Source of the DNA: a virus
Strand: one strand, 5' to 3'
IMG/VR virus record: IMGVR_UViG_3300003322_000744
Location: 1 to 37,943 of that record
Length of the DNA stretch: 37,943 nucleotides
In this document: positions 1-37,943 of the stretch, piece by piece
Layout of the letters: every line of letters starts with the position of its first letter
Position numbering within the stretch: the stretch's first letter is position 1
Position numbers and translations under genes: made by a program
The notes under the pieces: model-generated
Told to the model about the DNA's origin: nothing
The model's input: the letters and a program-made list of their open reading frames with translations, nothing else
Database searches by the model: none

Positions 1-161
1 ACCATCACCAACCGCCGATATCGATGGTGTACCATCGATGGCCAACCCTAACGATAGTGAAATATCGTTAGCAGCAAGTGGAGACGCTGCAATTGGTTAG
101 CGCCAAGCAAAAAAGCCCGCCAGCGGTTTCCCGCCAGCGGGCTGTGCTTCCTGAGAGGGTT
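1..161. other. Non-coding left edge with two inverted repeats
   Basis: No convincing gene lies here. Two perfect inverted repeats are visible. ATCGATGGT at 20-28 pairs with ACCATCGAT at 31-39 around a 2-base centre. TAACGATA at 49-56 pairs with TATCGTTA at 63-70 around a 6-base loop. The first is too tight for a stable hairpin and looks more like a protein-binding palindrome; the second could be either. The minus-strand terminator of the DUF3489 gene follows at 109-143. If the molecule is circular, the gene cut at the window's right edge would stop at 49-51. Confidence 0.6.
109..143 (-). terminator. Rho-independent terminator of the DUF3489 gene
   Basis: AGCCCGC at 114-120 pairs with GCGGGCT at 137-143, and an inner GCGG/CCGC helix (123-126 with 131-134) closes a TTTC loop, with a CA/CA internal loop between the helices. 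Six A's at 109-114 read as a U tract when transcribed leftwards. It lies 19 bases past the stop codon of the minus-strand DUF3489 gene, so the orientation fits. Confidence 0.85.
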
Positions 162-770
162 TTAGGAAGCAATTTTGTAGGCGCGCTCGCCCTTGTCGGT
201 CTTGAAGGATTCGACTTTGAAGCCAGCCTTGGCCAGTGCGCCGCCAGCGGACATCAACGCCCGCGTGGTGTGCGGCAGCCAGTCGAACTTCTTGTTGATT
301 GCCTCGAGGGTTACGCCATTCTCGCGTTTCAGCAGTTCGACCACCTGAGCGGCCTTGGATCCTTCGCGCAAACCAGCGGCTTTCTCCTTCCGCGGCTTGC
401 GTTCCTTACCCGCCTTCGGCGCTTTGGGCGCTTTCTTCTCGCGGGTGGCCTTCGTGGTCGATCGGTTGCCCTTCTTCGCAGCCAGCGCGGCCGTGGCGCG
501 AACGCTGGCGCTTTCTACCGGCACTGCCAGTTGCTGGATGGCCTTCCAGATCCGCGCGGCTGCGACCTTGACGCTGGTGAACTTCTTTACGGGCGTCGCG
601 CCGGGGGTACTGTTCCAAATCTCGACGGCCAAGCCGCTGTTTTCGGTCAGGATCGTCTGGAGGCTGGCTTCGTCCGCAAAGGCGAAGCGGGGGTTGGTTG
701 CGTTCGCTTCTTCCGAAGTCGGGAAAGCCGCGATCGCGTTGTCGGTGTCGATAGTAAACCAGGTTTTCAT
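162..770 (-). CDS. DUF3489 domain protein
   Basis: 202 residues. The C-terminal third (about residues 130-202) has the DUF3489 pattern: a KAAQVVELLKRENGVTLEAI stretch, then a Trp-Leu-Pro-His-Thr-Thr-Arg segment and a VESFKTDKGERAYKI ending, which resembles a compact winged-helix fold. A Lys/Ala-rich basic linker (about 95-130) precedes it, and the N-terminal 60 residues carry a MKTWFTIDTDNAIAAF opening. The family's function is unknown; the basic linker and winged-helix look suggest nucleic-acid binding. The ATG at 770 is chosen because AGGAG lies 7 bases upstream; an in-frame ATG 42 bases further upstream has no such site. It is the only gene at the left edge on the minus strand, diverges from the packaging genes and has its own terminator, so it is a separate transcription unit. 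Confidence 0.85.
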   Translation of the reverse strand: MKTWFTIDTDNAIAAFPTSEEANATNPRFAFADEASLQTILTENSGLAVEIWNSTPGATPVKKFTSVKVAAARIWKAIQQLAVPVESASVRATAALAAKKGNRSTTKATREKKAPKAPKAGKERKPRKEKAAGLREGSKAAQVVELLKRENGVTLEAINKKFDWLPHTTRALMSAGGALAKAGFKVESFKTDKGERAYKIAS

Positions 771-864
771 CGTTTTTCTCCTGCGCGGGTGTTCCGCGAC
801 GATCACATTCATCGCTCAAGTGCTGCGGGATTGCAAGTCCTGGCGAGTAAGTAACAGGAGTACT

Positions 865-1236
865 ATGGCAAGGCCAAAGGGCCCAGTTATCAAGATCGAT
901 CCGAACGAGATTCTACGGTTTGCCAAGACCGGCGCCACGCAAGGAGACATCGCGTTGCGGTTGGGCATTTCGCTGGCGACGCTGGAGCGGCGGCTGCAGC
1001 AGCCAAAGTTTCGCGAAGCGCTCCAGGCCGGCCGCGGCGAATTGAACATCTCGCTGCGCGCGAAACAGGTGCAAGTGGCGCTATCGGGAAACGTCCAGAT
1101 GCTGAAGTGGTTGGGCGAGCAGTACCTGGGCCAGTCGCATTCCCACCGGCTTGTCGACAAACAAGGCGAGGACCGATCGCTCGACGTTGCCAGCGTGCGA
1201 GCGTATATGAACGCTGCGCCGGATGATGAGGAGTAG
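865..1236 (+). CDS. Small-terminase-like helix-turn-helix protein
   Basis: 123 residues. Residues about 14-40 form a helix-turn-helix (ATQGDIALRLGISLATLERR). After it comes a conserved block with Ser-Leu-Arg, then GNVQMLKWLGEQYLGQ. This matches a phage family common just upstream of large terminase genes, in which the HTH would recognise the packaging site and the rest oligomerise. Its place two genes before terL supports the small-terminase role; no biochemical proof follows from sequence. GGAG at 857-860 lies only 4 bases before the ATG, a short spacing. The end overlaps an ATGATG from which a longer version of the next gene could start. A general regulator of the same fold is the alternative. 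Confidence 0.72.
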   Translation: MARPKGPVIKIDPNEILRFAKTGATQGDIALRLGISLATLERRLQQPKFREALQAGRGELNISLRAKQVQVALSGNVQMLKWLGEQYLGQSHSHRLVDKQGEDRSLDVASVRAYMNAAPDDEE

Positions 1237-1282
1237 CGTAGCTATAGTTGCGCTCACAGAGGTATTGTTGGTTCTGCCCTCT

Positions 1283-1765
1283 ATGGAATGGGAATTATCT
1301 TTCCGCGCCGACCCGGATGCAAGACGCATAGCAGATCGCCATTACAATCGGCAGAACCCAGGCACATCGAATTTCACGCCTCCTGGCCGCTGTCTGGTTT
1401 TGAAGACTCGAGGTGCGGTGTGGAGCACAAGTTGGCCTTATCCGGAATACGTTTTGCACGAATGGGCGGGCGCTTGGGTGAATTCGCTATTCCGGCGCGA
1501 GTCTGGCCCGAAAGCGTCTATCCTAATTCGCGACGCGGTAGCAGCTACGAGATGGCATTGGCCGGAAACGCCGGCGTTGGGAATGGTAACGTTCATCAAT
1601 CGCGACAAAGTGAAGCCGAAAACAGATTACGGATTTTGCTACTTGCGTGCCGGGTTTGAGATCTGCGGTGAAACGAAAGGAGGACTGCTGGCGTTGCGAT
1701 TGCCTCCTGAACGAATGCCGGAAGCGCAAGCGCCAAAGGATGCGCAAGAAAGGCTATTCGGCTGA
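1283..1765 (+). CDS. Phage protein with RHY/PGR motifs, possibly Mom- or GNAT-like
   Basis: 160 residues from the ATG at 1283. Visible motifs: ADRHYNRQ near the N terminus, FTPPGRCLVL, a Trp-rich stretch (AGAWVNSLFRRESG), an Ile-Arg-Asp-Ala-Val-Ala-Ala-Thr-Arg helix, and a C-terminal CYLRAGFEICGETKGGLLAL segment resembling the closing strand-helix-strand of GNAT acyltransferases. I recall this as a widespread phage orphan family. A relation to Mom-type DNA base modification enzymes is possible but unproven. It sits between small and large terminase genes and overlaps terL by one base. A longer version from ATG 1223 adds 20 residues with no family look. No Shine-Dalgarno precedes 1283, but TTGCGC at 1248-1253 sits 35 bases upstream, close to the spacing of the palindromic promoters elsewhere in the window. 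Confidence 0.6.
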   Translation: MEWELSFRADPDARRIADRHYNRQNPGTSNFTPPGRCLVLKTRGAVWSTSWPYPEYVLHEWAGAWVNSLFRRESGPKASILIRDAVAATRWHWPETPALGMVTFINRDKVKPKTDYGFCYLRAGFEICGETKGGLLALRLPPERMPEAQAPKDAQERLFG

Positions 1766-3171
1766 TGCAGTCCGCAGTCGCGTTTCAGCGTAAGGCCCTT
1801 CGCCGCAAGCTATGGGACAAGCAGAAGCACATCTGCCGAATGGTTCAGACGCACCGCAGCGTTGCGATCAAAGGTTGCCACGCCTCCGGCAAGACCTGGG
1901 TCCTGGCCGGCTACGTTCCGTATTTCATCCTGGCGAATCCGGACGGCATTGTTCTGACGATCGCGCCCACCCTGCGCCAGGTAAAGACCCACTGGTCTGA
2001 AATAGCGGCCGCTATCAATGCGCTCAACCTGAACGCGCCGGATCCGTCTACCACGCTCTGGAAGCTGGGCCCGAACAACTATGCTCAGGGCTTCAGCAGT
2101 TCGCGCGGCGTCAATGCTCAAGGCTTCCACGGTAAGAAGGTCCTGATCATCGTTGACGAGGCGATTGGAATCACTGGCGACGTGTGGGACGCCCTCGAGG
2201 GTATTCGCGCCGGCGGTGACGTCGTCATGGTCAAGCTTTGCAATCCGACCGTACCCAGCGGACCGGTGTACGAAGACTTCACTAAAAACTTGAGCACTCC
2301 GTGCCACACAACTGTCACGATTTCCGCGTTCGACACGCCGAACCTGGCTGGCCTCACGCTCGAAAGGCTGCTGCAGCTTCCGGACGAGCAGTTGGACTAC
2401 GCACCGGTTCCCTTTTTGACCCGGCGCCGCTGGGTTCACGAGATGTACCACAAGTGGGGACCGACTAACCCGCGGTTCCAGTCGCGCGTGCTGGGCCTAT
2501 TCCCAACGCAGGCCACGGACGCTGTTTTTCACCTCTCCTGGATTGAGGAAGCTGCAAAGCCATACGAGGAAGATGAACTGAAACCGTTGCTGAAGCCGGG
2601 GGTGTACATCCAGGTCGGCATCGACGTCGCCGGGCCGGGAGACGATGAAACCACGTGCTGCGCGCGCATCGGCGCCTACATTGTGGCGACTGGCGCCTGG
2701 TCGAAAGCGGACCCGCTTCAGGAAGTGCTTGAATTCCTGGGAAGCCTGCGCCAGCGCTTTCCTGGAGCGACCATCATAATCGTCGGTGACATAGTCGGGA
2801 TCGGATACCACTTCTTGCGCGCCATCGCCCGCGAGAACTTTGACGTCCGTGGCTTCAATGCTGGCAGCGCACCAATGGACCCGACACTGTTCAAGAACGC
2901 GAAGGCCGAAGCCTACTGGACGCTGCGCGAGTGGATGCGCACCGGCTTTGTGCACGGCATCGAGGACGAAGACACGAAGGCGCAGCTATCGGATATCAAG
3001 TACAGGGAAACGCTACTCGGCTTGATCGAGATCGAGCACAAAGACGAAGCGCGCGCGAGAGGATCGCAGTCACCGGACCGCGCCGAAGCTATGGTCATGG
3101 CTTATCTGAAGATCGTTCCGAAGCAGCAGACAGTAGTGCTCACGCACGACACGGAAATTTCGCGGGTGTAG
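1765..3171 (+). CDS. terL: Terminase large subunit
   Basis: 468 residues, normal for the family. It is the packaging motor: the ATPase drives DNA into the prohead and the nuclease cuts it. Walker A is GCHASGKTW at about residues 36-44. Walker B is VLIIVDEA at about 126-133, with the catalytic Glu following the Asp. The RNase H-like nuclease begins at about 282 with GIDVAGPGDDE; a second acidic strand is IIIVGDIVGIGYHF near 340, and a late KYRETLLGLIEIEHKDEARAR segment holds further acidic residues. It starts one base into the stop of the preceding gene, implying translational coupling. A strong hairpin terminator follows 75 bases after its stop. Confidence 0.97.
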   Translation: MQSAVAFQRKALRRKLWDKQKHICRMVQTHRSVAIKGCHASGKTWVLAGYVPYFILANPDGIVLTIAPTLRQVKTHWSEIAAAINALNLNAPDPSTTLWKLGPNNYAQGFSSSRGVNAQGFHGKKVLIIVDEAIGITGDVWDALEGIRAGGDVVMVKLCNPTVPSGPVYEDFTKNLSTPCHTTVTISAFDTPNLAGLTLERLLQLPDEQLDYAPVPFLTRRRWVHEMYHKWGPTNPRFQSRVLGLFPTQATDAVFHLSWIEEAAKPYEEDELKPLLKPGVYIQVGIDVAGPGDDETTCCARIGAYIVATGAWSKADPLQEVLEFLGSLRQRFPGATIIIVGDIVGIGYHFLRAIARENFDVRGFNAGSAPMDPTLFKNAKAEAYWTLREWMRTGFVHGIEDEDTKAQLSDIKYRETLLGLIEIEHKDEARARGSQSPDRAEAMVMAYLKIVPKQQTVVLTHDTEISRV

Positions 3172-3245
3172 AATACGATCACTGGGTGGCTGGGGAAACC
3201 TGGTCAAATACAAACCCACACTCGACAGTATTCCGTAATCGGCGG

Positions 3246-3276
3246 CGCCTGGCTTAAACGCCAGGCGTTGCTGTTT
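3246..3276 (+). terminator. Terminator after the packaging block
   Basis: CGCCTGGC at 3246-3253 pairs perfectly with GCCAGGCG at 3260-3267 around a TTAAAC loop, followed by TTGCTGTTT. It lies between the stop of terL and the convergent HNH gene. The rest of 3172-3364 shows nothing else I can support. Confidence 0.8.
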
Positions 3277-3364
3277 ATGGGGGAAGTCGTCCTGGCGCGG
3301 CCCGCGACGCCATTCGGCCAGAATGACATCCTCCGTATGGACCGCGCCGGCCGATTTGCTCTGG

Positions 3365-3823
3365 CTACTCCGCGCCCTCCTGGTTTAAAAGCCGCCGCAC
3401 TTCGTTTCGTACGACCGCTGCAGCGGATTCTGGAGATGCAAAAGTTCCAAGGTTCCGTTGCTTACCCGAGACTTTTACGCGGGCTTCGTAACGACCATTT
3501 CGGCAATAGACGCCACGCATGCCCAAGAGATTGTTTTTCTGCGCTCCGGCGCGATTTAGTTGATTGATCGAAGGCGTACACCGTCGCAGGTTCGTCCGTC
3601 TGTTGTCGAGCGTATCGTGATTCCAGTGATCAACCTGTTCTTCAGCCGTGGCCTGCGTGATCGCCCGGTGTAGGAAGCCACACTTGTTGCTGTGCACGTA
3701 GAAGCGGCCGGTAGTCTTATCCAAGACGACGCGCCATCGATATTCATGAACCAAATGCGCATCCTCTTGATCGATGTGGACTTTGAATTCCGAACCATCC
3801 CGACGCCGAATCAAAAAGACCAT
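3365..3823 (-). CDS. HNH endonuclease with AP2-type DNA-binding domain
   Basis: 152 residues. The centre carries the HNH core: EEQVDHWNHDTLDNRRTNLR, with the metal-binding His/Asn pair, after a domain that ends GFLHRAITQ. The C-terminal 60 residues (GMRGVYCRNGRYEARVKVSG and LGTFASPESAAA) match the AP2 DNA-binding fold seen in phage homing endonucleases. The ATG at 3823 is preferred to the upstream TTG at 3832: a TATATT -10 element (3836 down to 3831) ends exactly 7 bases before it and no Shine-Dalgarno is present, so the mRNA is predicted leaderless. It opposes the surrounding genes and sits between terL and the glycosyltransferase island, as expected of a free-standing homing gene. Confidence 0.9.
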   Translation of the reverse strand: MVFLIRRRDGSEFKVHIDQEDAHLVHEYRWRVVLDKTTGRFYVHSNKCGFLHRAITQATAEEQVDHWNHDTLDNRRTNLRRCTPSINQLNRAGAQKNNLLGMRGVYCRNGRYEARVKVSGKQRNLGTFASPESAAAVVRNEVRRLLNQEGAE

Positions 3824-3830
3824 GTCACTC

Positions 3831-3836
3831 AATATA
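3831..3836 (-). promoter_or_regulatory. -10 element of the HNH gene (leaderless start)
   Basis: On the minus strand TATATT is followed by exactly 7 bases and then the ATG at 3823. Transcription starting about 7 bases downstream of a -10 would begin at or next to the start codon. No good -35 is visible at 17 bases. Confidence 0.6.
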
Positions 3837-3870
3837 CCAGTTGACAGAATCGCTGCCGCTTTCTAAACTG

Positions 3871-3884
3871 TCCTTGCGCAAGGA
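3871..3884 (+). promoter_or_regulatory. CTTGCGCAAG palindrome upstream of the first glycosyltransferase gene
   Basis: The 14-base perfect palindrome TCCTTGCGCAAGGA contains the 10-base core found before three other genes (start codons 9062, 35499, 35773) and, one base short, before a fourth (33384). Here it lies in the divergent gap between the HNH gene and the glycosyltransferase gene. A -10 at the usual distance is poor, so this copy may be a regulator site more than a promoter. Confidence 0.55.
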
Positions 3885-3897
3885 AAGGCGGTTTGGA

Positions 3898-4629
3898 TTG
3901 GAAACAGTGTTGTGCGTCATGCTGGCCGACGGGCGGCAGAAAATGGTTGAGCGAGCGATCCGCTGTTTCAATCGGCAGACATACCCGCAACGGACCCTGC
4001 TAATCCTTGATAGCGGCAAAGTGCCATTGGATCTTCAAGTGGCGCGCCATATCCATGTGACGCGGCTGGGGCCCAGCGAACCACGAAGAACCATTGGTTT
4101 TCTGCGGAACCTTGCGAACTGCACCGCGGTCGGCGGCTGCTTCAACGCTCCGATCATCGCCCATTGGGATTCAGACGATTACAGCGGGCCGCTGCGCCTC
4201 GAGGAGCAAGTTAAATTGCTAGAGACCAGCGGCGCCGACGCGGTGGGATATCACCAGATGCTGTTTTGGAACTGCGATCCTAATAGGCAGTGCGCAAACG
4301 CGATCTGTCAACTAACCGGCATGCACGAACCAAAATGCGGTGAGGCGTGGCTGTATAGCAGTCCGAATCTCAAATACTGCATGGGAACGTCGCTGCTTTA
4401 TTGGCGGCGCGCGTGGGAAAAGCACCCGTTTCCGGACAAACAGATCGGCGAAGACACGGAATGGCAGATGAAGGTTAAGACGGCGGCAGAAACGAGCGTG
4501 CGGCAACCGCCGCGGATGATTGCAACGATTCACGGCCGCAATACTACTGCCGCTATTAAACCGGGAGTCGCGGAGTGGTCGCGCGCGCAAATGCTGGATG
4601 CAGAGTGCTGGAGGGCGTTGGCGCTATGA
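3898..4629 (+). CDS. Glycosyltransferase, GT-A fold, family 2-like
   Basis: 243 residues from the chosen TTG. It is predicted to transfer a sugar from a nucleotide-sugar donor; donor and acceptor are unknown. The N terminus has the first GT-A strand (TVLCVMLADGR), then a helix ending in NRQTYPQRTLLILDSG. The metal-binding DXD-type motif is HWDSDDYSGP at about residue 88. A later acceptor-side segment has GEDTEWQMK. The start is uncertain: TTG 3898 keeps the first strand and has AGGAAAGG 9 bases upstream, while TTG 3910 and ATG 3919 would trim it. It overlaps the next methyltransferase gene by ATGA, so the two are probably co-translated. Confidence 0.82.
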   Translation: METVLCVMLADGRQKMVERAIRCFNRQTYPQRTLLILDSGKVPLDLQVARHIHVTRLGPSEPRRTIGFLRNLANCTAVGGCFNAPIIAHWDSDDYSGPLRLEEQVKLLETSGADAVGYHQMLFWNCDPNRQCANAICQLTGMHEPKCGEAWLYSSPNLKYCMGTSLLYWRRAWEKHPFPDKQIGEDTEWQMKVKTAAETSVRQPPRMIATIHGRNTTAAIKPGVAEWSRAQMLDAECWRALAL

Positions 4630-5135
4630 GTATTTCCACGCCGGTCCAACCGGCCCGGCCATTTCAGTTTCGCGATGGCGACATCCGCTGGAACCTGGGT
4701 TCCTGCGACCGCCACTTTCCCGGTTACATTTCCATCGATATCTGCGACCCATGCGATATCCAGTGGGATCTTCGCCAGCCCTGGCCGGCAACGGATTCGT
4801 CTGTGGACGAGATCCGCGCTTACGATATCATCGAGCACTTGCCGGACAAGATCTTCACCATGAACGAAGCGTGGCGGGTGCTGAAGCCGAATGGTCTGTT
4901 CGATATTGAAGTGCCGACCACGGACGGGCCCGGCGCCTGGCAGGATCCGCAACACGTCTCGTATTGGAACAGGAACAGCTTTTTTTACTTTACGGACGGC
5001 GATCCGCACCGGGAGCGCTTCGGCAAGCACTACGGCGTCCTGGCCCGCTTCCGCGTTCTTCAGTCGGCATTGGTGAAAGAAGCGAATTTTGTTGTGAAAC
5101 TGAAGATCGGGCTGCAGGCAGTAAAGCGTGCTTGA
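4626..5135 (+). CDS. Class I SAM-dependent methyltransferase
   Basis: 169 residues. The Rossmann-type SAM site is visible as WNLGSCDRHFPGYISIDIC at about residues 19-38; the usual Gly-x-Gly is reduced to GSC. It is followed by a DEIRAYDIIEHLPD strand and then EAWRVLKPNGLFDIEVP, the Methyltransf_11-type pattern. A DPQHVSYWNRNSFFYFTDGD segment is typical of methyltransferases in glycan clusters. The substrate is unknown; position directly after a glycosyltransferase suggests a sugar or glycosylated product. It starts in an ATGA overlap. Confidence 0.85.
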   Translation: MSISTPVQPARPFQFRDGDIRWNLGSCDRHFPGYISIDICDPCDIQWDLRQPWPATDSSVDEIRAYDIIEHLPDKIFTMNEAWRVLKPNGLFDIEVPTTDGPGAWQDPQHVSYWNRNSFFYFTDGDPHRERFGKHYGVLARFRVLQSALVKEANFVVKLKIGLQAVKRA

Positions 5136-5152
5136 CGGATTGGAGGTGTATT

Positions 5153-5314
5153 ATGTACGGACCAGATATGGGAAACGTATGGATGTGCTTCGTGATGGGA
5201 GCGCTCGCCGGCGGCCGAAAGACTGACCAGGAAGCCATCCGCAGCGCTGATGAAATGCTGGCGGCTTACAAGAAGCGCTTTCCGCCACCGGAACAAAAAA
5301 CACAGGAGGGCTAA
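5153..5314 (+). CDS. Small hypothetical protein
   Basis: 53 residues, opening MYGPDMGNVWMCFVMGALAGG, followed by a charged helix with two Lys-Lys-Arg-Phe-Pro-Pro-type segments. GGAGG at 5141-5145 is well placed before the ATG. The first half is hydrophobic enough to be a weak membrane helix. Not recognised. It sits between the methyltransferase and a second small orphan and overlaps that one by one base. Confidence 0.6.
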   Translation: MYGPDMGNVWMCFVMGALAGGRKTDQEAIRSADEMLAAYKKRFPPPEQKTQEG

Positions 5315-5601
5315 TGACAGCCGCAGAGAAATGCATAGCCTCGCGTTTGCTGGATATGGCGGGCGAAAGGTTTCACGAGGACAGTTGCACTGATACGGAC
5401 CCGGAACTATTCGATGGGCTTGATGAAGATGAAATAGCCAACTTAGCCACTGGCTTTAATGCCTGGTATCGAGGCGACACCGGCGAAACCTGCGGTGATC
5501 CTGACGCACTAGAACGGTCTGTGCGCCAAATTCAAGTTGACGAATGGATGGGTTACATGGCCGCTGTTGTCGGTCGACCCGCGACTTTCCCTGCGGAGTA
5601 A
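5314..5601 (+). CDS. Small acidic hypothetical protein
   Basis: 95 residues, strongly acidic (for example EDSCTDTDPELFDGLDEDE) with a GFNAWYRGDTGETCGDPDAL middle. No domain recognised. It begins one base inside the previous stop, so it is translationally coupled in the accessory island. Confidence 0.6.
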   Translation: MTAAEKCIASRLLDMAGERFHEDSCTDTDPELFDGLDEDEIANLATGFNAWYRGDTGETCGDPDALERSVRQIQVDEWMGYMAAVVGRPATFPAE

Positions 5602-5610
5602 ACAAACACC

Positions 5611-5892
5611 ATGAACATAGTGACTGGAATCCTTCTCGCGTTGCAGTATGCGCCTTACGTGGTCCAGGCGGTTATAGCCATTGAGCAGACCATTCGAGGC
5701 GTACCGGGCAGCGTCAAAAGACAGATTGTTCTTGATGCGATCCAAGCTGGCGCAGCCGGCACCGATGAACCAAAGCCGGCCGGCCTGAACGAACATATAG
5801 TCGGCACCATGATCGACAATGTGGTAGCGACGCTGAATCAGTCGGGTGTATTTCAGAAGGGACCGCAACCACCAACACCACATGTACAGTAA
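5611..5892 (+). CDS. Small phage orphan with hydrophobic N terminus
   Basis: 93 residues. The first 30 (ILLALQYAPYVVQAVIAIEQ) form a hydrophobic or amphipathic helix; then a KRQIVLDAIQAGA helix, and a closing segment with TMIDNVVATLNQSGVF. I recall similar short proteins in phage genomes near lysis or structural genes but cannot assign a function. GGAG lies 14 bases before the ATG, a loose spacing. It overlaps the next glycosyltransferase gene by 11 bases. Confidence 0.6.
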   Translation: MNIVTGILLALQYAPYVVQAVIAIEQTIRGVPGSVKRQIVLDAIQAGAAGTDEPKPAGLNEHIVGTMIDNVVATLNQSGVFQKGPQPPTPHVQ

Positions 5893-6643
5893 GATCGCTG
5901 TCGTTATCCCGTCTCGTAACATCAACAATTTGACCCACTGCGTAGCTTCAGTACTGCTATGCGAGCCCAACATCGACGTGTTGGTTGTCGATGATGGATT
6001 GGAGCACTGGCCGCAGACATTTCATCTGAACGGCATCCGGAGAGTGGAAGGTGTGAAGCCGTTTATCTATGCCCGGAATTGCAACGAGGGAATGATGGCA
6101 GCGCAGATAGATCAGGACATCATTCTCTTGAACGATGACGCGCTCCTGGAAACGCACAAAGGTTTCTCTAAAATGCGGCAGGAATGGCTCGACAACCAGG
6201 AATACGGAATCATCGGCGCAAGCATGGATAAGTCCGGACAGCCAGAACAGCTTCGCCGCGGCCTGGCTGGGTTGCGGCCGGTAAAATGGATGCTGGTGTT
6301 TGCCTGCGTGTTCATCCCGCGACTAACCATTGAGCGCATCGGCTTTCTGGACGAGCGGTTCTCCGTGAACGCTGGCGGGAAAGGGCCTCGAGGATACGGT
6401 TGCGAGGACGATGATTATTCATGGCGGGTCCGCAGTGCCGGATTGAAGCTGGGCGTATCGGATTCGTGCTTTGTAAATCACTCCACGCTACCAAGCACGT
6501 TCCGAGACGATCCGGAACACAAGGCGGATGTAAGCCTTCACGAGGCGGTCTTTATGCGGAAATGGGGCGTGCATCCGCATGACTGGAAACGTCCATACGT
6601 TGAGCGGCCGCAACCAAAGGAGGTTATATGGCCAGTAAGATGA
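5882..6643 (+). CDS. Glycosyltransferase family 2-like
   Basis: 253 residues. The GT-A nucleotide-binding half is clear: KIAVVIPSRNINNLTHC, then IDVLVVDDG, and the DXD-type ILLNDDALL at about residue 82. The second half has the acceptor-side GYGCEDDDYSWRVRSAGLKL, the ED motif of inverting family 2 enzymes, and a following VNHSTLPS. This resembles glycosyltransferases that add sugars to polysaccharide or protein acceptors. The start is at ATG 5882, inside the end of the previous gene; an ATG at 5846 is in frame but adds a non-conserved His-rich tail. AAGGAGG near its end serves the next gene. Confidence 0.88.
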   Translation: MYSKIAVVIPSRNINNLTHCVASVLLCEPNIDVLVVDDGLEHWPQTFHLNGIRRVEGVKPFIYARNCNEGMMAAQIDQDIILLNDDALLETHKGFSKMRQEWLDNQEYGIIGASMDKSGQPEQLRRGLAGLRPVKWMLVFACVFIPRLTIERIGFLDERFSVNAGGKGPRGYGCEDDDYSWRVRSAGLKLGVSDSCFVNHSTLPSTFRDDPEHKADVSLHEAVFMRKWGVHPHDWKRPYVERPQPKEVIWPVR

Positions 6644-6828
6644 GCAGAGCAAAACGTCGCAGAGAACACTTTCCTAAGCAACTCTATGTTTACCGCGAAA
6701 ACTTCGGCACAGAGGATGAATTTTACAGCACCAACGAAGGTTACAATGGCATTCCGGACGGGGCGCCAGTAGCAATTTATGTGCTCAAAGAAATCAAACG
6801 GATGAGTATCAAAGAAGAACTAGTATGA
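6628..6828 (+). CDS. Small basic hypothetical protein
   Basis: 66 residues, basic N terminus (KMSRAKRRREHFPK) followed by a LYVYRENFGTEDEFYSTNEG strand region. A near-perfect Shine-Dalgarno AAGGAGG lies 5 bases before the ATG, one of the best in the window. It overlaps the glycosyltransferase by 16 bases and the next methyltransferase by 4. Function not recognised. Confidence 0.65.
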   Translation: MASKMSRAKRRREHFPKQLYVYRENFGTEDEFYSTNEGYNGIPDGAPVAIYVLKEIKRMSIKEELV

Positions 6829-7382
6829 CCGCACCGCTTGGAATACCAGGCTGGCTGTCCGATGAGAACCGAGAGCAGTTAGAAGATCTGATAGCTGTTC
6901 ACGATGTGCGGTCGGTGATAGAGATAGGTTCATTCATGGGCCTTTCTGCTGTCTGGTTCGCGAGTCATCCGCAGATCGAACGAGTAACGTGCATCGACAC
7001 ATGGTACGAGCCGGCCAATTACGAAAGCGAGAACAACTTAGTAGCTACGCTGCGGCGATGGGAACTGCCGCGCGACTTCTTTCCTTTGTTTCGCGACAAT
7101 GTCATGCGGTCCGGATACTGGCATAAGATCCACCCGCTACGCGGGCACTCGCGCTACATCTGTGGCGAGGCGCCGGAAGCAGATCTGGTCTATATCGATG
7201 GGGATCATTCCTACGAGGGCGTCGAGCGAGACATTACGCTCTATCGCCCGAAAGCCAAAAAGGTGATCGCGGGCGATGATTTTGTGAAGCGCTATGGCTT
7301 CGGGGTCATTGAGGCTGTACGCGAGATGTTGCCGAATTATCAAGCTGTGGGGCCGTTTTGGTGGAGTATTCTGGTGTCATGA
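6825..7382 (+). CDS. Class I SAM methyltransferase (Methyltransf_24-like)
   Basis: 185 residues. The SAM-binding motif is VIEIGSFMGLSAVWFA at about residues 31-46, then VTCIDTWYE; later ADLVYIDGDHSYEGVERDI, whose Asp-Gly-Asp-His-Ser-Tyr is diagnostic of the CmcI/TylF-like O-methyltransferase group, and VIAGDDF. Such enzymes often O-methylate sugars or natural products. It lies between a glycosyltransferase and an HNH gene and uses ATGA overlaps on both sides. The substrate is inferred only from neighbours. Confidence 0.9.
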   Translation: MTAPLGIPGWLSDENREQLEDLIAVHDVRSVIEIGSFMGLSAVWFASHPQIERVTCIDTWYEPANYESENNLVATLRRWELPRDFFPLFRDNVMRSGYWHKIHPLRGHSRYICGEAPEADLVYIDGDHSYEGVERDITLYRPKAKKVIAGDDFVKRYGFGVIEAVREMLPNYQAVGPFWWSILVS

Positions 7383-7870
7383 GAGCCGACCTATTCTGGA
7401 AGAAAGTCCACAAGACAAACGATTGTTGGCTTTGGGTCGGCAGTAAACTGCCAAAGCCATTTGATTACGGGCAGTTCAACATTGGACAGCACAAGACGGC
7501 GCGGGCGCACCGGGTTTCATGGATGCTAGCAAATGGGCCGATTCCTTCAGGCCTTTGTGTCCTGCACAAATGTGATGTCTACAGTTGTGTCAATCCAGAG
7601 CATTTATTCCTGGGAACAGTTGCTGAGAATGTTGCGGATATGGTGCAAAAAGGTAGGCAGCGTGGCGCTGTTGGTAATCGCAATATCTCGCATAAGAAAC
7701 CAGAACATCGACGTGGTGTAAATAACGGCAGAGCCAAGTTGGATGCCTCTGCGGTAACGCTGATTCGCTGCGACAAGCGGAGAACATCAGAACTAGCCAC
7801 AGCGTTTAATGTCTCAATTGCGTTGATTTACAAGATCAGGTCGCGGGAAGTGTGGAAGCACATCGCATGA
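7379..7870 (+). CDS. HNH homing endonuclease
   Basis: 163 residues. HNH_3-type core: CWLWVGSKLPKPFDYGQF, RAHRVSWMLANGPIPSG, then VLHKCDVYSCVNPEHLFLG with the Cys-His and Asn-His pair, and NVADMVQKGR. The C-terminal 50 residues (ASAVTLIRCDKRRTSELATA, then VSIALIYKI) form a helix-turn-helix for DNA recognition. It is on the same strand as its neighbours, with ATGA overlaps, and sits inside the glycosyltransferase/methyltransferase island, so it may have been carried in with it. Confidence 0.92.
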   Translation: MRADLFWKKVHKTNDCWLWVGSKLPKPFDYGQFNIGQHKTARAHRVSWMLANGPIPSGLCVLHKCDVYSCVNPEHLFLGTVAENVADMVQKGRQRGAVGNRNISHKKPEHRRGVNNGRAKLDASAVTLIRCDKRRTSELATAFNVSIALIYKIRSREVWKHIA

Positions 7871-8598
7871 ACGTAACCGTTTTTCTCCCCGTTTTCGAAG
7901 AGATCGATATCCTGCCATGGGTGTTGAAACACTGGCGCAACCATGGTTGCCACGTGCACGCCATCGATGGTTGGTCAACCGATGGCAGTTACGAGTTGCT
8001 CAAGAGTGCCATGGGTGTATCAGTGTCGCGATTTCCAGAGAGCGGGCCGGCGCTGGTGAATCACTATCGCAGGCTACTCAAACACATCGAGGACTTAGCG
8101 CTGGGCTCGGATGCGGATTGGTGTTATCTGTCTGACGCGGACGAATGGCGCCGGTCCGTCGTGCGCCGAGAGACGATGTGCCAGGCGCTGACCCGTATAG
8201 ATGGACTTGGCCATAATGTCCTGGATCACAAAGTATATTCGTTCGTCTGCATCGATGATAAATGGTCTGGTGATCCAGAAACCTATTTTCAGTTTTACGA
8301 TCCAAACGAACCGATAGCCAAACTGCCACAAGAGAAAGCGTGGAAGAATGACCGGCGTGTTGATCTGCACAGCCATGGCGGGCACCTCATTCTGCGCCCG
8401 GATAAACGGCTGCATCCAGTCAAGTTTGTGATGAAGCATTATCCGTACCGCACGCCGGCCCAGGCTAAAGCAAAGGTGGAAACTAGGCTGGCGCGCCGGG
8501 CGCAGGACGAATACCGTGATGGCTGGGGCGTCCATTACGACGCGTTTCCGGCCGGATTCTCGTACAAGTGGGATCCGGCCAAGCTGGTTCGGTTTTGA
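7867..8598 (+). CDS. Glycosyltransferase, GT-A fold (Glyco_tranf_2_4-like)
   Basis: 243 residues. The N terminus VTVFLPVFEEIDILPWVLKH and HVHAIDGWSTDGSYELL is the donor-binding half. WCYLSDADEWRR at about residue 90 holds the DXD metal site. A later HSHGGHLILRPDKRLH and MKHYPYRTPAQAK segment is typical of this sub-family. It is the third glycosyltransferase of the island, distinct in sequence from the other two. The ATG at 7867 overlaps the HNH stop; ATG 7852 is possible but adds only five residues. Confidence 0.85.
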   Translation: MNVTVFLPVFEEIDILPWVLKHWRNHGCHVHAIDGWSTDGSYELLKSAMGVSVSRFPESGPALVNHYRRLLKHIEDLALGSDADWCYLSDADEWRRSVVRRETMCQALTRIDGLGHNVLDHKVYSFVCIDDKWSGDPETYFQFYDPNEPIAKLPQEKAWKNDRRVDLHSHGGHLILRPDKRLHPVKFVMKHYPYRTPAQAKAKVETRLARRAQDEYRDGWGVHYDAFPAGFSYKWDPAKLVRF

Positions 8599-8795
8599 AG
8601 TTCCCGGCAGACCGGGATGCATGGACGCGCGTTTGCAGCGATGTGGTACCCAACGCTGTGTATAGCTGGCGCGGTGACGTGCTCTTGCAAAAGCCGGTGA
8701 AAAGGGCCCGCTGGGCGCGGCTGCGGGCCCCAAGACATAAATGGCACGAAAGACCAAATATAAGTGGCAGAAGGGCAGGGAACGATGGGATCTAG
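8595..8795 (+). CDS. Possible small basic protein (uncertain)
   Basis: A 66-residue frame starting with TTG in an overlap with the previous stop. It is basic and Trp-rich (VYSWRGDVLLQKPVKRARWA) and fills the gap 8599-8740, but its end runs 55 bases into the next gene in another frame. No family recognised and no good ribosome site. Possibly real, possibly chance. Confidence 0.25.
   Translation: MKFPADRDAWTRVCSDVVPNAVYSWRGDVLLQKPVKRARWARLRAPRHKWHERPNISGRRAGNDGI
8704..8730. repeat. 8-bp perfect hairpin
   Basis: GGGCCCGC at 8704-8711 pairs with GCGGGCCC at 8723-8730 around an 11-base loop. AAAA precedes it, so a U-tract would exist only for leftward transcription, although flanking genes go right. 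It could damp antisense transcription or attenuate read-through after the island. Confidence 0.5.
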
Positions 8796-8989
8796 TTCTT
8801 GCCGGCGACCCGGATTGTTTCGCGTATATGATCCGCTGCCAGGGAAAGGTGTGGCGCGACTATATAGCATGGTGCTGGAGCCTTACTACGCCACGCGGAT
8901 CTCAGGGGCAACGATTCTCCGGTTGGGCGCCGTCCGCGTTTGAAGCCAAGCTTCAAGTAGAGGCGGAGATCAGGCGGAGATGGGCATAA
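8741..8989 (+). CDS. Small hypothetical protein
   Basis: 82 residues, basic and aromatic: KTKYKWQKGRERWDLVLAGD, then VWRDYIAWCWSLTTPRG, ending FEAKLQVEAEIRRRWA. Not recognised. No clear ribosome site; it begins 11 bases after the hairpin at 8704-8730. It is the first of a run of short orphans. Confidence 0.5.
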   Translation: MARKTKYKWQKGRERWDLVLAGDPDCFAYMIRCQGKVWRDYIAWCWSLTTPRGSQGQRFSGWAPSAFEAKLQVEAEIRRRWA

Positions 8990-9024
8990 CCTTTCGCCAC
9001 AGCATCGCCCTAGCCATCGTGAAC

Positions 9025-9054
9025 CTTGCGCAAGAACCTTTTCCATCGTATGGT
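9025..9054 (+). promoter_or_regulatory. Palindromic -35 promoter for the gene at 9062
   Basis: CTTGCGCAAG at 9025-9034 contains TTGCGC (9026-9031) as a -35-like element. A 17-base spacer leads to TATGGT (9049-9054), and 7 bases later comes the ATG at 9062. No Shine-Dalgarno is present. The layout matches three other genes in the window. Confidence 0.7.
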
Positions 9055-9061
9055 GTCAGTC

Positions 9062-9235
9062 ATGACGAAGCTAATTCTTATCGGAATCCTCGCAGCCTTC
9101 ACCGGGGCCCTATTACACGGCCACGCTCCAAGGCTTTTATCGGACATCAAATGGGAGTGGTATTACTTCCCGTCTCTTATCGCAGGATGCGTGGCGGTCG
9201 CCAGCATGAAGAGCGCGCTGGAGAGACTGAAGTGA
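9062..9235 (+). CDS. Small membrane protein
   Basis: 57 residues. One N-terminal membrane helix (KLILIGILAAFTGALLHGH) and a second probable helix at about 36-50 (FPSLIAGCVAVAS). The ATG at 9062 is set by the promoter geometry, with the -10 ending 7 bases upstream; an upstream TTG frame would place the palindrome inside the gene. It overlaps the next small membrane gene by GTGA. A holin role is conceivable for this pair, but early-type regulation argues for something else, such as superinfection exclusion. Unproven. Confidence 0.6.
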   Translation: MTKLILIGILAAFTGALLHGHAPRLLSDIKWEWYYFPSLIAGCVAVASMKSALERLK

Positions 9236-9399
9236 TCACAGGGCGGGCGTTGATAGCGATCTGGTTCGCGTGCGTGGCTGGCCAGTGCTTCTATCAGCTT
9301 TTCACGAGGCAGGAGTGGTCGCGCACCGCAGAGCGATCTTGGTTTCAGGCATGGGCATTGTTGCTATGTTGGCTGTGGCTAAACGCGGGGCGGTTATGA
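9232..9399 (+). CDS. Small membrane protein, GTG start
   Basis: 55 residues with two hydrophobic stretches (ALIAIWFACVAGQCFYQLF at about 5-23, and FQAWALLLCWLWL at about 38-50) separated by a charged turn. The GTG lies in a GTGA overlap with the previous stop and the end is an ATGA overlap with the next gene, which makes the reading frame convincing. A two-helix hairpin of this size fits holins or small exclusion proteins; no family is recognised. Confidence 0.6.
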   Translation: MITGRALIAIWFACVAGQCFYQLFTRQEWSRTAERSWFQAWALLLCWLWLNAGRL

Positions 9400-9620
9400 A
9401 GACCCGGGAGAACCTGTTGCTGGTCCAGACGGCATATAGGCGGCTAAACGGCGCCAACATCCACCGCGGCACAGCCATCATTCAGGCCTATCGAAACGCC
9501 ATCACTCTTGCGACAGATCCGCGCTGCCGCAACAAGCGATCGGCGCGCGTGGCACTGGCAACGGCAGAGGGCGAATTGCAGCGGTTCTGCCATCCGATGA
9601 CAAGGGGGGCAGTGGCATGA
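9396..9620 (+). CDS. Small hypothetical protein
   Basis: 74 residues, basic and helical: MKTRENLLLVQTAYRRLNGA, then AIIQAYRNAITLATD and a Cys-containing basic tail. Both ends use ATGA overlaps. No family recognised; a small DNA- or RNA-binding helical protein is possible. Confidence 0.55.
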   Translation: MKTRENLLLVQTAYRRLNGANIHRGTAIIQAYRNAITLATDPRCRNKRSARVALATAEGELQRFCHPMTRGAVA

Positions 9621-9802
9621 ATATGTTCGTAATCGTAGCGCACGAAGCGAACGGCGAGGTGTGCGGTCGACACTGGGCGCGCGCGCCGTTAGGGGATGTT
9701 GAGGTTAAGCGGACCGAGCACGGCTTCGGCGCGGTATATAAGAACGGCATCTGCCTAGTGGCCCATCCGTTCGGCGGCTGGTTCGAGATCCTGGCATGCT
9801 GA
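9617..9802 (+). CDS. Small hypothetical protein
   Basis: 61 residues, mostly beta-like (FVIVAHEANGEVCGRHWARA, then FGAVYKNGICLVAHPFGGWF). The start overlaps the preceding stop by ATGA and the end overlaps the next gene by 7 bases. Not recognised. Confidence 0.55.
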   Translation: MNMFVIVAHEANGEVCGRHWARAPLGDVEVKRTEHGFGAVYKNGICLVAHPFGGWFEILAC

Positions 9803-10155
9803 TCCGGTACCGCAACACTGACCGCGCCATCCGCGTCAATGAGATCAACGGATGGAACCGCGGCGAAATCACCCCACAAATGAGTGCCAGCAGCGGGTTC
9901 AAAGAGAACGTCGCCAACTGGGTATTCCAGGAATTCGGCCTCCGACCGGAAGCGGTCCGGATCATCATGGTCCGCGGCGAATACAAGCTGTCGCCGCCGT
10001 TCGCACTGTTCCAAACGCTATCGGTTGGCTGGATTGATTCCGAAGGCCGGCCAGTGGAAATTGAAGGAGAGATCAGCACATGGACTGCACCGGCCAATGC
10101 CACGGATGCGCCTACAAAACCGGCGCCGCCGCCAACCTCGAGCCACATAACCTGA
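9796..10155 (+). CDS. Hypothetical protein
   Basis: 119 residues with an RYRNTDRAIRVNEINGWNRG opening, an amphipathic VANWVFQEFGLRPEA segment, and a Pro/Thr-rich C-terminal tail. The last 76 bases are shared, in another frame, with the next gene, so the tail may be tolerated rather than selected. No family recognised. Confidence 0.55.
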   Translation: MLIRYRNTDRAIRVNEINGWNRGEITPQMSASSGFKENVANWVFQEFGLRPEAVRIIMVRGEYKLSPPFALFQTLSVGWIDSEGRPVEIEGEISTWTAPANATDAPTKPAPPPTSSHIT

Positions 10156-10685
10156 TCCGCGGGTTCTTCGCCGCCATGGGCGGCTTTCCGTTCTTCTGCC
10201 ATGAATCGCTGGGATGGACACCCGATCGGGATGGTTATCCGGACGAGCGCGCCCACTTGCTGGGCATTTCCAAGAAAACGCTAATCTCGCTGGGGGCGCT
10301 TCCGGAGGCCATAGACCAACGGATAGCCCAGGTACGGCGCGACGCGCGAACCTGTGGCGGCTGGCGCGCGGCGGTGGCCAAGCTACGGGACGCCGGCTGG
10401 TACACAAAGCTGGGCGTGGACGTCCGAAACTACCGCCGCCAGATGGCCAAACTGGGCAGCAATGCGCTGGACGATTACATCCTGGTCAGCAAACTGAAAA
10501 TGCGGGACTGGCGGGACGCCATCCATCCGGAGAACCCGCTCGGCAGCGAGAAGTCGCTGCGCGCGGCCAAACGCGAAGCGTACCGTAGCTTGAGGATGTA
10601 TTTTGAATTTTTCATCGAAGATGCGAAGGAGCAAGGCGTCGATATCCGGTGGTTGGTTGGATCTCGCCGGCAACCGAGGCTATAA
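10080..10685 (+). CDS. Hypothetical protein with Cys-rich N terminus
   Basis: 201 residues. The N terminus has Cys3, Cys7 and Cys10 (MDCTGQCHGCAYKTG), then FPFFCHESLGW, suggesting a metal site. The rest is helical and basic, with GISKKTLISLGALPEAIDQR and a C-terminal FFIEDAKEQGVDIRWLVG. I have seen this Cys-rich opening in phage orphans but know no function. GGAGAG ends 9 bases before the ATG, so the 76-base overlap with the previous gene looks real. Confidence 0.65.
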   Translation: MDCTGQCHGCAYKTGAAANLEPHNLIRGFFAAMGGFPFFCHESLGWTPDRDGYPDERAHLLGISKKTLISLGALPEAIDQRIAQVRRDARTCGGWRAAVAKLRDAGWYTKLGVDVRNYRRQMAKLGSNALDDYILVSKLKMRDWRDAIHPENPLGSEKSLRAAKREAYRSLRMYFEFFIEDAKEQGVDIRWLVGSRRQPRL

Positions 10686-10686
10686 A
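10657..10686 (+). promoter_or_regulatory. Promoter for the gene at 10693 (leaderless type)
   Basis: TTGGAT at 10657-10662, an 18-base spacer, and TATAAA at 10681-10686. The ATG at 10693 follows after 6 bases and no Shine-Dalgarno is visible. The -10 overlaps the stop codon of the preceding gene. Confidence 0.55.
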
Positions 10687-10692
10687 TTGGCT

Positions 10693-10935
10693 ATGGCGAA
10701 CCGGCGAAAGGAAAACGCCGTCTGGCGGCGGCTGAAGGGCTTTCACATCGAGGCGCGGTTGCCCGGCGCGGTCCTGGTATTTTCTGCCTCGGTGCCTTTG
10801 ACGCGCAGAGCATCGTTAAGCCTGGTCGAAGCGATCTTGACGCATGGGAATGGTATGCTGTCGCTGAACGTGGCGACCGACAGGATTCCGAACTGCGATC
10901 CGCCAGCAAGGGGGCCTAATGGATCTGTTCAATGA
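10693..10935 (+). CDS. Small hypothetical protein
   Basis: 80 residues, basic start (MANRRKENAVWRRLKGFHIE) and beta-like middle (GAVLVFSASVPLT). The ATG at 10693 is preferred because it follows a -10 element at 6 bases. Not recognised. It overlaps the next gene by 17 bases. Confidence 0.5.
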   Translation: MANRRKENAVWRRLKGFHIEARLPGAVLVFSASVPLTRRASLSLVEAILTHGNGMLSLNVATDRIPNCDPPARGPNGSVQ

Positions 10936-11233
10936 GAAAGCATTCTACGCAGACGTGGTATCGCCGGCAATATCGAGATTGAACCAGGAGACCGTGCCCG
11001 CGTTGCGCAACGGCGTCGAGGGCATCGTCCAGCAACTCTTTGATCGGTTGAAGTTGGAATTGGCGCGCTCGCTGCAGCAAATTGAGTCAACATGTAAGTC
11101 GACCGTCGATAACGTCCAAACGTCCATACGATCGCTGGACGGTGCGAACCTGTCGATGGAGTCTTTCTCGATTCAGATCACAGTGCCGGCGCTAACGATC
11201 AAACTGCAGGTGCCTCCGGGAGATGCGCATTAG
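10919..11233 (+). CDS. Helical hypothetical protein
   Basis: 104 residues. A long helix (about 15-65: ISRLNQETVPALRNGVEGIV, then LARSLQQIESTCKSTVDNVQ) suggests a coiled-coil oligomer, and the last 30 residues alternate as beta strands (SFSIQITVPALTIKLQV). No family recognised. It lies in the run of orphans just upstream of the portal gene. Confidence 0.6.
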   Translation: MDLFNEKAFYADVVSPAISRLNQETVPALRNGVEGIVQQLFDRLKLELARSLQQIESTCKSTVDNVQTSIRSLDGANLSMESFSIQITVPALTIKLQVPPGDAH

Positions 11234-11506
11234 ATGTTCTCTGCGGACCAGTTGCTCGCAATCATGGAGCGGCACTATCTTGCTGGCAACAAAATAATCA
11301 TCGCATCGATGCAGCAGTGGTCAGTTGGAAACATCGCGCACAGGTTGACTACGGGTCCAGACGGAGTGGTGTTCGGCCATCCTCCATTGCGAGTGCTGGC
11401 TGAAGTTACCTATCAAGAGTATCTGGCAAACCGGCCAGAGGAATTTGGCGAACCGAATCCAGAGGATCGTAAGCTTTATTATTTCCATGTAGAGCCTTGC
11501 GACTGA
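11234..11506 (+). CDS. Small hypothetical protein
   Basis: 90 residues: LLAIMERHYLAGNKIIIASM, a central GVVFGHPPLRVLAEVTYQEY, and an acidic tail ending YYFHVEPCD. It begins immediately after the previous stop. Not recognised. Confidence 0.6.
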   Translation: MFSADQLLAIMERHYLAGNKIIIASMQQWSVGNIAHRLTTGPDGVVFGHPPLRVLAEVTYQEYLANRPEEFGEPNPEDRKLYYFHVEPCD

Positions 11507-11538
11507 TGCGCCGCTTCTAGCTTTTCATACGGTGATGG

Positions 11539-11544
11539 TACAAT
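11539..11544 (+). promoter_or_regulatory. -10 element of the portal gene (leaderless start)
   Basis: TACAAT ends exactly 7 bases before the ATG at 11552, with no Shine-Dalgarno in between. TTCTAG at 11515-11520 could act as a weak -35 at an 18-base spacing. It heads the portal block after a 45-base gap. Confidence 0.65.
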
Positions 11545-11551
11545 TCCGGCC

Positions 11552-13471
11552 ATGAGAAGCCGGATTCAACGAATGCTTCGTTGGCTGTTGCGCAAGGCCG
11601 CCACACCGCCTCCCAGCCAGGACGAAACGATCCACCGCTTGGCAAAACGGCTGCTGGAACTGGAAAGCCAGGAGGCTTCCGGTCGGGCCATGTACATGGA
11701 GATGGTTTCGGACCTGGTGGAAGCACGCCAGATGGCCGGCGCGGGCCCATGGAAGGTGTCACCGGCCGCGATCGCCGAAACCGACAGAATTATCGCTGAG
11801 GCGCAAGACCGTGCACAGCGGCCGCTGGGTGTAAGGGAGTCAACGTCACTTCTGCCGCGCGGCGCCAGCGTCGACCTGGAATTCCTGCTGGCCAATGGCG
11901 ACTGGCAGCGAATCTCGTCCACCTCGTGGCTGGAATTCTCACGCTGGGGAATTCAGCAGCTTATCCTGGTCTGCCGACTGTACTACATCAAGCACCCATG
12001 GATTCGCCGCGGAGTAAACATCTCGGCAGCCTACGTATTCGGCCAAGGAGTCGAACTGTCGTCGCCTGATCCGGACGCCAACGAACAGTTGAAGCGGTTT
12101 CGCGATAACAACAAGGCGGCGTTGGGCCAGATCGCGCTGACCGAAGCAGAGAGGGTCAAGTCATACGACGGGAATATCTTTTGGTGCCTATTTCCGGACA
12201 CCCAGAACACCGGTGAAGTGGCGGTTCGAACCATCGACGCGACGGAAATCACAGAAATCATTTGCGATCCCAACGACGCGACCGTGCCGTGGTTCTACAA
12301 GCGGGAATGGCTGCAGCGTACCTACGATGCTTCAACCGGCGCATGGAACAACAGCAACATGAAGCTGTGGTATCCAGCGATGTCTTACCAGCCCGAAAAT
12401 AGGCCGGCGGCGCTTGGCGAAGTTTCGATTATGTGGGACGCGGTTATCTACCACCGCAAGGTCGGTCATATCGCCAACTGGACGTTCGGCTGTCCTCGCG
12501 TATTCGCGGCGATCGATTGGGCGAAGCAGGGGAAACGGCATCTCGACCAGTGCGCCAAGGTTACGAAAGCCTTGTCCGATATCGCGATTCACATCAGCAC
12601 CAAGGGTGGACAGGCCGGCGTCAACGCGCTCGAAAAGAAACTGCGCGGCCCATCGTCAGACATAGCGGACCTTGTTGATGACCAAGCTGGCTCGACGCTC
12701 ATTACGGGCCCAGGTGCAGCGTTGAACGTGCTGCGGACTCGTGGCGCCGGCGCCCAGCCAGAGGAGGTGAAAGAGTACCGGAATATGGCGGCTTGCTGCC
12801 TCGACGTTCCGCCTACCTGGCTGGGCGATATGGAGACCAGCAACCTTTCGACAGCGCAAACCCTCGACCGGCCAACAGAATTGGGATTCCTGCTTCGCCA
12901 GGAGGAGTGGCAGGAGGATCTCAGCGTCATGGGGATATATGCGCTGCAGACGTCTGCGCGGGCGCCATCCGGCCGCTTGCGCGGGGCGCTTCAGAAACGT
13001 CCCGCTGGCGGCGAGGTCCGGATACAAGAAGCAAGTAGAGTGTTGCATCGTGGCCACTGGAAACACGAAGCAGCCAAGATCCGGCAACCTGGCGTGATCG
13101 AAGTGCTTTGCAATTTCCCGGCTATCCGCGAGGGCGATATTGGAGGGCTCGTCTCTGCAACCGTTAGCGCGATGACGCTTGGCACCCAGAGCGTTATTGG
13201 GATCGACGAGAAGGCCGGCGTGCGCAAATTGCTCGACCTTTTGGGTTTTGACGATGCGGACCAGATCGTTGAGCAAATGTACCCCGAGAAGGAGTACGAG
13301 ATGGACCGCACGCTGGAACCGGAACCCGAACCGGAACCGACTGCCGCGGGTTCGCCGGCGACTGCCGTGAACCCCATCGAGGTTGCGCTGGTGAGACGCG
13401 CGGTTCAGCGCGTAAACGCCGCGCTCGCGCTGGCCAAGGAGACCAACGGAAATGCTGCAGGTGCTCACTGA
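11552..13471 (+). CDS. Portal protein
   Basis: 639 residues, on the long side for portals. It forms the dodecameric ring through which DNA enters the head. Supporting stretches: WLEFSRWGIQQLILVCRLYY then IKHPWIRRGVNISAAYVFGQ (the clip/wing start), a WFYKREWLQR strand region, and MAACCLDVPPTWLGDMETSN with STAQTLDRPTELGF, typical of portals near the crown. The C terminus has an acidic Glu-Pro repeat (EPEPEPEPT at about 588-598) and a final helix. The N-terminal 100 residues are a variable helical region. The start is set by a -10 at 7 bases. It is separated from terL by 8.4 kb, unusual for a siphovirus where the two are often adjacent. Confidence 0.88.
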   Translation: MRSRIQRMLRWLLRKAATPPPSQDETIHRLAKRLLELESQEASGRAMYMEMVSDLVEARQMAGAGPWKVSPAAIAETDRIIAEAQDRAQRPLGVRESTSLLPRGASVDLEFLLANGDWQRISSTSWLEFSRWGIQQLILVCRLYYIKHPWIRRGVNISAAYVFGQGVELSSPDPDANEQLKRFRDNNKAALGQIALTEAERVKSYDGNIFWCLFPDTQNTGEVAVRTIDATEITEIICDPNDATVPWFYKREWLQRTYDASTGAWNNSNMKLWYPAMSYQPENRPAALGEVSIMWDAVIYHRKVGHIANWTFGCPRVFAAIDWAKQGKRHLDQCAKVTKALSDIAIHISTKGGQAGVNALEKKLRGPSSDIADLVDDQAGSTLITGPGAALNVLRTRGAGAQPEEVKEYRNMAACCLDVPPTWLGDMETSNLSTAQTLDRPTELGFLLRQEEWQEDLSVMGIYALQTSARAPSGRLRGALQKRPAGGEVRIQEASRVLHRGHWKHEAAKIRQPGVIEVLCNFPAIREGDIGGLVSATVSAMTLGTQSVIGIDEKAGVRKLLDLLGFDDADQIVEQMYPEKEYEMDRTLEPEPEPEPTAAGSPATAVNPIEVALVRRAVQRVNAALALAKETNGNAAGAH

Positions 13472-13643
13472 AGAGGCCGCTGGCTGCTGTCGACGCGGGT
13501 GGTTCGCTGCGGTGGAAAGTGGAAAGCTGGTTGGCGTCAGGCGTTGGGCGTGCAAGCGTTGCGGAACGGAATTCGAACCACGCATGCACGAAGGACTTCA
13601 GATGTGGGATATGGTCGCGCCGACGGCTCTGGTGAAGCGGTGA
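13452..13643 (+). CDS. Small zinc-ribbon-like hypothetical protein
   Basis: 63 residues: GCCRRGWFAAVESGKLVGVR, then WACKRCGTEFEPRM, a CxxC-type half-ribbon. It overlaps the portal end by 20 bases and the next gene by GTGA. Function unknown. Confidence 0.5.
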   Translation: MLQVLTEEAAGCCRRGWFAAVESGKLVGVRRWACKRCGTEFEPRMHEGLQMWDMVAPTALVKR

Positions 13644-13798
13644 AGGTTCACATTCAATGGGGTACGCCCCACACCATTCGGGACGAAAGCAACAAACCGA
13701 TCGCGGAATGCTTCGATATGGACATAGCTCAAGTGATCGCACACGCTGTAAACGCTGCGGACCGGTTTGATCCTGACGAGGAGGATACGCTCGGGTGA
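13640..13798 (+). CDS. Small acidic hypothetical protein, GTG start
   Basis: 52 residues: KVHIQWGTPHTIRDESNKP, then DMDIAQVIAHAVNAADRFDP and an acidic tail. GTGA overlaps mark both ends, which supports coding. Not recognised. Confidence 0.5.
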   Translation: MKVHIQWGTPHTIRDESNKPIAECFDMDIAQVIAHAVNAADRFDPDEEDTLG

Positions 13799-14118
13799 GA
13801 CGTCGACGCACGTCAGGTGCGCCGCTGGCGGCCGCGCTCGAGGCGCTGGCGGTGGCGATCGCCGTAGCTGCAGCAATGCCGTTGCTCGAGGCTGCTGGCG
13901 AGTATTACTACGACACGGAAAACGTCAAGCGCTGGGTGCTGGGTCCGGGCGGCAAGAGCGGCAACTGCGAGATGTGCATCGACAATTCCGACCTGGGTTG
14001 GATTCCGGATGACGATGTTTATGAAGGGGTGTTTGGCGATGTCGACGGACCGCCGGCGCATCCGCACTGTACCTGCGAACTGGAGTACAAAGAAAAGCGG
14101 TACCGGGTGTACGTATGA
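13795..14118 (+). CDS. Short MuF-like minor head protein
   Basis: 107 residues, much shorter than full MuF proteins (usually over 250), keeping only the C-terminal conserved region: KRWVLGPGGKSGNCEMCIDN, then DDDVYEGVFGDVDGPPAHPH, then CTCELEY. The Cys-x-x-Cys and His-Pro-His-Cys-x-Cys pattern is the hallmark. An Ala-rich N-terminal helix precedes it. GTG start in a GTGA overlap. It directly follows the portal cluster, as MuF proteins do. The missing N-terminal part may have been lost in this phage. Confidence 0.7.
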   Translation: MRRRRTSGAPLAAALEALAVAIAVAAAMPLLEAAGEYYYDTENVKRWVLGPGGKSGNCEMCIDNSDLGWIPDDDVYEGVFGDVDGPPAHPHCTCELEYKEKRYRVYV

Positions 14119-14267
14119 ACATCGCTTGCTGGCTTTTCGGCCACGAACCGATCAACGGAAATGAATATGTGAAGGGGTGCGGGTGTAGGTTGTGGCGGTG
14201 GTTCTGCGCGCGCTGTTCTCGCCCGCTTGAAACGATCACGTTCGCTTGTCTGCGACATAGGAAGTAG
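14115..14267 (+). CDS. Small Cys-rich protein
   Basis: 50 residues: MNIACWLFGHEPINGNEY, then GCGCRLWRWFCARCSRPLE. Four closely spaced cysteines plus two others suggest a small zinc-binding protein; the opening Cys-Trp-Leu-Phe-Gly-His is shared with short phage and bacterial orphans. It begins in an ATGA overlap and ends just before the next promoter. Confidence 0.6.
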   Translation: MNIACWLFGHEPINGNEYVKGCGCRLWRWFCARCSRPLETITFACLRHRK

Positions 14268-14270
14268 AAT
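14265..14270 (+). promoter_or_regulatory. -10 element of the gene at 14277 (leaderless start)
   Basis: TAGAAT ends 6 bases before the ATG at 14277; TTCGCT at 14241-14246 could be a weak -35 with an 18-base spacer. The -10 overlaps the stop codon TAG of the preceding gene. No Shine-Dalgarno. Confidence 0.55.
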
Positions 14271-14276
14271 CAAACT

Positions 14277-14423
14277 ATGACCACGCTCCATTTCCTGCTT
14301 CTGGCGGTTGGCGCGCTCCTAATGCTGCTCGCTGCGATGAAGGTCGAGCAGCAAAAAGTAAACTTCGGCTGGCTCGGGTTGCTGCTGTGGCTGGTGGCGC
14401 TGCAGGTAGCGTCGGGCAAATGA
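14277..14423 (+). CDS. Two-helix membrane protein, holin-like
   Basis: 48 residues, nearly all hydrophobic: helix one LHFLLLAVGALLMLLAAM (about 4-21), a charged turn KVEQQKVN, helix two GWLGLLLWLVALQVAS. The size and hairpin topology resemble small class II or III holins, but nothing else identifies it. It has its own -10 and overlaps the next gene by ATGA. Confidence 0.6.
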   Translation: MTTLHFLLLAVGALLMLLAAMKVEQQKVNFGWLGLLLWLVALQVASGK

Positions 14424-14818
14424 GCCTGATAAAAGCATACGCGCGCGCCCAATTCCGGCCGCCCGGCGACTTTTTAATCGGCTTTCGATCGAAACTTATA
14501 GCCGCGACCGAGCGTGCCCAGCAGATAGCGCTGCAGGAAGCGAAAGCAATCGTCCCGGTGGATACGGGCCTCCTCCGCGACAGCATCGAGAAAGGGCCAG
14601 TCGTCGACGATGGTCAGATGGTAACCGGGACCGTCTTCGCCACCGCTCCCTACGCTGGCTATGTCGAATTCGGGACCGGACGCCGGGGTGCCGAATCGCC
14701 CGGGAGTGATCTCAGGCATAGCTACACTTTAACGTGGCCAGGCCAAGTTGCGAAACCATACCTGAGACCAGCCCTTGACAACGCGCGGCAGCGAGTCCGT
14801 GAAGAATTCAGCAGGTAA
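14420..14818 (+). CDS. HK97-gp10-like head-tail protein
   Basis: 132 residues. Hallmarks: EAKAIVPVDTGLLRDSI at about residues 46-62, then YAGYVEFGTG near 80, and KPYLRPALDNARQRV at the end. In HK97-like phages the family acts at the neck or tail terminus. ATG 14420 is taken from the ATGA overlap. It precedes a second adaptor-like gene, and both are separated from the main neck genes by fibre and capsid genes. Confidence 0.85.
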   Translation: MSLIKAYARAQFRPPGDFLIGFRSKLIAATERAQQIALQEAKAIVPVDTGLLRDSIEKGPVVDDGQMVTGTVFATAPYAGYVEFGTGRRGAESPGSDLRHSYTLTWPGQVAKPYLRPALDNARQRVREEFSR

Positions 14819-14851
14819 CCGCCTGCGCTCTTCAGAAGATTTGGAATAGTG

Positions 14852-14857
14852 TAAACT
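14852..14857 (+). promoter_or_regulatory. -10 element of the gene at 14865 (leaderless start)
   Basis: TAAACT ends exactly 7 bases before the ATG at 14865. No Shine-Dalgarno and no good -35. The same hexamer precedes the HNH gene at 36339. Confidence 0.55.
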
Positions 14858-14864
14858 GTCGCCA

Positions 14865-15134
14865 ATGGACCCGCAGTTGTCTTATGTTCGTCTGCTGATC
14901 GGTGACAATTCCCGCACCGATCCGTTTTACACCGACGCGCAGATCAAACGGGCTGCACAAATCAGTCCAGCGCGCGCACCGTTCCCGTTAGCGCTTCGCA
15001 TTTCCGGCATCGTTGGTGCGATCCGCTATCCGGACCTAAACCCGCCGAACGAAGCAGAACTTTCGCTTGCGGCACTAACCGATGATCAGTTGGCCGCTCT
15101 CACAGATGCGGAACTGGCGTCTATGGTGAACTGA
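14865..15134 (+). CDS. Short head-tail-adaptor-like protein
   Basis: 89 residues. The opening SYVRLLIGDNSRTDPFYTDA resembles the DHPRLLIGDTVDSGHIFEDE of the adaptor at 21469; both share RLLIGD, F-x-D and a following Ile/Ala helix. The C terminus is an Ala/Leu/Asp/Glu helical tail. It may be a shortened paralogue of the adaptor or a neck component in its own right. The fibre gene begins immediately after its stop. Confidence 0.55.
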   Translation: MDPQLSYVRLLIGDNSRTDPFYTDAQIKRAAQISPARAPFPLALRISGIVGAIRYPDLNPPNEAELSLAALTDDQLAALTDAELASMVN

Positions 15135-16931
15135 ATGAAACCCACGCGACAAGCGCCCATCTTCATGGTCATCGCCACATTGGTGTTTATCGGATCCTGC
15201 TTCATGATGTTCGGCCAATGGTCCGACTTCACTCCAGCGACAAAGTCCACGACGCTGATCAATGCGATGAATAGTAAGCCGGCGATTCAATCCGGAACAG
15301 GAACGCCGGGCGGGTCCTGCACTGCAGGGAAAGACTTCTACATCAAGACGTCGCCATCGCCGGGTACGCTCTACGCTTGTGGATCTGGCGGCACGTGGTT
15401 TGCAGTCAGTGGCGCCGGTCCAACAGGCGCAACTGGCACGGCCGGCAGCAATGGATCCGATGGTGCCGTAGGCGCAACTGGAGCGACTGGTTTGACGGGT
15501 TCGACAGGCGCGACCGGGGTTACTGGTTCTGTCGGCGCAACAGGAGCTACTGGAGTTACTGGTTCCGTCGGCGCAACAGGTGCTACTGGCGCGACGGGCC
15601 CAACGCTGTCTGGATTGACTACCAACGCTATCATTGCGGCGGCAAGTAGCACCACGGCGGCCACTCCATGCACAGGCTGCACGCTCGACAGCGCGGGGCT
15701 GTTCACTCATGCTGGTCGCTATGTCAACACGCAGAATGGTGCGCTCTCGGCACCTAGCATCACCGGGACAGGCACCTGGATCACCGGCGGCACGGCAACA
15801 ACGACAAAGCCTTATCTTTTGGTTGAGCCATCTGGAGCAACGTCGACAAATTGGTCAACGAACGGCACAGGTCTAGGAGTTAATGGCCCTTCTGGATTCA
15901 CCGGAAGTCTACTAGATGTGCAACTCAATGGGGGTGCGCGATTCTCTGTCAGTAGCGCAGGAGTCGTAACGAGTGGCGGTTCGATTACATCCGGTGGCAG
16001 CTTAACTATGGCATCTGCGAATACCTTACAATGGACAAGCAGAGCAAAGATACAAAGCCCATCGGATGGTGTATTGTTTTTGCAAAACAATGCGGGAACT
16101 GATTTTACCCGTTTACAATTCGGCGGCACAACCTCGTCCTTTCCATCGCTGAAACGGAATTCCGCAGCGCTGGCCGTGCGTCTTGCCGATGACTCAGCGG
16201 ATGCTGATCTCACTACAGCCGGTTTAACAGTGAGTGGGGTTGCAACACACACTGTCAACGGGGCGCTTTCTGCACCCGGCATCACTGCTACCGGGACATG
16301 GATCACAGGCGGCACGGCAACTACAACCAAACCGTATACGCTCATTGAGCCTTCAGGAGCGACATCGGCCAACTGGAGCACGAACGGAACGGGCCTCGGC
16401 GTAAATGCGGCCTCTGGATTCACCGGCAATCTATTCGATTTGCAGCTAAATGGCGCGGCGCGTTTTGCGATTGCATCGAATGGTGTCGTCACTTCCACTA
16501 GCACGTTCAACACAGGCGCTCTTGTTTCGAGCGGGAGTCTGAGCGCGTCCAGCACATCGGTGATGAATTGGAGTAGCCGCGCGCGGATGGCCTCGCCTGC
16601 AGATAAAGTTTGGACCGTTACTGATAACGGCAGCACCAACCTGGTGCGCTTCCAGACCGGCGCTTCCACGATTGCTTCGGGCTTCGGGACATCGCCCTCG
16701 ATTGCAGGCAGCGATACGGGCGGGCGCGTAACGGTCGGCACTGGCGGCTTGGCGAATTCAGGCGTTATCAATTTCGCAACGACTTGGAGCAACGCTCCGG
16801 CGTGTGTCGCGAACAATGAAACGACGCAACTGGTAGCATTCGCCACTGCCACCACGACGCAACTCACGATTGCGAGCACCACGGCTTTCGGCGCCGGCGA
16901 CAAGTTAACTTGGCACTGCACCGGATATTAA
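15135..16931 (+). CDS. Collagen-like fibre or surface protein with N-terminal lipoprotein-like signal
   Basis: 598 residues. Residues 1-22 look like a lipoprotein signal: basic start (KPTRQ), hydrophobic stretch, and a lipobox-like IGSC. Residues about 95-157 are 21 Gly-x-y triplets, mostly ending in Thr (GAT, GVT, GST). The rest is beta-rich, with two copies of a block of about 85 residues (starting near 201 and 375) opening NGALSAP and containing [15 protein letters not shown]. The C terminus ([10 protein letters not shown], then KLTWHCTGY) resembles phage fibre tips. It would be a trimeric fibre exposed on virion or cell surface. A membrane-anchored signal is odd for a virion fibre. Its Thr-rich collagen part is a candidate substrate for the island's glycosyltransferases. 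Confidence 0.75.
15519..15590 (+). repeat. 36-base direct repeat in the collagen-like region
   Basis: Two adjacent near-identical 36-base units (15519-15554 and 15555-15590), opening GTTACTGGTTC and encoding four Gly-x-y triplets each. Such units can expand or contract by slippage and change stalk length. Confidence 0.8.
15735..16500 (+). repeat. Diverged in-gene duplication, 522-base offset
   Basis: The block from about 15735 recurs from about 16257, with clear protein identity ([15 protein letters not shown], then [12 protein letters not shown], then SGFTG) over about 85 codons. The DNA is diverged, so the duplication is old. Confidence 0.75.
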
Positions 16932-16937
16932 AATCGA

Positions 16938-17498
16938 GTGGCGACCAGACCCCAACTCGCCGTTTGCGGGCTTGCCCTTGTGGCGCTGATCGCCAGCGTG
17001 ATGAATTCGCAGACGCAGACCGTCTCGATCAACGCTGGTGACCTTACAAGCCCCGGGATCATCGGCGTGATTCCGGGCCCGGGCGGTCGGCTGAAATTCA
17101 AAGTGGTCCCGCTATCGGGACTGACCTTTGATTCCGCGACCGGCACACTGATCGGCGGCGTTGGATCGGCCGGTCCGAGCGGGCCGACAGGACCAGCAGG
17201 AGGGCCGACCGGACCGAGCGGCCCGCAGGGACCGCCGGGCGCCGATGGATTGGCAGGAGTGGCCGGACCGCCAGGCGCTACCGGACCCGCAGGGGCACAG
17301 GGCGCAACCGGCACCAGCGGACCTTCTGGCGCGACCGGCGCACCGATCAGCTTCAATCTTCTCTACGCCGGGCAAAGCGGAGCGGGAGTGCCGTCGGGGC
17401 AATGTACGCCGACCGCAAGCGGGACGTTCTATATGGACACCGCGGGCTCGGTGCTGTATTGGTGTGACCAAGTCAATCATTGGAAACTGGTGCAATGA
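16938..17498 (+). CDS. Second collagen-like protein with N-terminal signal/anchor
   Basis: 186 residues, GTG start. The first 25 residues ([14 protein letters not shown]) are a signal peptide or membrane anchor. Residues about 77-137 are Gly-x-y repeats richer in Pro ([20 protein letters not shown]) with one extra-Gly interruption. The C terminus ([21 protein letters not shown]) is a short beta domain, possibly the trimer-forming or binding head. It follows the larger collagen-like gene after 6 bases without a Shine-Dalgarno; TATTAA at 16926-16931 ends 6 bases before the GTG. The next gene starts inside its stop. Confidence 0.75.
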
Positions 17499-17794
17499 AG
17501 CGTGCGGTCTCGCTGGCTGAATTTAGGCGGTTGTATCAGGCGGGCATTCCGCAGACACAGATCGCGCAACGGCTGGGCGTCTCCCAGAATTGGACGCATC
17601 GGATGGCGGAACAGCTAGGCCTCGAGCGGCCATACCCTTCGCAGCGTGTGTGTAGGGTGTGCGGGGAACCGGTGTGGAAGCGGCGCACAGGGAAAATCGG
17701 CAAAGACGGCGAGGCTAAGATTGCCGGTACGCGCTGCTTGACCCATCAGCTCGAATATGAGCGGGAATGCCGTCGACGCTCGGCCCAGAAATAG
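17495..17794 (+). CDS. HTH plus zinc-ribbon protein
   Basis: 99 residues. The N-terminal helix-turn-helix is LAEFRRLYQAGIPQTQIAQR then LGVSQNWTHRMAEQLGL. Residues about 51-77 hold CRVCGEPVWKRR and a later Cys (RCLTHQLEYERECRRRS), giving a probable zinc site. It is likely DNA-binding, perhaps regulating nearby structural genes or acting as an HNH-like remnant. It starts in an ATGA overlap and converges with the minus-strand gene 2 bases away. Confidence 0.7.
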   Translation: MKRAVSLAEFRRLYQAGIPQTQIAQRLGVSQNWTHRMAEQLGLERPYPSQRVCRVCGEPVWKRRTGKIGKDGEAKIAGTRCLTHQLEYERECRRRSAQK

Positions 17795-17796
17795 GC

Positions 17797-18087
17797 TTAC
17801 AACGGACTGTTTGCTGCCGGTCCTTTGCACGTTCGAATGGTGGCAGCGATCTCTGCGCCGGTGAAGGATCCGGACGTTCCATACTCCGCAAAGCGCTGCG
17901 CCAGGTACTCTCGCATCGCGGAGACGCCATTCGCAAAACCCTTCGATTCATTCATTTGCTTTTTGGTGCCTTCGTATTCGCGCTGGTATTTCGCGCGACA
18001 GGCCTTGCACCAGTTTGGCGACCCTTCACGGTCCAATGGTGCTTGACATTTTGAGCAGAGTGCGACGGTTTCGGTAGCAGGGGCCAT
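17797..18087 (-). CDS. Small zinc-ribbon protein
   Basis: 96 residues. Four Cys in LCSKCQAPLDREGSPNWCKACRAKYQ form a treble-clef or zinc-ribbon-like site near the N terminus; then a charged linker and an AMREYLAQRFAEYG helix. Similar Cys patterns open many phage and HNH-associated proteins. It is one of only three minus-strand genes, with a good promoter (GTGAAA, 17 bases, TACAAT) ending 6 bases before the ATG. It diverges from the capsid operon, so it could control it. Function unproven. Confidence 0.7.
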   Translation of the reverse strand: MAPATETVALCSKCQAPLDREGSPNWCKACRAKYQREYEGTKKQMNESKGFANGVSAMREYLAQRFAEYGTSGSFTGAEIAATIRTCKGPAANSPL

Positions 18088-18093
18088 GGACGT

Positions 18094-18122
18094 ATTGTAG
18101 GCCGATTTACTAAACTTTTCAC
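18094..18122 (-). promoter_or_regulatory. Promoter of the minus-strand zinc-ribbon gene
   Basis: On the minus strand GTGAAA (18122-18117), a 17-base spacer, TACAAT (18099-18094), then 6 bases to the ATG at 18087. No Shine-Dalgarno. It is divergent to the capsid promoter about 33 bases away. Confidence 0.65.
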
Positions 18123-18131
18123 GCCATTCCT

Positions 18132-18160
18132 TTCAATCAGATGCGGTTGCAGGTTATATT
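18132..18160 (+). promoter_or_regulatory. Promoter of the capsid operon
   Basis: TTCAAT at 18132-18137, a 17-base spacer, and TATATT at 18155-18160. The GTG start at 18170 follows after 9 bases, so the leader would be about 2 bases. No Shine-Dalgarno. Confidence 0.55.
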
Positions 18161-18169
18161 TCCGCCAAG

Positions 18170-19654
18170 GTGCCACCCAAAACAAAGACCGGTAAGTCTG
18201 TTCTGACGGCAGCATATGCGGCGCTCGCGTTGCACATCCAGGAAGCCGCCGCTGGTATGTCGGACCAGGACAAACGGTCCCGGCTGTCGAACGCACTGCG
18301 GGAGATTTTCCGCGGCAGTGACGAGTGGGTGTATCTGATCGACGTGTTTGGCGATGATAAGTCCGGTGATCTGATTTACTCCGGAGGAAGTTTCGGCCTC
18401 AAGAAAGCGCCGTACACCATCGCTGAGAGTAAGGTCACGATCGACACGGCGGCGGCGGTCAACGTGTACCCGCTGACCACTTACCACGAAGAGAACGTTT
18501 CTACAGTGGAAGCTGGTCGGCGCAATTCCGCATCGGACCTGAAACAAATTCAGTCGATCCATGATGCCTCGAGCATGTTGGGTGCGGAGTGCATGGCCAA
18601 GGAAGCGCACAAGCCGAAGCCAGCGGCAACCACCGGTTCGATCCAGTTGATGGAAGGCGTAGCAACCCTCGAGCCGATCGTGCTCAAGGAAGCGCGCGCC
18701 GATTATGAAATCAAACTGATCGCGCCAGGCAAGGGCAGCAGCGCGGTGTACCCGAAGGAAGTTCTGCAGCGCGATGGTCCGAAGGTTTTCACGAAGAGCA
18801 CGCACGTTTACATGAACCACCCGACCGCGATGGAAGAAGCCACGAGGCCGGAAGGGAATGTGTACAACCTTGCTGGCGTGTTGACCACCGATGCGGTTTA
18901 TCACGAGTCGCATCCAAAGGGCGAAGGTCTGTACGCCAGGATGAAGGTTTTTGCCGACCATGCGGATCTGGTGGAAGACAAAGCGCCGCACGTGGGCATG
19001 TCGATTCGCGCATCGGGAGTGGCGGAAGCGGGCGTCAAGCGTGATGGCCTGCCGGTACTGAAGGAATTGCTGTCCGCAGAATCGGTCGATGTGGTAACGC
19101 GCGCCGGCGCTGGCGGAATGATTTTGACCGAGGCGGCGGTACCGCCAAATTCAACCGAAGGAGGCGCGACCGACATGGACGCTGCCGAACTGAAAAAGCT
19201 GCAGGAGGGGCTGGCCGCGGCGCAAGTCGTGAACAAGCAACTTCTGGAGCGCGCGCTCCGTGGGGATGCGCGCGAGGAGGCAGCCCGTATCCTGAAGGGG
19301 GTTACCCTCATCGAGGCTGCCAAAGAGCGCGTGATCGAGTCCGTTCTTCGCGGCGCGATCCCGCAAACGGAAGCTGGCGCACTGGATACCGTCAAGTTTA
19401 AAGAGACGGTGGAAGCGGCAGCCAAGGCGGAAGGTGCCTATGTGGCATCGCTGATCGGTTCCGGACAGGTCCGCGGGTTGGGCGTTGTGCAGCCGCAAGC
19501 AGTGGATCCCAAGGAAGCGGCTGCGAAGGCGCAGCAGGCTGCAGACGATCGCAAAGCCCTGCGCGAGTCGGCAATCAAGACGTATATCGATCTTGGACTG
19601 CCGAAGGCGGCAGCGGAAGCGGCGGCGGACCGCAGCATCGGGGAGGCAGCCTAA
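18170..19654 (+). CDS. Capsid maturation protease fused to scaffold
   Basis: 494 residues, GTG start. The middle (about 195-310) matches phage prohead proteases: VYPKEVLQRDG, THVYMNHPT near residue 214, EGNVYNLAGVLTTDAVY, GMSIRASGVAE near 275, and SAESVDVVTRAGAGGMIL near 305. The His in NHP and Ser in MSIRA are the likely catalytic pair. Residues about 330-494 are an Ala/Glu/Lys coiled-coil typical of scaffolds cut away after assembly. The N-terminal 180 residues are an extra domain I do not recognise. It begins the operon with the decoration-like and capsid genes. Confidence 0.85.
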   Translation: MPPKTKTGKSVLTAAYAALALHIQEAAAGMSDQDKRSRLSNALREIFRGSDEWVYLIDVFGDDKSGDLIYSGGSFGLKKAPYTIAESKVTIDTAAAVNVYPLTTYHEENVSTVEAGRRNSASDLKQIQSIHDASSMLGAECMAKEAHKPKPAATTGSIQLMEGVATLEPIVLKEARADYEIKLIAPGKGSSAVYPKEVLQRDGPKVFTKSTHVYMNHPTAMEEATRPEGNVYNLAGVLTTDAVYHESHPKGEGLYARMKVFADHADLVEDKAPHVGMSIRASGVAEAGVKRDGLPVLKELLSAESVDVVTRAGAGGMILTEAAVPPNSTEGGATDMDAAELKKLQEGLAAAQVVNKQLLERALRGDAREEAARILKGVTLIEAAKERVIESVLRGAIPQTEAGALDTVKFKETVEAAAKAEGAYVASLIGSGQVRGLGVVQPQAVDPKEAAAKAQQAADDRKALRESAIKTYIDLGLPKAAAEAAADRSIGEAA

Positions 19655-20055
19655 TGCTAAATGAAATCCGCAATGATCGGCCGGCGAATGCGCGGCCGTA
19701 TCGCTGTCCTACGACAGTGAAAGCCGGCGACCTGGTCCTTGTCGGCGCGCAGCCCGCGGTTGCAGTGGACGATTACAACCCTCGAACTGGAGGGACTGTA
19801 TTCCGTCTGACCGGTACCTACGAATTTAGTGTGGTCGCCGGCACTCAAGTCTCGCCACTTGTGGGCAGCGCACTCAATCAGGGCGAACGCATTTACGGCG
19901 CCGGCGGCGTTCTGGATTCGGACACCAACGTCACCACCGATTTGACGCTGTCCAAGGACGATAGCGGCGTTCTCATCGGCACGTATGACGATTGGGATAG
20001 TATCGCCTCAGGCGTGACAGGAACTGCGCGGGTCAAACTTTCGGAGGAGTCGTAG
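19654..20055 (+). CDS. DUF2190-like capsid decoration protein
   Basis: 133 residues, beta-rich: VKAGDLVLVGAQPAVAVDDY, then RLTGTYEFSVVAGTQVSPLV, and a closing KLSEES. The 'control release from a value of 1' pattern of DUF2190 proteins, found between protease and major capsid genes, fits. It is thought to decorate the capsid surface. It starts in a one-base overlap with the protease stop. Confidence 0.75.
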   Translation: MLNEIRNDRPANARPYRCPTTVKAGDLVLVGAQPAVAVDDYNPRTGGTVFRLTGTYEFSVVAGTQVSPLVGSALNQGERIYGAGGVLDSDTNVTTDLTLSKDDSGVLIGTYDDWDSIASGVTGTARVKLSEES

Positions 20056-20057
20056 TC

Positions 20058-21356
20058 ATGAAAATTACCGAATTCTCCCGCGTGGGAACCTTCGATGGCG
20101 GTGATCGCGCTGGCCTCATTGCGCATATGGCCGCCGAGGGCTTTTTCCAAAAGGAGCGCGAGGCAAACGCTCTTCGCGAACGGCGCGTGCTGGATATCGC
20201 GCGGCTGTTTGCCGACGTCATGCAGGGACGGCAGGATCCGTCGATGCTTCGGGAATGCTTGAACCCCAAGCATCCGTACATCCTGCAGGAGGTTGGACGG
20301 CTATATCCCAGCCTGGCACTGACGGAAACGATGTCGGTCACGGATTTCGGCGAGTATCTCACGGTGGACGTGCTCGACCGGATGCTGTACGGCTATTACA
20401 CGCTGGCGGCAATTCCAAACAAGGCGCTGGTCAAGACCGTGCCTTTGACCAGTTTCCGGCCGGTCAAGCGGTTGATGGTCGACGGAGCGGTCAAGCGCTT
20501 TCGCCGCGCCATGAATCCGGCAGAACCGCCCGAGGAGCGTGCGCTCATTCCTCGCCCGCCGGTTACCTACGAACCGGACCTGTTCCAGGGAATGATGTCC
20601 GTGAACTGGCGCGCGATCGTGAACGACGATTACGGCATTTTCAACGACATGCTGCAGCGCTTGGCGGCCTCCTGGAACCTCACGCTGTGGTACGCGATCA
20701 CGGAGATGTACGTTGACGCCAATGGCCCGCATGCGTCGCTTTACAACGAGGCCAACGAGAACCTGATTATTCAGGCCAATGGCGCGTCGACCGACAACCC
20801 GCCGCTTGATTTTCAGGGACTGATCGATGCGCAGACTGTGCTTGGTCTGAAGCGCGACGTCGATGGCAATCCGTTCAACCTGACCGGGACGCTGTATCTC
20901 TGGTACGGGCCGGCACTGGCCATGACCGCAAAAGCGCTCCTGAGCGCATTGCGCGCGGATATTTCGGTTGGCGGCGGCACGGTTAATTCCGATGGCTTCC
21001 CGAGCCAGCGGCTGTCGGTCAACCCCAATTACGTAACGGGCTCTTTGACGCCGATCGAGGATAAACTGATCCCGGTCGTCTGCACAGACCCTGCCGTGAA
21101 ACACAAGATGTGGGGGTTGACTTACGACCCCAATTCCCAAGTTCGCCCGTCCATCGAATTCGGCATGTTGCGCGGCTTTACAACGCCTCAACTGTTCCAG
21201 CGGGCGCCGAACACCATGCGCGTTGGTGGCGGCATCGACCCGACCCTTGGCGACTTCCTGACGATGGATTTGGACTACAAGGCTATCGCTATCTTCGGCG
21301 GCGCACAGGTGGACGGCCGCTCGACGGTAGCATCCAAGGGAACCGGGGAGGCATAG
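20058..21356 (+). CDS. Major capsid protein (Mu-type HK97 fold)
   Basis: 432 residues. It assembles the icosahedral shell. Supporting features: an N-terminal helical arm, TMSVTDFGEYLTVDVLDRM at about residue 90, LVKTVPLTSFRPVKR, YEPDLFQGMMSVNWRAIVND, and a C-terminal FGMLRGFTTPQLFQRAPNTM then FLTMDLDYKAIAIFGG typical of Mu gpT-like capsids. Position directly after protease/scaffold and decoration-like genes is canonical. GGAGGAG at 20043-20049 is a strong Shine-Dalgarno, in keeping with high expression. A terminator follows its stop. Confidence 0.9.
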   Translation: MKITEFSRVGTFDGGDRAGLIAHMAAEGFFQKEREANALRERRVLDIARLFADVMQGRQDPSMLRECLNPKHPYILQEVGRLYPSLALTETMSVTDFGEYLTVDVLDRMLYGYYTLAAIPNKALVKTVPLTSFRPVKRLMVDGAVKRFRRAMNPAEPPEERALIPRPPVTYEPDLFQGMMSVNWRAIVNDDYGIFNDMLQRLAASWNLTLWYAITEMYVDANGPHASLYNEANENLIIQANGASTDNPPLDFQGLIDAQTVLGLKRDVDGNPFNLTGTLYLWYGPALAMTAKALLSALRADISVGGGTVNSDGFPSQRLSVNPNYVTGSLTPIEDKLIPVVCTDPAVKHKMWGLTYDPNSQVRPSIEFGMLRGFTTPQLFQRAPNTMRVGGGIDPTLGDFLTMDLDYKAIAIFGGAQVDGRSTVASKGTGEA

Positions 21357-21395
21357 GCTTTTCTCCGTCAAAGTTGAATTCGGTTCTCCGAACTT

Positions 21396-21454
21396 GGCCG
21401 CGCTGGGCGATGGTAATCTCGGGAGAGGTGGCTGTCAGCAGCGCGGCCTTTTTT
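21396..21454 (+). terminator. Rho-independent terminator after the major capsid gene
   Basis: GGCCGCGCTG at 21396-21405 pairs perfectly with CAGCGCGGCC at 21439-21448 and is followed by TTTTTT. The 33-base loop is long and may fold internally. It lies 40 bases past the capsid stop and would lower tail-gene expression relative to capsid. Confidence 0.85.
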
Positions 21455-21468
21455 CAGGTAACAGCAAA

Positions 21469-21852
21469 ATGTTCTCTTATAGCAGCGGCGCGAACCCCCC
21501 GATCGATCATCCTCGTTTGTTAATTGGCGACACGGTCGACAGCGGGCACATCTTTGAAGATGAAGAAATTCAGGCCGCGTCCACCATCGCCACTGGCACC
21601 GGGACTGTTTCGTACTTACGCACCGCGTCAATTTTGCTCGACGCGCTGGCTGCGAACCGGTCCAGGCTGAGGCTCACAAGGTTGCTCGATGCGTCTCTGG
21701 ATCCGATCTCGTCGGCACAGGCGCTGCGAGATCAGGCGAAGGCATACCGGGAAATCGACGACGACTCTTTGGCCGTTGTCATCATTCGAAGGTGTGAGTC
21801 GATCGAGGAACTGCTAATCCGGCGAGCGTTAATGGCGCCCGCCGGAATTTAG
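21469..21852 (+). CDS. Head-tail adaptor
   Basis: 127 residues. The N terminus PIDHPRLLIGDTVDSGHIFE then DEEIQAASTIA is typical of gp6-like adaptors that bind under the portal; the rest is helical (SILLDALAANRSRLRLTRL). It starts after the capsid terminator. AGG lies 10 bases upstream, weak. Compare the short gene at 14865, which shares the opening motif. Confidence 0.78.
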   Translation: MFSYSSGANPPIDHPRLLIGDTVDSGHIFEDEEIQAASTIATGTGTVSYLRTASILLDALAANRSRLRLTRLLDASLDPISSAQALRDQAKAYREIDDDSLAVVIIRRCESIEELLIRRALMAPAGI

Positions 21853-22115
21853 GAGATGAGGGAGTGACGTCGGCCATGGAACATGAGACCAAAGCCGGTG
21901 CATAGCTGGCCGATCTGCCATTCGGTAACAACCTGGTTCTGATGAACAAGTTGCCAGCAAGTGACAGCCACAAGCGTACAGCCGGCGCACAGGCTGGTAA
22001 GCGAGAGCAGTCGTTGACGCTTGTGTTTTCGGGGCATGAGTGATTCAAATTTCACCCGAACAGGCAGGTTTGACAATGCTCACTCTGGAGAGCGGCGTTT
22101 AGAGAGTACCGAGTT

Positions 22116-22496
22116 ATGAATCAAACGATATGGGAAGCAGAGGACGTCGTTCAGGAGATGCGCCGCAGCGGTCTGCTGACATCCTTGTGCACCATTTCGC
22201 GCTCGCCAGAGGTTTCCAACGATGCTGGTGCGCCGTACCCGTTAGCACCTTATGAGCAACTGGATGGCCACGTTGACATCGAGTGCATCAAAGCGTCGCT
22301 GGCCGATAGTGAGGAGAAGGCGACGCCTGAGGTGCTGACCCGCAACCTCTGGCAAACCATTCTTGCTGGCTATTTCCCTGAGATCACTACCCGCGATCGC
22401 GCAACCGTCGACGGAATCACTTACGATATCGTAGGTGTGGATGCTGATTCACAGCGGGTGATGACGCGTCTAACTCTCCAACGGTCCCAGGTGTAG
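22116..22496 (+). CDS. Head-closure/connector protein
   Basis: 126 residues. N-terminal helical part, then beta strands (HVDIECIKASLAD; then GYFPEITTRDRATVDGITYD and VVMTRLTLQ-like end). The size, beta-rich C terminus and position between adaptor and tail terminator match neck proteins of the gpFII/gp16 type. Family-level similarity is modest, so the role rests partly on order. The 263-base gap before it holds no convincing gene. Confidence 0.65.
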   Translation: MNQTIWEAEDVVQEMRRSGLLTSLCTISRSPEVSNDAGAPYPLAPYEQLDGHVDIECIKASLADSEEKATPEVLTRNLWQTILAGYFPEITTRDRATVDGITYDIVGVDADSQRVMTRLTLQRSQV

Positions 22497-22498
22497 TT

Positions 22499-23083
22499 AT
22501 GCCGGAATTGACGGATGATCTTCGGGCGGAATACCAGCGGCTGTACAACTTGGCATATGTGCGGCCGGAATTCCGCGATGCCCTCGAACAAGCGGTGGCT
22601 AAGATTGCACGGTATCAGCTTCGTTACGAAGCGGTCAGTTCGCCGTCCCTGGTTCCGTGGCAATGGATCGGTTGCATCCACATGATGGAATCGGACTGCA
22701 ACTTTAGTTGCCATCTCCACAATGGCGATCCGCTTACCGCGCGCACCGTCCATGCGCCGGTTGGCCGGCCGCCGATGGGAGACCCGCCATTCTACTGGCA
22801 CACCAGCGCGCTCGATGCGCTTGTGTTGAAGGGGCTATATGGCCAGCAGAGCTGGGACACCCCAACTATGCTGTACCAAGCAGAACGCTGGAATGGATTT
22901 GGATACTACAACCGCCAGGTGCCATCGCCGTATCTGTGGGCCGGCTCTCAGCATTACGAGAAGGGCAAATACCGGAAGGACCACACCTGGGATCCGGACG
23001 CGGTTTCAAAGCAAATAGGCGTCGGGCTTCTCTTGAAGCGACTGTTGCAGCTCGCGCCCCCGGAACCGTTGGGGGTGACATGA
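22499..23083 (+). CDS. Lysozyme-like peptidoglycan hydrolase
   Basis: 194 residues. Hallmarks of a phage lysozyme family: CIHMMESDCNFSCHLHNGDP with the likely catalytic Glu at about residue 64, VHAPVGRPPMGDPPFYW, LYQAERWNGFGYYN, PSPYLWAGSQHYEKGKY and AVSKQIGVGLLLKRL. It should cleave glycan strands. No signal peptide, so release would need a holin. Its site between the neck and tail-terminator genes hints at a virion-associated entry role as an alternative to lysis. It starts two bases after the previous stop and ends in an ATGA overlap. Confidence 0.85.
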   Translation: MPELTDDLRAEYQRLYNLAYVRPEFRDALEQAVAKIARYQLRYEAVSSPSLVPWQWIGCIHMMESDCNFSCHLHNGDPLTARTVHAPVGRPPMGDPPFYWHTSALDALVLKGLYGQQSWDTPTMLYQAERWNGFGYYNRQVPSPYLWAGSQHYEKGKYRKDHTWDPDAVSKQIGVGLLLKRLLQLAPPEPLGVT

Positions 23084-23544
23084 CGACTGAAGTCAAGTTC
23101 CGGACGCTGGCAAAGCAGGATGCAACCCTGCAAACATTTTTTGGGGACGAATCAAACGGAACGTTCCGGATGTTCGACACCCAGCTACAGCCGAACTATC
23201 TGAAGGTTGGAAACACCTGCGCGCGCGTGTTGCGCGTGTCGACTGTTCGGCAGTATGCGCACAGGACGGCGACCCGCCAGGGGCAGCAGAACCTGGCACT
23301 GGTTCGCCTACAGGTTGACGTTCTGGACTATGATTCAGAACGCGCCAGAGCAGCAGCAGCAGCCATAGTCGACTGGCTTTCCCGCGTCAGCTTCGCGGAG
23401 AATGCTCAGTTCGCCTCGCCCCCCACCTCTCCCAAAGCGTACCCAAACCAAGTTCTGAACGAGCGCGGCGGCCTCGAGCCACGCACCCAGCCGCCGGCGT
23501 GGGTTCAGATCCTGGACATACGGGTAATGAGTCTGGAGGAATAA
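23080..23544 (+). CDS. Tail terminator/completion protein
   Basis: 154 residues. An alpha/beta protein with a basic middle (CARVLRVSTVRQYAHRTATR), then LALVRLQVDVLDYDSERARA and an AAAAIVDWLSRVSF helix, as in DUF3168-like tail terminators. Position immediately upstream of the major tail protein supports the role. The start is in an ATGA overlap with the lysozyme; GGGGG just upstream may help. Confidence 0.7.
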   Translation: MTTEVKFRTLAKQDATLQTFFGDESNGTFRMFDTQLQPNYLKVGNTCARVLRVSTVRQYAHRTATRQGQQNLALVRLQVDVLDYDSERARAAAAAIVDWLSRVSFAENAQFASPPTSPKAYPNQVLNERGGLEPRTQPPAWVQILDIRVMSLEE

Positions 23545-23546
23545 AA

Positions 23547-24047
23547 ATGAGCGGTTTAGCAAAAGCCAGTGGACTTCCTACCGAACCGATGGTCTTGGCA
23601 ATCAGGACACTCGATTCGCCGCCGCAATATGTCGACATAGCCAACACCGGAGACTATAGCGGTCCCGGCCGATCTTACACCGTGCAGGACGTCAGTTCGC
23701 ACGGCCATCGCGCCCGGCGCAAAATCACAACGCTGCTTGATGAGGGCACGCTCGATTTCCCGTTGTGGTTCATTCCCGGGGCAGGTTTGGAGACGACCCA
23801 TACGGACGCCACCAATGGGCTGCAGGCCATCTTCGAGCGCGGCGATCTGCGGGCCTATAGCCTGCGGTACAACGACGATCCGGGCACGGCGAAGTTCTTC
23901 AATGCCTATATCAGCAAGTTTTCGGAGAAAGGGCCCGTGGCCGGCGTCCTTTCTGCGGACGTGTCCTTGCTGATCGATGACGTCATCAAGACCGGTACAG
24001 ATGACGACGGTCCAGATCTCGCAGTGTTCGCGCCTGAGGAGTCGTAA
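23547..24047 (+). CDS. Major tail protein
   Basis: 166 residues. It builds the tail tube. MVLAIRTLDSPPQYVDIANT, then GRSYTVQDVSSHGHRARRKI and LDEGTLDFPLWFIPG, ending in FFNAYISKFSEKGPVAGVLS then ADVSLLIDDVI, fit gpV-like tube proteins. GGAGGA at 23535-23540 precedes the ATG well, as expected for an abundant protein. It overlaps the next gene by one base and is followed by the G/GT chaperones, the canonical order. Confidence 0.85.
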   Translation: MSGLAKASGLPTEPMVLAIRTLDSPPQYVDIANTGDYSGPGRSYTVQDVSSHGHRARRKITTLLDEGTLDFPLWFIPGAGLETTHTDATNGLQAIFERGDLRAYSLRYNDDPGTAKFFNAYISKFSEKGPVAGVLSADVSLLIDDVIKTGTDDDGPDLAVFAPEES

Positions 24048-24448
24048 TGACCGGGCCCATGCATAGCGAAACGCCTCCTATCGACTGGCCGGTGGTTCAG
24101 GTCGGCGATCAGCGGCTCATTGTACGCTGGACGTTTTACGTCCAGTGGTTGCTGAGCAAGCGGAAGGTCAACCTGAAAGACCTGCCAGCGCTTGTAAGCG
24201 CGCGTGATACGGCGTTGGTAGACGTCATGGTAGAGTGTTTCGCGGCCGCGGTCGCGGAAAACTTCACCGCGCGGAACCTGCCGGTTCCAGATGCCGAATA
24301 CTGGGCGCTGACCATCTCCCAGTGCGGTGATCCTGGCAAGTGGCAGGAGATCACGAATGCCGTTTGGGCGGCTGTGGGAAAAGCACCGCCGGCGGTGGCA
24401 ACCCCGGCGCCGCAGCAGACGGCACCTCAAGCGGGGATGACGCAGTAG
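24047..24448 (+). CDS. Tail assembly chaperone (gpG-like)
   Basis: 133 residues: VVQVGDQRLIVRWTFYVQWL, LLSKRKVNLKDLPALVS, then AVAENFTARNLPVPDAEYWA. It has the size and place of lambda gpG between major tail and tape measure genes, and binds the tape measure during assembly. Near its end, codons GTG GGA AAA give the slippery heptamer GGGAAAA, where -1 shifting yields the longer GT form. Confidence 0.82.
   Translation: MTGPMHSETPPIDWPVVQVGDQRLIVRWTFYVQWLLSKRKVNLKDLPALVSARDTALVDVMVECFAAAVAENFTARNLPVPDAEYWALTISQCGDPGKWQEITNAVWAAVGKAPPAVATPAPQQTAPQAGMTQ
24376..24382 (+). promoter_or_regulatory. Slippery site for -1 frameshift (G GGA AAA)
   Basis: G GGA AAA in the zero frame matches X XXY YYZ and differs from lambda's GGGAAAG by only the last base. 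A -1 slip moves reading from the G frame into the open T-like frame to 24846. Confidence 0.85.
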
Positions 24449-24846
24449 ACTGGCTGAATATCTGGGCGTTCGGCATCAGCCCTTACGGGTTGGGCCTGGC
24501 GCCCGCTACTCTCTGGTCTCTTTGTAATCGAGAGTATGACGCGCTGAAGCGTCAATGGGAACGGGCGCGCGATGACCAGATGGCGCTGGTGGCCGCGCTG
24601 CGCGCCGACATCCATAACACTTCAGCGCGTGATTTCAAGCGCCACTTTGAAGCTTCCGACTTTCTACCGGAGGCACCGCCAGACCAATCCGTCGAGGCGC
24701 GCGCCAGAGCATACATCGAAATGGGCTATACACCATCACAGGCGGCGGCGATGGCCACTTCGACTCAGACGCGCGAGCACAAGCTGTATATTTTGAATCA
24801 GACGGCGCGCGCGGCGCAAAAACGCAAAAGGGTGAAGCATGGCTGA
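24382..24846 (+). CDS. gpT-like extension, read by -1 frameshift as a GT fusion
   Basis: After the slip, 154 residues run on from residue 112 of the G protein to give a fusion of about 266. The extension has a Gly/Ala-rich joint (GGGNPGAAADGTSSGDDAVD), then the conserved WLNIWAFGISPYGLGLAPAT, LWSLCNREYDALKRQWERAR and a helical tail. No start codon with a ribosome site begins this frame, so frameshifting is the simplest route. The extension recruits major tail protein to the tape measure in lambda. It overlaps the tape measure start by 8 bases. Confidence 0.85.
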   Translation, partial: STAGGGNPGAAADGTSSGDDAVDWLNIWAFGISPYGLGLAPATLWSLCNREYDALKRQWERARDDQMALVAALRADIHNTSARDFKRHFEASDFLPEAPPDQSVEARARAYIEMGYTPSQAAAMATSTQTREHKLYILNQTARAAQKRKRVKHG

Positions 24847-27800
24847 AAACGAGAGTATCGGCGGCATATCGGTTTCCATCGTCGGAGACTATTCCAAGCT
24901 GCAAAGCGACATCCAGGCGGCGGCACAGATCGCCGCTCAGGGTGGCGAAGAGATCGCATCCGCACTTACCTCGAGCGCCAGCCACGCCGACCGACTAAGT
25001 GGAGCGATCGCGGACGCAGCAACTGGCATCGCCAACTTTGAAGCTAGGATTCAGGAGTTGGTGGACACTGGGTCCACGCTGGCCGAGGCTCTGGCCGCGG
25101 TCCAGGGGGGCGTAGAGGGTGTCACAGACGGCGTTGGCGCAGCCGGTGGCGCCGCATCCGCAGCAGCCCAGCAGATGGGGTTATTCGATGACGCAATCAA
25201 CATCCCATACGCCGACGCCGCCGGCCAACTGAACCTATTTGCGGACGAGTTGGAACCAATCCCGGGCGCCGCGCAATCTGCCGCGCAGGCGATGGAAGAT
25301 CTCAAAAACAAAGTTGAGGATGCCGCGCCAGCAGAGGAAGCCGCAGCCGGCGCAACGAAAAGCCTGGTCGAGCAATTGGTAGCTGTTGGTGCTGCGCTGA
25401 AGTTCACAGAAAAACTTGTCGACCTAGGGTCCGATGCGCTTCATGCTGCGGACGCGGTCGACGATGCGACGCGGGCGCTTGGATTGTTGGGCGGAAGCGC
25501 GGAAGAAGCGCAGAAGACAGTTGCAAAGCTTCGTGACCTGGGAATGGATGCGGCACTATCGATGCCGGAGTTGTTGACGGCAGCCAGCCGGATGACAGCC
25601 TTTTTAGGGTCATCGAAGGACGTTCCAGGAATCCTCACGTCTGTTTCGAATTCGGCCGCGGTGATGGGCGTCTCGTTGGAAGCTGCCGCCGGCGCATTCG
25701 AACGTATCATCGCCTCCGGAGATCTTTCTCAGCGATCGCTTATGCGGCTGGGGTTGACCCTCGAGGATGTCGCAAAGGCGATGGGAACCACTGCGGGCAA
25801 AGCGGCCGATGCATTCAAGCAGTTGGACCAGTCGGAGAAGATCGGCGTTCTGGAACGAGCGCTTGGTAAATTCAATGGCGCTGCCAAAGAAATGGCAGAT
25901 GATTCATTGGGCGCATTGGTCCGGGTTGGAAACCAGTGGGATCAAACACTTGAGGCGATCGGAAAGGCTCTAGACCCTGTTATAAAGGGCATGGCCGACT
26001 TTGTCAGTTCAGATATCCTTCCCGCAGTCAAAGGCCTCGCAGAAGCGTTTGGTGCATTGCCGGATCCGGTCAAAGATAGCGTAATCGGAATCGCGGCAGT
26101 GTCAGCAGCGATTGTCCCTCTAACTGGATTACTTGGCGCAGGGAAAATTGCTCTGGATACGTTGCTGCCAGCGATGAAAGGAGTCGCTGGAGGTTTCGCA
26201 AGTCTTGGCCAGGGAATGGTTGGAACATCCGGTTCTTACGGCGCAATGGTCGCCGCAGGAGTGCTGCGCGTCGCTGTGTGGACCGCCCTTGCGATTGCCA
26301 TCATGGAAGCGGCAAGCGCCTACGTGAAGATGAAGGAGGCAGAAGAGGGCGCCGCCGCGGCCAAAAAGCAAGACGATGACGCGCTCGCCAAATTGGAAAT
26401 AAGTCTACGGCGTCAAGGAATCGCCATCGATGACTTACAAAAGAAATACCAACAGGGTGAGATCTCACAAACAGATTACGTGCGCGGTCTGCGCGATCTG
26501 GTTCTCGAACACAACAAAGCCAACCCTGTAATACAGCAATACGCTGACGCCACCGGTAAGACGGCGACTGCAAGCGATGGCGCAAAGATCAAAATGCAGT
26601 CGCTGAAAGAGACGGTCGAAGAAACCTATCTGGCATACGCCGTAGCAAAGTCCAAATTTGACGAGCACAAAGCATCAGCGGCGGATGTTACCAAAGCCTA
26701 TGATGCATGGCAATCTGCAACCGGTGCACTGAAGACTGAGCAAGACAAGTTACTGCCTGTTGTAACCAGCATGCATCGCGTTACAAGGGACTGGGTGGAC
26801 ACTACTGGCAGAGAGTATCCGAGCGCAGTAACTGCCGCAGCCAATTCGCAGCAGGCCCTGAATGTCAAAGTCGAAGCTGAGACTCAAGCGTTGATGGATG
26901 CGCAACGCTGGCTAGACATCGTGCTCCAGAAGAAGCGCGACGGCTTGGCCACGGATGCCGATGTAGCAAAAGCGCTGGACGTTGTCGAGTCGACCCAAGC
27001 AAAGCTGAATAAGACCATTGGCGAAGCACCGTCGGCACCATTTAAGGAATGGGCCGCCCATCTGAACGCTGCTGCACTCGAAGCCGGTAAATTGCTGCCG
27101 CCATTGCAATCGGCACCGCCCTATGTCCGGACCGTCACTGACGCACTCAATGACCTTGGCATCAAAACGGACAAAGCGGGACAGATCGTGCGCGATAAGC
27201 TGTTGCCGGCTTATAGGGAGCTGCTATCTCAACCCCACACCGTCGAGCAGGAGGCGGAAGCCTGGTTGAAGGTATCCGGTGCCGTTAGCAGGTTGGCACT
27301 TACTGACCTACCGGCTGCACTGGCCGCTTACGACGCCCACTATCAGCAACGCGTGAGGGCCGGCGCGAAAGAGGCTGAACTGCTCAACCTCGAGGCCAGC
27401 CGCTACAAGCTGGAAATTGCCAGCGCAGAACAGTCCGGCCGCGCGGCTACCAGCCAAATCATCGCGCTGGAAAACGTCCGATTGAAGCAGGAAGTGCTGT
27501 ACAACCAAACGCACGCCTGGGGAGACGCGTATATAGGAGCGATTCGCGCGATCGAGAAGGGTTACGATTCGATTGCCGGCGCGGTAAGCGACGCCATAGT
27601 CGATGGAAAGAACTTTGGCGACAGCATGTTGAAGATCGGCAAGGATATCGAGAGGATGATCATCGACACGCTGATCGGCGCCGCGCTGAAACAGCTTAAA
27701 GGCACGCTGCTCGATATCGGTGGTTCCGTTCTGGGCCTCGGTAAGTCTATCCTGGGCCTCGGGACGACTGCCGCCGGGCCGATCACGGATGCGGCCAAGA

Positions 27801-29386
27801 CGGCTGCCAGCATAACCACCACTGCGGCCCAAACCGCAGCGACCACAGCGACGACCGCCGCCAACACGGCAGCCAGCGCGACCAGCACCGCTGCGAAGAC
27901 CGCCTCGACTGCATTCTCCAGCGTGTTCTCGATGGCTACTGGCGCGATCTCGGCCGTTACCGGTGTGATTGGCGTGTTCCAATCGATGGGAATGAATAAG
28001 TCGCTGGACGTCCTGGTGAACCATACGCTTCGCATTTTCAACGAGGTCGAGCAGGGGCGAAAGGATGCATGGGATCAGTTCAACGGCATGTATGGGCGGA
28101 TCGGGGAAATCTGGAACGACATGAGGGGCGGATTCGACCGGCTGTCGCAGGGTCAGGGCAGCGGTATCTACGACCGGCTGGGCGAGATCTGGCGCGACAT
28201 GAACGCGGGCTTCGAAAGCGTGGTCAGCACGCTAAAGGCCGGCGTCGCTGTGGGCGCGGTTGCTGCAACGCTTGCCGCGGCGCCCCCTGAACCCGCAGCA
28301 CCGGTTCAGCCGATACCTCCTGCAGGACCATCGGAAGCCACAGAGACGGCCCATGCGCGCTTTGAGGCCACAGGCAGAGGTCTGCCATCGTCCGGGCCTG
28401 CGCCAACGCCTGCAGCAGCACCCGCGCCGGCGGTAACTGCGCCTGCGTCGGTAGCGCCGGCACCAGCAGCGGGCGCCAGTGCTCCACCACCCGTTGATAC
28501 TGAAGCCGCACGCATGGCGCAAGTTGCCGAGCAACAGAAGGCCCAAGCAGCAACCGCGCTCAAAATAGCAATAGATGCATCCGAAGCAGCAGCGAAAGCT
28601 GCCGCGGATGCTACGGACGCTGCTGCGCAAGCGGTCGATACCGAGGGCGCAAATGCTGCGCTACATATTGCAGACACCGCGGTCGCTGTGGCAAAGCAGG
28701 CAGCGGCAAAAGTTAGTGCAGCGATTGATGCAGCAGCGCAGGCCGGTAGCGAAGAATTAATGGCCGCTGCTCAAGCTGCGAGCGAACGTGCACAGCAGGC
28801 TCAACTGGCGGCTACGCAAGCATTCGTGGCGGCGTCCAAAGCGGCGGAGGCGGCTAAACAAGCAGCAGAGGTCGCCGCGCCACCGGAGGAACCAGAGGCA
28901 CCTACTTTCGAGCAATCTGGGTTTGAAGTCGCATCTGAGTCGTCAACCCCCGGCCAGGTGCCCGCGGCAGGAACAGCGGTCCTGGTTAGCGTGGTTCAGG
29001 AATCCCGCGCGAACTTCGACAAAATGTATGCTCGTGTCACTCAGATACAAGCCGACTTGCGGCATGGATTCAATGGAACGGTGGATGCCATCAACTCCAT
29101 CAGCCATAAGGTCTTGCCGCCGAAAACCGCGTCCGCGGCCGCTGTTCCCCATCCACCGGAAGAAGCCGCGGCCGGCCTTGCAAGGAAGCTACCAACGGTC
29201 CCGCAGGCTAACCCGGTCGGCGGGCCGGCTGCGGATACCTACCGCCAGGCGCCAGCGGTCAATACAACGACGGTCGGTGAGGTCAATATCACGGTACACG
29301 AGGCTGCGAACCCTCGAGAGACAGCGCGGCAAATCGTTCAGACTATGAAACTGATCAGTCCGCGGTTTGCTTCATTTGCTCACTAA
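24839..29386 (+). CDS. Tape measure protein
   Basis: 1515 residues, the largest gene. It sets tail length; at about 1.5 angstrom per residue the tail would be about 220-230 nm. Layout: N-terminal coiled-coil region (about 1-200), conserved MTAFLGSSKDVPGILTSVSN and AAGAFERIIASGDLSQRSLM segments (about 255-310), two hydrophobic stretches near 410-440 and 470-500 (VIGIAAVSAAIVPLTGLLGA; RVAVWTALAIAIMEAASAYV), long helices, and an Ala/Thr-rich coiled segment near 990-1040. About 1138-1360 is an Ala/Pro-rich linker. The C terminus ends in a beta-like VNITVHEAANPRETARQIVQ. The ATG lies in an overlap with the GT frame. Confidence 0.93.
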   Translation: MAENESIGGISVSIVGDYSKLQSDIQAAAQIAAQGGEEIASALTSSASHADRLSGAIADAATGIANFEARIQELVDTGSTLAEALAAVQGGVEGVTDGVGAAGGAASAAAQQMGLFDDAINIPYADAAGQLNLFADELEPIPGAAQSAAQAMEDLKNKVEDAAPAEEAAAGATKSLVEQLVAVGAALKFTEKLVDLGSDALHAADAVDDATRALGLLGGSAEEAQKTVAKLRDLGMDAALSMPELLTAASRMTAFLGSSKDVPGILTSVSNSAAVMGVSLEAAAGAFERIIASGDLSQRSLMRLGLTLEDVAKAMGTTAGKAADAFKQLDQSEKIGVLERALGKFNGAAKEMADDSLGALVRVGNQWDQTLEAIGKALDPVIKGMADFVSSDILPAVKGLAEAFGALPDPVKDSVIGIAAVSAAIVPLTGLLGAGKIALDTLLPAMKGVAGGFASLGQGMVGTSGSYGAMVAAGVLRVAVWTALAIAIMEAASAYVKMKEAEEGAAAAKKQDDDALAKLEISLRRQGIAIDDLQKKYQQGEISQTDYVRGLRDLVLEHNKANPVIQQYADATGKTATASDGAKIKMQSLKETVEETYLAYAVAKSKFDEHKASAADVTKAYDAWQSATGALKTEQDKLLPVVTSMHRVTRDWVDTTGREYPSAVTAAANSQQALNVKVEAETQALMDAQRWLDIVLQKKRDGLATDADVAKALDVVESTQAKLNKTIGEAPSAPFKEWAAHLNAAALEAGKLLPPLQSAPPYVRTVTDALNDLGIKTDKAGQIVRDKLLPAYRELLSQPHTVEQEAEAWLKVSGAVSRLALTDLPAALAAYDAHYQQRVRAGAKEAELLNLEASRYKLEIASAEQSGRAATSQIIALENVRLKQEVLYNQTHAWGDAYIGAIRAIEKGYDSIAGAVSDAIVDGKNFGDSMLKIGKDIERMIIDTLIGAALKQLKGTLLDIGGSVLGLGKSILGLGTTAAGPITDAAKTAASITTTAAQTAATTATTAANTAASATSTAAKTASTAFSSVFSMATGAISAVTGVIGVFQSMGMNKSLDVLVNHTLRIFNEVEQGRKDAWDQFNGMYGRIGEIWNDMRGGFDRLSQGQGSGIYDRLGEIWRDMNAGFESVVSTLKAGVAVGAVAATLAAAPPEPAAPVQPIPPAGPSEATETAHARFEATGRGLPSSGPAPTPAAAPAPAVTAPASVAPAPAAGASAPPPVDTEAARMAQVAEQQKAQAATALKIAIDASEAAAKAAADATDAAAQAVDTEGANAALHIADTAVAVAKQAAAKVSAAIDAAAQAGSEELMAAAQAASERAQQAQLAATQAFVAASKAAEAAKQAAEVAAPPEEPEAPTFEQSGFEVASESSTPGQVPAAGTAVLVSVVQESRANFDKMYARVTQIQADLRHGFNGTVDAINSISHKVLPPKTASAAAVPHPPEEAAAGLARKLPTVPQANPVGGPAADTYRQAPAVNTTTVGEVNITVHEAANPRETARQIVQTMKLISPRFASFAH

Positions 29387-29389
29387 CTT

Positions 29390-31240
29390 ATGGCGATCCG
29401 CATCTTACTAAATGGCTTCGACCGCACCGCGGCGCTGTTTCATGGCGCAACTGCCCAATTCAGTTTGATGCGAGGTTCGCGAGGTTCCTGCACGTTACCA
29501 TTCGTAATCGAACCGGACGAGCAATTCGTTCCACAAGTAGGGCAGCGGATCGAAATCTATGATCCACCAACAACCCGGGTGTGGTCTGGAACCGTGGAGA
29601 CACTGGCTTGCCGGTGGTTGGGCGATAACGGATGGCGCGTTGTAACCGTTAGCGGCGTGACCCTCGAGGCGGTGTTCGATCTGGCTGGTCTCGACCGGGT
29701 GAAATACTCCGGAGTATCGGCCGGATCGATTGTATCGAGCATCTTCGCCGCTATCAGCCATGCTGGAGTGACCGCTGGCATCATTGACGATGGGCCGACA
29801 ATAGAGTCCATCGAGGTTACAAACGTGGCGCAAGCGCTCAGCCAGTTGGCGCTGACCGCTGGCTTCGTCTGGTATGTGGATCCGGAAGACAACACGCTGA
29901 ATTTTCATGCTCCTAAGTTGCGGGCGGCACCATGGACGATGCAAAGCACGGATGTGCTTTGGGAAACCATTGATTGGCGGCAAACCAGGACGGACTTCCG
30001 CAATTCGATGGTGGTTCAACTGCCAAACGCCGTCGGCACGGCGTTTACGCCAGTCTGGTATGGAGATGGATCGACAACCAGCTTCATGCTCCCCACGCCC
30101 CCTGAATACATCATCAGTATCGACCTATCGATTCCGCGCGCCGGCTATTCCATTGGTTGGACACCAGGAACTTCAGAAGTGACAGTAACGCCGGCGCTGC
30201 CGGTCGGCGCCAGCGTCACTGTGAAATACGTAGATTCACTATCACAAACGGTCAGCGTGCCCAGCCCAGGCATTGGCGATCGCGCCACGCGCTACACCAA
30301 GTCGCGTACATTCACCGCGGCCGGTACGATCCAGGAAGCAGAAGCATTGGTTCACCAATTTGCGCTGCTGCCGTCTCAAATGTCTCTTTCAACCGATAGA
30401 CCCGGTATTGGCATCGCGCGCCGGCTAACGATTGATCTAGACGCGCCGGGCCGCGCGGCCGAACTGCTCAATGGGCAATGGCTCGTCCAGGAAGTGGATG
30501 CGATGATCGTTCCAGGCCTCGAGCAGCGACCAGAACCGTTCGGCCACTTCCGCTACCAATTGCATCTGATCAACGCCGCAGCGTGCGCAGTATTTCAGGG
30601 CGATGGACTGACGTCGTCCTTTCACTTGCCAGTGATCCCGGATGATGTAATCTCCATCCGTACCGAGGCGGAAAGCGATACCGCCTGGGTGCCTGGCACA
30701 GACGAGATCACTGCAACGCCGCCCTTGGGCCCGGATGACTACCTAGCTGTCGACTATATCGATCCGGATTACGTGCCCACGATTGAATCGTTCGTTGATA
30801 CCTGGGATGAAATGATCGATTCCGAACAACCGCTGGTAGCGCAGGGCTTTGACCCGGACGCTGCGATCAGTACTGTGCAGCGCATCCACACATTACAGCT
30901 CGTCATAGATGGCGGCGGGGCGGAGATCAGCACAGGGATAAAGGCAGATTTCCAGATGCCATTTGACTGCACAATCACAGGTTGGACTATACTTGCGGAT
31001 CAAGAAGGTTCGATCGTGATCGATATCTGGAAAGACGAATATGGAAACTACCCGCCAACCGACGCGGACAGCATAACCGCATCAGCGAAGCCAACATTAT
31101 CCGATGCGCTCAAGGAGACAAGCACGACGCTCACTGACTGGACGACTACAATAGCGGCAGGCGACACGCTTCGGTTCAATGTGGACTCAGTGACGGCGAT
31201 TCAGAGACTTACTCTGCAGGTGCATCTGCTGGAAGGTTAA
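29390..31240 (+). CDS. Baseplate hub-like tail protein
   Basis: 616 residues. The first 300 resemble hub/Tal N-terminal domains: MAIRILLNGFDRTA, VPQVGQRIEIYDPPTTRVWS, DLAGLDRVKYSGVSAGSIVS, then ALTAGFVWYVDPEDNTLNFH. Later parts are repeat-like beta segments (TSSFMLPTPPEYIISIDLS and SSFHLPVIPDDVISIRTEA), and the last 120 residues form a beta domain. It sits directly after the tape measure, as hub proteins do, and probably closes the tail tip. No protease or lysozyme motif seen. Confidence 0.75.
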   Translation: MAIRILLNGFDRTAALFHGATAQFSLMRGSRGSCTLPFVIEPDEQFVPQVGQRIEIYDPPTTRVWSGTVETLACRWLGDNGWRVVTVSGVTLEAVFDLAGLDRVKYSGVSAGSIVSSIFAAISHAGVTAGIIDDGPTIESIEVTNVAQALSQLALTAGFVWYVDPEDNTLNFHAPKLRAAPWTMQSTDVLWETIDWRQTRTDFRNSMVVQLPNAVGTAFTPVWYGDGSTTSFMLPTPPEYIISIDLSIPRAGYSIGWTPGTSEVTVTPALPVGASVTVKYVDSLSQTVSVPSPGIGDRATRYTKSRTFTAAGTIQEAEALVHQFALLPSQMSLSTDRPGIGIARRLTIDLDAPGRAAELLNGQWLVQEVDAMIVPGLEQRPEPFGHFRYQLHLINAAACAVFQGDGLTSSFHLPVIPDDVISIRTEAESDTAWVPGTDEITATPPLGPDDYLAVDYIDPDYVPTIESFVDTWDEMIDSEQPLVAQGFDPDAAISTVQRIHTLQLVIDGGGAEISTGIKADFQMPFDCTITGWTILADQEGSIVIDIWKDEYGNYPPTDADSITASAKPTLSDALKETSTTLTDWTTTIAAGDTLRFNVDSVTAIQRLTLQVHLLEG

Positions 31241-31241
31241 A

Positions 31242-32255
31242 CTGGCAACCAGTTACAGCAACGTTGGCGGCAGTGGAGACAAGCGCCGGTATGTCCAGTT
31301 CAATGTATCTGGCATTACTGCTGCAGGCTACCGAGACATATTTATTGGTGGCAACTACACCGGCGTTCCGTTTTTCTTAAACAGTGAGGCGGTATCTGGT
31401 GCCCGCTTGGAGTTTGATTTTGGCGACAGAGGCGTGTGCATTGATGAGTTTACCTGGTACCAGCAAAACAGCGACACGCACGGTACGTGGCAGGTCCAAG
31501 GATGGGATGGGTCTTCGTGGGTAGACATTGGCTCCAGCTTCACGCTGGGCGGTTCCGCTACCCAGGTCATCACTGCTCCGAGCGGGAATACGACGCGCTA
31601 CACCAAGTACTGCTTTCTCGGTGTCAGTGGAACGGCGAGCTCCAGTCCGTGGCTGTATCAGATTGATTTCCAGATTGACGAAGGACTGGAAGACGGCGAC
31701 ACCAAGTACTCGAATCCCGGCGGGTTCGGTGACCGCACGGATGCTCTCGTAGGAACCGTCGGCCCCGATACCTCCACAACTTCCTACTGGGGGAGTGCGG
31801 ATGGCAATAACGCAATCGATGGTGCCCTAAATACCGGCCCGTATTTGCGTGGGCCAGATCCAGCCATTCCGGTCGGTGCATTTATCCGGTGGGACCTGAA
31901 TGGATACGCCGTCATCGACGAAGCGATGCTGTGGTTTCGGGGCGGCAACGTCGATACGACCACGTTTGGCGACTGGCAGTGGCAGGGATCGAACGACGCT
32001 TCCGCTTGGACGGATATCGGCGATCCCTTCGTCCTGATCAATAACACCTGGGATTCCTTCTATTTTGATGGCTATCGCGCTCACGTATTGCGGGCATCGG
32101 AACTTCACGGCAACACGACTCCGTATCGCTATTACCAACTCGTCAATCTAACCGAAACCGAAGTGACGGATGACGGCGTATTCAACGAGGTAGACTTTCG
32201 AATCGGGGCGCTTACTCCTTTAAGCCGGGAGCGTGTTCAGATCTTTATGATGTGA
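31242..32255 (+). CDS. Tail tip protein with discoidin-like domains, CTG start
   Basis: 337 residues if translated from CTG at 31242. That start gives LATSYSNVGGSGDKRRYVQF (first residue Met), which fits phage tail proteins opening MATSYSNxGGxGD. GGAAGG at 31231-31236 lies 5 bases upstream; no ATG or GTG is in frame for the N-terminal part. The next alternative, TTG 31407, removes 55 conserved-looking residues. Two repeats are seen: the opening, and a KYSNPGGFGDRTDALVGTVG block near residue 155. WQVQGWDGSSWVDIGSSF and WQWQGSNDASAWTDIGDPF are discoidin (F5/8 C)-like, suggesting glycan binding at host contact. Confidence 0.7.
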   Translation: MATSYSNVGGSGDKRRYVQFNVSGITAAGYRDIFIGGNYTGVPFFLNSEAVSGARLEFDFGDRGVCIDEFTWYQQNSDTHGTWQVQGWDGSSWVDIGSSFTLGGSATQVITAPSGNTTRYTKYCFLGVSGTASSSPWLYQIDFQIDEGLEDGDTKYSNPGGFGDRTDALVGTVGPDTSTTSYWGSADGNNAIDGALNTGPYLRGPDPAIPVGAFIRWDLNGYAVIDEAMLWFRGGNVDTTTFGDWQWQGSNDASAWTDIGDPFVLINNTWDSFYFDGYRAHVLRASELHGNTTPYRYYQLVNLTETEVTDDGVFNEVDFRIGALTPLSRERVQIFMM

Positions 32256-32333
32256 CGGCAAAACAACCGCAACAGTGATAGTTTGCCCACAAATTCCCAG
32301 CGCGCATGGTGGTCTGTCGCGTCCAAGCGCACT

Positions 32334-32339
32334 TATACT
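32334..32339 (+). promoter_or_regulatory. -10 element of the gene at 32349
   Basis: TATACT, a near-consensus -10, ends 9 bases before the ATG at 32349. No Shine-Dalgarno and no good -35. The leader would be about 2 bases. Confidence 0.5.
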
Positions 32340-32348
32340 GGTGGTTAT

Positions 32349-32768
32349 ATGCTTCCGGAGGTCGAAGCGCTGATTGAAACGCTGCACCTGTCGCCGGGCG
32401 AAGCTTTACGCATCGCGCGGGAAACGGCACAGGACCAGGCGCTTGAGTCGGTATACGACTTGAACGAAGACCAGCAGCACGATCTGCTTGACCAGCTTCA
32501 GTTTCTGACGGCTACGTTCGTGGCGGATTACGACCGGTCCCTCGAGGCCGAAAAGCGCAGCGTTGCGCAAGGCTCAAAGTTCGTAGTACGCTTTCTGCTG
32601 AATATGCCAACGTCGCAAATGCCGAGTCACCTGACGAAGATCAGCTACATCCTCTCGAAAGAAGATAAGGCCCGGGTAGAACGCGCAGCCAAAAAGGCTG
32701 GCGTGTCCATGTCAGCGCTGATCTCCCGGGCGCTGGCGGAAAAGGGCATACTGAAATCGGCAGCATGA
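32349..32768 (+). CDS. RHH-like small protein
   Basis: 139 residues. An acidic helical N-terminal two thirds (LPEVEALIETLHLSPGEALR, then DQQHDLLDQLQFLTATFVAD) and a C-terminal KISYILSKEDKARVERAAKK then AGVSMSALISRALAEKG, the shape of a ribbon-helix-helix DNA-binding motif. It could be a regulator at the tail/early boundary. ATG 32349 is chosen since TATACT lies just upstream; a longer reading from 32283 lacks a site. Confidence 0.6.
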   Translation: MLPEVEALIETLHLSPGEALRIARETAQDQALESVYDLNEDQQHDLLDQLQFLTATFVADYDRSLEAEKRSVAQGSKFVVRFLLNMPTSQMPSHLTKISYILSKEDKARVERAAKKAGVSMSALISRALAEKGILKSAA

Positions 32769-32797
32769 TCTTGTTCCCGCTGCTATGGAGATGGCCG

Positions 32798-32965
32798 ATG
32801 GGATGGACGATCACCGTCAATATTCCGGCGCTGGACCGCCTAATGAATTTTCTCGAAGGCGCCCAGCAGAAGGAGATCGACGCACTCACCCAGCGATTGG
32901 GCACGATGCAGAGCAAGCTTGCGGAGTCCGAAGCGCGTCTCGACAAGGCGCAAAACACAACGTAG
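32798..32965 (+). CDS. Small coiled-coil protein
   Basis: 55 residues: WTITVNIPALDRLMNFLEGA, then QQKEIDALTQRLGTMQSKLA and ESEARLDKAQ, a heptad-like coiled coil. I recall similar short proteins in phage genomes. GGAG 8 bases before ATG 32798 supports this start; ATG 32765, in an ATGA overlap, is the alternative with 11 more residues. Function unknown. Confidence 0.55.
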   Translation: MGWTITVNIPALDRLMNFLEGAQQKEIDALTQRLGTMQSKLAESEARLDKAQNTT

Positions 32966-32984
32966 TCCAACCAAGGAGAACACC

Positions 32985-33257
32985 ATGGGTCTCGACCTTA
33001 CGAAACTGAACCAGACCATCACGACGCTGACCGACCAGGTCGCCAGGACCGAAGGCACGGAAGAAAGCGCAGGAAAGCTGATCGCCGGCTTTTCGGAGGC
33101 AGTCAAGAAAGCGGTGACGGATGCGCTGAACGCGGACGCCGCAGCGAACCAGGGAAGCGTCGACGCCGCATCGAGCGCGATCGATCAGGTTACCGCGCGT
33201 TTCGCGGCCGCGGACGACAAGCTGGGCGCGGCTATTGCTGCAAACCCCGGCACCTAA
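32985..33257 (+). CDS. Small helical phage protein
   Basis: 90 residues: LTKLNQTITTLTDQVARTEG, then ESAGKLIAGFSEAVKKAVTD and an Ala/Asp-rich tail. Similar short proteins occur near structural or lysis genes in phages without known role. AAGGAGA lies 7 bases before the ATG. A strong hairpin follows. Confidence 0.65.
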   Translation: MGLDLTKLNQTITTLTDQVARTEGTEESAGKLIAGFSEAVKKAVTDALNADAAANQGSVDAASSAIDQVTARFAAADDKLGAAIAANPGT

Positions 33258-33281
33258 CAGTTCCCGCACGCGTACCACCGG

Positions 33282-33311
33282 ATGGCCGCGGTTGGCAACA
33301 GCCGCGGCCAT
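33282..33311 (+). terminator. Hairpin (probable terminator) before the recombination block
   Basis: ATGGCCGCGG at 33282-33291 pairs perfectly with CCGCGGCCAT at 33302-33311 around a 10-base loop; TCTTGCGTTT follows, only partly a U tract. It separates the structural run from the palindromic promoter of the recombination block. Confidence 0.65.
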
Positions 33312-33345
33312 TCTTGCGTTTGCCGAACTTTTAGTACTCCTGAAC

Positions 33346-33376
33346 CTTGCGCAATGGCATCCACAAGAGCGAAGCT
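33346..33376 (+). promoter_or_regulatory. Palindromic -35 promoter for the gene at 33384
   Basis: CTTGCGCAA at 33346-33354 (palindrome one base short), TTGCGC at 33347-33352, an 18-base spacer, GAAGCT at 33371-33376, then 7 bases to the ATG at 33384. The upstream TGAACCTTGCGCAA also occurs before the gene at 9062. Confidence 0.65.
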
Positions 33377-33383
33377 GTGTGGC

Positions 33384-33662
33384 ATGACTACAGGTACCAA
33401 AGACGATCTGGCCACTCAGATCGCAAACGAATTTCGGCGGCAGCGGAAGCCTAGCTTCGGCTGCCAGCTTCACTGCATCGATTGCGCGAACGTCCATATG
33501 GACCTCAAGCGGCAGACCCAGCCATACGCACCGGATCGCCCTTACGATACGCTTCAGATCGGAGATGTGACGCTGTTTCTCGAACCGGTCCAGACGCAGC
33601 GGCTCTACGAGATGGTCGGCGCGCTCCTGGCGAAGGAGGCGGCGCCCGATGTCACCAATTGA
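33384..33662 (+). CDS. Small protein of the recombination block
   Basis: 92 residues: DLATQIANEFRRQRKPSFGC, QLHCIDCANVHMDLKRQTQP, then QRLYEMVGALLAKEAAPD. Three Cys near residues 28-35 might bind metal. Not recognised. ATG 33384 is preferred to 33354 because of the promoter geometry. It overlaps the ERF gene by 14 bases. Confidence 0.6.
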   Translation: MTTGTKDDLATQIANEFRRQRKPSFGCQLHCIDCANVHMDLKRQTQPYAPDRPYDTLQIGDVTLFLEPVQTQRLYEMVGALLAKEAAPDVTN

Positions 33663-34449
33663 TCCGCGACCTGAAGGCTATTTACGGTCGGACGACATCC
33701 TCGAACTGGCCGCGGCGCTGGCTATCGCGCAAGGCGAAATCGAAGGTGCGCCCAAGGATAGCGCGAATCCGTTTTTTCGCAGCAGCTACGCCGACCTAGC
33801 CAGCGTCTGGGGCGTGATTCGGAAGCCACTTTCCGCCAACGGGCTGGCGGTGCTGCAGTTTCCAGCGACAGGCGAACCGCGGAACATTATCGTTCCAGAG
33901 CGAGCGGTCCGCGACGGGCAAAACAACACGCGCATCGTTCCAGAGCATGCCGAAACGATCATCGACGTTACTATTACGACGCTGCTGGTCCACAAATCCG
34001 GCCAGTGGATATCATCCGACCTGAAAGTGACGGCGCGCGAGGACACTCCGCAAGCGGTCGGATCCGCGATTACTTACGGGCGCCGCTATGCGCTCCAGTC
34101 GATCATTGGGGTCGCGCCTGAAGAGGACGATGGCAATAGTGCCAGCGCGCGCGGTAGCCAGCCGGCGGCGCGCCAACCAGCACCGGCACCAGCCAGCCAT
34201 CCCACCCGCCAGGAGCAAGTGGCTGCGCAGGAAGAAGTCCGCGACAAGAAACTGCAAGCGCTAATCGAAGAAGCGCTCGCAAAGTTGCTGGCGCGGTTCC
34301 GTGCCGTCGACGCGGAAGCCCAGTTCGGCGAAATCATGGGCGCGTACGGCTATACGGCCATCAAGGATGTGCCGGCGAAACGGGAAACGGCCAAGCGGCT
34401 GGTGGACGATCTGCGGCTGCGGGTCGAAGGCCTCGAGAAGAAGGAGTAA
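33649..34449 (+). CDS. erf: ERF-family single-strand annealing recombinase
   Basis: 266 residues. ERF-family core at about residues 15-165: DILELAAALAIAQGEIEGAP, NPFFRSSYADLASVWGVIRK, PLSANGLAVLQFP, then TAREDTPQAVGSAITYGRRY and ALQSIIGVAPEEDDGN. This resembles P22 Erf and many phage annealers that pair single strands. A Pro/Ala-rich linker precedes a C-terminal helix-rich domain. It is followed by NinB- and Gp157-like genes, giving a recombination module. Confidence 0.93.
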   Translation: MSPIDPRPEGYLRSDDILELAAALAIAQGEIEGAPKDSANPFFRSSYADLASVWGVIRKPLSANGLAVLQFPATGEPRNIIVPERAVRDGQNNTRIVPEHAETIIDVTITTLLVHKSGQWISSDLKVTAREDTPQAVGSAITYGRRYALQSIIGVAPEEDDGNSASARGSQPAARQPAPAPASHPTRQEQVAAQEEVRDKKLQALIEEALAKLLARFRAVDAEAQFGEIMGAYGYTAIKDVPAKRETAKRLVDDLRLRVEGLEKKE

Positions 34450-34456
34450 CATACCA

Positions 34457-34669
34457 ATGCCTGATACAACTAATCCCGATCAATCGAAGACATACAAGGT
34501 CATGCGAAATTGCTGTACTTCCGGCAATTGCATGGGTTGTCAGGACCTGCCGGTCGGAGCACAGCGGCGCGTCTCTCAAATGGGAGATGTGCGGTTGACG
34601 AAGGAACGGGCGCTCAAAATCGCCGCTAACTTCCGGTCGTACGCTCCAACCATCGAGGAATGGGACTAA
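34457..34669 (+). CDS. Small Cys-rich protein
   Basis: 70 residues: TYKVMRNCCTSGNCMGCQDL holds four closely spaced Cys, a likely metal site; then RRVSQMGDVRLTKERALKI. AAGGAG lies 10 bases before the ATG. Between ERF and NinB-like genes; function unknown. Confidence 0.6.
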   Translation: MPDTTNPDQSKTYKVMRNCCTSGNCMGCQDLPVGAQRRVSQMGDVRLTKERALKIAANFRSYAPTIEEWD

Positions 34670-35088
34670 ACGTGCCGCCACGCCGGCAGAACCCACTACT
34701 GCGCGCCCGAATCGAAAACGGGCGCGTGGTGTGGCACGGTCTGGATGAAAAGCGCTGGGCCACGATCAAGAAGTTCCTAGAAGGCAAAGACGTGGAAATC
34801 ACGATCGGGCCTCGCCAGCGCAAGCGATCGCTAAGCCAGAACAGATATATGTGGGGGATCGTTTACGCCATGATCGCGGAAGCGGCCGGCTACACTCCGG
34901 AAGAAGCCCATGAAGCTTTGAAGTGGCGGTTCCTGCGCCAGCACGGAGACGGACCGATTCCAACGGTTCGAAGCACCACCGATTTGACGACCGTGGAGAT
35001 GCAGGAATACCTCGAGAACTGCCGGCAGTTGGCCGCGGAACTGTTCGGCCTATATATACCCGAGCCAGGCGAAGTCCTGCTCGATTGA
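34660..35088 (+). CDS. ninB: NinB-like recombination protein
   Basis: 142 residues. KRSLSQNRYMWGIVYAMIAE then AAGYTPEEAHEALKWRFL and VRSTTDLTTVEMQEYLENCR with FGLYIPEPGEVLLD match NinB (lambda Orf)-family proteins, which bind single-stranded DNA and help RecA-independent recombination. ATG 34660 overlaps the previous stop by 10 bases; GTG 34672 is an alternative. It works with the ERF annealer two genes upstream. Confidence 0.82.
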   Translation: MGLNVPPRRQNPLLRARIENGRVVWHGLDEKRWATIKKFLEGKDVEITIGPRQRKRSLSQNRYMWGIVYAMIAEAAGYTPEEAHEALKWRFLRQHGDGPIPTVRSTTDLTTVEMQEYLENCRQLAAELFGLYIPEPGEVLLD

Positions 35089-35109
35089 AAAACAAACGGA
35101 GATCCAAAA

Positions 35110-35244
35110 ATGAAAGTATTGCAATGGAGTGTTCTGAGCATCCTGCTTGGAATGTTGGCCGCGGGCGCGCTGCGAGCGCTGCGCAATGAGAACCGGAAAC
35201 GGCTTGACGAGATGCGAAGGCGAAATTGGAGGGAATACCAATGA
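35110..35244 (+). CDS. Tiny single-helix membrane protein
   Basis: 44 residues: one membrane helix (SVLSILLGMLAAGALRAL, about 7-24) then a very basic tail (RKRLDEMRRRNWREYQ). GGAGAT lies 8 bases before the ATG and the end is in an ATGA overlap. A spanin or holin helper is conceivable, but its place in the recombination block argues against lysis. Confidence 0.6.
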   Translation: MKVLQWSVLSILLGMLAAGALRALRNENRKRLDEMRRRNWREYQ

Positions 35245-35444
35245 ATTGCTATGTCCACGAGGATAGGCCAGCAACGCGCGTATTGCGCGTTCCTTGCGCC
35301 CCAAACGGCCAACTGGTAGTGTGCGACCACTGCTTCCAGGAAGCCAACCGCGGGCCCGTGTTCGAGAAGTATTTCGCAGAGCACCAGGAGCGCGTCCGCG
35401 CGCAACGCGCAAGGGATGCCAGGCGAAGGGTTGGCGACAATTGA
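35241..35444 (+). CDS. Small Cys/His-rich protein
   Basis: 67 residues: MNCYVHEDRPATRVLRVPCA then GQLVVCDHCFQEANRGP, a Cys/His set suggesting a zinc site, and a long basic helix. Starts in an ATGA overlap. Unknown function. Confidence 0.6.
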   Translation: MNCYVHEDRPATRVLRVPCAPNGQLVVCDHCFQEANRGPVFEKYFAEHQERVRAQRARDARRRVGDN

Positions 35445-35460
35445 AATAGTACCGAATTAC

Positions 35461-35491
35461 CTTGCGCAAGAAGCCGAACCAGAGCGATGCT
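35461..35491 (+). promoter_or_regulatory. Palindromic -35 promoter for the gene at 35499
   Basis: CTTGCGCAAG at 35461-35470, TTGCGC at 35462-35467, an 18-base spacer, GATGCT at 35486-35491, then GTCAGTC (7 bases) to the ATG at 35499. GTCAGTCATGACGA around the start codon is identical to the start region at 9062. Confidence 0.7.
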
Positions 35492-35498
35492 GTCAGTC

Positions 35499-35732
35499 AT
35501 GACGATTGAGCAACTTATCGAGCAAGCAGCCGCCTGCGAAAGCCGGGTCTGCAAACTGGCGCATTACGATAGCGTCCGCGTGGAACTGGTCGAAGTGAAC
35601 CGGCCCAGCACTGGGTTGGCTGGTGGATCCGGCAAGTACCGCGTGGACTGCTACGTAGCTGGCAAACGCGTAAAGCGCGCTTGGGCCGAAGCGGAACTGA
35701 AACGTCTGGTTGGTACTTTTGCATCGAAATAG
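35499..35732 (+). CDS. Small protein of the recombination block
   Basis: 77 residues: TIEQLIEQAAACESRVCKLA, YDSVRVELVEVNRPSTGLAG, then VDCYVAGKRVKRAWAEAELK. An alpha-beta protein of unknown role. ATG 35499 is set by the promoter spacing. Confidence 0.6.
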   Translation: MTIEQLIEQAAACESRVCKLAHYDSVRVELVEVNRPSTGLAGGSGKYRVDCYVAGKRVKRAWAEAELKRLVGTFASK

Positions 35733-35734
35733 TC

Positions 35735-35765
35735 CTTGCGCAAGAATTCACTTCTGAGGGATGAT
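35735..35765 (+). promoter_or_regulatory. Palindromic -35 promoter for the gene at 35773
   Basis: CTTGCGCAAG at 35735-35744, TTGCGC at 35736-35741, an 18-base spacer, GATGAT at 35760-35765, then 7 bases to the ATG at 35773. Confidence 0.7.
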
Positions 35766-35772
35766 CCACACC

Positions 35773-36051
35773 ATGAACAGAGCACGCACAAACATCAACC
35801 AACTCCTGCACCCGGCGAAAACGCCGTCCACCGCAGCCGAAATCAAAGCGGCATTAGGAATCAGCGTCGCAATCGCGGAAGCGGTCCGCGAGGCTGGCGA
35901 GATACCCAGCGGAACGCTGTACGCCATCGTAATGGGCAAGCTGTCGCTGGCTTCCTACGAAGCGGTTCTCCGGACGCTGGCTGGCGCCGGCCTGATCAAA
36001 GTCGAGAACCACCTGGTCCGCTGGACGGGACCGGAATTGGCGGTGCGCTGA
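35773..36051 (+). CDS. Small winged-helix-like protein
   Basis: 92 residues: TAAEIKAALGISVAIAEAVR then IPSGTLYAIVMGKLSLASYE and VLRTLAGAGLIKVENHLVRW, the outline of a winged helix-turn-helix with its closing strand. It may be a DNA-binding regulator of the block. ATG 35773 follows a -10 by 7 bases; an upstream ATG at 35761 would lie across the -10. Confidence 0.6.
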   Translation: MNRARTNINQLLHPAKTPSTAAEIKAALGISVAIAEAVREAGEIPSGTLYAIVMGKLSLASYEAVLRTLAGAGLIKVENHLVRWTGPELAVR

Positions 36052-36329
36052 TGCCGCGACCCAACCGCCAATCGAAAGAGTACTGGTTCGATACGTTCGC
36101 TGACATGCCGCTTGAAGACCAAGCTGCGGCGCTAAAGATCCTGGAACAGGTCCACCGGCTGGCGCAGCGCGAAGCCAAACGGGATGACAAACCAAACCAC
36201 CAGTGCAACGACTGCGGCGTCATGATCCCGAAGCATCTGGAGTTGTGCAGCGCGTGCCAGCAGAAAGCGGATGCGCGCGACGAGCACGATCTACTTCATC
36301 CGGAGGAGCGGACACCGCCTCGCTCTTAA
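36051..36329 (+). CDS. Small zinc-ribbon protein
   Basis: 92 residues: acidic helical start (YWFDTFADMPLEDQAAALKI) and a C-terminal CNDCGVMIPKHLELCSACQQ zinc ribbon. ATG 36051 overlaps the previous stop by one base. Unknown role, likely nucleic-acid binding. Confidence 0.65.
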   Translation: MPRPNRQSKEYWFDTFADMPLEDQAAALKILEQVHRLAQREAKRDDKPNHQCNDCGVMIPKHLELCSACQQKADARDEHDLLHPEERTPPRS

Positions 36330-36332
36330 ACT
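36327..36332 (+). promoter_or_regulatory. -10 element of the HNH gene at 36339
   Basis: TAAACT overlaps the preceding stop codon and ends 6 bases before the ATG at 36339. No Shine-Dalgarno, no clear -35. Confidence 0.5.
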
Positions 36333-36338
36333 AACAAA

Positions 36339-36974
36339 ATGAAACCAAGGATTGATATCACCGGAGTGACGTTTGGGGCACTTACAGCGCTGCGTCCAGG
36401 ACCGCCATGTGGCAATAATCCGCGCTGGTACTTTCGATGTGAGTGTGGCGTTGAGAAGTTATTGAAATCGTTCTCTGTCCGTCACGGTCGCACGCGATCA
36501 TGCGGTTGCATTCCGGCTGGAAAATTTGTTCATGGCATGAGCGGCACACCAGAATACCGGATCTGGAAGATCATGCGCCAACGCTGCACGCTGCCTTCCG
36601 CGGATTCCTACCATCTGTATGGTGGAAACGGTGTGACCGTTTGCGAACGCTGGCGGCATAGCTTCGAAGCGTTTTATGCCGACATGGGGCCGCGACCGAG
36701 CCCGTCGCATTCGATTGATCGTTATCCGAATGCCAGCGGTAACTACGAGCCATCGAATTGCCGCTGGGCTACTTGGACTCAACAGAATCGGAATCGGCAG
36801 AATAACAAACGTCTTCTGTTTCGCGGCGAGACCAAGACGGTAGCAGAATGGGCCGAAGTGCTCGCTATCCCTGCGAAGCGAGTCTATGATCGCCTCGCTC
36901 GCGGATGGTCGATTGAGCACGCACTGACAAGACCAGCGCGCAACTTGCCATCACCGATCCGGAACGGCTTATGA
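36339..36974 (+). CDS. Homing-endonuclease-like protein (HNH-related)
   Basis: 211 residues. GKFVHGMSGTPEYRIWKIMR, then QRCTLPSADSYHLYGGNGVT, VCERWRHSFEAFYADMGPRP, HSIDRYPNASGNYEPSNCRW and ATWTQQNRNRQNNKR form the known phage family with a Cys-rich N-terminal (RCECGVEKLLKSFS and SCGCIP) zinc site. It sits in the recombination block with its own -10 and overlaps the Gp157 gene by ATGA, as mobile endonuclease genes do. Confidence 0.88.
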   Translation: MKPRIDITGVTFGALTALRPGPPCGNNPRWYFRCECGVEKLLKSFSVRHGRTRSCGCIPAGKFVHGMSGTPEYRIWKIMRQRCTLPSADSYHLYGGNGVTVCERWRHSFEAFYADMGPRPSPSHSIDRYPNASGNYEPSNCRWATWTQQNRNRQNNKRLLFRGETKTVAEWAEVLAIPAKRVYDRLARGWSIEHALTRPARNLPSPIRNGL

Positions 36975-37705
36975 ATGAACCCAAACCAACACTAGACATC
37001 AGCCTGTACCACATCGAGACAGGACTGGCTGAATTGATTCAATACCGCGCCGAACGCGTCGCGGAGATAGACGGGCCGCTGGCGGAAGGCGAACTGGACG
37101 CCATCGACAGCGAGATCCGGAAATACCAAATGGCCACGCCCGCCAAGGTCGCCGGCGTAGCTGCCATCTTCCGGTCCTGGCGTGCGCATCGCGACACCGC
37201 CAAGGCTGAAATTGGCCGGCTGAAGAAGATCGTGGCCCACCTCGAGGCGATGGAGGACAGGCTAAAGGAATACGTGGCCGACGTCCTGGCGATGCTGCCA
37301 GAGCCCAAGAAGGGACCGCGGAAGCTGACCGGCGCAGATGGCAGCGTGCTTTCGCTTCGCGGGAACGGTGGCGTCCAGCCGCTGACCATTTCAGACGAAA
37401 CACTGGTTCCGGACGAATATAAAATCATGATAGTAACGATGCCGATGAGCGTTTGGCTTACCGTTGCAGCGGAGGTCGAACGTTCTGCGGATCCCGCTGC
37501 TTTAAAGCAGACAACATCGGTTAATATGGCGGCCCTGCGCGAAGCGCTGGAACAGCCGTGCGAAGCGTGTGGCGGGAACCCATCGTTGGTTGTGGCGGCG
37601 GGCGCCGGCGAGTCGTCAGGTTGCGCCACGTGTGGCGGTAGCGGACGCAGGGGCGTCCCTGGCGCGCGGCTGGAAGCCAGGGGCCAACACGTGGAGGTGC
37701 GATGA
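36971..37705 (+). CDS. Gp157-family protein with zinc finger
   Basis: 244 residues. The N-terminal 175 match siphovirus Gp157: a long coiled helix (AKAEIGRLKKIVAHLEAMED then RLKEYVADVLAMLP), KKGPRKLTGADGSVLSLRGN and VPDEYKIMIVTMPMSVWLTV. The C terminus adds CEACGGNPS and CATCGGSG, a DnaJ-like zinc-finger pair. Gp157 proteins accompany phage recombination or phage-resistance functions. It is in the block with ERF and NinB. Confidence 0.82.
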   Translation: MNEPKPTLDISLYHIETGLAELIQYRAERVAEIDGPLAEGELDAIDSEIRKYQMATPAKVAGVAAIFRSWRAHRDTAKAEIGRLKKIVAHLEAMEDRLKEYVADVLAMLPEPKKGPRKLTGADGSVLSLRGNGGVQPLTISDETLVPDEYKIMIVTMPMSVWLTVAAEVERSADPAALKQTTSVNMAALREALEQPCEACGGNPSLVVAAGAGESSGCATCGGSGRRGVPGARLEARGQHVEVR

Positions 37706-37920
37706 TGCCGCATGACATTGACGACGACTTTCAAAAGCATATCCGGATAGCGAGGGTTCGCCGCCGGGACGGATCGGTGCTCGCGATCGAATACGCGTGC
37801 CAGATCGATTGGGCCCGCATGATCGACGGAGCGCAGCGCGCAATGACAAACAAGAGCAAGCGGGCTGTTGCAGGCCCGCTCGTGTTCCAGTTCGTGGGCT
37901 CACATACGGAGGTGCGCTGA
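37702..37920 (+). CDS. Small hypothetical protein
   Basis: 72 residues: MMPHDIDDDFQKHIRIARVR, then SVLAIEYACQIDWARMIDGA and an AGPLVFQFVGSHTEVR end. Starts in an ATGA overlap (ATG 37702; ATG 37705 also possible) and ends overlapping the next start by one base. Unknown function. Confidence 0.6.
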   Translation: MMPHDIDDDFQKHIRIARVRRRDGSVLAIEYACQIDWARMIDGAQRAMTNKSKRAVAGPLVFQFVGSHTEVR

Positions 37921-37943
37921 TGCCGCCAGAAGATCGCGAAACC
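37920..37943 (+). CDS. Start of a gene cut by the window edge
   Basis: Only eight codons (MPPEDRET) are visible, starting one base inside the previous stop. If the molecule were circular it would read on through position 1 and stop at 49-51, giving only 24 residues, which is not convincing as a gene. Confidence 0.3.

Follow-up and report, generated by a model that had tools for sequence, protein, structure and literature searches.

A glycosyltransferase and methyltransferase cassette at a constant position ahead of the portal gene in uncultured phages, and its possible role in virion glycosylation

What might an uncultured phage modify with a set of glycosyltransferases (GTs) and methyltransferases (MTs) whose genes lie among those of its own particle? 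The question is raised by an island at 3898-8598 of the window (the whole stretch of 37,943 nucleotides that was analysed), encoding three GT-A/GT2 glycosyltransferases and two class-I SAM methyltransferases. The window belongs to a group of uncultured soil-type phages, the host of which is probably to be sought in the Acidobacteria.

Enzymes of the island

All features given below are encoded on the plus strand. GT1 (3898..4629), found next to the large terminase gene clade-wide, was assigned as a GT-A/GT2 glycosyltransferase on the basis of Pfam, structural model, conserved residues and neighbourhood. Its own Glycos_transf_2 match (E 4e-4) remains under the Pfam cut-off when taken alone and its relatives pass it; the AlphaFold model (pLDDT 91) resembles the GT-A/GT2 enzymes TarP, SpsA and RmlT, and residues D91, D93, D94 and H212 are invariant across 57 homologues. 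GT2 (5882..6643), also a GT-A enzyme, is slightly under the same cut-off (Glycos_transf_2, E 1e-4), and its homologues in relatives, with identity up to 49%, pass it. GT3 (7867..8598) is a Glyco_tranf_2_4 glycosyltransferase with a DADEW motif, above the Pfam cut-off, and its homologues in relatives share 43-49% identity with it.

Both methyltransferases, MT1 (4626..5135, Methyltransf_11) and MT2 (6825..7382, Methyltransf_24-type), exceed the Pfam cut-offs. MT1 homologues in the cassettes of relatives are 31-56% identical; all of them were missed by the PF08241 search and recovered by BLAST, so family searches alone undercount methyltransferases. MT2 homologues reach 59-63% identity, and the MT2 fold is near to COMT-like O-methyltransferases, a match taken as a hint only because the model is weak (pLDDT 68).

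The genes of the island are tightly coupled in translation by start/stop codon overlaps, as seen for GT1/MT1 (4626/4629), the small ORF starting at 6628 and MT2 (6825/6828) and HNH/GT3 (7867/7870), with comparable overlaps between these; small ORFs occupy 5150-5892 and 6628-6828 within the run. Pfam and fold assignments together with these overlaps bear out the statement of an earlier sequence-only reading that three GTs and two MTs form one coupled cluster. An HNH endonuclease gene (7376..7870; PF13392 E 6e-14, phrog_1872) is inserted in the cassette and probably has no part in the glycan function. A putative sigma70-like promoter (10 of 12 positions) is located just 5' of GT1 at 3841..3869; it counts as a consensus match only, since 11 such sites were observed against 7.0 +/- 2.4 in shuffles. 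Nucleotide-sugar pathway genes were not recognised in the island of the window, nor was a rhamnose or anthrose pathway anywhere in the window.

A fixed slot with changing contents

The slot of the island is bordered on the left by the large terminase gene (TerL, 1765..3171; phrog_2 E 4e-27) and on the right by the portal gene (11552..13471; phrog_10963 E 1e-61). Clade relatives were collected with TerL as the query; the portal as sole query yielded few relatives, and alignments of TerL and GT1 were used instead. GT1 lies beside TerL in all ten relatives that were found by TerL alone (at least 50% identity, at least 9 kb downstream) and in none of nine more distant lineages (TerL at most 42%, at least 4.6 kb downstream). 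Wherever a portal was recognised at a GT1 locus, its gene follows GT1 (39/39 loci, counted without dereplication), and this arrangement persists even where the terminase is of another family. The complete order GT1-MT1-GT2-MT2-GT3-portal was found in the window and in four further lineages (G024/G025, L141, L144 and L172), and sister islands carry in addition GDP-mannose dehydratase, epimerase, DegT aminotransferase, Gfo/Idh, and FkbM and TylF methyltransferases.

The rate of change can be judged from a single phage pair, G024 and G025, sister phages in which the packaging and virion genes are nearly identical (TerL 97%, portal 99%, major capsid protein 98.5%, major tail protein 97%), whereas identity drops to 57% for GT1, 66% for MT1, 71% for GT3 and 75% for GT2; certain non-glycan genes of the two phages diverge too (45-87%). 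Distances of GT1 and TerL are weakly correlated (Mantel r 0.19, with 304 of 5000 permutations as high), so that conservation applies to the presence of GT1 and not evidently to inheritance of its sequence together with TerL. It can be said that the cassette is conserved yet fast-changing and occupies a fixed slot between the DNA-packaging and portal genes.

Virion proteins or host surface as acceptors

Our preferred explanation, to which we give about an even chance, is that this modular and fast-diverging cassette places O-methylated glycans on virion proteins of the phage itself, much as the cassette of mycobacteriophage Corndog would. The cassette would act as a glycan-assembly unit of the late region, in which the GT-A enzymes, working in the cytoplasm of the host, would attach one sugar or a few, to be O-methylated by the methyltransferases. 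The phage of the window would draw its nucleotide sugars from the host, and several relatives bring nucleotide-sugar genes of their own. The likeliest acceptors would be abundant virion proteins, namely the major capsid protein (20058..21356; phrog_133/4523) and the major tail protein (23499..24047; phrog_158 E 1.5e-7), both candidates by analogy only, and the released particle would be coated with methylated glycans. Gene content would be swapped between lineages within the pre-portal slot, and diversifying selection on glycan structure, if it acts, would lead one to expect a cassette that diverges faster than the virion proteins.

In Corndog, a cluster O mycobacteriophage, an O-methyltransferase and three GTs lie between portal and protease genes (PMC4351075); they are gp35-gp38, comprising the O-methyltransferase, two glycosyltransferases and an N-acetylglucosaminyltransferase. 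According to PMC11600133 and PMC12619734, Freeman 2023 reported that enzymes of this type modify the capsid and the tail tube. Both systems place several small cytosolic GTs and an O-methyltransferase in one block within the head or structural gene region of a tailed phage. The slot described here, however, is between terminase and portal, and its gene content is larger and more variable, with sugar-pathway genes in relatives. Since GT1 and GT3 gave no match in 50,697 phage records (tblastn, E 1e-3), the parallel is an architectural one; megablast of the 3-18 kb region of the window against phage isolates matched nothing either. The Corndog GT and MT enzymes are not themselves virion proteins. 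For the present cassette the enzyme families, the slot, its recurrence and the fast divergence are observed, and from these we infer the acceptor, the linkage, the methyl position and the purpose of the glycan. A position in the late region is no proof of a virion target.

It is possible, though unlikely, that the enzymes alter host surface polysaccharide or S-layer glycans and in this way block superinfection by other phages. The solved folds nearest to GT1 include the wall-polymer transferases TarP, TarS and RmlT, fast divergence is also compatible with a surface arms race, and phage-borne GTs that potentially alter a surface glycan are shared with the Gtr O-antigen and serotype-conversion modules of temperate phages. 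Nevertheless, in contrast to Gtr modules, the GtrA family (PF04138) was found in 0/31 records with positive search controls, a polytopic GtrC-like enzyme is absent (no protein with at least 2 TM segments among 179 island ORFs), and the islands are located among packaging and portal genes. Hence neither a flippase nor a periplasmic transferase is recognised, although host enzymes could still provide export.

Collagen-like proteins and other acceptors

Two collagen-like proteins are encoded in the window: the Thr-rich COL1 (15135..16931) with an N-terminal signal- or anchor-like segment, and COL2 (16938..17498) with a signal-like one. COL1 comprises 21 uninterrupted Gly-x-y triplets, 15 of them Thr-ending, as the sequence-only reading had described, and COL2 comprises 16 with 4 Thr-ending; these runs are not due to chance because the longest runs in 1000 shuffles were 8 and 7, respectively. 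The collagen of the Bacillus exosporium, BclA, carries O-glycans with a 2-O-methyl terminal sugar, and a Gly-x-Thr collagen domain encoded in one genome with GT and MT genes is common to both cases, more so for COL1 than for COL2. The idea that the collagen region of COL1 and COL2 receives sugars and methyl groups from the enzymes of the island draws further on the Ser/Thr content of COL1 (29%, the highest among window proteins) and on a relative, G047, whose island is rich and whose collagen has 18 triplets, 17 of them Thr-ending.

We nonetheless regard this idea as quite improbable. The expected co-occurrence of island and collagen fails among relatives, an outcome that the sequence-only reading had itself named as grounds for refutation: the island is kept and the collagen is usually absent, without a match in 24 of 31 GT1-positive contigs of at least 37 kb, one collagen-free contig being 39.4 kb with end repeats. 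The four further lineages in which the five-gene cassette recurs in identical order have no collagen domain in the sequence examined (the G024 and G025 contigs, the L141 and L144 loci and the whole record of G058). Collagen domains of relatives are mostly Thr-poor, with 0-5 Thr-ending of 17-27 triplets, and in Gram-positive bacterial collagens Thr occupies 48% of Y positions (PMC3368898), so the Gly-x-Thr pattern by itself does not indicate glycosylation. Signal-peptide-like segments are present at the N-termini of COL1, COL2 and the collagens of relatives checked; export signals are unexpected in a fibre assembled in the cytoplasm, and both may therefore be exported proteins and not fibres of the virion. 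A dedicated nucleotide-sugar pathway, present in some relatives, also separates the BclA case from the island of the window. With COL1 as the query, one partial fibre relative was obtained, which is collagen-free. Two further candidates were not counted as collagen fibres: in G042 (L206) an Ala-Gly-Val repeat ORF adjoining its GT1, and in G045 a short 8-triplet membrane protein. The island is independent of the collagen-like proteins, and the acceptor cannot be named from the mere presence of a Thr-rich collagen next to GT genes. What stands of the earlier proposal of a methylated glycan on the phage's own fibre is a GT/MT island among virion genes that plausibly builds a methylated glycan; the collagen-like protein as its target does not.

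Sugar-hypermodified phage DNA resisting restriction is a very improbable product of the island. Viral GTs hypermodifying DNA are known (Pyle 2024, as cited in PMC12619734), the best PHROG of MT2 carries the label 'DNA methyltransferase' and G026 has a C5-methyltransferase-like ORF; against this, a thymidylate-synthase/hydroxymethylase homologue occurs in 0/31 records (controls positive in 9), MT1 and MT2 are both devoid of DPPY-type motifs, and the low-confidence MT2 model matches O-methyltransferases. A search for TET/JBP oxygenases of the hydroxymethylcytosine route gave 0/31 records, with no signal from any positive control. An activity in which a small soluble glycoside or a metabolite of the host would be made or altered, and no macromolecule would serve as acceptor, is hardly to be expected: natural-product pathways often contain class-I O-methyltransferases and GT2s of small size, and TylF and Gfo/Idh relatives are present in sister islands, but scaffold-synthesis genes were not recognised, and the fixed portal-side slot and clade-wide retention better suit a virion function.

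Returning to glycosylation of the virion, we tentatively envisage, as a rather speculative extension, a phage counterpart to the O-antigen locus in uncultured Acidobacteria phages. Glycan enzymes exchanged or fast-diverging in the pre-portal slot, next to a near-identical capsid, would give methylated 'glycotypes' of otherwise identical virions, and collagen-like proteins of the same phages would reach the host surface by export. What is known of glycosylation in tailed-phage virions has so far rested on a few mycobacteriophages. Here a GT/MT cassette is retained across the clade, keeps its position and diverges fast, in phages without relatives in culture. This suggests that in at least one large group of environmental phages the glycosylation of particles belongs to the core traits, and that glycan structure is under selection there.

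Terminase-portal island of the genome

The genome, a linear IMG/VR virus record of 37,943 bp, is siphophage-like, comprising terminase (1765-3171), portal (11552-13471), protease (18170-19654), capsid (20058-21356), major tail protein (23499-24047), tape measure (24839-29386) and, beyond 33.6 kb, recombination genes. Between terminase and portal lie three glycosyltransferase genes, GT1 (3898-4629), GT2 (5882-6643) and GT3 (7867-8598), and two methyltransferase genes, MT1 (4626-5135) and MT2 (6825-7382, Methyltransf_24), with an HNH endonuclease (7376-7870) within the island and a second HNH gene adjoining it, on the minus strand of the terminase-GT1 gap (3365-3832; HNH_3, PF13392, E 4e-6). Start and stop codons of the island genes overlap and small ORFs are interspersed. 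Taken alone, GT1 and GT2 narrowly miss the Pfam cut-off, which their homologues exceed. In its AlphaFold model (pLDDT 91), GT1 adopts a GT-A fold that most resembles GT2-family enzymes, and none of 57 homologues departs from its DxDD and His residues; the fold of MT2 matches COMT-like enzymes, from a weak model. At the sequence level, the enzyme classes are identified, the GT1 motifs intact and the genes coupled. The sequence-only reading had described such an island together with collagen-like proteins, and rightly so.

Elsewhere, the gene between the terminase subunits (1223-1765) matches phrog_24928 (unknown function, E 2e-42), and a BLAST match to it was absent from the first ten relatives compared. 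In the tail region, 31407-32255 weakly resembles F5/8 type C (discoidin) domains, under the cut-off, and is likely the tail-tip adhesin, a candidate carbohydrate-binding protein.

Recurrence, content and divergence of the island

No homologue of GT1 or GT3 was found among phage isolates (50,697 records, E 1e-3). Metagenomic relatives were gathered by terminase and GT1 alignments, plus terminase homologues from genome bins, and clustering the terminases at 85% identity yielded 47 lineages. An acidobacterial host is probable, because contigs binned as Bryobacteraceae/Bryobacterales (Acidobacteriota) carry terminase homologues (46-68% identity); one beta-proteobacterial bin contig matches too (61%), and GT1 was seen in none of three Bryobacter contigs.

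GT1 is present in all ten lineages that were found via their terminase only (50% or more identity to the window's, 9 kb or more downstream), in nine at most 1.6 kb downstream of terminase and in one 1.5 kb upstream. Between 44 and 49% terminase identity most lineages are positive, the negatives being sub-branch L077 and the MAG contigs L175 and L180, and at 42% or less GT1 was found in 0 of 9 lineages with at least 4.6 kb downstream. A recognisable structural or packaging gene of the clade accompanies 61 of 72 GT1 loci, and wherever a portal was recognised (39/39 loci, not dereplicated) it lies 1.0-9.6 kb downstream of GT1, even beside a terminase of another family. The exact order GT1-MT1-GT2-MT2-GT3-portal was found again in contigs G024 and G025, in L172, and in L141 and L144 (same as L143), the last two read over 11-16 kb loci only. 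Further GT2-type glycosyltransferases, FkbM-, TylF- and Methyltransf_24-type methyltransferases recur in the terminase-portal interval of relatives, and their islands hold epimerase, GDP-mannose dehydratase, DegT aminotransferase and Gfo/Idh enzymes. Two families lacking a Pfam match, clusters 3 and 4 (e.g. L038:4919-5728, L196:250-981), each occur between terminase and portal in 11 of 18 islands and are possibly unrecognised glycosyltransferases. The 44-kb phage contig G047 (L197:9300-11188) encodes a GDP-mannose 4,6-dehydratase with an adjoining epimerase, resembling a GDP-fucose-type pathway. The island is a real, recurrent glycan cassette, and these comparisons indicate a fixed slot with modular content.

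That content diverges faster than the virion genes. G024 and G025 are 97-99% identical in terminase, portal, capsid and major tail protein, whereas their GT1 (57%), MT1 (66%), GT3 (71%) and GT2 (75%) are much less so, with MT2 and epimerase at 85-88% and a few further genes diverging as well. Across 21 lineages, GT1 identity reaches a maximum of 54% and large-terminase identity up to 78%, with a weak correlation between their distance matrices. The contrast, with G024 and G025 as its one close pair, suggests recombination or diversifying selection acting on glycan structure.

Candidate acceptors of the proposed glycan

The island would glycosylate virion proteins in the cytosol, with O-methylation following. 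The closest worked example, by architecture, is phage Corndog, with an O-methyltransferase and three glycosyltransferases (PMC4351075) and a capsid and tail tube that PMC11600133 and PMC12619734, after Freeman et al. 2023, report as modified. Corndog genes, however, occupy the portal-protease interval and not the terminase-portal one, and the window is not counted as a member of that system because homology of GT1 and GT3 was looked for and not found. Modification of host surface glycans is unlikely, as the expected membrane parts are missing: GtrA occurs in 0 of 31 records and a polytopic protein in 0 of 179 island ORFs. Sugar-hypermodified phage DNA is improbable, with a thymidylate-synthase-type base-hydroxymethylating enzyme in 0 of 31 records. 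A TET oxygenase search gave hits in 0 of 31 records and in none of its controls.

The proposal that the acceptor is the phage's own collagen-like fibre, as in Bacillus BclA, is unsupported by relatives. COL1 (15135-16931) runs to 21 Gly-x-y triplets, with Thr last in 15, and COL2 (16938-17498) to 16, with Thr last in four; in shuffled sequences the longest runs are 8 and 7. When GT1-positive contigs of 37 kb or longer were screened for collagen (E 0.01), 24 of 31 had no match. G027 (39.4 kb), probably complete because of its 117-bp terminal repeat, has GT1, more GT-like genes and an FkbM methyltransferase, and no Gly-x-y run of at least 7 was found in it. The window's cassette is kept in G058, the 38-kb record of L172, which has no collagen match, and in G024 and G025, whose portal-to-capsid region is free of collagen (contigs stopping inside the tape measure gene). 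Collagen is not an obligate partner of the island. Thr at Y varies among relatives' collagens (G047 17/18, G017 1/17, G028 0/17, L121 5/27), and in Gram-positive bacterial collagens it is common, at 48% of Y positions (PMC3368898).

Signal-like N-termini of the collagen-like proteins

A simple rule based on hydropathy and cleavage motifs assigns signal-like N-termini to COL1 and COL2 (15135-17498) and to no other plausible gene of the window; the remaining flagged ORFs were discarded because they run across known genes in the wrong frame or on the wrong strand. Sec-signal-like or signal-anchor starts are unusual in tailed-phage fibres. Such segments (e.g. MKVLSIFILASAAIAQ, MKLTILLCALAVCPIAQAQ) also begin the collagen-like proteins of G017 (19835-20455), G047 (37942-38973), G028, G040, G044 and L121 (about 19.1-20.5 kb), and fibre-like, Ser/Thr-rich proteins in the portal-protease interval of G007 (1066-4220) and G018 (3651-4565); L205, L207 and L204 carry signal-like or signal-anchor proteins of this collagen or fibre-like kind as well. 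In this phage group, both the collagen-like proteins and the Ser/Thr-rich, fibre-like ones may be exported to the host surface. If the signal calls are correct, they would be host-surface or periplasmic proteins and not tail fibres.
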